Position numbers and translations under genes: made by a program | In this document: positions 1-64,000 of the stretch, in pieces | How the letters are laid out: the number at the start of each line of letters is the position of its first letter | Position numbering within the stretch: the stretch's first letter is position 1 | Notes under the pieces: generated by a model | Told to the model about the DNA's origin: nothing | The model's input: only the letters and a program-made list of their open reading frames with translations | Database searches by the model: none | Source: Petrimonas sulfuriphila | GTDB lineage: Bacteria > Bacteroidota > Bacteroidia > Bacteroidales > Dysgonomonadaceae | DNA length: 64,000 bases | Assembly: GCA_038561985.1 (NCBI GenBank) | Contig: CP073276.1 | Coordinates: 3,472,001 to 3,536,000 of the forward strand | Direction: 5' to 3'

Positions 1-2
1 TC

Positions 3-548
3 TTTTCGTTTGCTTTCGCCCTATACCTTGTTCCGGGATTGTGGGGTGCACCCCTTAAGCCCATCAGTTCTATCCTGCCTCCGCTATCCACACAAGATTT
101 TAAATTGAACGAAGTCTCGCTCAACACAGTTTATACCGACTATGAGACCGGCATGGCTGTCGCTGCACAAACCGGAAAACCCGCGTTAGTCAGCTTCGGG
201 GGACACGGATGCGTGAACTGCCACAAAATGGATGCTACGGTTTTAGTGGATGAACGGGTAAAGGGACTGATCGACAACGAATTCGTGTACATCACACTGA
301 TGGTGGACGAAAGAGCCAAATTGCCCGAAACGATCGAAGTGGAAGAAAACGGGAGGAAAACCAAATTGAAAACCGTTGGTGACAAATGGAGTTACCTGCA
401 ACGGCACAAATTTGCCGCACAATCGCAACCCTACTACGTCATTCTGGACCATTCCGGAAAGCCGGTTGCTCCGGCACACGCTTTCGATGAAAACATTGTC
501 AATTATGTAAATTTCCTCGAAACAGGACTGAGAAATTTCAAGAAATAA
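3..548 (+). CDS. C-terminal part of a DsbD-like thiol:disulfide interchange protein (5' truncated by window edge)
   Basis: The reading frame is open from base 3, so the gene starts before the window; the ATG at 39 is internal. The first visible residues (FALYLVPGLWGAP) look like the last membrane segment of the cytochrome c biogenesis/DsbD transmembrane region. A thioredoxin-like domain follows, with a CVNC redox motif inside GGHGCVNCHKMDA. DsbD-family proteins carry electrons from cytoplasmic thioredoxin across the inner membrane to periplasmic disulfide acceptors, and the C-terminal thioredoxin domain faces the periplasm. About 181 residues are visible. mazG starts 4 nt after the stop, suggesting co-transcription. 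Sure of the family; the N-terminal architecture cannot be seen. Confidence 0.85.
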   Translation, partial: FSFAFALYLVPGLWGAPLKPISSILPPLSTQDFKLNEVSLNTVYTDYETGMAVAAQTGKPALVSFGGHGCVNCHKMDATVLVDERVKGLIDNEFVYITLMVDERAKLPETIEVEENGRKTKLKTVGDKWSYLQRHKFAAQSQPYYVILDHSGKPVAPAHAFDENIVNYVNFLETGLRNFKK

Positions 549-552
549 ATCC

Positions 553-1332
553 ATGAACACCCGGCAACAAAAACTGGAAGCATTCGGACGACTGCTCGAC
601 ATAATGGACGAACTGCGTGAAAAATGCCCGTGGGACAATGTGCAAACCAACGAAAGTCTGCGGGCCAACACCATAGAAGAAACGTATGAACTCGCTGAGG
701 CCATCATCAACAACAGCGACCTGGAAATAAAAAAAGAACTCGGAGACTTGTTGCTGCACGTAGTGTTTTATGCCAAAATCGGCGAAGAGAAACAAGCTTT
801 TGATATTGCCGATGTTTGCCACGCTATCTGTGACAAGCTCATCTTTCGCCATCCGCACGTGTTTGGAGACTTACACGCTGACTCGGCCAGTTTTGTCGAG
901 AAATCGTGGGAACAAATCAAGCTTAAGGAAAAGGGTGGAAACGGCACTGTGCTGGAAGGTGTTCCCCCTTCCCTGCCCTCACTCGTAAAAGCGTACCGCA
1001 TCCAGGATAAAGCCCGGAATTCAGGTTTCGATTGGAATAAGCGTCACGATGTGTGGGACAAAGTAAAGGAAGAGATCGGTGAATTGGAAACCGAGATTGA
1101 GAATCTGGACAAAGAGAGGACCGAACAAGAATTCGGCGATGTACTTTTCAGCCTTATTAATGCAGCCAGGCTCTACCGGGTTAATCCCGACAACGCGCTG
1201 GAACGGACCAACCAAAAATTTATTTACCGTTTCAATTACATGGAACAGAAAGTAAAGGAACAGGGGCGTTCACTGAAAGAGATGACGCTGGACGAAATGG
1301 AACAAATCTGGCAGGAAGCGAAACGGGTATGA
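553..1332 (+). CDS. mazG: MazG nucleoside triphosphate pyrophosphohydrolase
   Basis: A 259-aa protein with two MazG repeats, as in E. coli MazG. It hydrolyses (d)NTPs to NMPs and pyrophosphate and acts as a cytoplasmic house-cleaning enzyme. The first repeat has the metal-binding helix IEETYELAEAI (about residues 41-51) and KKELGDLLLHVVF (about 60-72). The second has KEEIGELETEI and EQEFGDVLFSLINAAR (about 170-207). The N-terminal LREKCPWDNVQT block is typical of the family. It follows the DsbD-like gene by 4 nt, and its TGA overlaps the ATG of the next small gene (ATGA), so the three are probably translated as a coupled unit. Confidence 0.95.
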   Translation: MNTRQQKLEAFGRLLDIMDELREKCPWDNVQTNESLRANTIEETYELAEAIINNSDLEIKKELGDLLLHVVFYAKIGEEKQAFDIADVCHAICDKLIFRHPHVFGDLHADSASFVEKSWEQIKLKEKGGNGTVLEGVPPSLPSLVKAYRIQDKARNSGFDWNKRHDVWDKVKEEIGELETEIENLDKERTEQEFGDVLFSLINAARLYRVNPDNALERTNQKFIYRFNYMEQKVKEQGRSLKEMTLDEMEQIWQEAKRV

Positions 1333-1538
1333 AGAATCTCCTCTGTCCCCAATGCAAAATCCGGCGGTTCTACGTTCTGAACGCGGTAGGCGAACGGTTA
1401 GTGGTAACCGTTACCGAAGATAAAGAAATACATCCCATCCACGAAGCCGAATCACTGGACGGATTCGACACTTCCCTGTTGTACTGTTTGGGCTGTTCGT
1501 GGAAAGGAACGGTCAATATGCTTACGGATAAGTTCTAG
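1329..1538 (+). CDS. Small zinc-ribbon-like protein of unknown function
   Basis: A 69-aa protein that I do not recognise. It has two CxxC pairs, CPQC near the N-terminus and CLGC near residue 54, spaced as in a treble-clef or zinc-ribbon fold, with a short acidic linker between them. The ATG overlaps the mazG stop codon by 4 nt, so translation is likely coupled to mazG. No signal peptide or membrane segment is visible. Four well-placed cysteines, the overlap with mazG and coding-like composition support a real gene. Function unknown. Confidence 0.7.
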   Translation: MKNLLCPQCKIRRFYVLNAVGERLVVTVTEDKEIHPIHEAESLDGFDTSLLYCLGCSWKGTVNMLTDKF

Positions 1539-1541
1539 GCC

Positions 1542-2105
1542 TCACTTCCCTACCCTCCACCGGGTAAGGATATTTTTTCTTTTGGCAAAGATGCCGTTCT
1601 GTTTTGTACGCACATCCTCAATCACGTAAAAGATATTGGCATCAAAACCGGTAAGCGTATCTTCAAGGGCTTTCATTTGATTACGATCGATAACGGTTTC
1701 AATTATATCCACTTCATTGGTCGACCCTTTACCGTGCGTCATCGTTGCCCCGAAATTCATCTTGTTCAGGACCTGCACCAGCTCCATACCGTTTTTCTGC
1801 GTGTAAATACGGCACAGTATAATGCCGTAGGCAATCCGTTGCTCGAGAAGAATACCTATATAATTTCCCGAAGCGTATCCGGCGGCATACGACAGGTAAG
1901 CCACCAGGTCATTGGCACGGGTAAGTATCTGCGATATGATAACCACCCAGATAAACACTTCGAAAAAACCGATGGCAGGAGCTATGTATTTTTCACCTTT
2001 CGATACAAAAATGATGCGTAACGTACCCAGCGACACATCAAAAATCCGCCCGAAAAATATCATAACCGGCAAAAGCCAGGGATAAACATCCAGAAAGTCA
2101 AACAT
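1542..2105 (-). CDS. UPF0316 (DUF5698/DUF2179) inner-membrane protein
   Basis: A 187-aa protein. The first half is hydrophobic, with about three membrane helices, and contains FFGRIFDVSLGTLRIIFVSK, typical of UPF0316/DUF5698. The C-terminal 80 or so residues form a soluble DUF2179 domain (GMELVQVLNKMNFGATMTHG, then VIDRNQMKALEDTL). DUF2179 domains are often ligand-binding or regulatory; no specific function is established. I chose the ATG at 2105; an in-frame TTG two codons upstream is the only alternative close by. The stop lies 3 nt from the convergent small plus-strand gene. Confidence 0.85.
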   Translation of the reverse strand: MFDFLDVYPWLLPVMIFFGRIFDVSLGTLRIIFVSKGEKYIAPAIGFFEVFIWVVIISQILTRANDLVAYLSYAAGYASGNYIGILLEQRIAYGIILCRIYTQKNGMELVQVLNKMNFGATMTHGKGSTNEVDIIETVIDRNQMKALEDTLTGFDANIFYVIEDVRTKQNGIFAKRKNILTRWRVGK

Positions 2106-2165
2106 ATTCAATTTATAATTTTATGATTTTATTGTTTCGAATTTATAATCTTCCAAAATATATTG

Positions 2166-3188
2166 TTATTTAACGATAGTCCTCAAATAGGAAACAAAGC
2201 CTGCAAGATCTTCCTCCGTAGTATCCCACGAACAGACAAGGCGTCTTTCGTTCTGCTCCACATCCCAGTCGTAAAAGAAATAGCGCTCACGAAGCTGAGT
2301 TGTTTCTTCTTCCGAAAGAGTAAAAAATACGGCATTCGATTGAACTTCCTGCGTCAGCTTAACTCCGGCCTTTCGCATCCCGGCTGCCAGCTTTTGTGCC
2401 GCAGCATTCGAATTTTGTGCGTTTTCCAGCCAGATACCCTCGTTGAAGTAGGGAATAAACTGTGCCGATATAAACCTCATTTTGGAATACAACTGGGAAG
2501 CCTGCTTGCGGTAATACCTTATGTTTTCTGCCAGTTCTTTGCGTAAGGGAACAAGTACTTCGCCTACCATTAGTCCGTTTTTCGTCCCTCCAAAAGTAAA
2601 GATATCCACTCCGCAATCCACCGTCATCTCTTTCACTGAAACATTGAGAAAAGCACAGGCATTGGCCATACGAGTCCCATCAACAAAAAGGTACATACCG
2701 TGTTCGTGTGCGAGATCGGCAAGCAGCTTTATTTCCCGGGGCGTATAGGCTGTTCCCATCTCGGTTGTTTGCGAGATAGCGATTACCTTCGGCTGGGAAT
2801 GATGTTCCACACCAAATCCGTGCAATAACGGACGAACCATCTCGGGAGTAAGTTTTCCGTCGGACGTTACAATTTCCTTCAACGCACAACCGGTGAATTT
2901 GGTGGGAGCACCACACTCGTCCACTGCAATATGGGCGGTTGAGGCGCAAATGATGTGATGAAAGGGCAACGTACAGGCTTGCAAAGCAGTAATGTTTGCT
3001 CCGGTACCGTTAAAAACAAAAAGGGGTTCAATATCCTCTTTTCCAATCAGTCGTTTCACTGCTTTCTCCGCTTCCCGTGTCCAGTCATCATCACCGTAAC
3101 CAATTGTATGATTTCTGTTGGCATCAATTATCGCCTGCAACATCAGCGGATGGACACCCGAATTATTATCGCTTCCGAAACTTCGCAT
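2166..3188 (-). CDS. ltaE: Low-specificity L-threonine aldolase
   Basis: A 340-aa fold-type I PLP enzyme of the beta-eliminating lyase/threonine aldolase family, which cleaves L-threonine or L-allo-threonine to glycine and acetaldehyde. It starts MRSFGSDNNSGVHPLMLQAI, the usual N-terminus of the family in Bacteroidota. The PLP-binding region is LFVDGTRMANA followed by the lysine in FTFGGTKNGLMVGE. Length matches the family. It is on the minus strand with its own promoter-like sequence upstream (TACCTTTG at 3219-3212). The next minus-strand gene starts 60 nt downstream, so it may be read through. Confidence 0.93.
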   Translation of the reverse strand: MRSFGSDNNSGVHPLMLQAIIDANRNHTIGYGDDDWTREAEKAVKRLIGKEDIEPLFVFNGTGANITALQACTLPFHHIICASTAHIAVDECGAPTKFTGCALKEIVTSDGKLTPEMVRPLLHGFGVEHHSQPKVIAISQTTEMGTAYTPREIKLLADLAHEHGMYLFVDGTRMANACAFLNVSVKEMTVDCGVDIFTFGGTKNGLMVGEVLVPLRKELAENIRYYRKQASQLYSKMRFISAQFIPYFNEGIWLENAQNSNAAAQKLAAGMRKAGVKLTQEVQSNAVFFTLSEEETTQLRERYFFYDWDVEQNERRLVCSWDTTEEDLAGFVSYLRTIVK

Positions 3189-3211
3189 AAATTTTTATTG
3201 TAAATGAAACA

Positions 3212-3219
3212 CAAAGGTA
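3212..3219 (-). promoter_or_regulatory. Putative -7 element for threonine aldolase
   Basis: On the minus strand this reads TACCTTTG, a perfect match to the Bacteroidota -7 consensus TAnnTTTG, 24 nt upstream of the ATG. No good TTTG is seen at the expected -33 spacing. Confidence 0.5.
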
Positions 3220-3271
3220 CAAAACATTGCAAAGTTAACCCCTATTTATTTGTCCCATTATTGGCTTTCAT

Positions 3272-4636
3272 CTACTTTTTCACCGGTACCGGCATCTTTT
3301 CCGTATCCGTTTTTGCAGAACTCATCCGTAAGGGATTGGATACATCCTCAAAAATTTCCAGACCGAAATAGGAGACAGCCGCCGTTACGTGATCGAAAAT
3401 ATCCGACATGATGTTCTCATATTCCGTCCAGCTGGTAGTCGCCGTAAAAAGATAAAGTTCCAGCGGTAGTCCCTGGGCAGTAGGAGCTAGCTGACGTACC
3501 AAAAGCAAGAGTTCCTGATGTACCTGGGGATGGTTTTTCAGATACAACTCCACGTATTTTCTGAAAAGGCCCATGTTGGTAAAATTCCGACCGTTCAGGG
3601 GAAGGCTTCTGTCAGCACCCGTTGCGTTGTTGAACGAATCGATAATTTGTTTTCGCTCATCGATATAGCCTGAAAGAAGTTGTATTTTTCTGAAATGTTC
3701 CAACTCCTCCTCGTTTACATAATGGATGGTGGATTGTTTTATGTTTATGGCTCTCTTGATACGCCGCCCACCCGCTTCAGTCATCCCACGCCAGTTTTGA
3801 AAAGCCTCCGTAACCAGGGAGTATGGAGGAATGGTGGTGATGGTTTTATCGAAATTCAGGATCTTAACGGTCGTAAGGTTTATTTTGATGACATCACCGT
3901 CCACGCCGTACTTGGGCATGGTTATCCAGTCACCGATGCGGACCATGTCGTTGGAAGACACCTGGATACTCGCCACAAGGCCCAGAATGGTATCCTTAAA
4001 AATCAACAGTAATATGGCTGATGCCGCACCCAGGCCAGCCAGGATAGTGGTTGGGGTTTTTCCGATAAAAAGAGATATAATGACGATGGCACCAATGGCG
4101 TAGACAAATATCCGGATGAGTTGTCCGAAACTTTCCACCGGTTTATCCTTAAAGTTGTCTTTTGTTTTAAGGGTGTCTGTGAACGCATTAATAACCGACA
4201 CGCTCAACCACATGAAATAAAAGACAAAAAACACGTCGAACACTTTGAGCGAAAGCCTCATCGCAACAGGAAAATCGTTAAAGATAATTGGAATAGCTCC
4301 TTTGATTATGCTGATGGGGATGATCATCGCCAAGTACTTCGGGAACTTGTTGTTTATCAAGTGGCGGCTGATGGTCAGACGGTTTATTTTTACGGCTTTG
4401 TTGAGAATAACCGTAATAAGCTTGCGCAACATCGTTTGCATCACATACACGAGTACAACGAGAATGACAGACAGGAAGATAGAGTTGATAATCCCAATGT
4501 AGGTGTCCGGGACGCCTGCCCCGTGAAGAAAATCCTTCGACCAGCCGCTGATCAGGTTCGTTACTTGCTGCGAAAAACTCTCTACCCTGTCACTGGCTAC
4601 GTTGTCTTTCAATTGTTCCATTTCGTCTTGTATCAT
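3272..4636 (-). CDS. MscS-family mechanosensitive channel, YbdG type
   Basis: A 454-aa membrane protein. Hydrophobic helices fill the N-terminal half (about residues 45-220). The pore-lining and beta domain follow, and the segment GDWITMPKYGVDGDVIKINL then KTITTIPPYSLVTEAFQNWR and GGRRIKRAINI is characteristic of the YbdG branch of MscS proteins. E. coli YbdG gives a miniconductance mechanosensitive activity in the inner membrane and contributes to osmotic adaptation. The C-terminal soluble domain is long. The gene stands alone on the minus strand behind a TACCTTTG promoter element. Confident of the family; channel properties are inferred. Confidence 0.92.
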   Translation of the reverse strand: MIQDEMEQLKDNVASDRVESFSQQVTNLISGWSKDFLHGAGVPDTYIGIINSIFLSVILVVLVYVMQTMLRKLITVILNKAVKINRLTISRHLINNKFPKYLAMIIPISIIKGAIPIIFNDFPVAMRLSLKVFDVFFVFYFMWLSVSVINAFTDTLKTKDNFKDKPVESFGQLIRIFVYAIGAIVIISLFIGKTPTTILAGLGAASAILLLIFKDTILGLVASIQVSSNDMVRIGDWITMPKYGVDGDVIKINLTTVKILNFDKTITTIPPYSLVTEAFQNWRGMTEAGGRRIKRAINIKQSTIHYVNEEELEHFRKIQLLSGYIDERKQIIDSFNNATGADRSLPLNGRNFTNMGLFRKYVELYLKNHPQVHQELLLLVRQLAPTAQGLPLELYLFTATTSWTEYENIMSDIFDHVTAAVSYFGLEIFEDVSNPLRMSSAKTDTEKMPVPVKK

Positions 4637-4668
4637 AACGCTCTTTTAGTCTTTCCGTTTCTGAAATA

Positions 4669-4696
4669 CAAAGGTAAACATTATTGGTATAGACAA
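4669..4696 (-). promoter_or_regulatory. Putative promoter for the MscS gene
   Basis: Minus strand: TTG at 4696-4694 and TACCTTTG (TAnnTTTG consensus) at 4676-4669, with a 17-nt spacer, about 33 nt before the ATG. The -7 match is exact; the -33 is partial and its spacing slightly short. Confidence 0.5.
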
Positions 4697-4719
4697 CCCT
4701 TTAAAACTCTAAATGAAGC

Positions 4720-4843
4720 TTAAGAAACTGTTTTGTATTTTCATCTCTTCAAAACAACCCGCTACTGTGTGCACACTGAAAATCCAAATCCATCCTAAAA
4801 TAGGCCTGAAACAGGGCGTGAAAAATTCAAAACAGTTTCTTAA
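4720..4843. repeat. 124-bp element with 22-bp inverted terminal repeats
   Basis: Left arm 4720-4741 (starting TTAAGAAACTGTTTTG) and right arm 4822-4843 (ending CAAAACAGTTTCTTAA) are inverted copies matching at 21 of 22 positions. A palindrome GTGTGCACAC (4767-4776) sits in the interior. The element lies between the divergent mscS and carboxynorspermidine dehydrogenase promoters. No target-site duplication is obvious outside the arms. A related half-arm (CCAAAATAGTTTCTAA) occurs near 11097-11112. It could be a MITE-like insertion, a large hairpin or a paired binding site. Confidence 0.6.
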
Positions 4844-4861
4844 ATACCTATGAAAAACAGG

Positions 4862-4890
4862 TTGTATTTAATGAAATAAACGTATATTTG
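4862..4890 (+). promoter_or_regulatory. Putative promoter for the saccharopine-dehydrogenase-family gene
   Basis: TTG at 4862-4864 and TATATTTG at 4883-4890 (TAnnTTTG consensus), separated by 18 nt. This predicts a leader of about 100 nt before the chosen ATG at 5000. Together with the mscS promoter and the inverted-repeat element it accounts for the gene-free stretch 4637-4999. Confidence 0.6.
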
Positions 4891-4999
4891 TGTCCTCAGA
4901 AAAGGAGAACAGGCGTCGAATAACAGCGGGATGCAACATAACATCCTTAGGTTGACCAACAACTTCAAATCTGATGTAATTAATCTAAAAAAAGGAAAA

Positions 5000-6202
5000 A
5001 TGGGAAAAGTATTGATTATCGGTGCAGGCGGCGTAGGTACTGTTGTTGCCAATAAAGTAGCTCAAAACAGCCGGATTTTCACGGATATTATGCTGGCAAG
5101 CCGCACAAAAAGCAAGTGTGATGCCATTGCTGAAGATGTTAAACGGAGAACGGGTGTTACCATCAAAACGGCTAAAGTAGATGCCGATAGCGTACCCGAA
5201 CTGGTAACGCTCTTCAACGAATTCAAACCGGAGCTGGTCATTAATGTAGCGCTGCCCTACCAGGATCTAACCATCATGGATGCCTGTTTAGCATGTGGAG
5301 TAAACTATTTAGACACAGCTAACTACGAACCCAAGGATGTAGCCAAATTCGAATATAAATGGCAGTGGGCCTATCGGGACAAGTTCCGTGAGGCAGGGCT
5401 GACAGCCATCCTGGGTTGCGGATTTGATCCGGGCGTAACCAGCATTTTCACGGCGTATGCCGCGAAGCATCATTTCGATGAGATACATTACCTGGATATT
5501 GTAGACTGTAATGCGGGCGACCACGGCAAAGCCTTTGCTACCAACTTCAACCCCGAGATCAACATACGCGAAGTTACCCAGAAAGGGAAATACTGGGAAA
5601 ACGGGAAATGGGTAGAGACCGAACCGCACGAGATCCATCAACCGCTCAACTATCCCAACATAGGCCCAAAAGAGTCGTACGTCATTTATCACGAAGAGCT
5701 GGAATCGCTTGTGAAAAATTTTCCAACCCTCAAGCGCGCACGTTTCTGGATGACCTTTGGACAAGAATACCTCACGCACTTACGCGTAATTCAAAATATC
5801 GGAATGGCACGCATCGACGAGGTGGAATATAACGGGCAGAAGATTGTACCCATCCAGTTCCTCAAAGCCGTTCTGCCCGATCCGGGCGAACTGGGAGAAA
5901 ACTACACGGGCGAAACATCTATCGGGTGCCGTATCCGCGGAATTAAAGACGGAAAAGAGCGGACATACTATATCTACAACAATTGCAGCCATCAGGCCGC
6001 TTACGAGGAAACAGGAGCACAGGGTGTAAGTTATACCACGGGAGTTCCGGCAACCATAGGCGCGATGATGTTTATGCAGGGGCTATGGAAAAAACCGGGC
6101 GTGTTTAACGTGGAAGAATTTAATCCCGACCCGTTCATGGAACAGCTCAACAAGCAAGGCCTCCCCTGGCACGAATTGTTTGATGTGGATCTGGAAGTTT
6201 GA
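5000..6202 (+). CDS. Saccharopine dehydrogenase family, probable carboxynorspermidine (carboxyspermidine) dehydrogenase
   Basis: A 400-aa protein starting MGKVLIIGAGGVGTVVANKV, a Rossmann NAD(P) fold. I chose the ATG at 5000, preceded by an A-rich AAAGGAAA leader, because the Rossmann strand begins there; an in-frame ATG at 4931 would add 23 unlikely residues. The end (YYIYNNCSHQAAYEETGAQG, then SYTTGVPATIGAMMF and KPGVFNVEEFNPDPFMEQLN) matches carboxynorspermidine dehydrogenase rather than lysine-pathway saccharopine dehydrogenase. Such enzymes condense aspartate semialdehyde with a diamine on the alternative spermidine route. The matching decarboxylase is not in the window. It precedes pyrB by 18 nt. 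Confidence 0.82.
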   Translation: MGKVLIIGAGGVGTVVANKVAQNSRIFTDIMLASRTKSKCDAIAEDVKRRTGVTIKTAKVDADSVPELVTLFNEFKPELVINVALPYQDLTIMDACLACGVNYLDTANYEPKDVAKFEYKWQWAYRDKFREAGLTAILGCGFDPGVTSIFTAYAAKHHFDEIHYLDIVDCNAGDHGKAFATNFNPEINIREVTQKGKYWENGKWVETEPHEIHQPLNYPNIGPKESYVIYHEELESLVKNFPTLKRARFWMTFGQEYLTHLRVIQNIGMARIDEVEYNGQKIVPIQFLKAVLPDPGELGENYTGETSIGCRIRGIKDGKERTYYIYNNCSHQAAYEETGAQGVSYTTGVPATIGAMMFMQGLWKKPGVFNVEEFNPDPFMEQLNKQGLPWHELFDVDLEV

Positions 6203-6220
6203 TGTAAATCCTCACGTCAT

Positions 6221-7138
6221 ATGAAAGCCAAAAGTTTAGTAAATATCAGCGACTACGGCAAAGAAGATATCCTCCGGATACTGAAAGCAGCTACAGCGTT
6301 CAAAGCCAATCCCAACCGCGATTTATTGCAGGGAAAGGTATGCGCTACATTGTTTTTTGAGCCTTCCACGCGTACACGCTTAAGTTTCGAGACGGCCGTG
6401 AACCGGCTCAGGGGAAGAATTGTCGGATTTTCCGATGCAGCCACCAGTAGCTCCACCAAAGGGGAATCACTGAAAGATACCATCATGATGGTGGGCAACT
6501 ACGCCGACCTCATTATCATGCGGCACCACCTGGAAGGATCGGCGCGCTATGCATCTGAAGTCTCTCCGGTACCGATCATCAACGCCGGTGATGGTTCCAA
6601 CCAGCATCCCACGCAAACTTTGCTCGATTTATTCACCATCTACGAGACTCAAGGGACGATGGAGAACCTCACCATTACCATCGTGGGAGATCTGAAATAC
6701 GGCCGTGCCGTACACTCACTCATTCAGGGATTATCCCATTTTCATCCATCGTTCAACTTTGTGGCGCCGGAGGAATTAAAAATTCCCGAGAAGTACAAAG
6801 TGTTTTGCGACAACCTGAATATCCCCTACAGGGAATATACAGAATTTTCATCCGAAGCCATTGCTTCCGCAGATATTCTTTACATGACCCGGGTTCAGCG
6901 CGAACGTTTTACCGACCTGATGGAATACGAAAAGGTAAAGAACATCTATGTTCTTCACAATGAAATGTTGAACAACTCCAGGGATAACCTGAAGGTACTC
7001 CATCCGCTTCCGCGTGTGAAAGAAATCAATCAGGATGTGGATGAGAATCCAAAAGCCTATTATTTTCAACAGGCTGAAAACGGCGTTTATACCCGTCAGG
7101 CTGTCATCTGTGATTTGCTGGATATCCGTCTGGATTGA
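6221..7138 (+). CDS. pyrB: Aspartate carbamoyltransferase catalytic subunit
   Basis: A 305-aa transcarbamoylase that makes N-carbamoyl-L-aspartate in de novo pyrimidine synthesis. The carbamoyl-phosphate motif [12 protein letters not shown] is at about residues 46-57. [34 protein letters not shown] and the C-terminal [10 protein letters not shown] complete the family signature. Length matches E. coli PyrB (311 aa). It is followed by pyrI after 31 nt, as in class B ATCase operons. The start is ATG at 6221, 18 nt after the preceding gene, so these may share one transcript. Confidence 0.98.
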
Positions 7139-7169
7139 ATAAGGTAGATTATCATAACAAACGTACAAG

Positions 7170-7622
7170 ATGGGAAAAGAATTACAAGTAGCGGCACTGG
7201 AGAACGGAACGGCAATCGACCATATTCCGACCCGGGAGTTATTCAAGGTGGTTGCCTTGCTCCAGTTACAAAAGCTGGATAACCGGATCACTATCGGGAA
7301 TAACTTAAAAAGTAGCAAGATGGGTGCAAAGGGAATCATCAAGGTCTCCAACAAATTCTTCAAGGAAGACGAGATAAACCGCATTGCACTGGTTGCCCCC
7401 AACGTCAACCTGAACATTATCCGGGATTACGAAGTGATTGAAAAGAAAAAAGTGACACTCCCCGATGAAATTATCGAAATTGTAAAATGCAATAACCCGA
7501 AATGCATCACCAATAACGAACCAATGAAAACCCGCTTCGAAGTGGTGGACAAAGAAAATGTGGTGTTGCAGTGCCACTATTGCGAATTGAAAATCAAGAA
7601 AGAAGAAATCGTCTTAAAGTAG
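7170..7622 (+). CDS. pyrI: Aspartate carbamoyltransferase regulatory subunit
   Basis: A 150-aa protein. The N-terminal allosteric domain ([19 protein letters not shown], then [12 protein letters not shown]) binds nucleotide effectors in E. coli. The C-terminal zinc domain carries the four expected cysteines, CNNPKC and CHYC, which join it to PyrB. It pairs with the upstream pyrB, so the organism should have the allosteric dodecameric enzyme. No attenuator is obvious in the 31-nt gap. Confidence 0.97.
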
Positions 7623-7644
7623 TTGTCGGGTAACACGAATACAA

Positions 7645-8211
7645 ATGAAACAGAACTGGAAGCCGGGAACACTGATCTATCCCCTTCCCGCGGCAATGAT
7701 ATCGTGCGGAAGCCATCCCGACGAGTACAACATAATCACCGTCAGTTGGCTGGGAACCCTTTGCACCAATCCGCCGATGTGTTATATTTCCATTCGTCCC
7801 GAACGGCATTCGTACGAAATCATCAAGCGAAACATGGAGTTTGTTATCAACCTCACCACCGAAGAACTGGCTCAGGCCACCGACTGGTGTGGGGTACGCT
7901 CGGGGAAGGATTACAATAAGTTCCACGAAACGGGATTAACACCTGCAAAAGCAGTAGCGGTAAACGCTCCCGTCATCGAAGAATCCCCGCTCTGCATCGA
8001 GTGCCGCGTAAAGGAAATTATCACGCTCGGATCGCACGACATGTTTATCGCCGATGTGGTAAACGTGCAGGCGGATGACAAGTATTTTGATGCCGAAACC
8101 GGAAAATTCGATATGCAAAACGCCAGGCTCCTCGCCTACTCGCACGGCAATTATTACGGACTGGGTGAACATATTGGAAAATTCGGATGGAGTGTGAAGA
8201 AAAAAAAATGA
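7645..8211 (+). CDS. Flavin reductase-like FMN-binding protein
   Basis: A 188-aa protein of the flavin reductase-like split-barrel family. It begins with PGTLIYPLPAAMISCG, followed by NIITVSWLGTLCTNPPMCYI and RPERHSYEIIKRNMEFVINL, the usual FMN-binding segments. These proteins bind FMN and reduce flavins or act as flavoredoxins; the physiological partner is unknown here. It lies 22 nt after pyrI and 19 nt before metA, in an all-plus run. The ATG at 7645 gives the natural N-terminus. Confidence 0.9.
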   Translation: MKQNWKPGTLIYPLPAAMISCGSHPDEYNIITVSWLGTLCTNPPMCYISIRPERHSYEIIKRNMEFVINLTTEELAQATDWCGVRSGKDYNKFHETGLTPAKAVAVNAPVIEESPLCIECRVKEIITLGSHDMFIADVVNVQADDKYFDAETGKFDMQNARLLAYSHGNYYGLGEHIGKFGWSVKKKK

Positions 8212-8230
8212 TAAGAGTTAAATAAACCAT

Positions 8231-9169
8231 ATGCCCGTAAATTTACCCGATAAACTCCCAGCCATAGAGATCCTGAGCAAGGAACATATTTTCGTGATGA
8301 GCGACCTGCGTGCCTCCACGCAGGATATCCGTCCGTTGAAGATACTCATCCTCAACCTGATGCCGCTTAAGATCACTACCGAAACCGATTTAATAAGGCT
8401 GCTATCCAACTCTCCCCTGCAACTGGAAATTGAGTTTCTGGGATTGAAATCCCATACGCCTAAAAATACACCCATCGAGCATTTGCAGACGTTTTACAAA
8501 ACGTTTCCTAAAGTAAAAGAAAGCTATTACGACGGCTTTATCGTTACCGGCGCACCCGTGGAATTATTGCCGTTCGAAGGAGTGCGGTATTGGCAGGAGC
8601 TGACCGGGATCTTCGATTGGGCCCGTACGCATGTGACCTCCACGTATTACATCTGCTGGGCAGGACAAGCGGCGATGTATCATTTTTATGGCATCCGGAA
8701 ATATCCACTGGACAAGAAAATTTTTGGAGTGTTTCCACATACCGTCAACGATAAAGCGTTCCCGCTTTTCCGCGGATTCGACGACGAGTTTTTTGCTCCA
8801 CACAGCCGCCACACGACGGTTTCTGCCGAGGAGATTTCCCAACACCCCGAACTGACCATCCTCTCACAGTCTGAAGAAGCAGGAGTATACATCGTGGCCT
8901 CCCGCGGTGGACGTGAGTTCTACGTCACCGGGCATTCTGAATATTCACCCCTCACGCTACACAACGAATATACGCGTGATATGCAAAAGGGATTGGACTC
9001 GGTGGAACTCCCCAAAAACTATTACAAGGATAACGACCCACAAAAACAACCGGTTGTCTTGTGGAGAAGCCACGCAAACCTTTTGTTTATAAACTGGCTC
9101 AATTACTTTGTATATCAGGCAACTCCATTTGATTTGAAAAAGATAAAAGAGTTAGGGGATTTAACCTGA
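8231..9169 (+). CDS. metA: Homoserine O-acetyltransferase (MetA type, Glu111)
   Basis: A 312-aa HTS-family enzyme that activates homoserine for methionine synthesis. The nucleophile is Cys142 in YYICWAGQAAM. HSEYS near residue 237 and GREFYVTGH are conserved. Counting from the chosen ATG, residue 111 falls exactly on the Glu of TGAPVELLPFE. In this family Gly111 (E. coli) goes with succinyl-CoA and Glu111 (for example Bacillus cereus) with acetyl-CoA, so acetyl transfer is predicted although databases usually name such genes homoserine O-succinyltransferase. Confidence 0.95.
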   Translation: MPVNLPDKLPAIEILSKEHIFVMSDLRASTQDIRPLKILILNLMPLKITTETDLIRLLSNSPLQLEIEFLGLKSHTPKNTPIEHLQTFYKTFPKVKESYYDGFIVTGAPVELLPFEGVRYWQELTGIFDWARTHVTSTYYICWAGQAAMYHFYGIRKYPLDKKIFGVFPHTVNDKAFPLFRGFDDEFFAPHSRHTTVSAEEISQHPELTILSQSEEAGVYIVASRGGREFYVTGHSEYSPLTLHNEYTRDMQKGLDSVELPKNYYKDNDPQKQPVVLWRSHANLLFINWLNYFVYQATPFDLKKIKELGDLT

Positions 9170-9179
9170 TCCCGCTTGG

Positions 9180-11018
9180 ATGAATGGAAAGATGAAAGCT
9201 CCACGAATCGTTGAACTTCTCGCCCCTGCCAAAAATAAGGAGATCGGAAAAGAAGCCATCCTTCACGGTGCCGATGCCGTCTACATAGGTATCTCGGGAT
9301 TCAGTGCACGGATGGCTGCAGGAAACAGTATCGAAGATATTGCCGAGTTGGTGGAATTTGCGCATCAGTACAACGCCAAAGTGTATGTTGCGTTGAACAC
9401 CATCCTTTACGACCATGAACTCTTACAGGTGGAGAAGCTCATCCGGGAGTTATACCGTATACACGCCGATGCCGTTATCGTCCAGGACATGGGCATTTTG
9501 CAACTGAACCTGCCTCCTATCCCGCTCCACGCCAGCACGCAGACCGATAATCGTACCGTGGAAAAAGTGCAGTTTTTAGAAAACGCGGGATTCACACAGG
9601 TAGTGCTTGCACGGGAATTATCCCGGGATCAGATTGCCGAAATTTCGTCACAAACCAGCATTGCGCTGGAGGTTTTTGTTCACGGTGCCCTCTGTGTTTC
9701 CTACAGCGGGCAATGCTACATCAGCCAAGCCATAACGGGTCGGAGCGCCAACCGCGGAGAGTGTGCACAAATTTGCAGGCTACCTTTTGATTTGCAGGAT
9801 GCCGACGGGCGTATTGTTCGAAAAAATGCACACCTGCTTTCCTTAAAAGACTTCAATCAGTACGATAACCTCGAAGAGCTGCTGGATGCCGGCGTTTCAT
9901 CGCTCAAGATAGAAGGACGGCTGAAAGACGTTACGTATGTTAAAAACGTAGTTGCTGCCTACCGGCAGCGATTGGACTGCATTTTCAGGAAACGGCCCGA
10001 GTATGTGCAAGCTTCGTCGGGAAGAAGCGAAATCAATTTTACACCCAATTTATCAAAGAGTTTTAACCGGGGATTTACCCACTATCTTTTCAACGGCAGG
10101 CAACACGATATCGGCTCTTTCGAATCTCCCAAATCCATCGGTGAATTTGTGGGAACGGTAAAAACCGTGGGCAGGAACTGGCTTTCGTTAAGCACAACAC
10201 TCACCATTAACAACGGTGACGGATTGTGTTTTATGGATAAAGACGGGTTAAATGGTTTTCGCGTAAACCGCTCTGAAGGCGGCAGGATTTTTCCGGCCGT
10301 AATGCCCGGCCTCAGCGCAGGAACAAAGGTGTATAGAAATTACGATCACGACTTTGAAAACTGGTTAACCAAAAAAACAGCGGAGCGAAAAATTGCTGCG
10401 AATATTTTTATCCGAGAGATCCCTACCGGGTTCGCATTACAAATCTCTGACGAGGACAACCACTCCTACACGTTTTCAGTAATTCTAGAAAAGCAGACCG
10501 CGCAAAAGCCGCAACAGGAAAATATCCGCACCCAGCTCTCCAAAACGGGAACTACCCTGTTCAGCGTAAAATCCATCGACATCCGGTTTTCCAAGGAGTG
10601 GTTCATCCCCTCCTCCCTGCTAGGAGAATGGCGTAAACAACTGATTTCAGGGTTACTAGCGGTCAGAAAAATCAATTACCGGCAGGAACGCAGCCCGATC
10701 CCACCCACAACACACGCCTATCCCGAAAAAGAGCTTACCTACTTAGGTAACGTCTCCAACAGCAACAGCGGTTCTTTTTACTTACAACACCGGACGAAAA
10801 TTTTACAACCCGCATTTGAACAAGTTCAGCAAAAAAACGTTCCACTCATGTTCACCAAACATTGCATCAAGTTTGCATTGGGTTGGTGTCCGCGTGAGAC
10901 CAAAGAGAAAGCCGGTTTTCGTGAGCCGTTCTATCTGATCAATCAACAGAACAAATTAAAACTCTCGTTCGATTGCCGGAAATGCGAAATGCGGGTTTCT
11001 CTTGAAAATCAACAATAA
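9180..11018 (+). CDS. Peptidase U32 family protein (RlhA/YegQ-like)
   Basis: A 612-aa U32-family protein. The N-terminal TIM-barrel-like part has ELLAPAKNKEIGKEAILHGA and GADAVYIG. The signature block EVFVHGALCVSYSGQCYIS, then NRGECAQICRLPF, has the conserved cysteines that in RNA-modifying U32 proteins can bind a cofactor. The C-terminal half resembles the DUF3656 region found in E. coli RlhA (23S rRNA C2501 hydroxylation). A tRNA or rRNA hydroxylase role is therefore at least as likely as a protease. Start could be ATG 9180 or 9192. It follows metA by 10 nt. Confidence 0.88.
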   Translation: MNGKMKAPRIVELLAPAKNKEIGKEAILHGADAVYIGISGFSARMAAGNSIEDIAELVEFAHQYNAKVYVALNTILYDHELLQVEKLIRELYRIHADAVIVQDMGILQLNLPPIPLHASTQTDNRTVEKVQFLENAGFTQVVLARELSRDQIAEISSQTSIALEVFVHGALCVSYSGQCYISQAITGRSANRGECAQICRLPFDLQDADGRIVRKNAHLLSLKDFNQYDNLEELLDAGVSSLKIEGRLKDVTYVKNVVAAYRQRLDCIFRKRPEYVQASSGRSEINFTPNLSKSFNRGFTHYLFNGRQHDIGSFESPKSIGEFVGTVKTVGRNWLSLSTTLTINNGDGLCFMDKDGLNGFRVNRSEGGRIFPAVMPGLSAGTKVYRNYDHDFENWLTKKTAERKIAANIFIREIPTGFALQISDEDNHSYTFSVILEKQTAQKPQQENIRTQLSKTGTTLFSVKSIDIRFSKEWFIPSSLLGEWRKQLISGLLAVRKINYRQERSPIPPTTHAYPEKELTYLGNVSNSNSGSFYLQHRTKILQPAFEQVQQKNVPLMFTKHCIKFALGWCPRETKEKAGFREPFYLINQQNKLKLSFDCRKCEMRVSLENQQ

Positions 11019-11114
11019 TCGGTTGTAGATTCGGATTATGAAAATAAAAGCCCGAATCCGTCAAAAAATGACTAAAAAATCGTCACATAAAAAAATCCAA
11101 AATAGTTTCTAAGT

Positions 11115-11444
11115 ATGGCAGTTTTTTCTTTCCTAAAAAATCATAAAAGTCAAATCCAATCCCTTAACCCCGCGGATTTCAAAACAATCATCGCCGGTAA
11201 GGATGTTCAGCTTATAGACGTCCGGACTGCTCAGGAATATGCTCAAGGCACCATAAACAGAGCCCGGTTAATGGATGTTTCCTCCATGGATTTTGAGCAA
11301 GAAATAGAAAAACTCGATAAATCCTGTCCTGTAGCCGTTTTCTGCCACAGCGGGGCACGAAGCATGTATGCCGCCAAGGTATTGGTTAAAAAAGGATTTC
11401 CTGCCATTTACAACCTCAGGGGAGGAATTGTTTTCTGGAAGTAA
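11115..11444 (+). CDS. Rhodanese-like domain protein
   Basis: A 109-aa single-domain rhodanese. It has VQLIDVRTAQEYAQGTI, the active-site loop AVFCHSGARS with Cys77, and the closing YNLRGGIVFWK. Single-domain rhodaneses carry persulfide sulfur in the cytoplasm; the physiological partner is not known. No signal peptide. The 96-nt upstream gap contains a weak hairpin (stem GATTCGG at 11028-11034 with CCGAATC at 11052-11058) that could end the U32 transcript. Convergent with lpd. Confidence 0.93.
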   Translation: MAVFSFLKNHKSQIQSLNPADFKTIIAGKDVQLIDVRTAQEYAQGTINRARLMDVSSMDFEQEIEKLDKSCPVAVFCHSGARSMYAAKVLVKKGFPAIYNLRGGIVFWK

Positions 11445-11459
11445 ATTTTTCTCTCCCTT

Positions 11460-12806
11460 TCACTTGTGGATGGCCCTGTCCATGGCATCGAAACCGGCTT
11501 CAAAAAATATTTCCGAAACGGTGGGATGAGCGTGAATGGTATGGGCCACGTCGTAAACCGTGGCTTCGACTTTCAGGTATGCGCCGGCTTCGGCAATCAT
11601 ATCGGTGGCATTCTCAGCCACAACCTGAACCCCCAGGACCTGCCCGTATTTCTTATCGGAAAGCAGCCGGATCAAACCCTCCGTATTGTTTTCAATCAGT
11701 GCCTTCCCATTTGCAGACAGCGGAAACTCGCTTATTTTGTAATCGTAACCTTCCTCCTTAATTTTTTGTTCCGTCATCCCGATCTGAGCGATTTCGGGCG
11801 TGGTATACATGTTTATCGGATAAGTGGAGTAATCAAAATGGGCTTGTATCCCTTTTATGGCGTTTATGACGTGAATCCCTTGAGCCGAAGCCATGTGTGC
11901 CAGAAAACTTCTTCCGGCGACATCACCGATGGCATAAACCCCATCGATACTGGTCTGGAAATTATCGGTTGTTTTGATAAATCCGCGTTCCGTGAGCTGC
12001 AGGGGTGTTTCGCTTTCCGGGATAATTGCCTTGCGCGAATTGCAATTAACGATCAGGTCGCATTTTACTTTCTTACCACCAACAGTCAGTCCTCCATCCG
12101 CATATTTCTCCGGATAGGCATCCGTGATCAGTTCAATGTTATCGGATGCCAGTTTCTTCGTGATGTACTCGACAAGAAAGGTATCCAATCCGTCCAGAAA
12201 GTAACCGCTGTTGGTAACCAGCGTAACGTTTTTATGGATAAGCCTGAAAAACTGGGCCATCTCGACCGAGGAAATGTGGTTACCGGTAACGACAATGTTC
12301 TCCGGAAAAGCCTCCCTTTCAAACAGGTTTTCCATCTCCACGACAGGAGCATTGGAGAATGCATCACCCATCGGTTTCGGCTTTGAACCGGTTGCGATGA
12401 TGATGTGCTTTGCCGAAATTTTTTTATCGTCAACCCACACAGAGCGGTCCGACCCTATTCGGGCGGTTCCACTTATCATTTCAATGCCATTTTTTTTAAG
12501 CAGGAAATTTACCCCTGCCGTCAGTTTCCGGGTGATGCGTTTCGACCTTGACTTCACCTTGTCCCAGTTAAAGGCAATTTTACCGGTATCTATTCCATCA
12601 ATACCAAAATCCTCAATCTCTCCCAGTTTTTTAAACTTCTTCGCACTTTCCAGAATAGCCTTTGTAGGAATACAACCCCAATTGAGGCACATTCCCCCGA
12701 TATACTGTTTTTCCACGATAGCTGTTTTCAAACCCACCTGCCCCGCCCGGATGGCGGCTACATAACCGGATGGTCCGGCACCGATGATCAATACGTCGTA
12801 ATCCAT
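11460..12806 (-). CDS. lpdA: Dihydrolipoyl dehydrogenase (E3)
   Basis: A 448-aa FAD/NAD flavoprotein. MDYDVLIIGAGPSGYVAAIR is the FAD-binding start, and the redox disulfide CLNWGC (Cys40/Cys45) follows. The C-terminal HAHPTVSEIFFEA supplies the His-Glu pair. It reoxidises the lipoyl groups of the adjacent E2. I chose the ATG at 12806; an upstream TTG at 12830 would add eight residues with no homology. It is the last gene of the E1 alpha, E1 beta, E2, E3 run on the minus strand, 34 nt after E2. Confidence 0.96.
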   Translation of the reverse strand: MDYDVLIIGAGPSGYVAAIRAGQVGLKTAIVEKQYIGGMCLNWGCIPTKAILESAKKFKKLGEIEDFGIDGIDTGKIAFNWDKVKSRSKRITRKLTAGVNFLLKKNGIEMISGTARIGSDRSVWVDDKKISAKHIIIATGSKPKPMGDAFSNAPVVEMENLFEREAFPENIVVTGNHISSVEMAQFFRLIHKNVTLVTNSGYFLDGLDTFLVEYITKKLASDNIELITDAYPEKYADGGLTVGGKKVKCDLIVNCNSRKAIIPESETPLQLTERGFIKTTDNFQTSIDGVYAIGDVAGRSFLAHMASAQGIHVINAIKGIQAHFDYSTYPINMYTTPEIAQIGMTEQKIKEEGYDYKISEFPLSANGKALIENNTEGLIRLLSDKKYGQVLGVQVVAENATDMIAEAGAYLKVEATVYDVAHTIHAHPTVSEIFFEAGFDAMDRAIHK

Positions 12807-12840
12807 ACTATGAGTTGTTTTGTGTTTCAAATAAGGTGTG

Positions 12841-14115
12841 TTATTCCATCAGTAACGCCATGGGATCGGCAAGATATTCCATTACCTTGTTGATAAACCG
12901 GGTAACTTCTCCCCCATCAACGATACGGTGATCTACCGAGAGTGACAATGCCATTACACGGCCTACAACAATGGCATCGTCTTTCACCACAGGGGTTTTG
13001 AGGATCCTGCCCACTCCCAAAATAGCCGCCTGGGGATAATTAATCACCGGCGTGGCAAATATTCCTCCGATGGAACCGTAGTTGGTAATGGTAAATGTTC
13101 CGCCTTTCATGTCTTCCAGGGTAAGGTCTCTTTTTCTGGCTTTCTCCGATATTTCGTCGATGCGTTGAGCAATTTCAAAAATGCTTAAACGGTCGGCATC
13201 CCTAACAACAGGGACCACCAGTCCGGCAGGGGTATCCACGGCCAACGCTATGTTATAGCGGTTGTTGAAGATCATCCGGTCATTCTCCAGGTCGATCTGC
13301 GAATTTAACTGCCTGTGTTGCTTGAGGGCATTGACGACAGCCTTTACAATAAAAGCGAGGTAGGTCAGCTTAACCCCTCTTTCGGCAAATTTCCCCTTAT
13401 ACTTCTCCCGAACCCTTACCAGATCGGATATCTCCACTTCTTCGAACAACGACATGTGGGCAGCGTTGTGCTTGGACTGGATCATGTTCCGGGCAATAGC
13501 CTTGCGGATCTGGGTAAGGGGCTCATAAGTTACCTCATCGTCCTCTTGTTCCGAAACCCGGAGGGAGGATGGCTTTCTGACGGACTTATGGTTTTCAACA
13601 TCTGCTTTTGTGACCCGCCCCGAAGGCCCTGTGCCACAGACTTCATTTATATCGATGCCTAAATCCCTGGCCATAGCCCGCGCAACGGGCGTAGACAAAG
13701 CTTTACGGCGTGGTTTTTCCGTTACGGGAGGCTGCTCCGTTGTGCCTTCGTTGCTCGCAGGCAAAAAAGCATTTCGCGAAGCCACCTCCATCGTACCCAC
13801 CACCGTTTCGGCTTTCTCCTCCGGTTCAGGGTCAAATCCTCTTTTCGCCTCGGCCTGAGCCTCTTCCGCAAAAACTCCTTCTATTTCAATTTCAACTAGC
13901 GGGCTGCCTACTTTTATGACATCACCTACTTCTCCAAACCGGGCAGCAACTATTCCCGTTCTCGGTGACGGAATATCGGCCACTACCTTGTCGGTTTCCA
14001 TCTTCACCAAGGAATCGCCCGTACTTACCGCCTGTCCTTTCGTAACGTACCACTCCAGGATGGTTCCTTCCTCGAGTCCCTCTCCTATATCGGGAAAATT
14101 AAAAATATACCTCAT
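12841..14115 (-). CDS. Dihydrolipoamide acyltransferase (E2) of a 2-oxoacid dehydrogenase complex
   Basis: A 424-aa E2 subunit in the usual order. One lipoyl domain sits at residues about 1-80, with the lipoyl lysine in METDKVVADIPSP. A linker rich in A, E and P follows, then a peripheral-subunit-binding domain (TPVARAMARDLGIDINEVCG, then GPSGRVTKADVENH; about 141-178). The catalytic acyltransferase domain contains the active-site His in LSVDHRIVDGGEV. It passes acyl groups from E1 to CoA. Branched-chain (bkd) or pyruvate specificity cannot be decided by eye; the alpha/beta type E1 next door fits either. Confidence 0.94.
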   Translation of the reverse strand: MRYIFNFPDIGEGLEEGTILEWYVTKGQAVSTGDSLVKMETDKVVADIPSPRTGIVAARFGEVGDVIKVGSPLVEIEIEGVFAEEAQAEAKRGFDPEPEEKAETVVGTMEVASRNAFLPASNEGTTEQPPVTEKPRRKALSTPVARAMARDLGIDINEVCGTGPSGRVTKADVENHKSVRKPSSLRVSEQEDDEVTYEPLTQIRKAIARNMIQSKHNAAHMSLFEEVEISDLVRVREKYKGKFAERGVKLTYLAFIVKAVVNALKQHRQLNSQIDLENDRMIFNNRYNIALAVDTPAGLVVPVVRDADRLSIFEIAQRIDEISEKARKRDLTLEDMKGGTFTITNYGSIGGIFATPVINYPQAAILGVGRILKTPVVKDDAIVVGRVMALSLSVDHRIVDGGEVTRFINKVMEYLADPMALLME

Positions 14116-14221
14116 TTAAGTTCGTTTAATCATTTATGGTTTGAACATTAATTGTAATTGGCCTACGGCGAAATTCACTTCGTGTTACTCGCTTCGCACA
14201 GTTACTTCATTCATGCTGTTT

Positions 14222-15199
14222 TTAAAACTTAACCGTTTTTTCTATTTCATAAAAAATCCTTTCGGGAGTTATCATAAAATATTTCTCACCTTGCGCCAAC
14301 GGAATAATGGTATCAAAACCCATCACCCTTTTTGGAGGAGCTTCCAGGTAGAGGAAAGCCTCTTCGTTGGCTATGGCTATCAACTCCGAACCCACGCTGA
14401 ATGATCGTTGTGCTTCTGCCACAACCACTAACCGGCCTGTTTTCTGCAACGAGTTCCGGATGGTCTCCTTGTCTATGGGATAGATCGTCCGGAGATCGAT
14501 TAACTCCACCGATATACCTGCCTCCTTCGCCATTACCATTGCCCGCTGGCATTCGCGAATCATCGCTCCGAAAGCCACGACGGTAACATCTGTACCCTCG
14601 GTAAGCACGCTGGCTTTTCCAATTGGAATGGTAAATTTACCGGTAACCACCTCCTGCTTGATGGCCCTATAGATTCGTTTGGGCTCCATAAAAATAACCG
14701 GATCGTCACTTTCAATAGCAGATATCAGCAACCCTTTTGCATCGTGCGGCGTTGAAGGAACCACTACTTTTAAACCGGGAATATGGCTATAAAGTGCTTC
14801 GGGGCTTTCCGAATGGTGTTCGATGGCATTGATGCCTCCACCGTAGGGAAACCGGATGACCATGGGAATCCTGAACCTTCCGCGTGAACGGTTGTGCATG
14901 CGCGATACATTGGAGATTATCTGATTAAATGCAGGATAGGAAAACCCTTCGAATTGCATTTCCACCACGGGCCGTAAGCCGGAAAGGGCCATACCCACTC
15001 CTGTTCCCACGATAGCCGACTCCGCCAGAGGCGAATCGAACACACGCTCCACACCGTATTTTTTCTGCAACCCCTCGGTTACCCGGAATACTCCTCCCAC
15101 AACTCCTACATCTTCCCCATAAACCACAACACCGTTATCCTCGGCAAGCTTAATATCCAACGCGTTGTTGATCGCCTGAACCATTGTCATTACGCTCAT
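14222..15199 (-). CDS. 2-oxoacid dehydrogenase E1 component, beta subunit
   Basis: A 325-aa transketolase-like beta subunit. Motifs include GVVVYGEDVGVVGGVFRVTE, DSPLAESAIVGTGVGMALSG, RFPYGGGINAIEHHSES and VVVPSTPHDAKGL. It combines with the alpha subunit to form the thiamine-diphosphate E1. I chose the ATG at 15199, which overlaps the E1 alpha stop codon (ATGA); the further upstream ATG would overlap by 22 nt. Overlap implies translational coupling and one-to-one stoichiometry. A 106-nt gap without recognisable genes separates it from E2. Confidence 0.95.
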   Translation of the reverse strand: MSVMTMVQAINNALDIKLAEDNGVVVYGEDVGVVGGVFRVTEGLQKKYGVERVFDSPLAESAIVGTGVGMALSGLRPVVEMQFEGFSYPAFNQIISNVSRMHNRSRGRFRIPMVIRFPYGGGINAIEHHSESPEALYSHIPGLKVVVPSTPHDAKGLLISAIESDDPVIFMEPKRIYRAIKQEVVTGKFTIPIGKASVLTEGTDVTVVAFGAMIRECQRAMVMAKEAGISVELIDLRTIYPIDKETIRNSLQKTGRLVVVAEAQRSFSVGSELIAIANEEAFLYLEAPPKRVMGFDTIIPLAQGEKYFMITPERIFYEIEKTVKF

Positions 15200-16284
15200 T
15201 TTCGATTCCCTTTCCAAGCTAAAAATTGTTGATATTCTTCTTTCTGTTTTTTCAGGTCGTCAGGCATTTCCACATACATGTAATTGAAAACATCCTCCAA
15301 AGCATACGGGGCAACGTTTTCAGCATCCAGAAATTGTTTCTCCACTTCTTTTTTATACTGCTCCCTCAGCTTTTCTTCGTTCTCCCTAAATATCCCTTTG
15401 TGTTCCATAAATTTTTTCAACCGGAACAACGGATCCGACAGCTCCCACGCTGCCTCCTCCTCTTTTGTCCGATAGCGGCTGGGATCGTCGGAAGTGGTAT
15501 GGGCGCCACACCTGTACGTAAGTGCCTCAATAAGCACCGGCCCTTTACCGGTTCGCGCATGTTCCGATGCCTTTTGGTAGACCAGGTACATGGCGAAGAA
15601 ATCATTTCCGTCGACTTTGATGCCCGGAATGCCAAACGCTACCGATTTAACAGCTAAATTTATGGATTTGGTTTGCGTGGTTACCGGAACGGAAATAGCG
15701 TACTGGTTGTTTTGTATGGTAAACACTACCGGGACCTGCCACACACCGGCAAAGTTCAACGCTTCGCTGAAGTCACCTTCCGACGTACCGCCATCCCCAA
15801 TATAAGTAAACACAATATCGCCTTCCTTTCTGTATTTAATGGAATATCCTATCCCAACGGCATGGGGCAACTGTGTACCGATAGGAACGTTTATGGGTAA
15901 TACACGCGGGGCATTTTTAAAGTTACTCCCCTGTTCGTTGCCGTTGTAATACAGGAAAATCTCTTTCATTGTAACGCCTTTAGCCAACATTAGCCCCACT
16001 TCCCTAAAAGCAGGAACGAGCCAGTCGTTTTCGCGTATCACGTTGCCGGCCGCAATATGAATAGCTTCTTGTCCTTTGTTGGGGGGATAAGTGAACATGC
16101 GTCCCTGGCGTTGAAAGGATACAGCCATCTCATCGGCTACCCGTTCAAAGAGCATGGCTTTCCAGGCTTTCACAATAGTATCGTCGGATATTTCCGGGAA
16201 TAGGTCGGGACGTAAAATACGACCATCGTTATCGATAATTCTGAGGATCTTATCTTCCGATGGATTGAACTCTTCAAAAATCAT
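15196..16284 (-). CDS. 2-oxoacid dehydrogenase E1 component, alpha subunit
   Basis: A 362-aa alpha subunit. The thiamine-diphosphate motif is GDGGTSEGDFSEALNFAG followed by IQNNQYAIS. RTGKGPVLIEALTYRCGAHT and SDDPSRYRT match the phosphorylation-loop region of branched-chain E1 alpha proteins. It decarboxylates the 2-oxoacid and acylates the E2 lipoyl group. First gene of the minus-strand complex operon. The wording of the motifs leans toward branched-chain 2-oxoacid dehydrogenase, which would suit an amino-acid fermenter, but pyruvate is possible. Confidence 0.93.
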   Translation of the reverse strand: MIFEEFNPSEDKILRIIDNDGRILRPDLFPEISDDTIVKAWKAMLFERVADEMAVSFQRQGRMFTYPPNKGQEAIHIAAGNVIRENDWLVPAFREVGLMLAKGVTMKEIFLYYNGNEQGSNFKNAPRVLPINVPIGTQLPHAVGIGYSIKYRKEGDIVFTYIGDGGTSEGDFSEALNFAGVWQVPVVFTIQNNQYAISVPVTTQTKSINLAVKSVAFGIPGIKVDGNDFFAMYLVYQKASEHARTGKGPVLIEALTYRCGAHTTSDDPSRYRTKEEEAAWELSDPLFRLKKFMEHKGIFRENEEKLREQYKKEVEKQFLDAENVAPYALEDVFNYMYVEMPDDLKKQKEEYQQFLAWKGNRK

Positions 16285-16592
16285 AAGGTCTTATCTTTAG
16301 CTGCATTCATCTCGTCAGAAAACATACGAAAGTGAATTATTTGGAATGATTTTAAAATGTAAAAACTACTGACTATAACGAATAACTTGGTTTAAGGTTT
16401 GCCCAAACCGTAAATTTATTCATTTTCCGGCACTGTTTATCGTTATTTTCGGAATTTTGTTCACTTCTTCAGTCTCAAGTTAAGGCTTGACGACCTGTTA
16501 AGCCGCTTAAGCCAGAGACTTTGTCCATAACATTCGTTTAATTCACCAATATTGCTTAGTTTTGTACATCTCAACCATTAAAATACAACACA
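16285..16592. other. Divergent intergenic region between E1 alpha and ROK kinase
   Basis: 308 nt without a gene. It must hold the promoters of the dehydrogenase operon (minus) and of the ROK gene (plus). An imperfect nested inverted repeat lies at 16471-16520: outer arms AGTCTC/GAGACT and inner TTAAG-CCG-CTTAA. It could form a hairpin or bind a regulator. I found no CAAAnnTA (-7) sequence for the minus-strand operon. Confidence 0.4.
16557..16564 (+). promoter_or_regulatory. Putative -7 element for the ROK kinase
   Basis: TAGTTTTG matches TAnnTTTG exactly, 28 nt before the ATG. There is no convincing -33 at the expected distance. Confidence 0.45.
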
Positions 16593-17426
16593 ATGAAACA
16601 GATCATCGGAATAGATTTGGGTGGAACCACCATCAAAGGCGGTTTAATAGAAGGGCAAAACCTGATAAAAGAAGAGGTGGCCGATACACGGGCACCGGAA
16701 GGCGGGGAAGTTACTTTAACTGTGCTGAAAGACATTATCCGCAAGTTGAAAACCGATAAAATCCATGCCATAGGGATTGGCGTCCCGAGCGTTGTGGATC
16801 GTACCCAAGGCATCGTTTACCACGTACAAAACATCAAAGATTGGAATGAGGTACACCTGAAGCAGCTGCTAGAAAAGGAATTCAACATACCGGTACACAT
16901 CGATAACGACGCCAACTGTTTTGCCAAGGGAGAACGTATTTACGGACTTGGCCGGGATTTTGAGAATTTTGTCGGAATTACTCTGGGCACAGGCGTGGGC
17001 GGTGGAATAATACAAAAAGGGAACCTGCTGAGCGATGCCAACTGCGGATCGGGAGAATTTGGAGAAATGCCTTACCTGGACGGTATCCTCGAGCAATATT
17101 GTGGAAGCTTTTTCTTCACAAACAACTACGGTACAACGGGATATGAAGTCGCCCGGAAAGTAGGGCAGAACGATAAAAAAGCGTTGGAAATCATGCATGA
17201 ATATGGAAAACATATTGCTGTACTGGTAAAAATGATTGTTCTTACCGTTGATCCGCAAGCCATTATCTTCGGAGGTGCGATTGCCAAATCGCTTCCTTTA
17301 TTTAAAGAATCGATGTACGAACACTTGAACGACTTTCCCTACCCCAATTCCATCAAAAACCTGAAAATACTGGGATCGGAACTAAACCATCCCGGAATTC
17401 TGGGAGCAGCGGCATTGTGTTACTGA
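16593..17426 (+). CDS. ROK-family sugar kinase (glucokinase-like)
   Basis: A 277-aa ASKHA-fold kinase. The phosphate-1 loop is IGIDLGGTTIKGGLIEG, the catalytic region VHIDNDANCFAKGE, and the adenosine motif GTGVGGGII. ROK kinases phosphorylate glucose, GlcNAc, ManNAc or related sugars. The usual ROK zinc signature (CxCGxxGCxE) is missing: the equivalent region reads GSGEFGEMPYLDGILEQYCG, so substrate specificity is uncertain. It stands alone, convergent with the LolA-like gene, which ends 6 nt away. Confidence 0.88.
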   Translation: MKQIIGIDLGGTTIKGGLIEGQNLIKEEVADTRAPEGGEVTLTVLKDIIRKLKTDKIHAIGIGVPSVVDRTQGIVYHVQNIKDWNEVHLKQLLEKEFNIPVHIDNDANCFAKGERIYGLGRDFENFVGITLGTGVGGGIIQKGNLLSDANCGSGEFGEMPYLDGILEQYCGSFFFTNNYGTTGYEVARKVGQNDKKALEIMHEYGKHIAVLVKMIVLTVDPQAIIFGGAIAKSLPLFKESMYEHLNDFPYPNSIKNLKILGSELNHPGILGAAALCY

Positions 17427-17431
17427 TGGTT

Positions 17432-18172
17432 CTACTTCAAATTCGATTTATTGAAAACATTCCCGGGAATACGTTGGTTGAACGAAATTTCGCTTATGGT
17501 AAACTCTGTTCCTTTTCCGTCTTTCAGCACATCCTTGTAGACCGTTTTCATTGGATACCAACGTCCTTGTATCTGCCGTATATCCGATAAAGCTATCTCC
17601 TTCAATTGCTTTCCGCTTTTGGCAAACAGTTGCATCTTGATCGGGACGAACCGTTCCTGATCGACCCATAATTTCCGGGAGTAATAATTAATATCGCTTA
17701 TCCTGGCGGTCATGTCAACCACCCAGCATTTTCTACCGTTTATTGTTTCTTCTCCGGTAACTACGGCATTATATTGCTCCTGCATTGGTGTATCGTTCAT
17801 CATATCCTCGTAAGACAAGTCGCTTCCCATAACCGACTGACGCAGCATGTGACCCGAAATCTGGATGGTGCGGTCGGTCGATGGTGAGTAAAGCCACAGT
17901 TGATTATCGAGCTTCAACATTTTGGTTCCTTTCTCCCTTGCCGGCGAGAGATATTCAGTAAAGGCCTTCTTGTCGCCTTCCATCCATGTTTTCAACGTCA
18001 TCGTACGCGTGGCGCGTGCACTGTTCACCTGCATCGAAGCCGTCATGACAGTTGTTTCTGACGACATATTGGCATCTATCTTGTCCAACAGGGAATTTCC
18101 CGAAGGGTAATTTTGTGCATACAATAAGGGGCTGAAAAAAGAGAGGAATATTACTATCGTTTTTTTGTTCAT
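17432..18172 (-). CDS. LolA-like outer-membrane lipoprotein-sorting protein
   Basis: A 246-aa periplasmic protein with a signal peptide (IVIFLSFFSPLLYAQ). The body matches the LolA-like group that accompanies non-Lol ABC or RND exporters: MEGDKKAFTEYLSPAREKGT, QLWLYSPSTDRTIQISGHML, SDLSYEDMMND and ETINGRKCWVVDMTA. Such proteins have an open barrel that binds acyl chains. It is the last gene of a minus-strand run with two FtsX-type permeases, an ATPase and an outer-membrane barrel candidate, so it may shuttle a lipid or lipoprotein handed over by that ABC system. Cargo unknown. Confidence 0.85.
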   Translation of the reverse strand: MNKKTIVIFLSFFSPLLYAQNYPSGNSLLDKIDANMSSETTVMTASMQVNSARATRTMTLKTWMEGDKKAFTEYLSPAREKGTKMLKLDNQLWLYSPSTDRTIQISGHMLRQSVMGSDLSYEDMMNDTPMQEQYNAVVTGEETINGRKCWVVDMTARISDINYYSRKLWVDQERFVPIKMQLFAKSGKQLKEIALSDIRQIQGRWYPMKTVYKDVLKDGKGTEFTISEISFNQRIPGNVFNKSNLK

Positions 18173-18303
18173 TGCTTGAATGTCTTCAGTGTTGTTAAAT
18201 CTTTTTTATCCCTGCCTCAAGGTTTCACACAGTCTTCAGGTAGCCGTTTCCGCACGACTCTCATTTTGCCCTGACTGCCCAGGTCGCCTTGGAGGCATTC
18301 CAA

Positions 18304-19575
18304 TTAATTCTGTAACTCTTTAAATAAGTTCGCCGTCTGTCGTTTATAAATCCCGACTCCCGACAACATGGCTCCAATAACCGTCGAAAAAATTCCTGGG
18401 ATAAACCCGATAAACCAGGTGAAAGGAGTTATCTGTGTTCGTAACGTGTCGGAAATCATCAACGATGAGTTATTCATCATGCTACCCACGTTGATGCCGT
18501 ATTCCTGCATCAACCACGATGCCGATAATCCCAGCATTGAGCCGAAAATAGTTCCGATAATTCCTACCAATGCGGCTTCCCCGATAAGCGACCTGTAAAT
18601 TTCCGATTTATTTTCGCCAATAGCCATCCGCAGTCCGAACTCACCGTATCTCCTCAAGCCGCTAATCAAACCGGCATTCCAAAGTACGATAGACATGGCA
18701 AAAATAAAAACCAGAATGATGAATCCGGCGATATTTTTGATAAAAGCGTAAGAGAAACCCATCAAGCCGTTGTCCGAAAGGGAAGACATCACCGGTGCGA
18801 ACTTATCTTCGTCGTTTTCATACCGTTTGTTGAAATCTGTTTTTGTTGCAACAGCTTGTCTATCGTTGTACAACTTGTTTTTAGAGAAACCGAGTAGGGT
18901 TCCCGCAGCATCCTCCATATTCAAGGCTGCCTTCACGTCGCGTATATCGGCAATCATCATTCCCCGGTCGAGTACATTTACTCCAAAATGCAACGAACCG
19001 GCCACCGTAAAATTGTACATAGCCATTTCGCCAAACATGGTGGAAGAAATCAGTGTAACCTTGTCGCCCAGACTTAGGTACAATTTTTCGAAAAGTTCAT
19101 CGCTGACCAGTATTTCTCCGGCTTTGGAAGGAAACCGTCCCTTCACCAGCAGTTTTTTGAGTTCCATACGGGTGGCTTCACCATCCGATTGCAGCAGATC
19201 GACGCCTTTTCCCATCACCGTGCCTTGCATTTTCGTATTTCCCGAACTATCAGGCACGTCCAACAACCCACCGAAATCAATCCGCTGCACCCAATCGTAT
19301 TCGGGATAGAGCCTTTCAAGGCTTTTTTCCAACGTATCAACACCCACAAGCGCCAGATCGTTGGGCAATTGCGAAAAATTATCGGCATAGGCCCTGGTTT
19401 CCACCCTTACGTGACCCTCGGAGAAATTAGCCGTTTTTTCCAGACTCTCGCCAAGCACACCGCTCAAATAAGCATGCATGAACACGGTAATCATCACCCC
19501 CAGTGTCACAACAACAACCGGCAAGAGGCTCCGGCTTCGATCCCGCATTAATCCTTTTAACAGAAACTTTAACAT
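18304..19575 (-). CDS. ABC transporter permease, FtsX/LolE-like
   Basis: A 423-aa permease of the MacB/LolCE type: one N-terminal membrane helix (LLPVVVVTLGVMITVFMHAY), a large periplasmic domain (about residues 40-270) and three C-terminal helices of the FtsX domain (IAGFIILVFIFAMSIVLWNA, GEAALVGIIGTIFGSMLG and a last helix near 390). These transporters do not move solutes through a channel; they extract lipoproteins or drive periplasmic work. It is paired with a second permease and a LolD-like ATPase upstream in the same strand. 131 nt separate it from the LolA-like gene. Confidence 0.9.
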   Translation of the reverse strand: MLKFLLKGLMRDRSRSLLPVVVVTLGVMITVFMHAYLSGVLGESLEKTANFSEGHVRVETRAYADNFSQLPNDLALVGVDTLEKSLERLYPEYDWVQRIDFGGLLDVPDSSGNTKMQGTVMGKGVDLLQSDGEATRMELKKLLVKGRFPSKAGEILVSDELFEKLYLSLGDKVTLISSTMFGEMAMYNFTVAGSLHFGVNVLDRGMMIADIRDVKAALNMEDAAGTLLGFSKNKLYNDRQAVATKTDFNKRYENDEDKFAPVMSSLSDNGLMGFSYAFIKNIAGFIILVFIFAMSIVLWNAGLISGLRRYGEFGLRMAIGENKSEIYRSLIGEAALVGIIGTIFGSMLGLSASWLMQEYGINVGSMMNNSSLMISDTLRTQITPFTWFIGFIPGIFSTVIGAMLSGVGIYKRQTANLFKELQN

Positions 19576-19671
19576 AGTTTTTTTATTAGATGCCAGGTAT
19601 CAGACCGCTTCGCTGACAGAAGTCTAATGGCTAATTTTCTGAAACCTGATGCCTGACATCGGATGTTTACT

Positions 19672-20847
19672 TTATTGTATTTTCCCCTTGATGGCATCGG
19701 TCGGATTCATTTTTACAATTTTCCGGGCAGGGAGATAGCTTACCCATGCCGTGATTAAAATAATAAACAGGATGGTTCCGATAATAAGTTTAGGGGGAAA
19801 TGCCGGATAAATCTTGTCGGCTATGGCAACCCCGAAATCACTTGTGCCGGATGGCATCGGGATACCGTTTACAGCAAAATAAAGAAACATGGGAACGCCG
19901 TAAACAGCACCGAGAGCGATGGCAAGGATAGCATTCATGGTCCCTTCGAGCGTAAACAAACCCATCACTTCTTTTTTAGTCATTCCGAGGGCCACAAAGG
20001 TGCCGATCTCGCGCTGGCGATAGAAGATGGAAAGCGTTTGTGTATCGAAAACAGCCAACAAAGCCAACAACAGGAAGATCACGTAAAAAACGCTTTGTCC
20101 AACGGTTTTTGATCGCAAGGTCTCCCTCAGCGGTCGAGTGAGTTCATCTACGTCCTTGAAATTCCAGCCGTCAACCGGCACGACGCTCACCTCTTTCGAT
20201 TTAACAAGAAGGCTAACTTTACCAGAATTCAGCGTTATCTTCTGCAATATGTCAAGCGGAAGCCAGATCTGCCCGGCATCTACCGTCGGAACAAATGTTC
20301 TGAATACGCCGGCAATGCGAATATCCCGCGCTTCGAAAGTACCGTTGGCATCGCGCCACCGTAGCGTTACAATATCGTTTTCCGTCAGTCCAGACTGGTG
20401 TGCCATATTCGATCCGATAATTGCCGGGATATCGGCGCTGTCAGTCGGGTTCATCAACAACGACGTGGGAAGCTCCAGCAATTGTTGTCCGGAGCGGATG
20501 CCTTTCATCAACACCGGCATGCTCCGGCCCGACGGATAAATAGTGCCGGCAACTATCAGAACAGGCTCAACTTGTCCGGTTTCGTATTGGTTGACAAGCT
20601 GTTTCGGGATAATCGACACAGCGCTGTCCAGTGTAAAGGGATCAAACGGGTCGTAATTCGCATTCCAATACTGCCCGTCGGCAATTTCCCATTTTACGGT
20701 ATCGGACATAGCCTGCCTATCCCAGCCCTGCAAAATCGCCTGCATAAAAATGATCAACACGAACGCAATCGACAGCACAAAAACGTTCAGCCACGTTTTC
20801 AGCCCGTTGCCAATGAGGTTTCGGAAGACTAGTTTCAATATTTTCAT
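19672..20847 (-). CDS. ABC transporter permease, FtsX/LolC-like
   Basis: A 391-aa second permease with the same layout: N-terminal helix (WLNVFVLSIAFVLIIFMQAI), a periplasmic domain and three C-terminal helices with an FtsX core (FYRQREIGTFVALGMTKKEV). Two different permeases with one ATPase recall the LolC/LolE/LolD arrangement. It starts 12 nt after the ATPase. The MKILKLVFRNLIGNGLKTWL start is typical. Confidence 0.9.
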   Translation of the reverse strand: MKILKLVFRNLIGNGLKTWLNVFVLSIAFVLIIFMQAILQGWDRQAMSDTVKWEIADGQYWNANYDPFDPFTLDSAVSIIPKQLVNQYETGQVEPVLIVAGTIYPSGRSMPVLMKGIRSGQQLLELPTSLLMNPTDSADIPAIIGSNMAHQSGLTENDIVTLRWRDANGTFEARDIRIAGVFRTFVPTVDAGQIWLPLDILQKITLNSGKVSLLVKSKEVSVVPVDGWNFKDVDELTRPLRETLRSKTVGQSVFYVIFLLLALLAVFDTQTLSIFYRQREIGTFVALGMTKKEVMGLFTLEGTMNAILAIALGAVYGVPMFLYFAVNGIPMPSGTSDFGVAIADKIYPAFPPKLIIGTILFIILITAWVSYLPARKIVKMNPTDAIKGKIQ

Positions 20848-20859
20848 ACCTCACTTTTC

Positions 20860-21630
20860 TTATTGTAACTCCGACTTTTGCCTGCTGATATCTTTTACAA
20901 TACGGCCATCTTCCAAATGTACGATTCGCTTCAGGTAGCTGATCACTTTTTCATCGTGCGTGGCAAAAATGAAACAGGTTTTCAGTTCTTCGTTCAGTTT
21001 CACCATGGTTTTCAGAATGCGGTGCGAATTGTCAGCATCCAGATTAGCAGTCGGTTCGTCAGCCAATACCAGTTTCGGACGTTTTACCATCGCCCTTGCA
21101 ATCGCCACCCGTTGACACTCCCCTCCCGATAATTGAGGCGGTCGGGAATTTATTTTCGAAGTCAATCCCAGCCATTCCAACGTCTCCATCACCCGTTTTT
21201 TGCGTTCCCCATAAGATAGGTTAAGCAACAACAACGGAAACTCCACATTTTCAAAAACCGTGTAAACAGGTAGCAAGTTGAAACTTTGAAAGATAAAACC
21301 CATTTCCTCCTTCCTCAGCTGTGCAGCTTGCCTGGGAGTAAGGTTCCCTGCGTTCCTGTCCAACACGTTTACCCGACCTTCAGACGGTTTATCGAGTGTT
21401 CCAATAATGTTCAAAAACGTAGTTTTCCCCGAACCGCTTGGCCCAACCAGGCCCATAAACTCACCTTCCGATACGGTTAAGTCAATACCCTTCAACGCCG
21501 TAAAGAATCCTGAAAAGCCTATCGGAAACCTCTTAACCAGTCCGTTAACATCAACAATCAAGTTGTTTTTGCTGTCCATAAATTTAGTGCTTTTATCTTT
21601 ATCGAAGTTTTTCACCGTAAGAAACCGCAT
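20860..21630 (-). CDS. ABC transporter ATP-binding protein, LolD/MacB-like
   Basis: An ATPase of 256 aa if the ATG at 21630 is used; an internal ATG at 21579 gives 239 aa and a more usual N-terminus (MDSKNNLIVDVNGLVKRFPI). It has Walker A GPSGSGKTT, a Q-loop in EEMGFIFQSFNLLPV, the signature LSGGECQRVAIARAMVKRP, Walker B LVLADEPTANLD and an H-loop in FATHDEK. These are hallmarks of the LolD/MacB/FtsE branch. It powers the two FtsX-type permeases that follow. Confidence 0.93.
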   Translation of the reverse strand: MRFLTVKNFDKDKSTKFMDSKNNLIVDVNGLVKRFPIGFSGFFTALKGIDLTVSEGEFMGLVGPSGSGKTTFLNIIGTLDKPSEGRVNVLDRNAGNLTPRQAAQLRKEEMGFIFQSFNLLPVYTVFENVEFPLLLLNLSYGERKKRVMETLEWLGLTSKINSRPPQLSGGECQRVAIARAMVKRPKLVLADEPTANLDADNSHRILKTMVKLNEELKTCFIFATHDEKVISYLKRIVHLEDGRIVKDISRQKSELQ

Positions 21631-21647
21631 GTTGCGTCTTACAGTTT

Positions 21648-22829
21648 CTAAAAATTATAACTCGCCATTAATTGGATGCCTTTTCCCATAAACAGATTCT
21701 TGCCCCCTGCCTGCCCGCCCAACGGCAAGTTTATCTCAGGATTCCAAAAGCCCATCAGATAAAAACTCCATTTATCGTATGTCCTGGCCCAGCTGATATA
21801 GTTCAACCACATATTCAAATCGTTACCGACATAGAAAAACATTGCCGTCAGGTTATCCAGAACCGAGACCGGATACGAGAGCATTTCTCCAATCACGTTC
21901 AAGTTCATACCTTTTCGCATAAATCCATCTCCGGTATGGTAACGAAAATACTCCACCGTTAACCCCAATCCGTTTCCTAACGGGAAAGTGTAATCCATCC
22001 CTACGTTTATGGCATCCTGATGGAGTGCCATCTTGTAATTATTCTTCTGCAACCGGGTAAAACTGGTTTCAAACCACAAGCCAACCCCCACGTCCCACCG
22101 CCCATCCAGTCCGAGACGGTTTTCGTCCAGCAGCGTATTCTCCGGAACATCCGGCAACAAATGGTGCACATCTGTTTTTCGATGATGAGTACTTACGCCC
22201 ATTTCACCGGCGAAAGCCGGGAACTCAAATCGCCCACCAATTTCGGGACGACGGCGGGCACTACCGATTAACTCCCAACCTTTTGGCCGTTTGTTTCCAA
22301 GTAGCGACCAAAGCCAGACGGAAGCATTGTTTTCGAAAAAATACTTGCCCAGAATGCCGTACACGCCGTCTGTCAGTTGCAACGGGTCACGTACATCCAT
22401 AGCGTCGAACCACATCAGCGGACGAAACATGCGGGCTGTACCGAAATTGATTTTTTGCAAACCGCCGCGCAGCTCCCAGTTTTTGCCCGAATAGCGTAAC
22501 CAAACCCGGTAAGGTTTTAGTTTTCCTTCCTTATTGATATAATCCCACCCTGTAAAATTTAACAGCCCATAGAGGTGGACAGATGCTTCAGCATCGAGTT
22601 TTGAATTTTCTCCCCAACTAAAGTTTCCGAGCAATACAGGCAAAAAACGGCAACCAGGCTGCCAATTCACCGAATTGGAGAGTTGCGTTGTTTCCCATCC
22701 GGTTATCTGTCCGTTTAAAACAAAATGAATTCTGTGCAAACCATCGTCAGAAACGGAACCGGCACTATCCGACGGTTCTTGTGCGTGTAAAGGAAAAACA
22801 GCAATGAACAACAGGGTTATAAACGACAT
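21648..22829 (-). CDS. Putative outer-membrane beta-barrel protein of the LolCDE-like operon
   Basis: A 393-aa protein with a signal peptide (ITLLFIAVFPLHAQ). The rest is rich in alternating aromatic/polar strands (ELRGGLQKINFGTARMFRPL, GLGLTVEYFRYHTGDGF, YDKWSFYLMGFWNPEIN) and ends in Phe (MASYNF), as outer-membrane barrels do. I do not recognise a named family. It is encoded 7 nt after the acyl-CoA synthetase and 17 nt before the ATPase, so it is probably the outer-membrane partner, or the client, of the ABC and LolA-like proteins. Function unknown. Confidence 0.75.
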   Translation of the reverse strand: MSFITLLFIAVFPLHAQEPSDSAGSVSDDGLHRIHFVLNGQITGWETTQLSNSVNWQPGCRFLPVLLGNFSWGENSKLDAEASVHLYGLLNFTGWDYINKEGKLKPYRVWLRYSGKNWELRGGLQKINFGTARMFRPLMWFDAMDVRDPLQLTDGVYGILGKYFFENNASVWLWSLLGNKRPKGWELIGSARRRPEIGGRFEFPAFAGEMGVSTHHRKTDVHHLLPDVPENTLLDENRLGLDGRWDVGVGLWFETSFTRLQKNNYKMALHQDAINVGMDYTFPLGNGLGLTVEYFRYHTGDGFMRKGMNLNVIGEMLSYPVSVLDNLTAMFFYVGNDLNMWLNYISWARTYDKWSFYLMGFWNPEINLPLGGQAGGKNLFMGKGIQLMASYNF

Positions 22830-22835
22830 TTTCCG

Positions 22836-24881
22836 TCACATTTTGATCACCACATCTACGGCCGAAAGATGATGTCCTCGCCCCATAAGCGGATTCAAGT
22901 CCATTTCTTCAATCTCAGGAACAAGTACTAGAAGGTCAGATACTTTACATATCACTTCGGCAAAAACTTCTTCGCTTATGCCCTCTTTTCCGCGGGCACC
23001 CTGGATCAACTTATATGACTTCAGCGAACGGATCATCCGCAACGCTTCCGTCCGTGTGACGGGTGCCAACGTATACTGGATATCTTTAAGGATTTCAACA
23101 AAAATCCCCCCTAAGCCACACGTAATGATATGGCCGAATCCCGGCTCTTTTTTCACACCGATAAGTACTTCCAGTCCCCGTTCCATCTGGCAAACTTCTA
23201 CCCCGGCAGCGTTTTTTATTCCGATCAACCGTTTGAAATTTTCTCTAACGGCCTCCAGGGTTACCACATCCAGCACAACGCCCCCTACATCTGATTTATG
23301 CGCAGGACCCACCACTTTCATCACCAACGGAAAACCTAATTCCTGCGCCGCATTTATTGCTTCTTCCTCCGTTGAAATGAATTTATTTCTAGGACGGCTC
23401 ACACCCATTAGATCCAACAACTCAAATCCCACATGGCTATCTATCAGCCCTTTTCTGTCTTTTAATAAAGCTTTAATTTTCTTTTCATTTTTTAGCTTTC
23501 CTGTCTCTTTCTCCTCAACAGGCGCAACATACCGGCTTTCGTTCAGCAGCGCATTACCCAACACAAATTCATCTTCGAAGAATACTCCGCCTTCATCTAC
23601 AAATTGATCCATCTCTTCCTTAGCGTTAAGGATAGATGGCAGTATGGTATATATGGGTTTAAGGCAGCTGTTCTGTTGTTCACGGATTACCCGGTAAGTG
23701 TCAATGTTGGAGAACAATCCCGGACTACCAAAAATAACCACAATTCCATCAATGCTTTCCAACCTGTCACAAAAACGGATGCATTTTTCCAATTGTTCGG
23801 CTGTCCCCGTAGCGAGAATATCTATTGGATTGGCAGTAGAGGCACCTTCGAACAGTTCGTCACGCAAATTCCTCATCAGCTCGTCGGATAAGCGGGGCAC
23901 CTTCATCCCGCCGGTAGAGAGAACATCCGTTAGCATAACCCCGGGGCCTCCGGCATGTGTGATAATGGCTATACGTTTCCCGGTTAGTTTGGGATGTTGG
24001 AGCACAGCCCCCATGGCCGTCAGTTCACCACGGCTGTTGCATCGGACAATGCCTGCTTTCCGGAACAACGCATCAACTGCCATATCCGAATTCAGCATAG
24101 CACCCGTGTGGGAGGCAGCAGCACGGCCTCCGGCATCGGATATTCCTGATTTTACAGCAGCCAGACGACAACCCTTGCCAATAAGTTCCCGCGCATTTTT
24201 TAATAGGAGTTGTGGTTTTTTAATGCTTTCGATGTACATCAAGATTGTTTGGGGCGACTTCCCTTCCTCATACGTTTCATTCAGGTATTCCACCACATCT
24301 TCTACGCAGGTTTGAACTGCATTTCCTACCGAGAATACGGAAGAAAAAGTAAGCCCTTTGCTCAATGCCGATTCCAGGATAAATACACAAGTAGCTCCTG
24401 AGCTGGAAACAAGTGCTGTGCCTCCCCACTCCATTTTCGGTACGGGAGAGACGAAAACCGACTGATGATATGGATTCATAACCCCGATGCAGTTGGGGCC
24501 AATCAGCGTTGCCTGATGCTTGTCCGCCAGGAGCGCCATCTCTTTCTCCATTTTTTTACCTATCGGTCCCATTTCGGAAAATCCGGCAGAGAGCACAACG
24601 ACAGCTTTGGTATTTTTCTCTTCAAGAAGGCTTTTTATAACCGGGACACACAGGTTGGCCGGAATAGCCAGGATGGCCAGATCGATCTGTGGCAGTTCCG
24701 ATACATTCCTGAAGGTTTGCACCCCCTGAATGTTTTCGTGCTTTGGGTTTACAGCATAGAGGCCTCCTTCAAACGTTCCGTTTTTCACGTTATAAAGTGC
24801 TTTTCCGCCGGGTTTTTCGATGTTCTCCGAAGCACCGATCACGGCAATGCTTTTCGGGTTTATCAGTTGGAGCGTTATCAT
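22836..24881 (-). CDS. Acetate/acyl-CoA ligase (ADP-forming), fused alpha-beta subunits
   Basis: A 681-aa fusion. The N-terminal CoA-binding Rossmann part (INPKSIAVIGASENIEKPGG) and ligase-CoA part contain the catalytic-His region AAASHTGAMLNSD. The C-terminal ATP-grasp part (EAINAAQELGFPLVMKVVGP, HKSDVGGVVLDV) completes the enzyme. It converts acyl-CoA, ADP and phosphate to the acid, CoA and ATP, giving energy in peptide and sugar fermentation. I chose the ATG at 24881 rather than an in-frame TTG at 24899. It is first in the run with the barrel and ABC genes; a functional link to them is not obvious. Confidence 0.93.
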   Translation of the reverse strand: MITLQLINPKSIAVIGASENIEKPGGKALYNVKNGTFEGGLYAVNPKHENIQGVQTFRNVSELPQIDLAILAIPANLCVPVIKSLLEEKNTKAVVVLSAGFSEMGPIGKKMEKEMALLADKHQATLIGPNCIGVMNPYHQSVFVSPVPKMEWGGTALVSSSGATCVFILESALSKGLTFSSVFSVGNAVQTCVEDVVEYLNETYEEGKSPQTILMYIESIKKPQLLLKNARELIGKGCRLAAVKSGISDAGGRAAASHTGAMLNSDMAVDALFRKAGIVRCNSRGELTAMGAVLQHPKLTGKRIAIITHAGGPGVMLTDVLSTGGMKVPRLSDELMRNLRDELFEGASTANPIDILATGTAEQLEKCIRFCDRLESIDGIVVIFGSPGLFSNIDTYRVIREQQNSCLKPIYTILPSILNAKEEMDQFVDEGGVFFEDEFVLGNALLNESRYVAPVEEKETGKLKNEKKIKALLKDRKGLIDSHVGFELLDLMGVSRPRNKFISTEEEAINAAQELGFPLVMKVVGPAHKSDVGGVVLDVVTLEAVRENFKRLIGIKNAAGVEVCQMERGLEVLIGVKKEPGFGHIITCGLGGIFVEILKDIQYTLAPVTRTEALRMIRSLKSYKLIQGARGKEGISEEVFAEVICKVSDLLVLVPEIEEMDLNPLMGRGHHLSAVDVVIKM

Positions 24882-24945
24882 ATATAATTCAGAATTCAAC
24901 CGTTAGAGGCCAGAAAACGACAGATAAAGTATCATTTCGAAAGTC

Positions 24946-24953
24946 CAAAGTTA
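24946..24953 (-). promoter_or_regulatory. Putative -7 element for the acyl-CoA ligase operon
   Basis: Minus strand TAACTTTG (TAnnTTTG consensus), 65 nt before the ATG at 24881. No clear -33 at 19 nt. Confidence 0.45.
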
Positions 24954-24989
24954 CAATTTTCCAACAAAAAACGTAATTTTTACGTATAA

Positions 24990-25016
24990 TTTGTGAAGTT
25001 AAATTTATTATCTTTG
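24990..25016 (+). promoter_or_regulatory. Putative promoter for dipeptidyl peptidase III
   Basis: TATCTTTG at 25009-25016 is an exact -7 consensus, 30 nt before the ATG. The nearest TTTG (24990-24993) lies only 15 nt upstream, shorter than the usual 19. Confidence 0.5.
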
Positions 25017-25046
25017 CATCCAAACTAAACAAATCTATAATAAAAA

Positions 25047-27113
25047 ATGAAAAAAGTTTTTTTTATGCTATCAACCCTTTTTCTGTTGGCTGCCTGCACA
25101 GGCAACAAATCAGAAACCTCGCAGGTATCTGCTGAACCGGATCTGCCGGATTCCACTTTCCAGTATAAAGTTGACCGGTTCGCCGATGTGGAAATACTCC
25201 GTTATTATGTCCCGGGATTTAAGACTTTGCCTTTAGCGCAAAAAGAATTAATCTATTACCTGTCTCAAGCAGCTCTTGAAGGACGCGATATCCTATTCGA
25301 CCAGCATAACCGGTACAACCTGACTATTCGTAGGGTATGCGAAGGCGTTTATGAAAATTACATGGGCGACAAATCTTCGGAGGACTGGAAGAACTTCGAA
25401 ACTTACCTGAAACAGATTTGGATGGCAAACGGCATCCATCACCACTATTCCGAAGATAAAATCCTGCCGAAATTTTCGCAGGACTATTTCGTGTCGATCG
25501 TCAAAGGGGTGGACCCCGGCCGTATGCCTTTCCGCGACGGAATGGCAGCCGATTTGACATTGAAGGAAATCCTTCCGGTGATGTTCGACGCCAACGTGAT
25601 GCCTAAGAGAATGAACCAGTCTGCCGGAGCCGATATTGTAGCAACATCGGCAGTGAACTTCTACGAAGGGGTGACCCAAAAAGAGGTAGAAGATTTCTAC
25701 AACACAATGAAAGATCCGAACAACCTCACGCCGGTTTCCTACGGATTAAACAGCAAGGTTGTGAAAAAAGACGGTGTTGTATCCGAACAAGTGTGGAAGT
25801 TGGGTGGAATGTATGACAAAGCCATTGAGCGCATTATCGGATGGCTGGAAAAAGCAGCCGGTGTCGCTGAAAATGAGCAGCAGAAAGAAGTCATCAACAC
25901 GTTGATTTCCTATTACAGGTCGGGTGATCTGAAAACATTCGACGATTACTCGGTTAAATGGGTAACCGATACCGCTTCGCGCGTAGATTTTGTCAACGGT
26001 TTTATAGAGACCTATACCGATCCGCTGGGAATGAAAGCAACCTGGGAATCCATGGTGAACTTCAAAAGCGAAGAAGCGTCCAAACGTACGCAACTTATCA
26101 GCGATAACGCACAGTGGTTTGAGACCCACTCACCCATTGACGACAAATTTAAAAAAGAAGAGGTAAAAGGCGTATCGGCAAAAGTAATCACGGCAGCCAT
26201 CCTGGGAGGAGACTGCTATCCGGCAACCCCCATTGGAATAAATCTTCCCAACGCCAACTGGATTCGCCGCGACCACGGATCAAAATCAGTGACTATCGAC
26301 AACATTACATCGGCTTACGACAATGCGGCTCAGGGAAGCGGGTTCAACGAGGAGTTCATGTGGAGTGATGCCGAACGTGAACTGTCGAAAAAATACGGTT
26401 CGTTAACCGATAACCTGCACACCGACTTGCACGAATGCCTTGGACACGGATCGGGCAAACTACTTCCCGGTATTGACGGCGATGCACTGAAAGCCTATGG
26501 ATCTCCTTTGGAGGAGGCCAGAGCTGATCTGTTCGCTTTGTATTACCTGGGCGACGCAAAAATGGTGGAACTGGAGCTTCTTCCCGATGCGGAGGCATAC
26601 AAAGCCGAGTATTACAAGTACATCATGAACGGTGCCATGACACAACTGACGCGCATCCAGCCCGGAAAAGACATTGAACAAGCACACATGCGCAACAGGG
26701 CCCTTATATCGAACTGGGTGATCGAAAACGGAAAAAACGAAAACGTAGTGGAGATAAAGCAGCAAGACGGCAAAACATTTGTTGTAGTAAACGATTACGC
26801 GAAACTACGCGATCTATTTGGCAAGCTGCTTTCGGAAGTGCAACGCATCAAGTCGGAAGGCGATTTCGAAGCAGGCAAAAAACTCGTGGAATCGTACGGT
26901 GTGAAAGTGAATCAGGCGTTGCACAAAGAAATCCTGGAGCGCTACGCCAGATTGGACCTGGCTCCCTACAAAGGTTTTGTAAATCCGGTTTATAAGCTAG
27001 TAACCGACGAAAGCGGCAAGGTGTCTGATGTAACGATCTCATACGATGAAAACTATGTTGATCAGCAGTTACGTTATTCGAAACAATACTCCGTACTTCC
27101 CCTGAAGAATTAA
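25047..27113 (+). CDS. Dipeptidyl peptidase III (M49), lipoprotein
   Basis: A 688-aa zinc peptidase that removes N-terminal dipeptides. The zinc site is HECLGH (residues 462-467) and EEARAD (489-494), the bacterial variant of the eukaryotic HELLGH and EECRAE motifs. The cysteine in the motif is typical of Bacteroides enzymes. It starts MKKVFFMLSTLFLLAACTGN, a lipoprotein signal with lipobox LAAC, so the enzyme should be membrane-anchored in the periplasm or at the surface, not cytosolic as in eukaryotes. A hairpin terminator follows at 27141. Its job is probably peptide digestion for amino-acid fermentation. Confidence 0.96.
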   Translation: MKKVFFMLSTLFLLAACTGNKSETSQVSAEPDLPDSTFQYKVDRFADVEILRYYVPGFKTLPLAQKELIYYLSQAALEGRDILFDQHNRYNLTIRRVCEGVYENYMGDKSSEDWKNFETYLKQIWMANGIHHHYSEDKILPKFSQDYFVSIVKGVDPGRMPFRDGMAADLTLKEILPVMFDANVMPKRMNQSAGADIVATSAVNFYEGVTQKEVEDFYNTMKDPNNLTPVSYGLNSKVVKKDGVVSEQVWKLGGMYDKAIERIIGWLEKAAGVAENEQQKEVINTLISYYRSGDLKTFDDYSVKWVTDTASRVDFVNGFIETYTDPLGMKATWESMVNFKSEEASKRTQLISDNAQWFETHSPIDDKFKKEEVKGVSAKVITAAILGGDCYPATPIGINLPNANWIRRDHGSKSVTIDNITSAYDNAAQGSGFNEEFMWSDAERELSKKYGSLTDNLHTDLHECLGHGSGKLLPGIDGDALKAYGSPLEEARADLFALYYLGDAKMVELELLPDAEAYKAEYYKYIMNGAMTQLTRIQPGKDIEQAHMRNRALISNWVIENGKNENVVEIKQQDGKTFVVVNDYAKLRDLFGKLLSEVQRIKSEGDFEAGKKLVESYGVKVNQALHKEILERYARLDLAPYKGFVNPVYKLVTDESGKVSDVTISYDENYVDQQLRYSKQYSVLPLKN

Positions 27114-27140
27114 AGGAGTCTCGCGTTACAAGAGTTAAAA

Positions 27141-27165
27141 AAATGCACTCAATGAGTGCATTTTT
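27141..27165 (+). terminator. Rho-independent terminator after dipeptidyl peptidase III
   Basis: Perfect 10-bp stem AAATGCACTC (27141-27150) / GAGTGCATTT (27154-27163) with a 3-nt loop, running into a T-rich tract. Confidence 0.8.
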
Positions 27166-27176
27166 CTTTATAGTTA

Positions 27177-27184
27177 TATATTTG
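27177..27184 (+). promoter_or_regulatory. Putative -7 element for folC
   Basis: TATATTTG matches TAnnTTTG, 28 nt before the folC ATG and just after the terminator. The -33 region overlaps the terminator and is not recognisable. Confidence 0.5.
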
Positions 27185-27212
27185 TCCGAGCTTTCTAAGT
27201 AAAAGAATAAAC

Positions 27213-28499
27213 ATGACCTACCCCGAAACATTGGAATACCTCTACATCCAAATGCCCGAATACCAACGCGTCGGGCACCTCGCCTATAAGCCAGGATTGG
27301 GAAACAGCCTCCGGCTCGATGCCGTTTTCAATCATCCGCACCAACACTACAAAACCATTCACATCGGAGGAACCAACGGCAAAGGTTCCACATCGCATTT
27401 GCTGGCAGCCATCCTCCAACAGTCGGGCTACAAAGTCGGGTTGTACACTTCGCCCCATTTGGTGGATTTCCGTGAACGGATCAGGGTAAACGGGGAGATG
27501 GTTCCCAAAAAGTATGTGGTTGATTTCGTAAAGAAATACCGTGAACGGTTTGAGCCTGTAATGCCCTCCTTTTTTGAATTGACAATGGAAATGGCTTTTC
27601 TTTATTTTGAAGAGCAAGAAGTTGATGTAGCCGTTGTTGAAGTTGGTTTGGGTGGAAGGCTCGACAGCACTAACATCATCTCGCCCGACCTATGCGTCAT
27701 CACCAATATCGGGTTTGACCACATGCAGTACCTTGGGAGCACATTACCCGAAATTGCTGCAGAAAAAGCCGGTATTATAAAGCCACATACACCTGTGGTG
27801 ATTGGCGAATCCGATGATGAAGAGGTGAAAAAAGTTTTTACCGTCAAAGCTGAATCCGAAAATGCACCCATCATTTTTGCCGAAGCAGTTTTAAACGATT
27901 TCTCTGCTCACAGGGCTGACGACGAATGGATAATAACCACACACGAATACCCTGACTTAAAAAACAAGCTGGGTGGCTTCGCTCAGGAGAAAAATGCAAA
28001 AACAGTCCTGGCGGCGGTAGCGGAATTAAAGAAAATAGGTTACAGGATCCCGAAGGAAGCAGTTTACAGCGGCTTTGCCCAGGTTGTGGAATTAACCGGG
28101 CTGAAGGGGCGTTGGCAGGTACTGCAGGAGAAACCAAAAATTGTTTGCGACACAGGACACAACGCACACGGAATCCGATACGTCGTGGAACAACTGAAGC
28201 AGGAAAAATACAACCGGTTACACGTTGTTTTTGGAATGGTCAACGATAAAGACATTACATCCGTGTTGGCTATGTTGCCCCGACAAGCCGTCTATTATTT
28301 CACCCGGGCATCGGTAGAAAGAGCATTGAACGAAAAGACGCTTGCCAGGGAGGCTGCTTCCTTCGGGTTGAAAGGAAACACTTTCGAAGATGTGTCTACG
28401 GCCATAAATGCAGCCAAAGAAAATGCCGACGAAAACGATTTTATTTTCATCGGCGGAAGTTCGTTCATTGTAGCAGATGCACTGCCGTTGTTTAAATAA
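27213..28499 (+). CDS. folC: Bifunctional dihydrofolate/folylpolyglutamate synthase
   Basis: A 428-aa Mur-ligase-family enzyme. The P-loop HIGGTNGKGSTSHLLAAILQ is followed by VGLYTSPHLVDFRERI, both FolC signatures. VAVVEVGLGGRLDSTNI, ITNIGFDHMQYLG and CDTGHNAHGIRYVVEQL complete the active site. It adds glutamate to dihydropteroate or folates. It belongs to the folate theme with thyA and folA 1 kb downstream, though it has its own promoter. The stop abuts the convergent lipoprotein gene. Confidence 0.96.
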   Translation: MTYPETLEYLYIQMPEYQRVGHLAYKPGLGNSLRLDAVFNHPHQHYKTIHIGGTNGKGSTSHLLAAILQQSGYKVGLYTSPHLVDFRERIRVNGEMVPKKYVVDFVKKYRERFEPVMPSFFELTMEMAFLYFEEQEVDVAVVEVGLGGRLDSTNIISPDLCVITNIGFDHMQYLGSTLPEIAAEKAGIIKPHTPVVIGESDDEEVKKVFTVKAESENAPIIFAEAVLNDFSAHRADDEWIITTHEYPDLKNKLGGFAQEKNAKTVLAAVAELKKIGYRIPKEAVYSGFAQVVELTGLKGRWQVLQEKPKIVCDTGHNAHGIRYVVEQLKQEKYNRLHVVFGMVNDKDITSVLAMLPRQAVYYFTRASVERALNEKTLAREAASFGLKGNTFEDVSTAINAAKENADENDFIFIGGSSFIVADALPLFK

Positions 28500-28967
28500 T
28501 TACCAGATCAACACTACCTGAAAATTCATATCAACAGGTACCCCATCTTCATAGAATGCCAAGTCTGACATTTCTAAGGTAAAAACAACACTTGAAGGAC
28601 TACCCAGGTTAAAATCACAACTAATGGTTTCGGTATAAAATTTTGTCACCGTGACTCCATTTTCAATAATATCATAGGCATACGTTTTCACAAAAGGCAG
28701 TGCTGTTTTGGAATCATTATTAAATTTATAATATCCTATTGCCGCACCTTCATCGAAAATAAATTGAGTCAACTCAGGAAGATTCACAGTGGCTTGGTAA
28801 AATCCATCGTTATTGTTCCATACCCAATCCGATTTTTTGACCGTGATATTTATAACTTTCCATTGTGTTTCCGCAATACCATCGTTCTTAGAACAGGAAG
28901 CTGCACCAAAAGCCACTCCCAGGAAAAGGACAACGGCAAGGAGAGAAGTAAAAAAATTTCTTTTCAT
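28500..28967 (-). CDS. Small lipoprotein of unknown function
   Basis: A 155-aa protein from ATG 28967 (an ATG at 28979 would add four residues). Signal peptide MKRNFFTSLLAVVLFLGVAF ends at lipobox AASC. The mature part is rich in beta-strand-like aromatic and polar alternation (KKSDWVWNNNDGFYQATVNL, then VVFTLEMSDLAFYEDGVPVD), like small periplasmic or outer-membrane lipoproteins of Bacteroidota. No family recognised. Its stop lies directly next to the folC stop on the other strand. Confidence 0.75.
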   Translation of the reverse strand: MKRNFFTSLLAVVLFLGVAFGAASCSKNDGIAETQWKVINITVKKSDWVWNNNDGFYQATVNLPELTQFIFDEGAAIGYYKFNNDSKTALPFVKTYAYDIIENGVTVTKFYTETISCDFNLGSPSSVVFTLEMSDLAFYEDGVPVDMNFQVVLIW

Positions 28968-29081
28968 AAGTGTAAGCATTAAAAGTTTTTTCTTGATTCA
29001 TTGACTGAAAAAAACTGCACTCGTTTAACTGTTAAAACGTATTTTTTTAAATCAATTGTTTATTTGCTTCAAAAATAAGCA

Positions 29082-29106
29082 AAAAAGTCCTTATTCAGGA
29101 CTTTTT
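29082..29106. terminator. Terminator-like hairpin without an obvious transcript
   Basis: Stem AAAAAGTCC (29082-29090) / GGACTTTTT (29098-29106), loop 7 nt. It could terminate in either direction, but no gene ends here. Confidence 0.5.
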
Positions 29107-29339
29107 ACAGAAAAAAACAGGATAAAGTGTCTTTTATTTGATTGTTTGTCCGATGGGGCCATTTAATAATTCCGATAAGTCCATGTTGTTAAATTGATTA
29201 AAAATTTTATAAAGATATTTATTTAACACCGTAACACCCATTTAGTTTTGTAAAAAAAAGAATCTATGGAAAAAATCAACAATACGTCTTGACAGGGCTA
29301 TTTTGGAATTTTCATCCGGCTATCTTTCGGATAATACAG

Positions 29340-29370
29340 TTTGAGATAAGAAAATAAACTTGTATTTTTG
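29340..29370 (+). promoter_or_regulatory. Promoter of thyA-folA
   Basis: TTTG (29340-29343), 19-nt spacer, TATTTTTG (29363-29370): a full match to the Bacteroidota primary-sigma consensus, 18 nt before the thyA ATG. Confidence 0.75.
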
Positions 29371-29388
29371 TGTGAAACTCTTTTAAGA

Positions 29389-30183
29389 ATGAAACAATAT
29401 TTAGATTTACTTCAGCGCGTGCTGGATGAAGGTGTGCGGAAAGAAGACCGTACCGGAACGGGTACCATCAGTATTTTTGGGCACCAGAACCGGTTCCGGA
29501 TGAACGACGGATTTCCCGTTCTCACTACCAAAAAACTTCACTTAAAATCGATTATACATGAATTGTTGTGGTTCCTTAACGGGGATACCAACGTAAAATA
29601 CCTGAACGACAACGGTGTACGTATCTGGAACGAATGGGCGGACGAGGATGGGAATCTCGGACATATATACGGTTACCAGTGGCGTTCGTGGCCGGACTAT
29701 AACGGGGGACATATCGATCAAATATCTCAGATAGTCAACACGATTAAAAATAACCCTGATTCTCGCCGCATCATCGTAAGTTCGTGGAACGTGGCCGATA
29801 TTCCCAACATGAAGCTTCCGCCCTGTCACGCCTTCTTCCAGTTCTACGTAGCCGATGGAAAACTGAGCCTGCAACTCTATCAGCGCAGCGCCGATATTTT
29901 TCTGGGTGTACCCTTTAACATTGCGTCCTACGCGTTGCTGTTGAAAATGATGGCACAGGTTACCGGGCTGGATGAGGGTGATTTCATCCACACCTTTGGC
30001 GATGCCCATATCTACCTCAACCACCTGGGACAGGTAAAACTGCAACTTTCCCGCGAACCGCGACCGTTGCCCGAGATGAAGATCAATCCCGATGTGAAGG
30101 ATATTTTCAGTTTCCGTTTTGACGATTTTGAACTGGTAAATTACGATCCGCATCCACATATAAAAGGTGAAGTAGCCGTATGA
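29389..30183 (+). CDS. thyA: Thymidylate synthase
   Basis: A 264-aa ThyA, the same length as the E. coli enzyme. The catalytic Cys146 is in [49 protein letters not shown] and HIYLNHLGQ are signature blocks. It methylates dUMP using methylenetetrahydrofolate and yields dihydrofolate. I chose ATG 29389 ([15 protein letters not shown]), which gives the family N-terminus, over an upstream in-frame non-ATG start. The stop overlaps the folA ATG (ATGA), so the enzyme that regenerates its cofactor is translationally coupled. Confidence 0.98.
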
Positions 30184-30686
30184 CAGACAATCCTCAAACC
30201 ATAGCCATCATCGTTGCTCTCGATGAACAAAATGCCATTGGTAGCAACGGCGATCTGCTCTGCCATCTGCCCAGCGACCTGAAGCACTTTAAAAAGATCA
30301 CCACCGGATACGCTGTGATCATGGGCCGGAAAACCTATGAATCTTTACCCAAAGGAGCATTACCCAACCGTACCAATATCGTGATTACCTCCGGTGAACC
30401 GGAGAACTATCCCGGATGCACGGTTGTTCGCTCTGTCGAAGAGGCACTTTCTCGTTGCAGCAATCAGGGAAAAGCATTCATCATAGGTGGCGGGAAATTG
30501 TATCGATCCACGCTTCACCTGGCGACCCAACTCTACCTTACACGCATCCATCACACCTTTGACGATGCGGATACTTTTTTTCCAGAAATCCCTTTTACAG
30601 AATGGAAACTCGTTGAAAAAGAATCGCACGAGACCGACGATAAACATCCATATGCATATACATTTTTAAACTATAACAAAAAATAG
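30180..30686 (+). CDS. folA: Dihydrofolate reductase
   Basis: A 168-aa [36 protein letters not shown] (catalytic Asp33), [13 protein letters not shown] and [13 protein letters not shown] are the standard motifs. It reduces the dihydrofolate made by ThyA. The start overlaps the thyA stop by 4 nt. It ends 10 nt before the ECF sigma gene, so read-through from the thyA promoter into the sigma gene is possible. Confidence 0.97.
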
Positions 30687-30696
30687 TCATGCAACG

Positions 30697-31272
30697 ATGG
30701 GCAAAGAAGCATGGAAAAGATTCTTAGCGGGTGATGAAAGATCTTTCGAAGCACTTTACAATACCTACTTCCCGGAGCTTTTCGCCTATGCGTTGAAAAT
30801 AGGATTCAACGAAGAAACATGCAAGGATGCGATACACGACGTCTTTTTCAAACTTTATGCATCAAAAAACAAATTGCGGCATATTCAGAACATTGAATTC
30901 TATTTGCTCGGCAGCGTAAAAAATCGGCTATTCGACATTCACACCATAGAACACAAAATACACGAAATCAACTATCTGGACTTCTTTATTGAGAATGAGA
31001 AAAACATCATTGAACAAATAATTGATGAAGAAAGGCAACTCCAGTTACAAAAAAAACTGTCACACCTGCTTCAAACTCTACCTCCCAGGCAACGGAAAAT
31101 AATCAACTATCATTATCAACTTAACCTGAATTATGCAGAAATAGGCGAAATTCTCAATCTCTCTCCCGATGCCGTAAAAAAAACATTGTACAGGGCACTC
31201 AAAAAAATGAAAGATAATTCCAGACCCCATTCGTTATCATCTCTTATATATTTATTCACAATATTTGGTTAA
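30697..31272 (+). CDS. ECF-type RNA polymerase sigma factor (SusCD-associated)
   Basis: A 191-aa sigma-70 family protein. Region 2 spans about residues 20-85 (FEALYNTYFPELFAYALKIG, DAIHDVFFKLYASKNKL). Region 4 spans about 125-175 (LPPRQRKIINYHYQLNLNYA, EIGEILNLSPDAVKKTLYRA). It belongs to the Bacteroidota polysaccharide-utilisation sigma group, normally held by the adjacent FecR-type anti-sigma factor and released when the STN domain of SusC signals substrate. The sigma, FecR and SusC genes follow one another here, so the target is probably the downstream peptidoglycan locus. Confidence 0.93.
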   Translation: MGKEAWKRFLAGDERSFEALYNTYFPELFAYALKIGFNEETCKDAIHDVFFKLYASKNKLRHIQNIEFYLLGSVKNRLFDIHTIEHKIHEINYLDFFIENEKNIIEQIIDEERQLQLQKKLSHLLQTLPPRQRKIINYHYQLNLNYAEIGEILNLSPDAVKKTLYRALKKMKDNSRPHSLSSLIYLFTIFG

Positions 31273-31331
31273 TATTCCTTAAATACGTCCTTTGGTCCAC
31301 ATTTTCCAGTCTTTGATAAAAAAGGGTGTGA

Positions 31332-32486
31332 ATGAAGCAAAACATACACGATAAAAATTTTTTGTGTGATGATCTTTTCATATACTGGAGGACTCATCCT
31401 ACCAAAGAGTTGACAGCTTTCTGGAGCAAATTTATCAGAGAGAACGAACACCTCAGGGAACCGTTTCAGGAAGCCATTTCCGAATTCGACAAAATACGAC
31501 AGGGACAATGTACATACCGGCTTGAAAAAAAAACTGTGTACCGGGAACTGCAAGGAAGACTTGGGCAGGCAAGGAGGAGAAGACTGCGGATTCTGTATGC
31601 ATCATCTGTTGCTGCCATTTTATTTTTGGTTTTGGTTACGGTACTTTATACAACCCGCCGGGAAGAAATCGTACCCGGCAAGCAAATGGCATTCATTGGA
31701 GAGGTGATGAACCGGGACAAAGTACAGTTATTCACAGAACATCAAGTGGTTGACTTGGAAAATAACGCCACAGTTCAATTCTCAGACAAGGAAAAGGCCC
31801 TGATCAGGGATTCTATCTCCCAAAAGGAAATTGATTTAAAAAACAACCGGAAAAACAGACTTATTGTCCCTTTCGGAAAAAAATCTTCGATCCTTCTTTC
31901 CGATGGATCAACCGTATATGTAAACTCCGGTACCGAATTGGAATTTCCTTCTGCTTTTTCCAGCGAGGCTCGGGAAATTAGTGTAAAAGGTGAAATCTTT
32001 ATTGAAGTGACAAAGCAAGACCATCCATTCATCATTCACACGCCTCAATCCCAGATAACCGTTTACGGAACTTCGTTCAACGTATCTTCCTATACCGATG
32101 ACCCAAGTGAATCGGTGGTGCTGGTGAACGGATCTGTGGAAGTAAAGAGCGCGGGCAACTCTTTGATGCTGAAACCTAACCAAAAAGCTGAAATTAGTAA
32201 CGGAAGTATCCAGCAACAACAGGTGGATGTTATGGAATATACCAGTTGGAAAAACGGATATATGTTGTTGAACAAAACCTCATTGACCAATGTACTCAAA
32301 AAAATCGGAAGATACTATAACATCGAATTTAATTACGATGCAGGGCTAAAACTGCACAATCAAACCTGTTCGGGGAAATTATTCCTGTCCGATAATTTTG
32401 AAGATGTGTTGCAATCATTTTCAAAAATGACCTTTCTGAATTACAACGTACTGAATGAAAGGGTTATATACATAAGTAAACCCTAA
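31332..32486 (+). CDS. FecR-family anti-sigma factor
   Basis: A 384-aa inner-membrane protein. The N-terminal cytoplasmic part (residues 1-86) would bind the sigma factor. One membrane helix follows (ILYASSVAAILFLVLVTVLY, about 87-107). The periplasmic FecR domain has VPFGKKSSILLSDGSTVYVN, VKGEIFIEVTKQDHPFIIHT and ITVYGTSFNVSSY. The end (LLNKTSLTNVLKKIGRYYNI, EDVLQSFSKMTFLNYNV) is the DUF4974 domain usual in Bacteroidota. It passes the signal from SusC's N-terminal domain to the sigma factor. It starts 59 nt after the sigma gene. Confidence 0.95.
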   Translation: MKQNIHDKNFLCDDLFIYWRTHPTKELTAFWSKFIRENEHLREPFQEAISEFDKIRQGQCTYRLEKKTVYRELQGRLGQARRRRLRILYASSVAAILFLVLVTVLYTTRREEIVPGKQMAFIGEVMNRDKVQLFTEHQVVDLENNATVQFSDKEKALIRDSISQKEIDLKNNRKNRLIVPFGKKSSILLSDGSTVYVNSGTELEFPSAFSSEAREISVKGEIFIEVTKQDHPFIIHTPQSQITVYGTSFNVSSYTDDPSESVVLVNGSVEVKSAGNSLMLKPNQKAEISNGSIQQQQVDVMEYTSWKNGYMLLNKTSLTNVLKKIGRYYNIEFNYDAGLKLHNQTCSGKLFLSDNFEDVLQSFSKMTFLNYNVLNERVIYISKP

Positions 32487-32561
32487 AAAACGTAAATTTA
32501 ATTTACATGTATCATTTAAAACAAAAAGCCTATGATAACAATCCCAAAAGAAAACTAAAAA

Positions 32562-32589
32562 GCCGAATAATGCGGTAACATTATCCGGC
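32562..32589. other. Hairpin in the fecR-susC intergenic region
   Basis: Stem GCCGAATAATG (32562-32572) / CATTATCCGGC (32579-32589), 10 of 11 paired, 6-nt loop. An A-rich run precedes it and no T-run follows in the plus direction, so it is more likely an RNA-processing or leader structure than a plus-strand terminator. It lies 58 nt before the susC ATG. Confidence 0.5.
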
Positions 32590-32647
32590 CAAAATGTAAG
32601 TGAATCATAATCTATTTGGTAACAAATTAAAATTCAATGACAAAGAT

Positions 32648-35600
32648 ATGCAAGAAAATAATAACCGTGCACATTTTACCACGAAAAAAACCGAAAAGTT
32701 TTTTACAATCATGAAAATTTATTTTTTGATAGCTTTACTCTGTATTTTTTCAATCTCGGCAGAAAACACCTATTCCCAATCAAAAACAGTGAATGCCGAA
32801 TTAAAGAACGTCACGCTGAGGGAGGCATTACAAGAAATTGAAAAAAACAGCGATTACCTCTTCCTTGTTATGGACAACACAGAGAGTTATTTAACAACTA
32901 AAGTTAACATCTCAATCAACAATAAATCAATGGTAGAGATACTCGATCTGTTGCTTAAGAATACCAATCTGACCTACTCAATTGTTAACAGACAGATTAC
33001 AATTTCGAGAAAACCGGGTATTGCTGAAAATAAGGAGATTGATGTAAAAACAAGCATCAAGGAAGTTCAACAGACAGAAAAAACAATTACAGGAGTGGTT
33101 ACCAATGCGAATGGAGAAGCCATTATCGGAGCCAATATAATTGAAGTGGGAACTCCTTCCCATGGAACTATTACCGACATTAACGGAAGATTTACACTAA
33201 ATGTAAGCAACAATGCATCCATTAAAGTCTCATTTATAGGATATCTGAGTCAAACAATCAATACTATTGGGAAGACCAGCTTAAATATCACCCTGGCTGA
33301 AGATACTCAGGCACTTGAAGAGGTGGTGGTGGTGGGCTATGGCACCCAGCGGAAAGAGAACCTTACCGGTGCCGTCTCCACCGTGGATGTGGAAAGGACA
33401 TTAAAAGCACGGCCTATAACCGATGTGGGACGAGCACTTCAGGGCTCTGCTCCTGGTCTGGTTATAAAAACTACTTCCGGGGTATTAGGCGGCTCCCCTT
33501 CAATTCGTATCAGAGGTACAGTTAGCACAATTGGGGGAGGATCAGGGAATCCTTTGATTTTAGTTGATAACGTTGAAGTTCCTGATTTATCTTATGTGAA
33601 TCCGGATAATATTAAATCAATTTCCGTATTGAAAGATGCGTCCACAACTGCAATTTATGGTGCGAGAGCAGCTTTCGGAGCCTTATTGATTACAACTAAA
33701 AAAGGAGACAAAGACCGTGCGCCCAGGATTACTTATTCGAATAATTTCTCATGGTCAACGCCGACGGATGTACCCAAACATACTCGTGCTGATTTAAACC
33801 TGCAATATTCTTTAGATCAGGCAAATGCATTAAGAGATAAACCTCTTGAGGAGCGTGGTCAGGTAGGATACTATTACAATGCAGATGTCATTAAAAAAGT
33901 CAAGGAGTGGATTGACACCTATGGAGATGGAAAAGGGCTAGGACGTGAAATGGTGGAAGGACGAGATTTTGATTACAGACCTTCTGGCGGAGTCTATTAT
34001 TATCGTCCATGGGACATTTATAAAATTTATTATAAAAACTGGACACCTCAACAAAATCAAAATATCAGTGTCAATGGCGGAACGGAAAAAACCCAATACA
34101 ACTTATCTGCTGCTTATATGAATCAGAAAGGCATCCTAAAGCTGTTTGATGATTTTTACAGAAGATATAATATTTCCGGATACCTGAGTACCGATGTAAA
34201 AGACTGGATTACATTACGGGGGCAATATATGCTCTCTAAAGTCCGGGAAGAATCTCCTTTTACCTACGGATCAGAAGTATATCAGCCAATTTATTATCTG
34301 TACAGATGGCATCAGGTATATCCCTATGGCACTTATAACGGACATGAATTCAGAGGGGCTGTGAATGATCTAAAATCCGCACGGCCTGTTGAAACAGATA
34401 GAGACTATAGCCGGTACGTGTTAGGGACTACAGTAAAACTAGCCAAGGGCTTAACTGCCGATTTTGACTATACGTATGCACAGACTTATGTTACCAATCA
34501 CACGGTTGGTGGTTACATCAGTGGCATTAACCAGTGGAATGTACCGAAAGACAAAAAATTAGATGAGTTATACGGCATTTATACTTCTGCTTCTTATGAT
34601 TATGCGCGTTATACTTCTTCAAAAAATATCAGAAACACATATAACGGATATTTAACATACGAGAATAAGTTTCAGAATCACGAATTAAAAATAACGGCTG
34701 GTACAAATATCGAAGATGCAGAATACATTTGGATGTCAACGCGCAGAAATGGCGTATATGATTTTGATAAAGGAGAGGTGAATCTTGCCGGAGGGGATCA
34801 ATTAGCCTCTTCAAGCCATTCATGGTGGTCGGTTGCCGGTTTTTTCGGCAGGATCAATTATTCATTTTTAGATAGATATTTATTAGAAGTAAGTGGCCGT
34901 TACGATGGATCTTCCCGATTCGAAAGGGGTAAAAGATGGGATTTTTTCCCTTCTCTATCCGCAGGATGGCGAATGGGTGAAGAATCTTTCATGAAGCCGT
35001 TAAAACCCATCTTAAGTTCGCTGAAAATAAGAGGAACATATGGTTCCGTTGGCAATCAGGATGTCCCCTTGAATTCGTTTATTTCCACTTTAAAAGCCTT
35101 TACTCCGTCAGGCGCAGGGAATTATTGGTTAATAAACGGCAACTTCGTCCCTTATATTAGTAGCGGACCGACTTTAGTGAATTCGGATCTGACATGGGAA
35201 AAAGTTGAATCATTTGATTTGGGTTTGGATGCCGGCTTTTTAGATCAAAAAATAAATGTCACTTTCGATTGGTATAATCGCAAGACACTCAATATGCTTG
35301 CTCCTGGTGAAACAGTACCTTCTACTGTGGGAATTGCAGCTCCGAAAAGAAATTTTGGAGAGTTGGCAACCAAAGGTGTTGAGTTAGAAGTTAGATATAA
35401 TAAACGGTTTGAAAATGGTTTACGTCTATTTGTTTCAGGACAATTTACAGATTACAAGACTGTTGTGACAAAATATGCTTCACCAAGCGACCCTCGAAAT
35501 TCCGATTCCTATTGGGAAGGTAAAGTGCTGGGGCAAATATGGGGTTATAAGACAGATGGTTTGTTTCAAAAAGAAGATTTTGTTTGGGAAGGTGATCAGA

Positions 35601-36319
35601 TAAAACAGACTATCCTTGAAAACGGACTATCGAAAAACACAATGGCGCCGGGAGTTCCCGATCAATATATATTGGAATCCGGTTTATTTAAATTTGGCCC
35701 GGGAGATGTGAAATTTAAAGATTTGAACGGAGACGGAGTGATTGATTACGGGACTAATACAGTTGGAGATCCGGGAGACAGAACAGTAATAGGGAATACA
35801 ACACCTCGGTATCAGTATGGATTCAGGTTTGGAGGAACGTGGAAAGGATTTGATGCCGATGTTTTCTTCCAGGGCGTAGGAAAACGTCATATATGGGCCA
35901 CGGGAAATATGGTACTTCCTGGTTATTATGCCGCTGAAGCCAATTTTGCTCATACGTTAGATTACTGGACCCCGGAAAATACAGGAGCATTTTATCCAAG
36001 GCCATTGGAATATAGTCAAACCGCTAAGTGGAACTACCTTCCCAATGACAGATATTTATTAAATGCAGCCTATATGCGCTTAAAAAGCCTAAACATTGGC
36101 TATAGCCTGCCGGAGAAATTATTAAAATATGTTTCCGTTGAAAAATGCAGGCTCTATTGTAATGGAGAGAACCTGTTTGAATTTGATAAGATGGGCAAAG
36201 TGCCTATTGACCCTGAAATAGATTGGGTTTACGGTGTTACGGCTAATGATTCCCGTTCATTCGGACGCAGTTATCCGTACCGCAGAACAATTTCATTCGG
36301 ATTACAGGTAGAATTCTAA
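32648..36319 (+). CDS. SusC-like TonB-dependent receptor with STN signalling domain
   Basis: A protein of about 1,223 aa. I chose ATG 32648; GTG 32600 gives 16 more residues and ATG 32711 starts right at the signal peptide (MKIYFLIALLCIFSISAENT). In order: an STN domain (TVNAELKNVTLREALQEIEK to RQITISRKP), a carboxypeptidase-regulatory-like domain (GVVTNANGEAIIGANIIEVG), a SusC box (EEVVVVGYGTQRKENLTGAV), the plug and a 22-strand barrel ending FGLQVEF. STN indicates FecA-style signalling to the FecR/ECF pair upstream. With SusD it should import a glycan; the downstream enzymes suggest peptidoglycan fragments. More AT-rich by eye than the housekeeping genes. Confidence 0.95.
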   Translation: MQENNNRAHFTTKKTEKFFTIMKIYFLIALLCIFSISAENTYSQSKTVNAELKNVTLREALQEIEKNSDYLFLVMDNTESYLTTKVNISINNKSMVEILDLLLKNTNLTYSIVNRQITISRKPGIAENKEIDVKTSIKEVQQTEKTITGVVTNANGEAIIGANIIEVGTPSHGTITDINGRFTLNVSNNASIKVSFIGYLSQTINTIGKTSLNITLAEDTQALEEVVVVGYGTQRKENLTGAVSTVDVERTLKARPITDVGRALQGSAPGLVIKTTSGVLGGSPSIRIRGTVSTIGGGSGNPLILVDNVEVPDLSYVNPDNIKSISVLKDASTTAIYGARAAFGALLITTKKGDKDRAPRITYSNNFSWSTPTDVPKHTRADLNLQYSLDQANALRDKPLEERGQVGYYYNADVIKKVKEWIDTYGDGKGLGREMVEGRDFDYRPSGGVYYYRPWDIYKIYYKNWTPQQNQNISVNGGTEKTQYNLSAAYMNQKGILKLFDDFYRRYNISGYLSTDVKDWITLRGQYMLSKVREESPFTYGSEVYQPIYYLYRWHQVYPYGTYNGHEFRGAVNDLKSARPVETDRDYSRYVLGTTVKLAKGLTADFDYTYAQTYVTNHTVGGYISGINQWNVPKDKKLDELYGIYTSASYDYARYTSSKNIRNTYNGYLTYENKFQNHELKITAGTNIEDAEYIWMSTRRNGVYDFDKGEVNLAGGDQLASSSHSWWSVAGFFGRINYSFLDRYLLEVSGRYDGSSRFERGKRWDFFPSLSAGWRMGEESFMKPLKPILSSLKIRGTYGSVGNQDVPLNSFISTLKAFTPSGAGNYWLINGNFVPYISSGPTLVNSDLTWEKVESFDLGLDAGFLDQKINVTFDWYNRKTLNMLAPGETVPSTVGIAAPKRNFGELATKGVELEVRYNKRFENGLRLFVSGQFTDYKTVVTKYASPSDPRNSDSYWEGKVLGQIWGYKTDGLFQKEDFVWEGDQIKQTILENGLSKNTMAPGVPDQYILESGLFKFGPGDVKFKDLNGDGVIDYGTNTVGDPGDRTVIGNTTPRYQYGFRFGGTWKGFDADVFFQGVGKRHIWATGNMVLPGYYAAEANFAHTLDYWTPENTGAFYPRPLEYSQTAKWNYLPNDRYLLNAAYMRLKSLNIGYSLPEKLLKYVSVEKCRLYCNGENLFEFDKMGKVPIDPEIDWVYGVTANDSRSFGRSYPYRRTISFGLQVEF

Positions 36320-36333
36320 CAAAAAAGAAAGAC

Positions 36334-38139
36334 ATGAAAAAAATATTTTATATCATACCGATTTTATTTATTTCGCTTATTGCCTGCAAAGATTATCTTG
36401 ACAGACCCGGATTAGACCAATTTGAGGATAACGAGTTTTGGACCAAAGAAGAGAATATAAGATTATATGCTCAAAAGGGTTATACCGCATATTTTTATGG
36501 GTATGGCAGCGGATATGCATGGGGCAATTTCTTTACCGGAGGTGCTTGGAGCGATGAATATAGCTCATCGGCAATATGGACGCAAAATACGGCCACATCG
36601 GGCAACGGTTGGTCATTCTCATGGGTGAGATGGGCAAATATCATGATTGAGAGGATTGAAAATATGGCCGATCTTTCTACCGAAGCCAAAGAGCATTGGC
36701 TGGGCATTGGACGTTTTTTCAGAGCTATGGAATATTCAGATCTTGCTCGTGCATTTGGAGATGTGCCATATTTCGACCGTGTGGTTTTGTATAATGATTT
36801 GAAGACAAGTTATAAAAAAAGAGATCCGCTCTCCCTGGTAGCAACAAAAATAATGGAGGATTTTCAATATGCTGCTGATAAAGTCAGAATAAATGACGGC
36901 CTTCAACAAATTAACAGAAATATAGTATTGGCTTTTATGTCAAGGGAGATGCTATACTTTGGGACATTCTTAAAATATCATAATATTGATATGGATGTAG
37001 GCAATCAACTGCTCGAAAGGGCTGCCTGGGCCGCTGAACAATTAATCAATGAAGGGCATTATCAGATAAGCGACGATTATCGGGCTATTTTTAGTTCGGA
37101 AGATCTGTCGGGCAACAAGGAAGTCATTTTATATCGTCAATATGAGTCTGCAAAAACATCTCATTGCCTTGTTTCATATAATAATTTAGAGCCTCAGACC
37201 GGCACAACCCTAAAAGTTGTAGAAACATATCTTTCTACAGATGGGTTGCCTATCAAACAATCTCCGGTATATGATTATGCATCTGATAACGGATTTAGAT
37301 TCTATGACGGTCAATATAAAAACAGAGACCCGCGCATGGCTGCAAGTTTAGTGGATTCTATCAGAATAAGTGGCCCTAATGATGCATATTCGTCTACAGG
37401 TTTTTTAACTTGGAAGTTCCTTCCTTATGAAGCAAATGCCAAAGATTTAATATATAATGGTTCGACGAACACCACAGATGCACCGGTAATAAGATACGGG
37501 GAAGTGCTACTGAATTATGCAGAAGCCAAAGCTGAACTGGGCCTGTTTGATCAGGTAGTCGCCGATAGGTCCATTAATCTGTTGCGCAAAAGGAATATCA
37601 GAAAAAATAATCAAGGTGATATATTACCGAAACTGCCGAAAATGACAGTTTCCGGTAACAATATCCTGGCAAATGGTATTGTTCTGGATGATCCTGACAG
37701 AGATCCTTCAGTGCCTCCTGTCATTTGGGAAATACGCCGGGAACGAGCAGTTGAACTATTATACGAAGGATTCAGAAAAAGTGACCTGAAACGGTGGAAA
37801 AAATATGAGTACCTCAGAACAACCGAGACGAACGGGCCAACCACATTGAGTAAAGGTGCTTATATAGATATCGATGCCTATAAGGCAAAATATTCTGCCA
37901 AACAGATTGCGAATATGATGAAAAATGTTCATTTTTATTACCCGGATCCTGATGATCAATCGAAGGCGTTTGTATATAATCTGTACGAAAATAATATGAG
38001 ACGCGACTGGGTTGCGGGCAATTCATATTATGAAAGGCAGTACCTCAAAGCAATTCCTTTGGATCAGATCAAACTCTACAAGGATATGGGATTTGAATTG
38101 GCTCAAAATCCCGGATGGGATACTCTCCAGGAAGAATAA
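36334..38139 (+). CDS. SusD/RagB-family glycan-binding lipoprotein
   Basis: A 601-aa surface lipoprotein. The signal is MKKIFYIIPILFISLIAC with lipobox LIAC (Cys18), followed by KDYLDRPG, a usual SusD start. The SusD-like and RagB domains show ENIRLYAQKGYTAYF, GIGRFFRAMEYSDLARAFGD, RYGEVLLNYAEAKAELG and IRRERAVELLYEGFRKSDLK. It forms a lid over the SusC channel and binds ligand. It starts 15 nt after susC. A strong hairpin follows 25 nt after the stop, separating the transporter pair from the enzymes. Confidence 0.96.
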   Translation: MKKIFYIIPILFISLIACKDYLDRPGLDQFEDNEFWTKEENIRLYAQKGYTAYFYGYGSGYAWGNFFTGGAWSDEYSSSAIWTQNTATSGNGWSFSWVRWANIMIERIENMADLSTEAKEHWLGIGRFFRAMEYSDLARAFGDVPYFDRVVLYNDLKTSYKKRDPLSLVATKIMEDFQYAADKVRINDGLQQINRNIVLAFMSREMLYFGTFLKYHNIDMDVGNQLLERAAWAAEQLINEGHYQISDDYRAIFSSEDLSGNKEVILYRQYESAKTSHCLVSYNNLEPQTGTTLKVVETYLSTDGLPIKQSPVYDYASDNGFRFYDGQYKNRDPRMAASLVDSIRISGPNDAYSSTGFLTWKFLPYEANAKDLIYNGSTNTTDAPVIRYGEVLLNYAEAKAELGLFDQVVADRSINLLRKRNIRKNNQGDILPKLPKMTVSGNNILANGIVLDDPDRDPSVPPVIWEIRRERAVELLYEGFRKSDLKRWKKYEYLRTTETNGPTTLSKGAYIDIDAYKAKYSAKQIANMMKNVHFYYPDPDDQSKAFVYNLYENNMRRDWVAGNSYYERQYLKAIPLDQIKLYKDMGFELAQNPGWDTLQEE

Positions 38140-38163
38140 ATAATGTTTTCACGAAAATATTCA

Positions 38164-38198
38164 AACGCACAACGTGATTATGAACCACGTTGTGCGTT
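38164..38198 (+). terminator. Strong hairpin between susD and the glycosidase gene
   Basis: Perfect 13-bp stem AACGCACAACGTG (38164-38176) / CACGTTGTGCGTT (38186-38198), 9-nt loop. The tail is A/T mixed rather than a clean T-run, so it may be an attenuating or transcript-stabilising hairpin. Such structures after susCD could keep the transporter more abundant than the enzymes. Confidence 0.6.
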
Positions 38199-38232
38199 AA
38201 TAATTGATCTCCGGAAAGCAAAATAATAATCA

Positions 38233-39678
38233 ATGAAAAAGAACCTGTTATACTGCACAATACTGGCTGCATTGATCCTGATTGGTTGCAGCAAGGAGAG
38301 TGACGTTCCGGAAGTGCCCAGCCCGGTGCCGGCGGAAAAACTGATCTTTCCCCCGAAAGAGATGCGGTCGGTCTGGATCACTACGGCCTGGGGTCTCGAT
38401 TGGCCTATGGGGAAATATGATGTCCAGTCACAAAAAAATCAGTACATCCAATACCTCGATAGGTTTCAAGCCCTCCATATCAATGCCGTGATTGTTCAGG
38501 TCAAGCCTATGGGGGACGCCTTTTATCACTCTCCGTATGAACCGTGGAGTGCTTCGATTACCGGTACCAGGGGGCAGAATCCGGGGTATGATGTGTTGCA
38601 GTTCATGATCGATGAAGCACACAAGCGCAACATGGAGTTCCACGCCTGGATGAATCCTTACCGGATTGCCACACGTGCAGGCAATAGTACGCCATACCCT
38701 CCGTTGCATGCATCGATAAATGCGAAATGGGTAGTAAATCACGAAAAAATTCAAATCTACAATCCGGCACTGCCGGAGGTACGTCAGCGGCTTGCCGACA
38801 TCGTGAAAGACCTGCTTACCCGCTATGAAGTGGATGGCATCCATTTCGACGACTATTTCTATCCCGCCCCTTCCTCAGCCGGGACAATGGTCTCCGATGC
38901 CGGCGACTATCAGCAGTACGGTGCGGGTTACACTACCATTGAAGATTTCAGGCGGGCCAATGTGGATAAAACCATAGAAGCGGTACACAACGCAATCGTT
39001 TCCTCGAAGCCGGAGGTTGTTTTTACCATTTCTCCTGCAGCCAGTCCCGACTACAATATGAAGACACTTTTCGCCGATGTGGCTAAATGGTGCAAGGAGG
39101 GATGGATCGACATCGTCATGCCGCAACTCTATCAGGAGATTGGAAATCAGTATAACGATTTTCAGGCCAGACTGGGTTGGTGGACACAGTATAACTACAA
39201 AGCTGTACCAATGGTGGGACATGGATATTATAAATTCGGAGATCCGCAACAGCCGGCAGCCTTTCAGTCGGCACTTGAACTGGAAAGGCAGTTGGAATTG
39301 ACACGAAGAAATCAGAAAGTATTGGGAAATGCAATGTACAGTGCTAGATATATTCTGTTCAACAAAATAAACATTACCGATAAATTGGCTACAATATACA
39401 AGAACCCTACAGTTATTCCATTCCTGGGACGTGAGGTTGCAACAGCACCTGTCAAACCGCAGAATATAAAAATAGAAAATAACATGTTATCATGGAACAG
39501 ACAGGGTGATTTGATTTCTGTTGTATATTATTTCCCGGACCAGACAAAAGAAGGTGTTGTTTTGTCGATAACAAAAGATACAAGCTTGCCGGTTTCCTCT
39601 TCGGGATTCTATTGTGTTACCACCATCAACAAAGACAATAAAGAGAGTGAACCATCCGATGCAGTAGAGAAAAAATAA
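38233..39678 (+). CDS. GHL10 (DUF187) glycosidase lipoprotein, DigH/YddW-like
   Basis: A 481-aa lipoprotein with lipobox LIGC (Cys19). The GHL10 barrel has EMRSVWITTAWGLDWP (43-58), FHAWMNPYRIA, DGIHFDDYFYP (201-211, with the probable acid/base aspartates), VVFTISPAASPDYN and IDIVMPQLYQE. The C-terminal roughly 80 residues form an extra beta domain (FN3-like guess). E. coli DigH (YddW), in the same DUF187 family, cuts peptidoglycan glycan strands stripped of stem peptides. The SusCD, amidase and NamZ context supports the same substrate here. Other GHL10 proteins may act on other glycans, so substrate is inference. Confidence 0.88.
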   Translation: MKKNLLYCTILAALILIGCSKESDVPEVPSPVPAEKLIFPPKEMRSVWITTAWGLDWPMGKYDVQSQKNQYIQYLDRFQALHINAVIVQVKPMGDAFYHSPYEPWSASITGTRGQNPGYDVLQFMIDEAHKRNMEFHAWMNPYRIATRAGNSTPYPPLHASINAKWVVNHEKIQIYNPALPEVRQRLADIVKDLLTRYEVDGIHFDDYFYPAPSSAGTMVSDAGDYQQYGAGYTTIEDFRRANVDKTIEAVHNAIVSSKPEVVFTISPAASPDYNMKTLFADVAKWCKEGWIDIVMPQLYQEIGNQYNDFQARLGWWTQYNYKAVPMVGHGYYKFGDPQQPAAFQSALELERQLELTRRNQKVLGNAMYSARYILFNKINITDKLATIYKNPTVIPFLGREVATAPVKPQNIKIENNMLSWNRQGDLISVVYYFPDQTKEGVVLSITKDTSLPVSSSGFYCVTTINKDNKESEPSDAVEKK

Positions 39679-39966
39679 GACAGAGATTTGCAAAAACAAT
39701 TATGCCAATTGTCAGAGTTTTGCTATTTTTACCGTTTTATGATTCTATTACAAAACAATAGTTCGGTATTATTTCATAAGATCAACCATAACTGATTGGT
39801 TGTTAATAACAAATATAACTTTATAAATAGCTTTAATTTCGTGATTATTTGAATATCAAGTAAAATATAGCCGTGCAATCATTTAATAATATTCACATTG
39901 AATGAATATCAACCGGACATAAAATAAAAGAAAAGAAACAACTTGATAAATTGAAAGAATGCTTAC
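39679..39966. other. AT-rich gap between glycosidase and amidase genes
   Basis: 288 nt, very AT-rich, no coding frame and no strong hairpin that I can see. No exact TAnnTTTG element was found. Its size and composition suggest a separate promoter, perhaps an ECF-dependent one, for the amidase and downstream genes. Confidence 0.3.
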
Positions 39967-42900
39967 ATGGGTAAATCAATATGTATATTAATAGGGCTCA
40001 TGCTCTCTTACCCGCTATTTTCCCAGGATCTTCAGGAGGATTCCCTGAAATTCAGACTTAACGGGTCGTTGACCAACATTTACCGGGAGACGCTACTTCG
40101 CCCGGGAAAGGTGACGGTGGACAGTATTGCGCTGAATGAACGTAAAAAAAGCATTGAGCTGCACACCAACTTCTCCCTCTCTTACCTGCCGATGCGCGAA
40201 AATACCGTACGCCAAATTTACGATAGCATACGATATCACTTGTCTTTGGCACAAAAGAAATATCGCATCAGCGTGTTTTCTGATAAACAGGAAATAAGCA
40301 CGCTTGTTCCCAATTTTTACCGTCAATCGAAGAAGGATAAAAACCGGATGATTTCACACAAAGTGAAGCCCCCCCTCGTAACCAACTTTTCCGCACCCGA
40401 AAACTCATTCGATAAGGGTCTTACAAACAACCATATCGCTCTTTGGCAGAGCCACGGCTGGTATTATGAGCAGAAGCTGGGACGTTGGGAGTGGCAGCGG
40501 GCGCGTATTTTTCAAACGGTGGAAGATCTCTATACACAGAGTTATGTGCTGCCTTTTTTGGTGCCGATGCTGGAAAATGCCGGGGCCAATGTGCTGCTTC
40601 CACGTGAGCGTGATTACAATAAACAGGAGGTCATCATCGATAACGATGGCAGCAAAAGAGGCTCTACCTATAGGGAGACGAATGGCAAAGAAACCTGGCG
40701 AAATAGCGATTCAGCCGGTTTTGCAAACCTTCGCGAAATATGGCTTGATGGCGAAAATCCTTTCCGGATGGGCACGGCAAGGCAAACAAAAACCGTCTCA
40801 CGGGGTGAGGAAAGCATTGCCACCTGGACACCCGATATTCCGGAGAAAGGACGATATGCGGTGTTTGTCTCTTATCAGACGGTCAAAAACAGTAGTAACG
40901 ATGCACTCTACAGCATATATCATGCCGGCGGCAAAACCGACTTCAGGGTAAATCAACAGATGGGTGGCGGCACATGGATTTTTCTTGGCAATTTTGATTT
41001 TGAAGAGGGTACCTCCCACAGAATTACCCTCTCCAACAGGAGCAAGCGAACAGGTAAAATTGTAACAGCTGATGCTGTAAAAATAGGAGGCGGCATGGGT
41101 AATATTGCCCGGATGCCTAACCCGGGTGGCTTTGAAACGGAAAACACAAAAAGCGCTGAAGAACAAACTCAAAAAGAGATGCTGGCATCAAAAATAAACT
41201 ACTCACCGGAAATAAGTGGATACCCGCGATATGCCGAAGGGGCACGCTATTGGATGCAGTGGGCAGGAGTCCCCGACACTATCTACAACCGCACAGAGGG
41301 AAAAAATGACTATACCGATGACTACGCCAGCCGCGGCGTGTGGGTAAACTGGCTGGCAGGAGGGTCGTCGGTACTGTCTGATGCCAAAGGGCTGAACATT
41401 CCCTTGGATCTGGCCTTTGCTTTCCATACCGATGCAGGTACTTTCTGGGGCGACACCATAGTAGGGACACTCGGTATATACATGACACACTTTAACAATG
41501 AAAAGTTCGAAAACGGAAGGTCGCGATGGGCATCACGAGACCTGTCGGAGTTGATAATGGAGGAGGTCACCTCAGATATACGAAGGGAGTTTGAACCCGA
41601 ATGGACACGCCGCCACCTCTGGAACCGCTCCTATGCAGAGGCGCGCATACCCAATGTTCCCACTATGCTGCTGGAACTGCTGTCACACCAGAACTTTGCC
41701 GATATGCGATATGGGCTTGACCCTTCGTTTCGTTTTACTGTAAGCCGGTCGATCTATAAGGGGATGCTCAAATTCATCGCCTCACAATACAACCGGGAAT
41801 ATGTGGTACAGCCACTGCCGGTAAAGGATTTCAGTTTGTCTTTTTCGGGGGAAAGAGAGGTTGAGCTAAAATGGAAGCCCACGATAGATGCAACGGAACC
41901 TTCGGCAAACCCCACGAAATATATTATCTATACCCGTATAAACGGAAGAGGATTTGATAACGGGGTGATTGCAAATACTAACAGCTACAAAGTTTCCATA
42001 CAAAAAGATCTCGTGTACAGTTTTAAAGTGGCGGCCATGAACGAAGGAGGGGAAAGCTTTCCATCTGAAATATTGTCAGCTTGCCGTAAGTCTGATCAAA
42101 AAGGTGAAGCGCTTATCGTAAATGGATTCACCAGGGTCTCAGCCCCATTCAGTTTTGTTACCTCTGAGGATAGCATCGCCGGTTTCGCGGGAAGTGTGGA
42201 CAATGGCGTGCCCTATATTGCCGATCACCACTTTATAGGGCAGATGCATGAGTTCCGGCGCATCATACCCTGGATGGATGACGATGCTTCGGGCTTTGGA
42301 GACAGCAATGCGAACTACGAAACCACCAGGATTGCCGGAAACAGTTTCGATTATCCTTTCGTTCACGGACAAGCCTTCGCAGAGGCAGGATACTCTTTTG
42401 TTTCAACTGCGGCGGATGCTGTGGAAAACGGTACTGTGAAACTGTCTGATTACAGGACTGTGGACTGGATACTGGGCAAACAGCGCGAATGGAGTATAGC
42501 CAGGGGAGCGAAACCGCCGAAATTTAAAACCTTCTCACAGTTGCAGCAGAAGGCCGTAACCGATTACTGTAACGGCGGCGGCAACATCATAGTGAGCGGC
42601 GCTTTTGTGGGGACCGACCTGTGGGATAATCCGTTTGCCACAGAAAAAGACAAAGAGTGGGCACAACAAACGCTCAAATATAAATGGCGTAACAACAACG
42701 GTGCGGTGACCGGACATGTTAAGTCCGTACCCTCCCCTTTTCTCCCGATACAGGGTAATTACAGATACTACAATGAGCTGAACAGCGATAGCTATGTGGT
42801 AGAAAATCCTGATGCAATAGAACCGTCCGATAAGAACGCCTTTACCATTTTCCGCTATTCCGAGAACAACCTGAGCGCAGGTGTTCTGTACAAAGGCGAA

Positions 42901-42999
42901 ACTTACAGTACGTGTATACTGGGTTTCCCTATTGAAGCGGTAAAAGGTCAGGATAAACGTAATGAGCTGATAAAACAAATTACAGATGCATTTAAATAA
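39967..42999 (+). CDS. Multidomain N-acetylmuramoyl-L-alanine amidase-like protein with golvesin-like and FN3 domains
   Basis: A 1,010-aa secreted protein (signal GKSICILIGLMLSYPLFSQ). It reads as an Amidase_3 zinc amidase in two pieces: piece one has the His in ALWQSHGWYY (His163) and the Glu in FQTVEDLY (Glu186); piece two has FHTDAGTFWGD (His487) and MLLELLSHQNFADMR (Glu570). Between them, about 245-375, sits a golvesin/xanthan-lyase-like beta domain (IATWTPDIPEKGRYAVFVSY, GTWIFLGNFDFEEGTSHRIT). An FN3-like domain is at about 617-705. The C-terminal 300 residues are unassigned. Amidases of this fold remove stem peptides from MurNAc, making the denuded glycan that DigH-, SpoIID- and NamZ-type enzymes need. 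Confidence 0.8.
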   Translation: MGKSICILIGLMLSYPLFSQDLQEDSLKFRLNGSLTNIYRETLLRPGKVTVDSIALNERKKSIELHTNFSLSYLPMRENTVRQIYDSIRYHLSLAQKKYRISVFSDKQEISTLVPNFYRQSKKDKNRMISHKVKPPLVTNFSAPENSFDKGLTNNHIALWQSHGWYYEQKLGRWEWQRARIFQTVEDLYTQSYVLPFLVPMLENAGANVLLPRERDYNKQEVIIDNDGSKRGSTYRETNGKETWRNSDSAGFANLREIWLDGENPFRMGTARQTKTVSRGEESIATWTPDIPEKGRYAVFVSYQTVKNSSNDALYSIYHAGGKTDFRVNQQMGGGTWIFLGNFDFEEGTSHRITLSNRSKRTGKIVTADAVKIGGGMGNIARMPNPGGFETENTKSAEEQTQKEMLASKINYSPEISGYPRYAEGARYWMQWAGVPDTIYNRTEGKNDYTDDYASRGVWVNWLAGGSSVLSDAKGLNIPLDLAFAFHTDAGTFWGDTIVGTLGIYMTHFNNEKFENGRSRWASRDLSELIMEEVTSDIRREFEPEWTRRHLWNRSYAEARIPNVPTMLLELLSHQNFADMRYGLDPSFRFTVSRSIYKGMLKFIASQYNREYVVQPLPVKDFSLSFSGEREVELKWKPTIDATEPSANPTKYIIYTRINGRGFDNGVIANTNSYKVSIQKDLVYSFKVAAMNEGGESFPSEILSACRKSDQKGEALIVNGFTRVSAPFSFVTSEDSIAGFAGSVDNGVPYIADHHFIGQMHEFRRIIPWMDDDASGFGDSNANYETTRIAGNSFDYPFVHGQAFAEAGYSFVSTAADAVENGTVKLSDYRTVDWILGKQREWSIARGAKPPKFKTFSQLQQKAVTDYCNGGGNIIVSGAFVGTDLWDNPFATEKDKEWAQQTLKYKWRNNNGAVTGHVKSVPSPFLPIQGNYRYYNELNSDSYVVENPDAIEPSDKNAFTIFRYSENNLSAGVLYKGETYSTCILGFPIEAVKGQDKRNELIKQITDAFK

Positions 43000-43002
43000 C
43001 CA

Positions 43003-43050
43003 CATCACGCGAGGAGCAGGTAGCTTTCATGACACAAACAACGCGTGATG
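43003..43050. other. Inverted repeat between amidase and glycosyltransferase genes
   Basis: Perfect 9-bp arms CATCACGCG (43003-43011) and CGCGTGATG (43042-43050) with a 30-nt spacer, starting 4 nt after the amidase stop. No T-run. It could be an mRNA processing structure or a regulator site. Confidence 0.5.
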
Positions 43051-43068
43051 CCTAAACAATATTGAACA

Positions 43069-44520
43069 ATGAAGAATATAGACGCCTTTATCCTTTTCAG
43101 TCAACCTGATCAGGCAAAAAGAACAGTAGAAGAGCTCAGGCTGTCGGCATTGATAAACAACATCTTCCTGCTTTCTCCCGAAGAGATCACATCTGTTATT
43201 GAAGGATGTGAGAAGATCGTTATCGACAATTTGCAGAGTACACAAACAATTAAAAGAATCGCTCAAAAATCTACGACACCTTATACACTCATCTATCAGA
43301 AACCAACAGTGCTGAAGCCGGGGTATTTCGCCCTTGAACGGATGGTGCGTATTGCAGACGATACGCAGGCGGGAATGGTGTATGCCGACTATTATGCGGT
43401 AACCAACGGCGAAAAGAAAAATAATCCGTTAATAGAATATCAGGAGGGAAGCCTCCGTGACGATTTTAACTTCGGTTCACTACTACTTTACAATACAACT
43501 GCATTAAAGGACGCAGCGATGAGGATGCACGAAAACTATCTGTATGCCGGGCTGTATGACCTCAGGCTAAAAGTGTCGCAAAAGTATCCTGTTGTACATA
43601 TAAACGAGTACCTTTACACCGAGATTGAAGAGGATACCCGTGCGTCGGGCCAGAAAATATTCGACTATGTAGATCCTAAAAATCGGCAGGTGCAGATAGA
43701 GATGGAACAGGCCTGCACACAACATCTGAAAGATGTGGGAGCATTTCTGGAACCTGCATTCGAAAAGATTGAATTTAACCGGGGAGATTTTGAATACGAA
43801 GCGTCGGTAATTATTCCGGTACGAAACCGTATCAAAACCATCAGAGATGCAATCTCCTCTGTTCTGATGCAAAAGGCTGATTTTCCATTCAACCTGATAG
43901 TGGTTGACAACCATTCAACCGATGGCACCACTGAGGCTATCGATTCTTTTAAAAATGATGAGCGGTTAATACATATAGTCCCTGAAAGAGACGACCTGGG
44001 CATTGGAGGCTGCTGGAACATGGGTGTACATCACACAAAATGCGGAAAGTTTGCCGTGCAGTTAGACAGCGACGATGTGTACAGCGGAGAGGACACGCTA
44101 CAGAAAATTGTAAATGCTTTCTACGAACAGAACTGCGCCATGGTGGTAGGGACCTATCAGATGACCGACTTCCATATGGAAGAGATACCGCCGGGGATCA
44201 TCGACCACCGCGAGTGGACTCCCGAAAACGGAAGGAACAACGCGCTTCGCATAAACGGGCTTGGGGCGCCACGGGCTTTCTATACGCCGGTACTGCGAGA
44301 AATCAAGGTGCCCAACACCAGCTACGGAGAGGATTACGCACTCGGGCTCAACATTTCACGTCGTTATCAGATAGGACGCATTTATGATATATTGTACCTT
44401 TGCCGCCGCTGGGAGGATAACAGCGACGCTTCGCTGGACATTGTGAAAATGAATGCACATAACCTTTACAAAGACAAAATAAGGACATGGGAGCTACAGG
44501 CCAGAAAAAATCGCAAATAA
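43069..44520 (+). CDS. Tandem GT2-like glycosyltransferase
   Basis: A 483-aa protein without signal peptide or membrane helix. The C-terminal half (from about residue 243) is a family-2 GT-A domain: EASVIIPVRNRIKTIRDAIS, DNHSTDGTTEAID and the DxD region QLDSDDVYSGE (Asp333). The N-terminal 230 residues look like a second, degenerate GT-A unit (DDTQAGMVYADYYAV near 107, then LRDDFNFGSLLLYNT). Acceptor and donor are unknown. A cytoplasmic transferase in a breakdown locus is unexpected. Its last 34 nt overlap the start of the SpoIID-domain gene, so the two products are probably made together. Confidence 0.82.
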   Translation: MKNIDAFILFSQPDQAKRTVEELRLSALINNIFLLSPEEITSVIEGCEKIVIDNLQSTQTIKRIAQKSTTPYTLIYQKPTVLKPGYFALERMVRIADDTQAGMVYADYYAVTNGEKKNNPLIEYQEGSLRDDFNFGSLLLYNTTALKDAAMRMHENYLYAGLYDLRLKVSQKYPVVHINEYLYTEIEEDTRASGQKIFDYVDPKNRQVQIEMEQACTQHLKDVGAFLEPAFEKIEFNRGDFEYEASVIIPVRNRIKTIRDAISSVLMQKADFPFNLIVVDNHSTDGTTEAIDSFKNDERLIHIVPERDDLGIGGCWNMGVHHTKCGKFAVQLDSDDVYSGEDTLQKIVNAFYEQNCAMVVGTYQMTDFHMEEIPPGIIDHREWTPENGRNNALRINGLGAPRAFYTPVLREIKVPNTSYGEDYALGLNISRRYQIGRIYDILYLCRRWEDNSDASLDIVKMNAHNLYKDKIRTWELQARKNRK

Positions 44521-45830
44521 AGGAACCGTTTATTCACGCCGGCATTTTACTGGAACAGCCGAAGATCAACTTTTCGCTGCAGACAGCTTATAAATTTAAC
44601 GGAAAAGAATACACGCCAGGCGACTACTCGGTAGAGTTTTCGGATGGAGAGATTCTCTTCAATGGTCAATTATACAATGAAATTTCTTTCGAAGCAGATC
44701 GTCCGCACAAAGATAGTTTTGAACTTAAAAATGTGATTATCGGCGTTAATTTCCACTGGGAACAAAAAGAAAATCAGAGCTTTATTGGTGGATTGAAATT
44801 CATTACAGAGAACAGTGCGGTCTCTGCAATCAACATTGTTTCACTGGAAGATTATCTCACGAGCGTTATTTCGTCAGAAATGAGTGCTACCAGCTCGGAA
44901 GAGTTGCTGAAGGCACATGCGGTAATTTCCCGGAGCTGGCTTCTGGCACAGATTCAGAAGAATAAGTTGATCAGGAAAGATTACAGTACCTCGTTCGTTA
45001 GATCTACCGAAATCGTCCGATGGTACGACCGTGAAGACCATGCCAATTTCGATGTTTGTGCAGATGACCATTGTCAGCGTTATCAAGGAGTTACTAAACA
45101 ATCGACGCCGTTGGTGAAGCAAGTTGTCGAGCAAACACGTGGCGAAGTGCTCACATTTAACGGGACAATTTGCGATGCCCGCTTCTCGAAATGTTGCGGA
45201 GGGGTGACGGAGACATTTGAAAATGTATGGGAACCGGTCATCCACCCCTACCTGCAGGCTAAACCAGATAGTGAAGCAGGGGCACTTCCCGCGGATCTCA
45301 CCGGTGAAGAGAGTGCCGAAAAATGGATACGCACCTCTCCCCCAGCCTATTGTAACACGCAGAATGCGAAAGTACTGAAACAGGTTTTAAACGACTACGA
45401 CCAGGAAACCTCCGACTTTTACCGTTGGAAGGTGGACTATTCTCAACATGAATTGGCAAATCTTATCAGAGAACGGTCAGGTATCGATTTTGGAGAGATT
45501 ATCGATATGCAGCCACTCGAAAGGGGCACATCGGGCCGTATTATCCGGCTGAAGATTATCGGTACAAAACGGGTTATGACCATCGGCAAAGAGCTCGAAA
45601 TAAGGCGTACACTTTCAAGATCGCACCTCTACAGCTCTGCCTTCGTGGTGGATGCCTATGATGAAAACAATGAGGGAGTGCCGCAACTGTTCACACTCAC
45701 AGGGGCCGGATGGGGACACGGTGTGGGATTGTGCCAGATTGGAGCTGCCATGATGGCGGAGAAAGGGTACAGCTACGAAGAGATACTGCACCACTATTTC
45801 CCCGACACGAAAATCAACAATAAATACTAA
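44487..45830 (+). CDS. SpoIID/LytB-domain protein (putative lytic transglycosylase of denuded glycan)
   Basis: A 447-aa protein with the SpoIID domain: LEDYLTSVISSEM (120-132; Glu131 corresponds to the essential Glu of B. subtilis SpoIID), ELLKAHAVISRSWLLAQ, ICDARFSKCCGGVTETFENV and the closing GAGWGHGVGLCQIGA (406-420). SpoIID cuts glycan strands that lack stem peptides. I see no signal peptide at the chosen ATG (MGATGQKKSQIKEPFIHAG), which overlaps the glycosyltransferase gene by 34 nt; no better start exists downstream. Either it is cytoplasmic or exported by a non-classical route. Confidence 0.88.
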   Translation: MGATGQKKSQIKEPFIHAGILLEQPKINFSLQTAYKFNGKEYTPGDYSVEFSDGEILFNGQLYNEISFEADRPHKDSFELKNVIIGVNFHWEQKENQSFIGGLKFITENSAVSAINIVSLEDYLTSVISSEMSATSSEELLKAHAVISRSWLLAQIQKNKLIRKDYSTSFVRSTEIVRWYDREDHANFDVCADDHCQRYQGVTKQSTPLVKQVVEQTRGEVLTFNGTICDARFSKCCGGVTETFENVWEPVIHPYLQAKPDSEAGALPADLTGEESAEKWIRTSPPAYCNTQNAKVLKQVLNDYDQETSDFYRWKVDYSQHELANLIRERSGIDFGEIIDMQPLERGTSGRIIRLKIIGTKRVMTIGKELEIRRTLSRSHLYSSAFVVDAYDENNEGVPQLFTLTGAGWGHGVGLCQIGAAMMAEKGYSYEEILHHYFPDTKINNKY

Positions 45831-45836
45831 AACACA

Positions 45837-47153
45837 ATGCAAATGAATCAATCTACACGATCCCCCTGGTCTTGGATACCAACCCTTTACTTCGCCGAAG
45901 GCCTGCCATACGTGGCAGTAATGACCGTTTCGGTTATCATGTACAAGCGTTTCGGACTGTCAAACACAGAGATAGCCCTGTACACAAGCTGGTTATACCT
46001 TCCATGGGTAATCAAACCCTTCTGGAGCCCGTTTGTGGATATCCTGAGAACCAAACGGTGGTGGATCATCTCCATGCAATTGTTGATAGGTGCCGGGCTT
46101 GCAGGGGTGGCTTTTACCCTCCCTACTCCCTTCTATCTGCAGGCATCACTTGCCTTCTTCTGGCTGATGGCTTTCAGTTCGGCCACTCATGATATCGCAG
46201 CAGACGGTTTTTATATGCTTGCCCTTGACGATTCACAACAATCCTTCTTCGTTGGTATACGCAGCACCTTCTATCGCCTTGCCTCAATAACCGGTCAAGG
46301 ATTACTGGTTGTTCTGGCTGGATTCCTGGAAAAATCGACCGGCAAAATTCCTTATGCCTGGAGCATCACCTTTTTTATCCTGGCGGGACTTTTTCTGGCA
46401 TTTTTCGTCTATCACCGCTTTGTTTTGCCTTACCCGCACGCTGATACCGGAAAATCAGCCCACACACCACAGGAGGTGATGACTGAGTTTGGAAATACCT
46501 TCAAATCTTTTTTTACTAAAAAAGGAATAGGGCTGGCAATCGCTTTCATGCTACTGTACAGGCTGGCCGAAGCGATGCTTGTCAAACTGGCATCACCATT
46601 TTTATTAGACAGCCGTGATATGGGCGGATTGGGACTACACACTTCTGAAGTAGGCATAACCTATGGTACGGTGGGCGTGATCGCCCTTACACTTGGCGGA
46701 ATCATCGGCGGAATTGTGGCTTCCCGTCAGGGATTGAAATTCTGGTTGTGGCCGATGGCATTGGCCATTACGTTGCCCAATGCGGCTTATCTTCTCCTTG
46801 CGTACTTTCAGCCTGATAGTTTCATATGGGTGAATGTGGCTGTAGCTGTTGAACAGCTTGGATACGGTTTCGGATTTACGGCATATATGCTATACCTTAT
46901 CTATTTCTCACAGGGTGAACACAAAACAGCTCACTATTCCATCTGCACGGGAATTATGGCACTCGGAATGATGCTTCCGGGGATGGCTGCAGGATGGATA
47001 CAGGAACAACTGGGATACCAACACTTTTTTATCTTTATCATGATTGCTACAATCCCTACATTACTGTTGATTCCTTTCATGAAAGTGGACAAAGATTTCG
47101 GAAAATCAAAGAAAACACCTTTGCCGGATGAAGAAGTCACTACTGAACAGTAA
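45837..47153 (+). CDS. ampG: AmpG-like muropeptide permease (MFS)
   Basis: A 438-aa major facilitator protein with about 12 membrane helices. The N-terminus (SWIPTLYFAEGLPYVAVMTV, then YTSWLYLPWVIKPFWSPFVD) and SSATHDIAADGFYMLALD are characteristic of AmpG, which imports GlcNAc-anhydroMurNAc (peptides) through the inner membrane. In this locus it fits with SpoIID-like lytic transglycosylase, which releases anhydro-ended products. The start is 6 nt after the SpoIID-domain gene (ATG 45837 or 45843). Confidence 0.92.
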   Translation: MQMNQSTRSPWSWIPTLYFAEGLPYVAVMTVSVIMYKRFGLSNTEIALYTSWLYLPWVIKPFWSPFVDILRTKRWWIISMQLLIGAGLAGVAFTLPTPFYLQASLAFFWLMAFSSATHDIAADGFYMLALDDSQQSFFVGIRSTFYRLASITGQGLLVVLAGFLEKSTGKIPYAWSITFFILAGLFLAFFVYHRFVLPYPHADTGKSAHTPQEVMTEFGNTFKSFFTKKGIGLAIAFMLLYRLAEAMLVKLASPFLLDSRDMGGLGLHTSEVGITYGTVGVIALTLGGIIGGIVASRQGLKFWLWPMALAITLPNAAYLLLAYFQPDSFIWVNVAVAVEQLGYGFGFTAYMLYLIYFSQGEHKTAHYSICTGIMALGMMLPGMAAGWIQEQLGYQHFFIFIMIATIPTLLLIPFMKVDKDFGKSKKTPLPDEEVTTEQ

Positions 47154-47214
47154 CCATTCCAGCAAATAAATATGAATTAATCATTAATCCAGTAAAAAAA
47201 CAAACTCAAAAAAA

Positions 47215-48513
47215 ATGCACCGGTTAATAATCACAAAAATAAATAATTTAGGCAACTCCTGCTTTTTATTAACTAAAACAGTAGCAGCTATGGCATTAAT
47301 GCTTTACTGTATGACAATCACATCATCAGCTTTTGCCCGGAATATACGTATCAAAACCGGAATTGAAGTGCTGAAGGAGTCTAACTTCAAGATCCTTCAG
47401 GGGAAACGTGTGGGACTGATCACCAACCCTACCGGAGTGGATAATGACCTGAAATCGACGATAGATATTCTGCATGAAGCTCCCGGCGTGCAGCTTGTAG
47501 CGCTTTACGGGCCCGAACACGGTGTGCGCGGCGATGTGCATGCCGGCGACAAAATCGATTCATTCACCGATTCCAATACGGGTGTGCCCGTTTATTCCCT
47601 CTATGGTGCCACTCGAAAACCGAGCAAAGAAATGTTGAACGGTGTAGATGTCCTCGTCTACGATATTCAAGACATCGGATGCCGGTCATACACCTATATC
47701 TCAACCATGTATCTGGCAATGCAAGCGGCTGCTGAAAACGATATTGAATTTGTGGTGCTCGACCGCCCAAACCCGTTAAGCGGTTTGAAAGTAGAAGGAA
47801 ATCTTGTGGAGGAGGGATTTGTTTCGTTTGTGAGCCAGCTAAGGATTCCTTATATTTACGGCCTTACCTGTGGCGAGCTGGCAGAGATGATAATTGGCGA
47901 ACAGATGATATCAAGGCCTTGTAAGCTGACAGTGGTGAAGATGAAAAAGTGGCGCCGGAAGATGAACTTCGAGGATACCGGACTACCCTGGGTGCCCACC
48001 TCGCCACACATCCCGTTTTCTCATTCTGCATTTTTTTATCCTGTATCAGGCATTTTAGGTGAACTGGGATATATGTCTATCGGCGTTGGATATACGCTGC
48101 CGTTCGAGATGTTTGCCGCTGAATGGATCAACGCAGAAGAGTTTGCCAGGACGCTGAATGCAAAACAGCTGCCGGGTGTCATTTTCCGCCCCATACACCT
48201 GAAGCCCTATTATTCAGTTGGACAGGGACAGGACTTTCAGGGAGTACAGATATATCTTACCGATTTTTTCAGTGCACGGCTGTCGGATATCCAGTTCCAT
48301 GTAATGGAGGTGTCTGCACAGCTCTATCCAGACAGAAAAGTGTTCGAGCGCGCTCCCGAAAACCGATTCAATATGTTCGACAAGGTATGCGGTAGCGATT
48401 TTATCCGTCTGGAATTTTCCAAGAACCATCGTTTTGCCGACATTCAATCTTATTGGACAAAAGATGAAAAGTCGTTCAGATTATTATCAAAGAAATATTA
48501 CCTTTACCGGTAA
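47215..48513 (+). CDS. namZ: Exo-beta-N-acetylmuramidase NamZ (GH171, DUF1343)
   Basis: A 432-aa protein with an N-terminal hydrophobic export signal (about residues 20-41, ending SSAFA). DUF1343 motifs: GKRVGLITNPTGVDNDLKST, VALYGPEHGVRGDVHAG (Glu101, the likely catalytic acid), VLVYDIQDIGCRSYTYISTM, VVLDRPNPLSG and LPWVPTSPHIP. GH171 enzymes remove single MurNAc residues from the non-reducing end of peptide-free glycan. In Bacillus and Tannerella this feeds MurNAc salvage. It is immediately upstream of the murT-murK-murQ candidates. Confidence 0.93.
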   Translation: MHRLIITKINNLGNSCFLLTKTVAAMALMLYCMTITSSAFARNIRIKTGIEVLKESNFKILQGKRVGLITNPTGVDNDLKSTIDILHEAPGVQLVALYGPEHGVRGDVHAGDKIDSFTDSNTGVPVYSLYGATRKPSKEMLNGVDVLVYDIQDIGCRSYTYISTMYLAMQAAAENDIEFVVLDRPNPLSGLKVEGNLVEEGFVSFVSQLRIPYIYGLTCGELAEMIIGEQMISRPCKLTVVKMKKWRRKMNFEDTGLPWVPTSPHIPFSHSAFFYPVSGILGELGYMSIGVGYTLPFEMFAAEWINAEEFARTLNAKQLPGVIFRPIHLKPYYSVGQGQDFQGVQIYLTDFFSARLSDIQFHVMEVSAQLYPDRKVFERAPENRFNMFDKVCGSDFIRLEFSKNHRFADIQSYWTKDEKSFRLLSKKYYLYR

Positions 48514-48535
48514 ACTTCGTAAAAAGAAGTTTTTT
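48512..48535 (+). terminator. Terminator-like hairpin after namZ
   Basis: Stem AAACTTC (48512-48518) / GAAGTTT (48526-48532), loop of 7 nt, followed by Ts to 48535. It overlaps the namZ stop codon. Weak stem, so probably partial termination. Confidence 0.5.
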
Positions 48536-48559
48536 GCACAATGGTACTAACATAATACT

Positions 48560-48580
48560 TGCATAAACCGGGTTTATGCA
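48560..48580. promoter_or_regulatory. 21-bp perfect palindrome between namZ and the murT candidate
   Basis: TGCATAAACC-G-GGTTTATGCA: 10-bp arms around one central base, 38 nt before the next ATG. The tiny centre suits a dimeric DNA-binding regulator better than an RNA hairpin, although TGCATAAA/TTTATGCA with a 5-nt loop could also fold. Confidence 0.55.
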
Positions 48581-48617
48581 TTCAATAAATAATTCAACAA
48601 CAATATATTATTGAAAG

Positions 48618-49790
48618 ATGAACAGAATTACTTCACCTGATAAAAGCGGAAGGCTGCTTTCGCTTGATATTCTGCGCGGAATAACTATAGCGGGTATGAT
48701 CATGGTCAACAACCCCGGTTCGTGGACTTACGCCTATGCGCCATTCAAACACGCTCACTGGCATGGACTCACACCGACTGACCTGGTATTTCCCTTCTTC
48801 ATGTTTATCATGGGGGTATCTACCTTTATGTCACTGCGAAAATTTAACTTTGAACCCTCCAAAACAGCCGTCTGGAAAATTGTACGGCGTACCTTCCTCA
48901 TCTTCGTGATCGGACTGGCACTGGGATGGTTTGGGCAACTTACGCGGGGTCTTGCTTCCGGAGAACCCTTCGGTGTGGCGGCAAGCCATTTCGACACCCT
49001 GCGCATACTCGGAGTACTGCAAAGGCTGGCGTTGGCATACGGCTTTGCCGCCCTGACTGCTGTTCTTGTGAAGGGTAAACTGCTCCCGTGGGTGGTTGGC
49101 ATCCTGCTCCTGGGGTATTACCTGATTCTTCGTTTCGGAAAAGGGTTTGAGATGTCGGAAGAGAATATTATAGCGGTGGTCGACAAAGCACTCATGGGTA
49201 CTTCCCATATGTACAAGGACACTACACCGGAAGGAGTACGCATCGCATTCGAACCCGAAGGGCTGCTCAGCACCCTCCCCTCCGTCGCCCACGTACTGAT
49301 CGGGTTTCTTTCCGGAAAACTGATTGTGGAGAACAAAGACAACCACACCCGGGTGGAGAAACTGCTGATATGGGGTACGATACTGGCATTTTCGGGATTA
49401 CTCCTGCAGTACGGATGCCCCATTAACAAGAAGATATGGAGCTCCACATTCGTGCTAACTACCACCGGCTTTGCCGCGCAACTGCTGGGACTGCTGATCT
49501 GGATCATCGATATCCATCAAAAAGAGCGATGGAGCCGTTTCTTTCACGCCTTCGGGGTAAATCCACTCATCGTATATGTTTTTGCAGGCGTAATGGCCAA
49601 CCTGGTCGCCAACATCCGGCTTAACTGGCAGGGAGAGATAATCTCTGTAAAAGGGTTTATTTACGAAGTGCTGCTGCGCCCGTGGGCGGGGGACTATTTC
49701 GGATCGCTGCTCTATGCGCTGCTGTTCATTACGTTCTGTTGGCTGTTCGGATATATACTGTACAGAAAAAAGATTTATATTAAACTATAA
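48618..49790 (+). CDS. DUF5009/NagX-type membrane protein, candidate MurNAc transporter (MurT)
   Basis: A 390-aa polytopic membrane protein of the acyltransferase-3-like NagX/HGSNAT group (DUF5009): RLLSLDILRGITIAGMIMVN, HWHGLTPTDLVFPFFMFIMG, FDTLRILGVLQRLALAYGFA and RFFHAFGVNPLIVYVFAGVM. About ten helices. As I recall, the gene at this place in Tannerella forsythia encodes a MurNAc transporter (MurT) next to murK and murQ; elsewhere such proteins are called heparan-alpha-glucosaminide N-acetyltransferases. Position 14 nt before murK supports sugar uptake or modification, but I cannot tell transport from acetyl transfer. Confidence 0.8.
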   Translation: MNRITSPDKSGRLLSLDILRGITIAGMIMVNNPGSWTYAYAPFKHAHWHGLTPTDLVFPFFMFIMGVSTFMSLRKFNFEPSKTAVWKIVRRTFLIFVIGLALGWFGQLTRGLASGEPFGVAASHFDTLRILGVLQRLALAYGFAALTAVLVKGKLLPWVVGILLLGYYLILRFGKGFEMSEENIIAVVDKALMGTSHMYKDTTPEGVRIAFEPEGLLSTLPSVAHVLIGFLSGKLIVENKDNHTRVEKLLIWGTILAFSGLLLQYGCPINKKIWSSTFVLTTTGFAAQLLGLLIWIIDIHQKERWSRFFHAFGVNPLIVYVFAGVMANLVANIRLNWQGEIISVKGFIYEVLLRPWAGDYFGSLLYALLFITFCWLFGYILYRKKIYIKL

Positions 49791-49803
49791 ACAACCAATC
49801 AAA

Positions 49804-50658
49804 ATGGATCATTCACAATCAGGAGGTAATATACTGATCGCCGACAGCGGCGCTACCAAGACCGACTGGTGCCTGACATACGGAGGAGAGATCGTGCAGC
49901 GGTTTTCCACAAAAGGAATCAGCCCGGTCTATCAGACTGAGGAGGAGATCGCAGAAGAAATCAGGTTACATGCCTACCCTCTCCTGAAGGGAAAAAAGGT
50001 TCAGTCGATCCATTTTTACGGGTCCGGCTGTATCCCGGAAAAAATCGTTTTTGTGAAGAACGCCATATACCGTTCGTTTCCCATCGATGCCATCTGTATA
50101 TATAGCGACTTGATGGCTGCAGCGCACAGCCTCTGCGGGCATAATGCCGGGATCGCCTGTATCCTGGGTACCGGAAGCAACTCCTGTGAATGGGATGGCT
50201 ACAACATGGTCAAACAGGTATCTCCACTGGGGTTTATCCTGGGCGATGAAGGAAGTGGCGCAGTACTGGGCAAGCAATTGGTCAGCGATGCGCTGAAAAA
50301 TCAGTTGTCGGAAGGATTAAAAGAGGAACTCCTCGCCGAATACGATCTGGACCAGGCAACCATTATCGATAAAGTATATAGACAACCTTTCCCCAGCAGG
50401 TTTCTGGCAACACTTGCACCCTTTTTATGGAAACATATCGAAGAGCAATCCATTCGGCGTATTGTTGAACGAAGTTTTTCCGATTTCTTCGAACGAAACG
50501 TGATGCAATACAATTATCAGAAAAATAAGGTTAATTTTGTAGGCTCAATCGCATGGTATTTTTCCGGTGTTTTACGCAAAGTTGCTGAAGAAAAAAAAAT
50601 AAAGATCGGAAAGATTGAACAATCGCCCATGGAAGGATTAATAAAATTTTATTCGTAA
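49804..50658 (+). CDS. murK: BadF/BadG-type amino-sugar kinase, probable MurNAc kinase (MurK)
   Basis: A 284-aa ASKHA kinase of the BadF/BadG/GlcNAc-kinase family: NILIADSGATKTDWCLTYGG, GIACILGTGSNSCEWDG and GFILGDEGSGAVLGKQLVSD. It starts 14 nt after the membrane protein and ends 12 nt before murQ. Its product would be MurNAc-6-P, the MurQ substrate, or GlcNAc-6-P. I chose ATG 49804 because upstream in-frame starts lie inside the previous gene. MurK is assigned from family plus neighbours; plain GlcNAc kinase is the alternative. Confidence 0.85.
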   Translation: MDHSQSGGNILIADSGATKTDWCLTYGGEIVQRFSTKGISPVYQTEEEIAEEIRLHAYPLLKGKKVQSIHFYGSGCIPEKIVFVKNAIYRSFPIDAICIYSDLMAAAHSLCGHNAGIACILGTGSNSCEWDGYNMVKQVSPLGFILGDEGSGAVLGKQLVSDALKNQLSEGLKEELLAEYDLDQATIIDKVYRQPFPSRFLATLAPFLWKHIEEQSIRRIVERSFSDFFERNVMQYNYQKNKVNFVGSIAWYFSGVLRKVAEEKKIKIGKIEQSPMEGLIKFYS

Positions 50659-50670
50659 CTTATAACCCGT

Positions 50671-51492
50671 ATGACTTTCATCAAAATAACCGAACAACCC
50701 TCGCTTTACAACGATTTGGAGAAAAAACCGATATTCGAAATTCTTGCAGAAATCAATCAGGAAGACCAAAAAGTAGCTCTTGCCGTACAAAAGACCCTTT
50801 CCGAATTAGAAAAGCTCGTTACAGGAATTGTGGAACGCATGAAACGAGGCGGGAGGCTTTTCTATATAGGGGCCGGAACCAGCGGAAGGCTTGGCGTGCT
50901 GGATGCGTCGGAGATTCCCCCCACATATGGAATGCCCGACACATACGTTATCGGGCTGATTGCAGGTGGTGATTCCGCTCTGCGCAACCCGGTAGAAGCG
51001 GCGGAGGATAACTACGACCAGGCTTGGGAAGAACTGTTGGAATACAAAATCAATCAAAACGACACGCTGGTAGGCATCGCCGCATCGGGCACCACTCCAT
51101 ACGTTATCGGAGCATTACGTAAAGCAAGGGAGAAAGGAATCCTTACCGGGGCAATAAGCTGCAATCCGGGCTCGCCCGTAGCCGCGGAAGCTGAGATAAA
51201 AATTGAACCAGTCGTAGGTCCTGAATATGTTACCGGAAGTACCCGAATGAAATCGGGTACTGCACAAAAACTCGTGCTCAACATGATTACCACAGCCACA
51301 ATGATAAAATTGGGAAGAGTAAAAGGCAACAAAATGGTAAATATGCAACTGACCAATCAAAAACTCGTGGACAGGGGAACCCGGATGATCGTTGACGAAC
51401 TCGGGTTATCTTATGAGCAGGCAAAAAACCTGCTCCTGCTACATGGAAATGTAAAAACAGCGATAGAGATATATAAAAATCAACAAAAATAA
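50671..51492 (+). CDS. murQ: N-acetylmuramic acid 6-phosphate etherase
   Basis: A 273-aa SIS-domain lyase. LFYIGAGTSGRLGVLDASEI, PPTYGMPD, GIAASGTTPYVIGALRKARE and TGSTRMKSGTAQKLVLNMIT are MurQ signatures; the Glu in DASEIPP is a catalytic residue. It cleaves the lactyl ether of MurNAc-6-P to give GlcNAc-6-P and D-lactate, so peptidoglycan sugar enters central metabolism. It is shorter than E. coli MurQ (298 aa) but keeps all motifs. GlcNAc-6-P deacetylase and deaminase are not in the window. Confidence 0.97.
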   Translation: MTFIKITEQPSLYNDLEKKPIFEILAEINQEDQKVALAVQKTLSELEKLVTGIVERMKRGGRLFYIGAGTSGRLGVLDASEIPPTYGMPDTYVIGLIAGGDSALRNPVEAAEDNYDQAWEELLEYKINQNDTLVGIAASGTTPYVIGALRKAREKGILTGAISCNPGSPVAAEAEIKIEPVVGPEYVTGSTRMKSGTAQKLVLNMITTATMIKLGRVKGNKMVNMQLTNQKLVDRGTRMIVDELGLSYEQAKNLLLLHGNVKTAIEIYKNQQK

Positions 51493-51500
51493 CCGTTCCA

Positions 51501-51842
51501 ATGGCTATCATCATAAAGACCCACAACCCCAATTTACTGCTCGACAAAATATACGAAGGTATTGCAACCCGAAAAGTGGAGAAATGGACTGTTATGACAG
51601 ACGGACGCATCACCCCTTCACCTTTGTTGTGGAAAAACGAAGCCTTTTTGAAACCGCAGATATGGGTGGAGGAGAATGAATTGCGATTCGGATTGCTTAA
51701 GCGAAAAGACCGCAGACACGTAACCTCAAAACTGTATACATTCTTTCATGCCAAATTCGTTGAAATGTTACTGGCTAATTTTGATACGGATTTTCAGGAG
51801 GTTACCATAACCGCACTGAGCACACCACCCGACAATTTTTAA
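51501..51842 (+). CDS. Conserved-looking small protein of unknown function
   Basis: A 113-aa protein I do not recognise. It is soluble, basic and rich in aromatic residues (KVEKWTVMTDGRITPSPLLW, then ELRFGLLKRKDRRHVTSKLY, FFHAKFVEMLLANF). No signal peptide. It lies 8 nt after murQ and 17 nt before gltS, so it is probably co-transcribed with the MurNAc genes. Codon use looks like its neighbours. Function unknown. Confidence 0.75.
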   Translation: MAIIIKTHNPNLLLDKIYEGIATRKVEKWTVMTDGRITPSPLLWKNEAFLKPQIWVEENELRFGLLKRKDRRHVTSKLYTFFHAKFVEMLLANFDTDFQEVTITALSTPPDNF

Positions 51843-51859
51843 CCCATACTTTTCCGGCA

Positions 51860-53068
51860 ATGACCTTAACCATAAATATGTATGTGACCGTTGGCCTGGC
51901 AGTTTTGCTGTTATTGCTGGGGAAATTCCTGAAAGTAAAAGTTTATTTTTTTCGTAAATATGCCATTCCTTCGCCCGTAATCGGCGGATTGCTGTTTGCG
52001 TTGGCATCGTTGGCACTTCATTCGTCAGAGATCCTTTTTTTACAGTTCGACAACGTATTACAGGCTTTTTTTATGACCGTTTTCTTTACTTCTATAGGCT
52101 TCAACGTAAGCCTTAAATTGCTGAGGAAAGGCGGTACGGTTTTGCTTATCTTCCTCGGATTGGCCACGATTTTCAGCCTGTTGCAGAACCTTGTAGCTAT
52201 TGGGTTGGCAAAACCGCTCAATCTCTCGCCTCAACTGGCGATGATGACCGGTTCTACCGCACTGATGGGCGGGCTAGGCACTTCGGCGGCCATTGCTCCC
52301 GAAGTGGAAGCTACAGGTATTTCGGGTGCTCACGCCGTGGCAATAGCATCCGCCACTTTCGGTTTGCTGATGGGGTCACTGATGGGTGCTCCCATTGGAA
52401 ATAACCTGATTGTGCGAAAGAAGCTGCTGAGCACTCGAAAAGCCGATGAAGAAGAACAGAAAATCGATGCGATGCAAGCTCACCCGGTCCCAATGGACGG
52501 AGAACGAATTACCAAAGCATCGTTCCTTATCCTTGTTTCGATGGGTATCGGCGTAATTTTTACCGATTTACTGAATAATTTTATGGGAATGTTTATCGGT
52601 ACGGTAAAATTTCCTATTTATATCGGACCAATGATCGTGGCAGCCATTATCCGTAACATTATGGATACTAGGGAAGATTTTACACTCAACACCGAAATCC
52701 AACTGATTGGCGATATCTGCCTGAACATTTTCATATCCATAGCCATTATGACAATGCGCCTCTGGGAATTGAGCAGTCTGGCATTACCGCTGATGGTTTT
52801 GTTGCTCGCACAGGTAATGTTGATGTATGTTTTCCCCCGGTTCGTAGCCTTTCCGGCGATGGGGCGAAATTACGATTCGGCGGTTTCCACATCGGGACTG
52901 ATCGGTTTTGCAATGGGTTCCACCGCCAACGCAATGGCGAACCTGGATTCCATTTGCGATAAGTTCGGCTATTCTCGTGTGGCCTATTTTATTGTTCCTG
53001 TAGTGGGAGCGTTCTTTATCGATTTTATCAACGTGCTGATGATTACCGGATTTTTAGCTTTTTTATAA
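51860..53068 (+). CDS. gltS: Sodium/glutamate symporter
   Basis: A 402-aa membrane protein with about ten to twelve helices. KYAIPSPVIGGLLFALASLA, MTGSTALMGGLGTSAAIAPE and DSAVSTSGLIGFAMGSTANA, the two inverted glycine-rich half-repeats, are GltS signatures. In E. coli GltS carries both L- and D-glutamate with Na+. It follows the unknown small gene by 17 nt at the end of the peptidoglycan locus. Uptake of D-Glu from stem peptides is a possible reason for its place, but it may simply feed glutamate fermentation. Confidence 0.93.
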   Translation: MTLTINMYVTVGLAVLLLLLGKFLKVKVYFFRKYAIPSPVIGGLLFALASLALHSSEILFLQFDNVLQAFFMTVFFTSIGFNVSLKLLRKGGTVLLIFLGLATIFSLLQNLVAIGLAKPLNLSPQLAMMTGSTALMGGLGTSAAIAPEVEATGISGAHAVAIASATFGLLMGSLMGAPIGNNLIVRKKLLSTRKADEEEQKIDAMQAHPVPMDGERITKASFLILVSMGIGVIFTDLLNNFMGMFIGTVKFPIYIGPMIVAAIIRNIMDTREDFTLNTEIQLIGDICLNIFISIAIMTMRLWELSSLALPLMVLLLAQVMLMYVFPRFVAFPAMGRNYDSAVSTSGLIGFAMGSTANAMANLDSICDKFGYSRVAYFIVPVVGAFFIDFINVLMITGFLAFL

Positions 53069-53131
53069 CCATTCTCGCACTTGCACACTCTAAAAAAGGT
53101 GCTTTTTAACGTAAACTAAAGAAACAGGCAG

Positions 53132-53608
53132 ATGAAAACAACGATTCTTAAACTCATCATCTCAGGTGTGATGCTTATTTCGTTAAGCAGTTGTGAGACG
53201 TTGACTTTCGGTGGAAAAACGGTCGTAAAAATAAAGAATGACGTGGCTTATCAAACCATCCGGTGGGATGTAAATTCTTCGGAAGCGGATGTTGAACGGG
53301 AATTCAGAGCTTTTATCCGTGAGATACTCAACAGGTACCGGTACAAAAATTATGTGCAGCTGTTTCAATCCAATTATCTTCTGGATGAAGGCGAACGTAC
53401 ATACGTGATAAAAATATTCCAAAACGAAGAAGCCAAAAACAATTACCTAGACCATGCAGACGATATGATACGGAGGACTACAGCCTTGGCGAACAATCGT
53501 TTCAGTGAAAGATGGAATCAATTGCAACCCGGAATGATTGTTGAGAGGGTTTCTACACCCACCGTTCAGAACTGCAACTTTCCGATCGATGGCTGTCTTT
53601 CGATTTAA
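53132..53608 (+). CDS. Lipoprotein of unknown function
   Basis: A 158-aa protein with signal ILKLIISGVMLISLSSC and lipobox LSSC. The mature part is mixed alpha/beta (DVNSSEADVEREFRAFIREI, YVIKIFQNEEAKNNYLDHAD). No family recognised. It lies 63 nt after gltS and has no obvious promoter of its own, so it may be read from the same transcript. The stop is followed by about 120 nt with nothing recognisable. Confidence 0.7.
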   Translation: MKTTILKLIISGVMLISLSSCETLTFGGKTVVKIKNDVAYQTIRWDVNSSEADVEREFRAFIREILNRYRYKNYVQLFQSNYLLDEGERTYVIKIFQNEEAKNNYLDHADDMIRRTTALANNRFSERWNQLQPGMIVERVSTPTVQNCNFPIDGCLSI

Positions 53609-53727
53609 AAGGCCGGCTACTGAGTTTCGGAACAGGTAAATCCCAAACGTCATCTCCCCAAAACGAAGAATGGGTGTTCTAATCAAGATAATATTTATAA
53701 TTAACAATTCATAATGTATAATTGGTA

Positions 53728-54546
53728 ATGAAAAAGAGTCTTCTTATCTCTTTGTTAATCAGCACTTCACTGAGTGGTATTGCGCAGGAAACGAACTACA
53801 GAATCATCAGGAATATCCCCTATTACGATGATGCGAAGATGGAGTCAGATGCATACATCAGGGAACGTTGTATTCTCGATATTTACTATCCAACCGACAA
53901 AAAAGATTTTGCCACCGTCGTTTGGTTTCACGGTGGCGGATTAACAGGCGGAGAGAAAGAGCTTCCCGACGGGTTCAAACATAAAAATACCTGCATCATC
54001 GGCGTTAATTACCGGCTCTCACCAAAAGTTAAGGCACCCGCCTATATAGAAGATGCAGCTGCTGCAATAGCCTGGGCATTCAAAAACATCGAAAAATACG
54101 GTGGTGACGCATCCAAAATTTTCGTATCGGGACATTCTGCCGGCGGTTACCTTACCTGTATGGCGGGTTTAGACAAAAAATACCTGGCAGCGCACAATAT
54201 TGATGCCAACCGCATTGCAGGGCTTATTCCCCTCAGCGCACAAACCATCACACACTTTAATATCCGCGAACAGCGGGGAATAAAAAACACACAACCCGTT
54301 GTGGATGAATTTGCTCCTCTTTTTCACGTCCGTCACGATGCTCCGCCACTCCTGCTCATTACCGGAGACAGGGAATTGGAGATGCTTGGCAGGTACGAAG
54401 AAAACGCATATCTTGCTCGAATGATGAAAGTGGCGGGACACAAGAAAACCCGCCTTCTCGAACTCGACGGCTACGATCACGGCATGGTATATCCAGCATT
54501 ACCGCTGGTAATGAAGGAGGTCGAAAAAATTATAAGGGAGGAATAA
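53728..54546 (+). CDS. Exported alpha/beta-hydrolase (esterase/lipase family)
   Basis: A 272-aa secreted hydrolase with a signal peptide (KKSLLISLLISTSLSGIAQ). The oxyanion motif is VVWFHGGGLTGGEKE, the nucleophile elbow VSGHSAGGYLT, the acid in LLLITGDRELE and the His in DGYDHGMVYP: the HGGG/hormone-sensitive-lipase type. Substrate is unknown; carbohydrate acetyl esters or small acyl esters are likely. I chose ATG 53728; an in-frame TTG lies two codons upstream. Confidence 0.9.
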   Translation: MKKSLLISLLISTSLSGIAQETNYRIIRNIPYYDDAKMESDAYIRERCILDIYYPTDKKDFATVVWFHGGGLTGGEKELPDGFKHKNTCIIGVNYRLSPKVKAPAYIEDAAAAIAWAFKNIEKYGGDASKIFVSGHSAGGYLTCMAGLDKKYLAAHNIDANRIAGLIPLSAQTITHFNIREQRGIKNTQPVVDEFAPLFHVRHDAPPLLLITGDRELEMLGRYEENAYLARMMKVAGHKKTRLLELDGYDHGMVYPALPLVMKEVEKIIREE

Positions 54547-54770
54547 GTTCACCTGTACCGGTAACTTATCGACCATCAAAACTATTAAAATTCTTTGTTA
54601 TACCGTCGGAGACCACATCACGTAAACAGGCATTTACGCCGATTATTTTCTTGTAGCAAATTATGACTTGTTGCTGTATTTATAACTACCTTTATGTTTC
54701 CATTCAACCCCTATTTTCAAGCATGAAAAAAACTTATCCATAAAATTCCACAAAGTCAAAAAACGAGGAC

Positions 54771-55196
54771 ATGCAGATAGAACAATTAAAAAATATCGAC
54801 AACACTGTTTTGAAAGCGTTCAAAAAATTGATACCCCAGCTTATCGATAGAAACAGTTATCCTTCCCGGGAAGAGTTGCAGGAAATTCTGCAAGCCGGAA
54901 ATACTTTTCTTTTCATAGCCCGGGAAAACGATGAAATTTTAGGTACACTATCGCTTGTCGTTTATAAAATTCCCACGGGGAAAAAAGCATGGATCGAAGA
55001 CGTAGTGGTGGATGAGAACGCCCGGGGAAAAGGAGTAGCTGCGTCATTGGTATATCATGCGTTGAAAGTCGCACGCGAAAAAGGCATCGAAAAAGTAGAC
55101 CTGACCTCCACTCCTGCCCGCGTAGCGGCTAACCGGCTTTACCAAAAGTTAGGATTCAGGAAAAGAGAGACCAACGTATACCGGTTTACTTTTTAA
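54771..55196 (+). CDS. GNAT-family N-acetyltransferase
   Basis: A 141-aa GNAT protein. It has EILGTLSLVVYKIPTGKKAW and the acetyl-CoA loop VVDENARGKGVAASLVYHAL, with the closing STPARVAANRLYQKLGFRKR. The substrate cannot be predicted. It is preceded by 224 nt with no gene and a near-match promoter (TACCTTTA) about 80 nt upstream. It is not clearly linked to neighbours. Confidence 0.9.
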   Translation: MQIEQLKNIDNTVLKAFKKLIPQLIDRNSYPSREELQEILQAGNTFLFIARENDEILGTLSLVVYKIPTGKKAWIEDVVVDENARGKGVAASLVYHALKVAREKGIEKVDLTSTPARVAANRLYQKLGFRKRETNVYRFTF

Positions 55197-55284
55197 TGGA
55201 CAGACACATACTACTGTTGTCCGGTTATCCTTGCGCAGAGCCTTTTGTTTCAACGGTTAATAAAATTATATACAAAATCGCCTT

Positions 55285-56070
55285 ATGTCAACTAAAATGC
55301 CCGTTCTTTTCGTCGGACACGGCAGTCCGATGATTGCCTTGGAAGAAAACAACTTCACCCGGGGGTTCCTGCAAGTAACAGCGGAAATACCCAAACCCGA
55401 TGTCATTATTTGCATTTCAGCTCATTGGGAAACTGAGGGAACATTCGTCACGGGGATGGAAACACCTCGCACCATTCATGATTTCGGAGGGTTTCCCCGG
55501 GAATTGTACGAAGTTCAGTATCCTGCCCCGGGAAATCCGGAACTGGCAGGAGAGATAATCGATACGCTCCGCCAGTATTCGGTTGGCCCCGATTATCAAT
55601 GGGGGCTGGATCACGGAACGTGGACCGTACTGAAACACATGTATCCCGATGCGGACATACCGGTTGTTCAGCTAAGCCTCGACCGTTCTAAAACACCGCA
55701 GGAGCATTACTCCCTGGCCAGATGCTTGTCGGATTTTCGTAATCGCGGCATCTTGATCATGGGAAGCGGAAATATGGTTCACAACCTGCACCTGCTGGAT
55801 TGGGGAAGGATCAACGATGATGATTACGGGTTTGGATGGGCAATTTCCGCTGCAGAAAAAATGTACGGATATATTACCGCAAATAATCACGCTCCGCTTA
55901 TCGATTATTTTACCCAAGGTGAAGACTTCCGACTCTCCATTCCTACTCCCGAACATTACCTGCCCATGCTCTATGCGCTCGCACTACAGACAGATAACGA
56001 AAAAGTTGAATTCTTCAACCGGGGATTTGTCGGCGGATCATTGGTAATGACCGCGCTGAAAATTGGATAG
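55285..56070 (+). CDS. DODA-type (YgiD-like) extradiol dioxygenase family protein
   Basis: A 261-aa protein of the class III extradiol dioxygenase family. It has PVLFVGHGSPMIALEENNFT (metal His), ICISAHWETEGTFV (His), DHGTWTVLKHMYPDADIPVV (His) and GSGNMVHNLHLLDWG (His). E. coli YgiD acts on 4,5-dihydroxyphenylalanine in vitro; the native substrate is unclear, and an oxygenase in an anaerobe is notable, so a different reaction is possible. The start has no clear promoter. Confidence 0.92.
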   Translation: MSTKMPVLFVGHGSPMIALEENNFTRGFLQVTAEIPKPDVIICISAHWETEGTFVTGMETPRTIHDFGGFPRELYEVQYPAPGNPELAGEIIDTLRQYSVGPDYQWGLDHGTWTVLKHMYPDADIPVVQLSLDRSKTPQEHYSLARCLSDFRNRGILIMGSGNMVHNLHLLDWGRINDDDYGFGWAISAAEKMYGYITANNHAPLIDYFTQGEDFRLSIPTPEHYLPMLYALALQTDNEKVEFFNRGFVGGSLVMTALKIG

Positions 56071-56142
56071 AAGGCTTATCCGTTTTACCTTCTTCTCCCT
56101 TACTTTTCCTCGATTTAAGGCGGATTTCTCCTAAATTTTGAG

Positions 56143-56150
56143 TAATTTTG
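56143..56150 (+). promoter_or_regulatory. Putative -7 element for the DUF1846 gene
   Basis: TAATTTTG, exact TAnnTTTG match, 50 nt before the ATG at 56201. A second similar tract lies just upstream (CTAAATTTTG). No clear -33. Confidence 0.45.
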
Positions 56151-56200
56151 AGTCCCGAAAGTAAGTTGTATCTATTATTTATTATTCGGAAAATTAAAAG

Positions 56201-57727
56201 ATGGAAAATTTTAGTCGTGTTGGTTTTGACAATGAAAAATACCTGCAAGAACAAACCTCTGCTATTCTCGAACGCGTAAGCCGGTTCAACGATAAATTAT
56301 ACCTCGAATTCGGAGGAAAAATTTTGTATGATTATCATGCAGCACGGGTTCTGCCCGGCTTCACTCCGAACGTTAAAATGCGTCTTTTGCAAAAACTGAA
56401 AGACCAGGTAGAGGTTATTATGTGCGTGTATGCCGGAGATATCGAACGAAGCAAAATCAGGGCCGATTTCGGCATCACCTATGATGTGGACGTATTGAAG
56501 AGCATCGACGACCTGAAATGGTATGGCATCAATGTAGCTGCCGTTGTTATTACCCGGTACGAAAAACAACCCGCCGCAGTAATCTTCAAGAACAAACTCG
56601 AGTTGAAAGGCATTAAAGTTTACCTGCACTATCCTACGCGAGGTTATCCGAAAAACATCGATTTGATTGTGAGCGACGAAGGATACGGCTCCAATGAATA
56701 CATCGAAACCACCAAACCCATCGTGGTGGTTACCGGACCCGGACCCGGCAGCGGGAAGCTTGCCACAGCCCTGAGCAACCTTTATCACGATTATAAAAAG
56801 GGGAAGGATGCCGGTTATGCAAAATTTGAAACATTCCCTATTTGGGATTTACCCATAGACCATCTGGTCAACATTGCCTACGAAGCAGCAACCGCAGACT
56901 TAGGCGATGTTAATATGATAGACCCTTACCACCTGAAGGCATATGGATTGGAAGCGGTGAATTACAACCGCGATATAGAGGCTTTCAATCTTCTGAAAGA
57001 GATTCTGACGAAAATCACTGGCAATAATTCCGTCTATCTCTCTCCCACCGACATGGGGGTAAACCGGATCAGTGCGGGGATTATTGATGATGAACGATGC
57101 AAAGAGGCGGCTTATCAGGAAATTATCCGCCGGCATTTACGGGGATTTGTTGATTACGCAATGGGCCAGATCGACACGGAAACACTCGAACGTAACGCCG
57201 AGATCATGGAAAGAGTCGGGGCGAAAGATGAAGATCGTCTTGTGGTTGAACCTGCCCGAAGAGCGGCCAAGGATGCCGAAACGAACGGAAAGGGATACGG
57301 GGGAATCTATTGCGGCGCTGCCATTGAACTGAACGACGGCACCCTTGTTACCGGAAAGAATTCATCGTTGCTGCACGCCTCCTCCAGTATGATCCTGAAT
57401 GCTATCAAACACCTGGCAGGGTTACCCGACAACATGATTCTCCTGCCCGAAAATATTATCGACTCGGTTACCCACCTGAAGAAAGATATCTTGAACGGGA
57501 AGAATGCCAGCCTTGATATGGAAGAGACCCTTATAGCATTGGCGATTAGCGCGATATCCAACCCTGCAGCACAAATGGCATTGCAGAAACTGACCGAACT
57601 GAACAATTGCGAAATGCACTCCACTCATATACCTACTCCGGGAGATGAAGCCGGGTTACGTAAATTAAAAATCAACGTAACCTGCGACCCGCTATTCTCC
57701 AGTAAACGGTTGTTTGTGAGCGAGTGA
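56201..57727 (+). CDS. DUF1846 (UPF0371) family protein
   Basis: A 508-aa cytoplasmic protein with the family's usual length. Characteristic stretches: LYLEFGGKILYDYHAARVLP, VVTGPGPGSGKLATALSNLY (a P-loop-like phosphate-binding segment), SPTDMGVNRISAGIIDDERC and GKNSSLLHASSSMILNAIKH. Structures of this family are known but I know of no settled biochemical function. It is convergent with oadB, the stops 2 nt apart. Confidence 0.93.
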   Translation: MENFSRVGFDNEKYLQEQTSAILERVSRFNDKLYLEFGGKILYDYHAARVLPGFTPNVKMRLLQKLKDQVEVIMCVYAGDIERSKIRADFGITYDVDVLKSIDDLKWYGINVAAVVITRYEKQPAAVIFKNKLELKGIKVYLHYPTRGYPKNIDLIVSDEGYGSNEYIETTKPIVVVTGPGPGSGKLATALSNLYHDYKKGKDAGYAKFETFPIWDLPIDHLVNIAYEAATADLGDVNMIDPYHLKAYGLEAVNYNRDIEAFNLLKEILTKITGNNSVYLSPTDMGVNRISAGIIDDERCKEAAYQEIIRRHLRGFVDYAMGQIDTETLERNAEIMERVGAKDEDRLVVEPARRAAKDAETNGKGYGGIYCGAAIELNDGTLVTGKNSSLLHASSSMILNAIKHLAGLPDNMILLPENIIDSVTHLKKDILNGKNASLDMEETLIALAISAISNPAAQMALQKLTELNNCEMHSTHIPTPGDEAGLRKLKINVTCDPLFSSKRLFVSE

Positions 57728-57729
57728 TC

Positions 57730-58938
57730 TTACCCCAAGAATGATATCAATACACCCGCAGCAACTGCCGATCCAATAACTCCCGACACGTTGCTGGCCA
57801 TGCAATACTGCAGGATGTGGTTGGATTTATCGTATTTTAACGCCATCTCATTGGCCACGCGTGAGGCCATTGGGACAGCACTCAGCCCCGTAGCACCCAC
57901 GAGAGGGTTGATCTTTTTCTTCGAAAACAGGTTAAACAGTTTCACGGCCAGTATGCCTCCCGCAACGGAGATAGCAAACGCCAGAAAACCACCCACGATA
58001 ATTCCCAGCGTCCGTGGCGACAGGAACACTTCAGAGGTCATGGTTGCCCCGACTGTTAATCCGAGGAAAATGGTTGCCGTATTCATAATGGGCCCGGAAG
58101 CTGCATCTGCGAGCCGGCTGGTGTTGGCCCCGATTTCCTTCACAAGGTTTCCGAACAGCAACATCCCCACCAACGGAGCCGCAGAAGGTACAAAAACAGC
58201 TACCACAACACCCAAAACTATTGGAAAAACAATTTTCACCGTCTTCAGGTGTTTGATTTCGTGCTTGGGGGGAAACTGCTTATCCATTTTCTTCATGTGG
58301 ATACGAAATTCCTTCTTGGTCATCAGCAAATTGGCTACCAACGGAATAATCACCGGAACCAACGCCATATAAGAATAAGCGGCAATAGCTATGGGACCCA
58401 ATAAATGGGGTGCTAACTTGATGGTAGTGTAAATGGCCGTAGGCCCGTCTGCACCACCGATAATGGCTAGCGATGCGGCTTCCTTCATATTGAAACCAAC
58501 AAGTACGGCTATAATAAGCACGGTAAAAATGCCCAATTGCGCAGCACCACCGAACAACGAAAGTTTCAGGTTACGAAGCATGGGTCCGAAATCCGTCAAT
58601 GCACCTACTCCCATAAAAATAATGGGTGGCAGCAGTCCAGTCTTGATAAGCGCATAATAAAGGAAATTCATAATCCCGTACTCACTGGCAATATCAAGCA
58701 GGTTCATATAGCTTCCGTCAGGCGATTGAACGAGCGAGTTATCCACTATGCCCAAACCAGCCAAGGGGAGGTTTGCCAGCAGCACACCAAACCCTATAGG
58801 AACAAGGAGCAACGGCTCATATTGTTTTTTTATACCCAGATACAACAGGATGAAAGCGATGATCCACATAAGTAAGGTACCCCAGGAAATGCTTCCAAAA
58901 GCCGTCATATCTACTAAGTTCGAAAAAATCTCATTCAT
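57730..58938 (-). CDS. oadB: Oxaloacetate decarboxylase beta subunit (Na+ pump)
   Basis: A 402-aa integral membrane protein of the OadB/GcdB/MmdB family: LLLVPIGFGVLLANLPLAGL, PPIIFMGVGALTDFGPMLRN, LAIIGGADGPTAIYTT (the Na+-coupling Asp region) and GATGLSAVPMASRVANEMAL. It removes CO2 from carboxybiotin on the alpha subunit and exports Na+. The gene follows oadA by 4 nt, giving order gamma, alpha, beta. Substrate (oxaloacetate or methylmalonyl-CoA) is set by the alpha subunit, here oxaloacetate type. Confidence 0.96.
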   Translation of the reverse strand: MNEIFSNLVDMTAFGSISWGTLLMWIIAFILLYLGIKKQYEPLLLVPIGFGVLLANLPLAGLGIVDNSLVQSPDGSYMNLLDIASEYGIMNFLYYALIKTGLLPPIIFMGVGALTDFGPMLRNLKLSLFGGAAQLGIFTVLIIAVLVGFNMKEAASLAIIGGADGPTAIYTTIKLAPHLLGPIAIAAYSYMALVPVIIPLVANLLMTKKEFRIHMKKMDKQFPPKHEIKHLKTVKIVFPIVLGVVVAVFVPSAAPLVGMLLFGNLVKEIGANTSRLADAASGPIMNTATIFLGLTVGATMTSEVFLSPRTLGIIVGGFLAFAISVAGGILAVKLFNLFSKKKINPLVGATGLSAVPMASRVANEMALKYDKSNHILQYCMASNVSGVIGSAVAAGVLISFLG

Positions 58939-58942
58939 AGCT

Positions 58943-60859
58943 TCATTGCAATTTTACAAGGATATCGTCCTCTTCCACCGAATCACCGTTTGAGAAACAG
59001 ATTTCAATCACTTTACCGCTTTCCTCAGCAGATACGGCATTGTAGGTTTTCATGGATTCAATGTAGCCGATAACTTCTCCTATTTTCACTTCATTCCCCA
59101 CTTTCAATGGTGTTTCAGAAGAATCTTTGGTTAAGTAGAACTTCCCTTCGAGGGGAGAGATTACCTCTTTTACTTTTCCACCGGGAAGAACAGCGGAAGG
59201 ACTGTCAACAACTTTCGGCTGAGGCGGAACATCTTTGTTTACGGGGTGAAACGGAATACCGTCGTTCTCGGGATAGGATATATAGACCCTGTATTCTTCG
59301 TTATCTACGTTGATCACTAGCTGCCGGGGTTGGAAATTGTTTGTTGCACCGTTTGCCGGAGCTTCAACCGGTGAAGGCTGAGTTTTTTCAACTTGTGCCG
59401 CAGCCTTTCGCTTGGCCAGATCCTCTTCAAAAGCTTTTTTTGCAGCGCCCGACTTGTAGGCTCTGTACTGTTCGGGATGCATGGCAAGCTCAAACAACTC
59501 TTCATCGTCCTGCCCAAAATCCCAGTTGTTTTTTTTCATCTCAGCACGGAACTCATCCAGCTGATTAGGATAAAGGTCTTGCGGATTTCCATTGTAAAAC
59601 TCCCTGCCCTGTTCTTTTATCAACTGAACAATTTCAGGTGCCAACGTTCCCGGCAGTTTTCCCGACCGGCCCAGGATCATGTCCCATATATTATCAGCAA
59701 TGACCGACCAGCGCTCCTTGCCTCTTTCTATCTGCATAACATTCATCAGTGCCAGGTTCTTTACATACTGGCTGAACGGAGTGACTAAAGGTGGATTTCC
59801 GATCTTAGGCCATACATAAGCCACTTCGTTAAAAAGCTTGATCAGTAAATCATCCAGAGTAATTTCTTCTTTGCCATTTTTTGACAGCCACTTGTTCAAT
59901 GACTCCAGGTTGCTCTCCAAATCAGCCATCAGACTACCCATCATACCGCCCGGAAGTCCGGGTCCGATAAGCAACGAGTTCATCAACCTGTTCTTCGGGT
60001 TGATGTAATATCCTAGAAAATCATCTATATATTTTTGTGTCAGGGAGCGAACTTTCATGTACGCTTTCATATTGATGTCCGGCACTTTAAAGCCTGCATC
60101 CTTAAGCATGGCCTGGATAGCCAGCACATCCGCATGTCCGGTTCCCCACGCCAGCGGTTCCATGGCCGTATCCACGTAATCGACGCCTGCGTAAGCGGCT
60201 TCGAGTATGGAAGCCATCTGGAATCCGGGTCCTGCGTGTCCATGATAAGTAACGGGAATATCCGGATGCTTCTCTTTTATGTTTTTAATTATTTTCCCAA
60301 CGGTTGCCGGACGGGCAATTCCCGCCATATCCTTCACACAAATTTCATCGGCACCCATTCCAATCAGCGTATCAGCCAGTTCGGTATAGTATTCTACAGT
60401 GTGTACTTCCGATACCGTAAGGCTAAGCGCAGCTTGTGAAATCATACCAGCCTCCTTGGCAAACCTGATGGAACTCTCCAGGTTACGCGGATCGTTAAGG
60501 CCGTCGAACGACCGGGCGATATCGGTCCCCTGCTTTTTCTTTACCTGAAACATCAGCCGGCGAACATCAGCCGGGACAGGACTCATGCGGATACCGTTCA
60601 GCCCGCGCTCCAGCATATGCGTCTGAATACCTGCGTCGTTAAACGGTTGTGTCCATTTCCGGACGGCCACATTGGGGTTCTCGCCGAAAAGAAGATTGAT
60701 CTGTTCAAACCCTCCTCCATTGGTTTCAACTCTCGCAAAGCACCCCATATCCACGATTGCCGGAGCCACCTCCAGCAGTTGTTCAACCGTCGGGACATAC
60801 TTGCCCGACGATTGCCACATGTCTCTGTACAGTAAACTGAATTTTATTTCTTTTGCCAT
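58943..60859 (-). CDS. oadA: Oxaloacetate decarboxylase alpha subunit (carboxyltransferase-biotin fusion)
   Basis: A 638-aa protein. The carboxyltransferase TIM barrel has KFSLLYRDMWQSSGKYVP, ICVKDMAGIARPATVGKI and PVTYHGHAGPGFQMAS. A conserved carboxylase domain, a linker (VEAPANGATNN) and a biotinyl domain with Lys604 in ESMKT follow. The family is also called pyruvate carboxylase subunit B, but here adjacent oadB and oadG indicate the Na+-translocating decarboxylase. It converts oxaloacetate to pyruvate and feeds the sodium gradient. Start ATG 60859. Confidence 0.96.
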   Translation of the reverse strand: MAKEIKFSLLYRDMWQSSGKYVPTVEQLLEVAPAIVDMGCFARVETNGGGFEQINLLFGENPNVAVRKWTQPFNDAGIQTHMLERGLNGIRMSPVPADVRRLMFQVKKKQGTDIARSFDGLNDPRNLESSIRFAKEAGMISQAALSLTVSEVHTVEYYTELADTLIGMGADEICVKDMAGIARPATVGKIIKNIKEKHPDIPVTYHGHAGPGFQMASILEAAYAGVDYVDTAMEPLAWGTGHADVLAIQAMLKDAGFKVPDINMKAYMKVRSLTQKYIDDFLGYYINPKNRLMNSLLIGPGLPGGMMGSLMADLESNLESLNKWLSKNGKEEITLDDLLIKLFNEVAYVWPKIGNPPLVTPFSQYVKNLALMNVMQIERGKERWSVIADNIWDMILGRSGKLPGTLAPEIVQLIKEQGREFYNGNPQDLYPNQLDEFRAEMKKNNWDFGQDDEELFELAMHPEQYRAYKSGAAKKAFEEDLAKRKAAAQVEKTQPSPVEAPANGATNNFQPRQLVINVDNEEYRVYISYPENDGIPFHPVNKDVPPQPKVVDSPSAVLPGGKVKEVISPLEGKFYLTKDSSETPLKVGNEVKIGEVIGYIESMKTYNAVSAEESGKVIEICFSNGDSVEEDDILVKLQ

Positions 60860-60876
60860 GTTTTGTATGATTATTT

Positions 60877-61146
60877 TTATTTTTCTATTTTGTCGATCTT
60901 CTCTATTTTCCCTTTGCCTCCGGTTATGGCTTCAACAGCAGCAATAACGGCAGCAATCTTCGCGGGATTGGTAGGTTTGGCTTTCCCGGTGGCAAACTCC
61001 TTTTTCACGGCCATGGTTTCCGCCGGAATAAACCGGTTGGTAAAACGAATAACCCCATTACCGATCAAAACTACCAGATACAAAATAATCAATACAGTTG
61101 TTAAACCTACCAGTAAAAGGCTCAATGCTTCGTTTATATTTTCCAT
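60877..61146 (-). CDS. oadG: Oxaloacetate decarboxylase gamma subunit
   Basis: An 89-aa protein with one N-terminal membrane helix (EALSLLLVGLTTVLIILYLV) and a charged C-terminal tail ending in lysine/isoleucine/glutamate-rich repeats (KGKIEKIDKIEK). OadG anchors the alpha subunit to the beta subunit. It is first in the oadGAB run, with 17 nt to oadA. Small and divergent in sequence but clear by position. Confidence 0.9.
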   Translation of the reverse strand: MENINEALSLLLVGLTTVLIILYLVVLIGNGVIRFTNRFIPAETMAVKKEFATGKAKPTNPAKIAAVIAAVEAITGGKGKIEKIDKIEK

Positions 61147-61232
61147 AAAATTATCTTATTTTCAAATTGATAACCTATTAATACATATATTAGGAAAGAT
61201 GATTTATGCTTCCGAAGTATAAATCCAAGGTA

Positions 61233-61240
61233 CAAATATA
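61233..61240 (-). promoter_or_regulatory. Putative -7 element for oadGAB
   Basis: Minus strand TATATTTG (TAnnTTTG), 86 nt before oadG. A candidate TTTG upstream (61270-61267) is 26 nt away, longer than usual. Confidence 0.45.
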
Positions 61241-61371
61241 CTAAAATATTTTTATTAAAATAGCACCAAACCTTTCAAATCAAAACAAAAAGCGTTATAC
61301 TATCTTCTTTTTATCATATCCAATAATCCACCTCTACCCCTGATCGTTCAATAAGCATAGGACTATAGCAG

Positions 61372-62613
61372 CTATATCGCTTGATTGGCTGTAAGCCAAA
61401 GCAATGAACTATCGCCATAACTCAAGAAGCGGTAATCGTTTTGTAACGCGTAATCGTAAACATCCCGCCAATACTTGCCGATACCCGAAGCAATCAACAA
61501 CAATAATGTACTCTGAGGCTGGTGGAAATTGGTGATGAGCGCCTGGGGATAATGGAACGTGTAACCGGGAACAATCATAACCTGAGTAAAGGCAAGCAAT
61601 TGATCTGCATTATTTCTAATAAGATAATCGATGATGGATTTAAGGGCTAGTTTAGGAGAAACCGGATTTTCTTCACCGTAAGGCTCCCATTGAAAAACCA
61701 CTAATTCCTCCGGTTGAATATCCGGCTGAAGAAGTATTTTTTTCCCCAGGTAGTACAGACTCTCCACGGTACGCATAGACGTGGTCCCTACGACAATCAG
61801 GTTATTTTCATTTTCGTACAAGGCCTGAACCGTTTCTCTTGAAACGGAGATAAACTCCATATGCATATCGTGGTCACCGATGGTTTCGGATTTCACCGGC
61901 TTGAAGGTGCCCGCTCCCACATGCAAGGTAACCCGGGCAGATTGGATTCCTTTTTTCCGAAAAGACCTCATTACTTCGGAGGTGAAGTGTAACCCTGCCG
62001 TTGGAGCAGCTACCGACCCTTCCACCGCAGAATAAACCGTTTGATACGTTTCATCATCCCTTGCTTCCGAAGCACGATTTAAATAAGGAGGAATGGGCAG
62101 TTTTCCGGCAATTTCCAGTAATTCGGAAAACGTAAAACCCGGATTATTCCACGAAAACTCAACAATCACATCGTCCGCATTACTCTCTATCTTTCGTGCA
62201 GAAAGCAACACATTTTCATTATTTACAGAAACTTTCATCTGCAACACATCATCTTTCCAGCGTTTGGCATTGCCAATCATACAATGCCAGGAACAGGATG
62301 TTCGTTGTTGAAAATTTACCGAATAGTCCCTTGGAGCATGCGGCGAAAGGCAAAAAATTTCAATAACGGCACCCGTACTTTTTTCGAAAATCAACCGGGC
62401 ATGAATCACACGGGTGTCGTTGAAAACCAGTAAGCTGCCTTCGGGTATTTCTGCACCAATCCCGGAGAAAGGCCGGGTAGATATCGTATTGTTTCTGAAG
62501 AGCAACAGTTTCGATGAATCTCTTTTTTCCAACGGATATCTGGCTATTTTTTCGGGAGGAAGCGTATAGCTATAATCAGCAATTCTGATCTTTTCCGCGT
62601 CGCATTTTTTCAT
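61372..62613 (-). CDS. queA: S-adenosylmethionine:tRNA ribosyltransferase-isomerase
   Basis: A 413-aa QueA that makes epoxyqueuosine in tRNA. RIADYSYTLPPEKIARYPLE, SLLVFNDTRVIHARLIFEKS, VAAPTAGLHFTSEVMRSFRK, THLHVGAGTFKPV-like VTLHVGAGTFKPVKSETIG and LITNFHQPQSTLLLLIAS are signatures. Bacteroidota versions are longer than the 356-aa E. coli enzyme, as here. I chose ATG 62613 because the upstream in-frame TTG region is the promoter. Well-formed promoter at 62664-62694. Confidence 0.96.
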   Translation of the reverse strand: MKKCDAEKIRIADYSYTLPPEKIARYPLEKRDSSKLLLFRNNTISTRPFSGIGAEIPEGSLLVFNDTRVIHARLIFEKSTGAVIEIFCLSPHAPRDYSVNFQQRTSCSWHCMIGNAKRWKDDVLQMKVSVNNENVLLSARKIESNADDVIVEFSWNNPGFTFSELLEIAGKLPIPPYLNRASEARDDETYQTVYSAVEGSVAAPTAGLHFTSEVMRSFRKKGIQSARVTLHVGAGTFKPVKSETIGDHDMHMEFISVSRETVQALYENENNLIVVGTTSMRTVESLYYLGKKILLQPDIQPEELVVFQWEPYGEENPVSPKLALKSIIDYLIRNNADQLLAFTQVMIVPGYTFHYPQALITNFHQPQSTLLLLIASGIGKYWRDVYDYALQNDYRFLSYGDSSLLWLTANQAI

Positions 62614-62663
62614 TTTTAAGAAAATTAGTCTTTTTTTTATTACAATTTCTGTAAATAATCCGA

Positions 62664-62694
62664 CAAAATTAGGCAACTTTGTGTTTGCATCAAA
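62664..62694 (-). promoter_or_regulatory. Promoter of queA
   Basis: Minus strand: TTTG (62694-62691), 19-nt spacer, TAATTTTG (62671-62664), a complete consensus match, giving a leader of about 45 nt before ATG 62613. It overlaps the leader of the divergent Smr gene. Confidence 0.75.
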
Positions 62695-62722
62695 AAATGC
62701 ATATAAGAAACTGCACGTTCAA

Positions 62723-63775
62723 ATGAAAAAATTACAAATCGGCGACAAGGTTCGTTTTCTGAACACCGTGGGGGGAGGACAGGTAAAAGGGTTTTTAAAC
62801 AAACAACTGGTTATTGTAGAAGACGAAAACGGATTCGACGTACCTGTTCTTGTTTCGGAATGTGTGGTTGTGGAAGCCGCAGGAAACGAAAAATTGGGAC
62901 AACCCGAAACCGAAGTTCCGGTTAAGGAACCGAAGCCTTCTACCCGTCTCGATGAAACGGGGCCGGTCACCGAAACCGCCGAAGGCGAGAAGATCACCAC
63001 CTGCCTGGTTTACCTGCCTGCCGATGCCCGGAACATGACTCAGACTTCGTTTGAATGCTATTTCGTGAACGACAGCAATTACTACCTTTTCCTCAATTAC
63101 ATGAGCCGGGAGAACAACTCTTGGAAAAGTCGTTTCAACGGTATCGTAGAACCCAACACACAGATTTTTATCGAAGAGTTCGACAAATCCCAACTGAACG
63201 ATCTGGAAAAAGTCTGTGTTCAGTTTGTATCGTTTAAGCACAACAAAACGTTCCGCTTCAAGAGTCCGGTCTCGGTTGAATTACGTATCGATACGGTAAA
63301 GTTTTACAAGCTGCACAGTTTTACGGAGAACGATTATTTTGACGAAAATGCACTTGTCTATTACATTACCCGGAACGATATTCCAGAACGGGAAATGCTG
63401 GTTTCTGCAGGAGAAATCCAGCGTGCAATGCAAGAAAAAACTGTTTCAGAAGAACGTCCCCGCATACAAAGAATAGAAAAGAAAGAGCACCAACCCGCAA
63501 TTGAAGTGGATTTACACATCAATGAACTTATAGACAACACAAAAGGCATGAACAATGCCGAAATACTCGAATATCAACTCGCGAAATTTAACGAGGTGAT
63601 GCAGGAAAACCTTAAACGAAAAGGCCAGAAAATAGTCTTTATTCACGGGAAGGGCGACGGCGTATTAAAAAATACGCTACTCAAGGAGATAAAAAATAAA
63701 TACAAAAGTTGTTACTATCAAGACGCTTCGTTCCGTGAATACGGATTCGGAGCAACCATGGTAACTATCCGGTAA
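62723..63775 (+). CDS. DUF2027 and Smr domain protein
   Basis: A 350-aa protein. The N-terminal part (MKKLQIGDKVRFLNTVGGGQ, then VIVEDENGFDVPVLVSECVV) is the MutS2-like KOW/Tudor region. A middle DUF2027 domain spans about residues 110-240. The C-terminal Smr nuclease-like domain (about 265-350) has IEVDLHINELI, IVFIHGKGDGVLKNTLLKEI and REYGFGATMVTIR. Smr domains bind branched DNA or act as RNA endonucleases (MutS2, SmrB). The role is unproven. I chose ATG 62723; a GTG at 62681 lies in the promoter zone. Confidence 0.9.
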   Translation: MKKLQIGDKVRFLNTVGGGQVKGFLNKQLVIVEDENGFDVPVLVSECVVVEAAGNEKLGQPETEVPVKEPKPSTRLDETGPVTETAEGEKITTCLVYLPADARNMTQTSFECYFVNDSNYYLFLNYMSRENNSWKSRFNGIVEPNTQIFIEEFDKSQLNDLEKVCVQFVSFKHNKTFRFKSPVSVELRIDTVKFYKLHSFTENDYFDENALVYYITRNDIPEREMLVSAGEIQRAMQEKTVSEERPRIQRIEKKEHQPAIEVDLHINELIDNTKGMNNAEILEYQLAKFNEVMQENLKRKGQKIVFIHGKGDGVLKNTLLKEIKNKYKSCYYQDASFREYGFGATMVTIR

Positions 63776-63805
63776 TTAAACAAATAACAAAATAACCCTG
63801 GAGAG

Positions 63806-64000
63806 ATGAAAAAAACAGTGCTTATTATACTGCTGATTTTCTCGTTATCAAGCTGTGACGTGCTTAATCAGATTGGCGGAGCCATTCAGTTATCGCAGTG
63901 TGAATACACGTATAACTCCGTCGCCGATATACAGTTGGCCGGAATAAACCTGGGGAATGGTTCAACCATCTCACTTTCTAACTTTGCTTCCATTTCGAGT
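63806..64000 (+). CDS. N-terminal part of a lipoprotein (cut by window end)
   Basis: ATG 63806 preceded by GGAG. The 65 visible residues begin KKTVLIILLIFSLSSC, a lipoprotein signal with lipobox LSSC, followed by EYTYNSVADIQLAGINLGNG, which resembles beta-sandwich LEA-14-like lipoproteins of Bacteroidota; that family is a guess. It starts 30 nt after the Smr gene. The rest lies outside the window. Confidence 0.8.
   Translation, partial: MKKTVLIILLIFSLSSCDVLNQIGGAIQLSQCEYTYNSVADIQLAGINLGNGSTISLSNFASISS

Follow-up and report, generated by a model that had tools for sequence, protein, structure and literature searches.

A probable peptidoglycan-directed PUL in Petrimonas sulfuriphila: an outer-membrane import block joined to a MurNAc/muropeptide operon

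Introduction

How may a bacterium of the Bacteroidota bring the wall glycan of other bacteria across its outer membrane? The passage of peptidoglycan across that membrane is not addressed in the available parts of the work on Tannerella forsythia (PMC7670621, PMC5388701), and no paper on SusCD for peptidoglycan was found in the open-licence PMC literature, as far as its accessible text goes. The question is raised by a locus at 30697-51492 of a 64,000-nucleotide stretch of Petrimonas sulfuriphila DNA (the window). The locus is composed of two layers, the first five genes being an import block and the last eight, from the amidase-like gene to murQ, being an operon of a known type. We consider it probable that it is a peptidoglycan-directed PUL, in which the outer-membrane import block is joined to the known Bacteroidales MurNAc/muropeptide operon; judged from sequence, the company that the genes keep lends this reading good support.

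Layout of the locus

The thirteen co-directional genes listed by a first-pass annotation are all confirmed as ORFs on the + strand:

30697..31272, +, ECF sigma factor (PF08281, 59.5 bits)
31332..32486, +, FecR-type anti-sigma factor (PF04773, FecR, and PF16344, FecR_C, over cut-off)
32600..36319, +, SusC-type TonB-dependent transporter with STN, apparently a chimera (STN, Plug, CarbopepD_reg_2, TIGR04056)
36334..38139, +, predicted SusD-type surface glycan-binding lipoprotein (PF07980, SusD_RagB, 113.8 bits; lipobox LIAC by eye)
38233..39678, +, GHL10 glycosidase-like lipoprotein, Cwp19-like (PF02638, 217 bits, cut-off 27.9; lipobox LIGC by eye)
39967..42999, +, divergent Amidase_3-fold protein with an inserted golvesin domain (Golvesin_C) and fn3 (position of "xanthan lyase" Tanf_08345)
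43069..44520, +, GT2 glycosyltransferase, kept in the operon (PF00535; gene order in relatives)
44487..45830, +, SpoIID/LytB-type lytic transglycosylase-like protein, predicted cytoplasmic (TIGR02669 over cut-off)
45837..47153, +, AmpG-like muropeptide permease, MFS (TIGR00901, E 5e-54, below cut-off)
47215..48513, +, NamZ, exo-beta-N-acetylmuramidase (GH171), with an N-terminal hydrophobic stretch (PF07075, PF20732; PDB 4k05, E 3.5e-193)
48618..49790, +, MurT-like inner-membrane protein, DUF5009/NagX-like (PF16401 slightly over cut-off, NF046061 under it; T. forsythia gene order)
49714..50658, +, MurK-like MurNAc kinase, true start probably ~49804 (PDB 8oqw/8ow9, E 4.5e-86)
50671..51492, +, MurQ MurNAc-6-P etherase (TIGR00274, 321.8 bits, cut-off 302)
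30709..40017, +, block missing from Petrimonas sp. IBARAKI (strain comparison)

The marks of a SusCD-type PUL are present, namely adjoining susC and susD and co-directional genes of glycan-active enzymes (GHL10, NamZ), and the view of the locus as a peptidoglycan-use cluster is supported by both domains and gene order.

The MurNAc/muropeptide operon

From 39967 to 51492 the gene kinds and their order are the same as in the T. forsythia operon Tanf_08345-08385 (xanthan lyase, gtf, gtf, lytB, ampG, ybbC, murT, murK, murQ; PMC5388701), compared by the gene names in the available part of that paper, except that the T. forsythia operon has a second gtf (Tanf_08355) whereas the window has only one GT2 gene. 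The sigma/FecR/SusCD/GHL10 block lies outside the operon as published there. The first-pass annotation, which took the MurNAc part alone to be known from Tannerella, was too narrow in this respect, eight of the 13 genes following the operon as given in that part of the paper. All eight core genes are found in 13 of 36 named loci having the amidase and GT2 genes, several of the others being cut by contig ends.

In the transport and MurNAc steps, the MFS protein scores 183.6 bits with TIGR00901, below the cut-off of 350, and is hence called AmpG-like. Both domains of NamZ (NamZ_N, NamZ_C) are over cut-off, and the DUF5009 score of the MurT-like protein is 25.8 vs a cut-off of 25. The MurK-like kinase has no Pfam match and is named from its PDB relatives; it keeps the S-P-L triplet of the lactyl-ether pocket and has Ser at the T94 position.

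The call of an amidase at 39967-42999 stands in part. The Amidase_3 score in Pfam, 14.5 vs 27 bits, is under the cut-off, but matches at E up to 1 are obtained in 29 of 32 aligned members including that of the window (best 2e-7), and H163/E186/H487/E570, which we take to be the Amidase_3 zinc/catalytic residues, are invariant in all 32. With the structure model (pLDDT 91), Foldseek returns mostly fn3 and golvesin matches, the CwlD amidase being placed at rank 15 with a TM by target of 0.57.

By contrast, the claim that the SpoIID-type enzyme cuts denuded strands outside the cytoplasm is not upheld. None of 59 such proteins, that of the window included, reaches a hydrophobicity of 2.0 in its first 45 residues, the laxer mark of 1.6 being reached by 10 of them, and since it has no clear export signal the protein should not cut strands outside the cytoplasm. 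An in-frame stop starts 27 nt ahead of its first start codon. Glu131 of the EM motif, presumably the catalytic residue of SpoIID/LytB lytic transglycosylases, is invariant in 29/29 and aligns with SpoIID of the PDB.

The import block

The sigma/anti-sigma pair that had been assigned to SusC is borne out, as the first three genes form a complete ECF sigma/FecR/STN-SusC trio, which by its Pfam domains holds the parts of FecIRA-type cell-surface signalling. SusC scores 859 bits vs a cut-off of 368 with TIGR04056 and is a mosaic: by segment identities, its first ~250 amino acids resemble ECF-linked, STN-bearing SusCs, and its plug and barrel resemble a SusC lineage with no STN. The ECF-linked SusCs L003 and L009 have STN, as does the SusC of the window, and no Pfam match to it at E 0.001 is found in L183, L184, L186, L041, L042 and L047. 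From these sequences SusC is a chimera, which would have retained the signalling N-terminus, with the barrel and SusD exchanged. The ECF sigma gene is 100% identical in nucleotides (300-bp bins) to that on a Proteiniphilum MAG contig (L009/L112), a donor-like contig which may be contamination, the MAG having a second, different copy; L003/L199 is a one-contig genome. Moreover, the 9.3-kb import block is missing in the same-species strain Petrimonas sp. IBARAKI, where ~147 bp are found instead.

Residues 38-391 of the GHL10 protein match Cwp19 (PDB 5oq2, E 1e-76), whereas the predicted lipoprotein of the window sits inside a SusCD locus; DigH is, we presume, also a GHL10 protein. Sister blocks carry DUF4623 between SusD and GHL10, and no DUF4623 match is found in the window genome.

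PULs under ECF sigma/anti-sigma control often serve host glycans. In common with the SusCD PULs of this type the window has tandem susC-susD, a lipoprotein glycosidase, ECF, FecR and an STN-bearing SusC, whereas its enzymes would be for peptidoglycan. In the same genus, 39 PULs are given for Petrimonas mucosa ING2-E5A, for which peptidoglycan use is considered most probable from lysozyme-type GHs (PMC7768429); the available part of that paper describes no PUL for peptidoglycan.

Recurrence in the family

The co-occurrence of susCD with the mur genes in relatives had been set beforehand as the refuting test, and it was found: in the host's family (Dysgonomonadaceae), 35 of 61 loci have SusD upstream of the amidase gene and linked to it by same-strand genes with no break, vs a chance expectation of about 2.8 in 66 genomes (of the family's 72 with the amidase gene, kinship ignored). 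These 72 genomes comprise that of the window, 59 sampled ones (61 loci) and 12 left out, which are mostly contig-end fragments and include G016 and G019; by coordinates, SusD is upstream of the amidase gene in G016 and on the other strand in G019. Two or more of GT2/SpoIID/AmpG/NamZ lie in the stretch in 20 of the 35 loci; the other 15 are partly due to stretch ends, and in several Dysgonomonas loci the AmpG-NamZ set is absent. SusD is absent in 20 of the 61 loci, with at least 6 kb upstream covered, among which L043 is so classed only as its region stops short, a SusD match lying 11.7 kb upstream by coordinates. On the amidase tree the SusD state changes at least 10 times by gains or losses. 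The link, for which a search across Bacteroidales had been suggested, holds in the family but is rare outside, where SusD is found in only 3 of 39 loci.

Of the SusD matches of at least 250 bits, 30 of 46 are on the strand of the amidase gene and no more than 16 kb from it, vs 8 of 68 for the weaker matches, which are undercounted because at most 13 candidates per genome were scored. From these 68, 20 background loci were chosen as not adjoining the amidase gene, so that the absence of that gene there is by choice; they have no AmpG, NamZ, SpoIID, GHL10 or DUF4623 match. One of them, L215, has a MurQ-like gene, for which alone it is labelled "PG" in the SusD tree; the tree also holds identical duplicates from named loci (L126, L127).

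One transcript or two

The 288-bp gap ahead of the amidase gene (39678 to 39967) has no terminator-like site in a scan of 30100-40100 and has one promoter-like match (39898-39925), such matches not being enriched over shuffles in the region (34 vs 28.3, sd 5.0). The hairpin 3' of GHL10 is hardly more stable than its shuffles (z -0.77). As to a separate promoter or terminator before 39967, the gap scan, the shuffles and the hairpin decide for neither one nor two transcripts. The TAnnTTTG motif, which we take to be the Bacteroides -7 box, is absent from the window's gap but occurs close to the amidase gene in several sister loci, some of which have such motifs and inverted repeats (by eye) in the stretch from SusD to the amidase gene. 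In the available part of the T. forsythia work, the operon has its own start site, driven by GppX, and the transcript begins 17 bp before the homologue of the amidase gene (PMC5388701). That the whole locus is one regulon, as had been proposed, we consider doubtful because of the gap, this T. forsythia start site and the 20 of 61 loci with no SusD.

Proposed pathway and competing explanations

For the substrate steps of SusCD and GHL10 and for the regulation, we infer the following. The GHL10 lipoprotein would cut wall glycan at the cell surface, SusD would bind the pieces and SusC would import them. The amidase-fold protein, if periplasmic, would strip the stem peptides, NamZ would clip terminal MurNAc, the AmpG-like and MurT-like proteins would carry disaccharides and MurNAc inward, and MurK with MurQ would convert MurNAc to GlcNAc-6-P and D-lactate, while the SpoIID-type protein would act in the cytoplasm on sugars that have been imported. 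Once SusC has bound its ligand, the signal would pass via STN and FecR to the sigma factor, by which the import block would be raised.

The recurrence of the importer-operon pairing in the family suggests feeding on the walls of other bacteria. That SusCD itself serves peptidoglycan is favoured by this recurrence and by the peptidoglycan genes in sister loci, namely NamZ, MurK/MurQ, a PdaA-like deacetylase and, near the SusDs of Dysgonomonas, NlpC/P60 and an epimerase-like gene; in Bacteroides MAG loci L158 and L162, SusC-SusD is upstream of NamZ-SSF-amidase. The nearest SusD relatives, 74-75% identical, are elsewhere, however, none being at a peptidoglycan operon (L184 and L186 beside GH9 genes, L183 with no enzyme). 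We count these SusDs against the peptidoglycan PUL, together with the strain with no block, the 20/61 and 3/39 counts, the 15 of 35 loci short of two core genes, the 288-bp gap and the motifs and inverted repeats ahead of the amidase gene in some sister loci, and also the GH9 and GH42 of sister blocks, which fit other polymers too. It is rather unlikely, in our judgement, that the substrate of SusCD and GHL10 is a different amino-sugar or GlcN polymer (chitin/chitosan-like, capsule or de-N-acetylated glycan), with GlcNAc joining the same downstream steps and the MurNAc operon being a convenient neighbour. Those SusD relatives are consistent with such a polymer, as are the sister blocks with GH9 (endoglucanases being the best PDB matches of that in L014), GH42, ROK kinase, SIS isomerase and the creatininase family, and the best PDB match of SusD, the sialic-acid binder NanU (E 4.5e-8). 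However, the GH9 proteins examined (L005, L014) bear a PdaA/PgdA-type deacetylase domain; in Dysgonomonas L044 and L048, NamZ, MurK and MurQ lie between a distant-clade SusD and the amidase gene; and of six SusCD loci of the GH9 type that are not at the amidase gene, three (L185, L186, L187) have a Peptidase_S13 (PBP4) gene next, L191 and L192 have none and L196 ends too soon, although this gene may be a housekeeping neighbour.

An insertion hotspot, in which a PUL came to lie between folA and the MurNAc operon with no functional link, would account for a strain-variable, mosaic import block, and in many genomes of the family SusD candidates number in the tens. We consider it improbable, as ECF and FecR are present in 11/11 family loci having both thyA or folA and SusD before the amidase gene, although one ancestral insertion would give the same. 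Moreover, Dysgonomonas has SusDs of the window's wider clade ahead of the amidase gene at sites other than thyA-folA (L037, L038, L041, L042), and SusDs of this clade adjoin amidase or NamZ/AmpG genes in others. The background loci, chosen away from the amidase gene, likewise argue against a hotspot by their want of the peptidoglycan genes. Still less probable is it that the locus recovers the cell's own wall turnover products. In other bacteria AmpG and MurQ have a role in recycling as well, and the core operon occurs with no SusCD, but the TonB importer and surface lipoproteins point outward, which disfavours recycling. In addition, T. forsythia employs the AmpG encoded in the homologous operon to use foreign peptidoglycan, according to the available part of that study (PMC7670621).

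Within the peptidoglycan-directed reading, it is possible, and we put it forward tentatively, that there is a family of such PULs with a fixed MurNAc pathway and sigma/FecR/STN switch, the outer-membrane module being swapped between species or genera so as to retune the wall type or fragment imported, and that the window catches one swap within susC near the start of the plug. The module exchanged would be the SusC barrel and SusD, with GHL10, DUF4623, GH9-PdaA or NamZ.

The locus and its relatives, some in named strains (Proteiniphilum, Dysgonomonas), provide concrete SusCD candidates for feeding on other bacteria's walls. If the reading is true, bacterial necromass would join the substrates of PULs, and the locus would exemplify how importers are exchanged as modules while the switch stays the same.

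Finally, we note that the GT2 gene at 43069-44520 had been omitted from the pathway of the first-pass annotation, and that in many other Bacteroidales a DUF4922 gene lies between GT2 and SpoIID.

Locus and core operon

The source genome is one contig of 3.83 Mb, with the window at 3472001-3536000, and Petrimonas belongs to the family Dysgonomonadaceae (excerpts of PMC7768429). The positions that the first-pass annotation gave for 13 genes are borne out in the window. The locus joins a known operon and a known importer class in one pairing, of which no description was found in the open-licence PMC literature searched. It is best read as a peptidoglycan PUL, a reading that we consider reasonably probable, where peptidoglycan would be the substrate of SusCD to judge solely by the company of neighbouring genes. 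The features are as follows.

30697-39678, + strand: ECF sigma factor, FecR, SusC (32600-36319), SusD and GHL10 genes
38164-38198, susD-GHL10 intergenic: 16-pair inverted repeat scored as a minus-strand terminator, perhaps an attenuator
39967-51492, + strand: core MurNAc operon, from the amidase gene (39967-42999) and the GT2 gene (43069-44520) to MurQ
51501-51842: 113-aa ORF after MurQ, with no Pfam match, common to many Proteiniphilum/Petrimonas loci and followed in the window by gltS

The gene order at 39967-51492 is as in Tannerella forsythia Tanf_08345-08385, which in the excerpts of PMC5388701 consists of xanthan lyase, gtf, gtf, lytB, ampG, ybbC, murT, murK and murQ and forms a single transcript that starts 17 bp upstream of the first gene, with GppX as the activator. 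According to the excerpts of PMC7670621, growth of T. forsythia on peptidoglycan requires AmpG, and the results point to uptake of GlcNAc-MurNAc and GlcNAc-anhMurNAc.

The "xanthan lyase" is a divergent amidase, with Golvesin_C inserted within an Amidase_3-like domain. H163, E186, H487 and E570 are invariant in 32/32 members, the others being 33-77% identical to the window protein; Amidase_3 is matched in 29/32 at E <=1, the window protein's own score lying below the cut-off, and the model (pLDDT 91.3, pTM 0.92) matches CwlD structurally at rank 15. The Paenibacillus xanthan lyase matches the golvesin part only.

The window kinase retains in the alignment the S-P-L residues, which in the excerpts of PMC10465942 are those of MurNAc binding in MurK, with Ser in place of T94. 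In the PDB search it matches that MurK with E 4.5e-86, versus 4e-69 for chains labelled N-acetylglucosamine kinase, which have R-A residues, consistent with the paralogue K1058 of the same excerpts; the top match is 1zxo, an uncharacterised chain.

It is noted that the GT2 gene lies inside a degradative operon, likewise in many relatives. For its residues 1-245 Pfam gives no match at E 0.001, and an N-terminal hydrophobic stretch (mean >=2.0) is present in 1 of 67 GT2 proteins. Note also that in Petrimonas sp. IBARAKI, a genome labelled as the same species, a NamZ match is missing between AmpG and MurT (L103:17034-19749), where by eye Crp-like, YceI-like and NmrA-like genes stand instead, and that the window genome has a second NamZ (G000:C1:1386047-1386646; L002, L198) apart from the operon.

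Variable import block and signalling

Between the window and IBARAKI the identity is 99.8% at 24091-28483 and 99.3% at 48654-51809, while only ~147 bp of IBARAKI lie opposite window 30709-40017. The sources of this block were mapped by best-match identities in 300-bp bins. ECF, FecR and the susC start are 95-100% identical to a Proteiniphilum MAG contig; the bin at 32.9-33.2 kb is 99% identical to G052, whose genome is a single contig and shares the Proteiniphilum code; for 33.5-38.0 kb (susC plug and barrel, susD) the nearest loci are L183, L184 and L186, at 69-78%; and the GHL10-to-NamZ stretch is 94-100% identical to G052 except in its first 0.9 kb, where L021 is nearest (86-95%). The source within susC thus switches near 32.9 kb and, for the last time, between ~33.2 and 33.5 kb.

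At the protein level, SusC residues 1-100 are 96% identical to L009 and 101-200 are 98% identical to L003, and beyond residue 300 the identity is 64-89% to L183/L184/L186. STN is present in the SusCs of the window, L003 and L009 and was not found in those of L183, L184 and L186 (Pfam, E 0.001; 1100-1107 aa). The segment identities together with the STN distribution show SusC to be a chimera, its signalling N-terminus and its barrel stemming from different lineages. Tandem SusCD pairs occur in L013, L015, L184 and L187, a possible reservoir for SusC/SusD exchange.

The signalling trio, STN on SusC, FecR and ECF, is complete in the window. FecR is present in 15 of the 35 SusD-amidase loci, whose SusCs measure 1223-1320 aa. 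In loci coded to the genus Dysgonomonas, those SusCs that are complete measure 1026-1172 aa; no FecR was seen in these loci, and STN was absent in the 3 SusCs scanned (Pfam, E 0.001).

Recurrence of SusD beside the amidase gene

The amidase gene occurs in 72/101 family genomes and in 43/295 Bacteroidales genomes, 5 of these 43 in the family. We fetched 61 loci from 59 family genomes and 39 loci from 38 genomes outside it. The proposed PUL was to fall if relatives showed no co-occurrence of susCD with the mur genes; as a test of this, SusD was scored against the amidase gene and stands upstream of it in an unbroken same-strand chain in 35/61 family loci, where chance gives 2.8/66 genomes, an estimate that ignores kinship. 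SusD is absent from 20/61 despite >=6 kb of upstream coverage (amidase gene directly after folA in 12/20), and 6/61 are too short to score. At least 2 of GT2/SpoIID/AmpG/NamZ lie in the stretch in 20/35 loci with SusD and 15/26 without. Outside the family, SusD is chained to the amidase gene in 2/39 loci and upstream in 1 more.

SusD matches of >=250 bits lie within 16 kb of the amidase gene on the same strand in 30/46 cases, and weaker ones in 8/68. The other 16 strong matches are as follows.

L194, L195, L197 (3): at NamZ/AmpG-type gene sets
L188, L189, L190 (3): apparently the same cassettes on cut contigs
G063:C92, G040:C13 (x2), G002:C43, G067, G091, G092, G039 (8): GH9-type or bare
L193 (1): free DUF4623-GHL10 block
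G019 (1): opposite strand

On quick trees, the SusCD state requires 12 changes on the amidase tree (at least 10 by starred branches), and on the 92-row SusD tree the peptidoglycan label requires 18 (at least 15).

Export signals

Rows, including the window and fragments, were counted as hydrophobic at an 11-residue mean >=2.0 within the first 45 residues. Such an N-terminus is present in GHL10 (16/17), amidase (92/102), NamZ (31/33) and SusD (33/33), and in 0/59 SpoIID proteins (10/59 at 1.6). In the window SpoIID an in-frame stop starts 27 nt upstream of the first start codon and the N-terminus is not hydrophobic; therefore no Sec signal is possible, and this enzyme should not cut the denuded strands outside the cytoplasm, as was earlier proposed. 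SpoIID, in which the family Glu (E131) is retained in 29/29, would act on AmpG-imported material or have another role.

Gene company in sister loci

SusD-DUF4623-GHL10-amidase occurs in 7 family loci and SusD directly before the amidase gene in 11, and others add GH9, GH42, NamZ, or NamZ-SSF-MurK-MurQ-(beta-lactamase fold)-metallophosphatase. A deacetylase domain is part of both GH9 proteins that were examined, those of L005 and L014; the one in L014 is closest to PdaA/PdaB/PgdA. Among the SusCDs most akin to that of the window, L184 and L186 have GH9 downstream, with a PBP4-type gene after it in L186 and in L185, the next stretch of L184; at L183, also near kin, no enzyme gene was seen. In the Bacteroides MAG loci L158 and L162, SusC-SusD and small or other genes are followed by NamZ-SSF-amidase-...-SpoIID-AmpG-NamZ. 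Close to several Dysgonomonas loci there are genes for NlpC/P60 and for an epimerase-like protein (L-Ala-D/L-Glu type, below cut-off).

A DUF4623-type gene between SusD and GHL10 is seen in L003, L005, L021, L032 and L193 and is absent from the window; across 21 genomes (the window's own and 20 relatives, none of them cassette-bearing) DUF4623 gave no hit above cut-off. In the Dysgonomonas-type loci L037, L041, L043, L126 and L130, a unit of ROK kinase, MFS, SIS, creatininase-family, GH9 and mostly deacetylase genes precedes the amidase gene, and this unit looks like a GlcNAc/GlcN branch.
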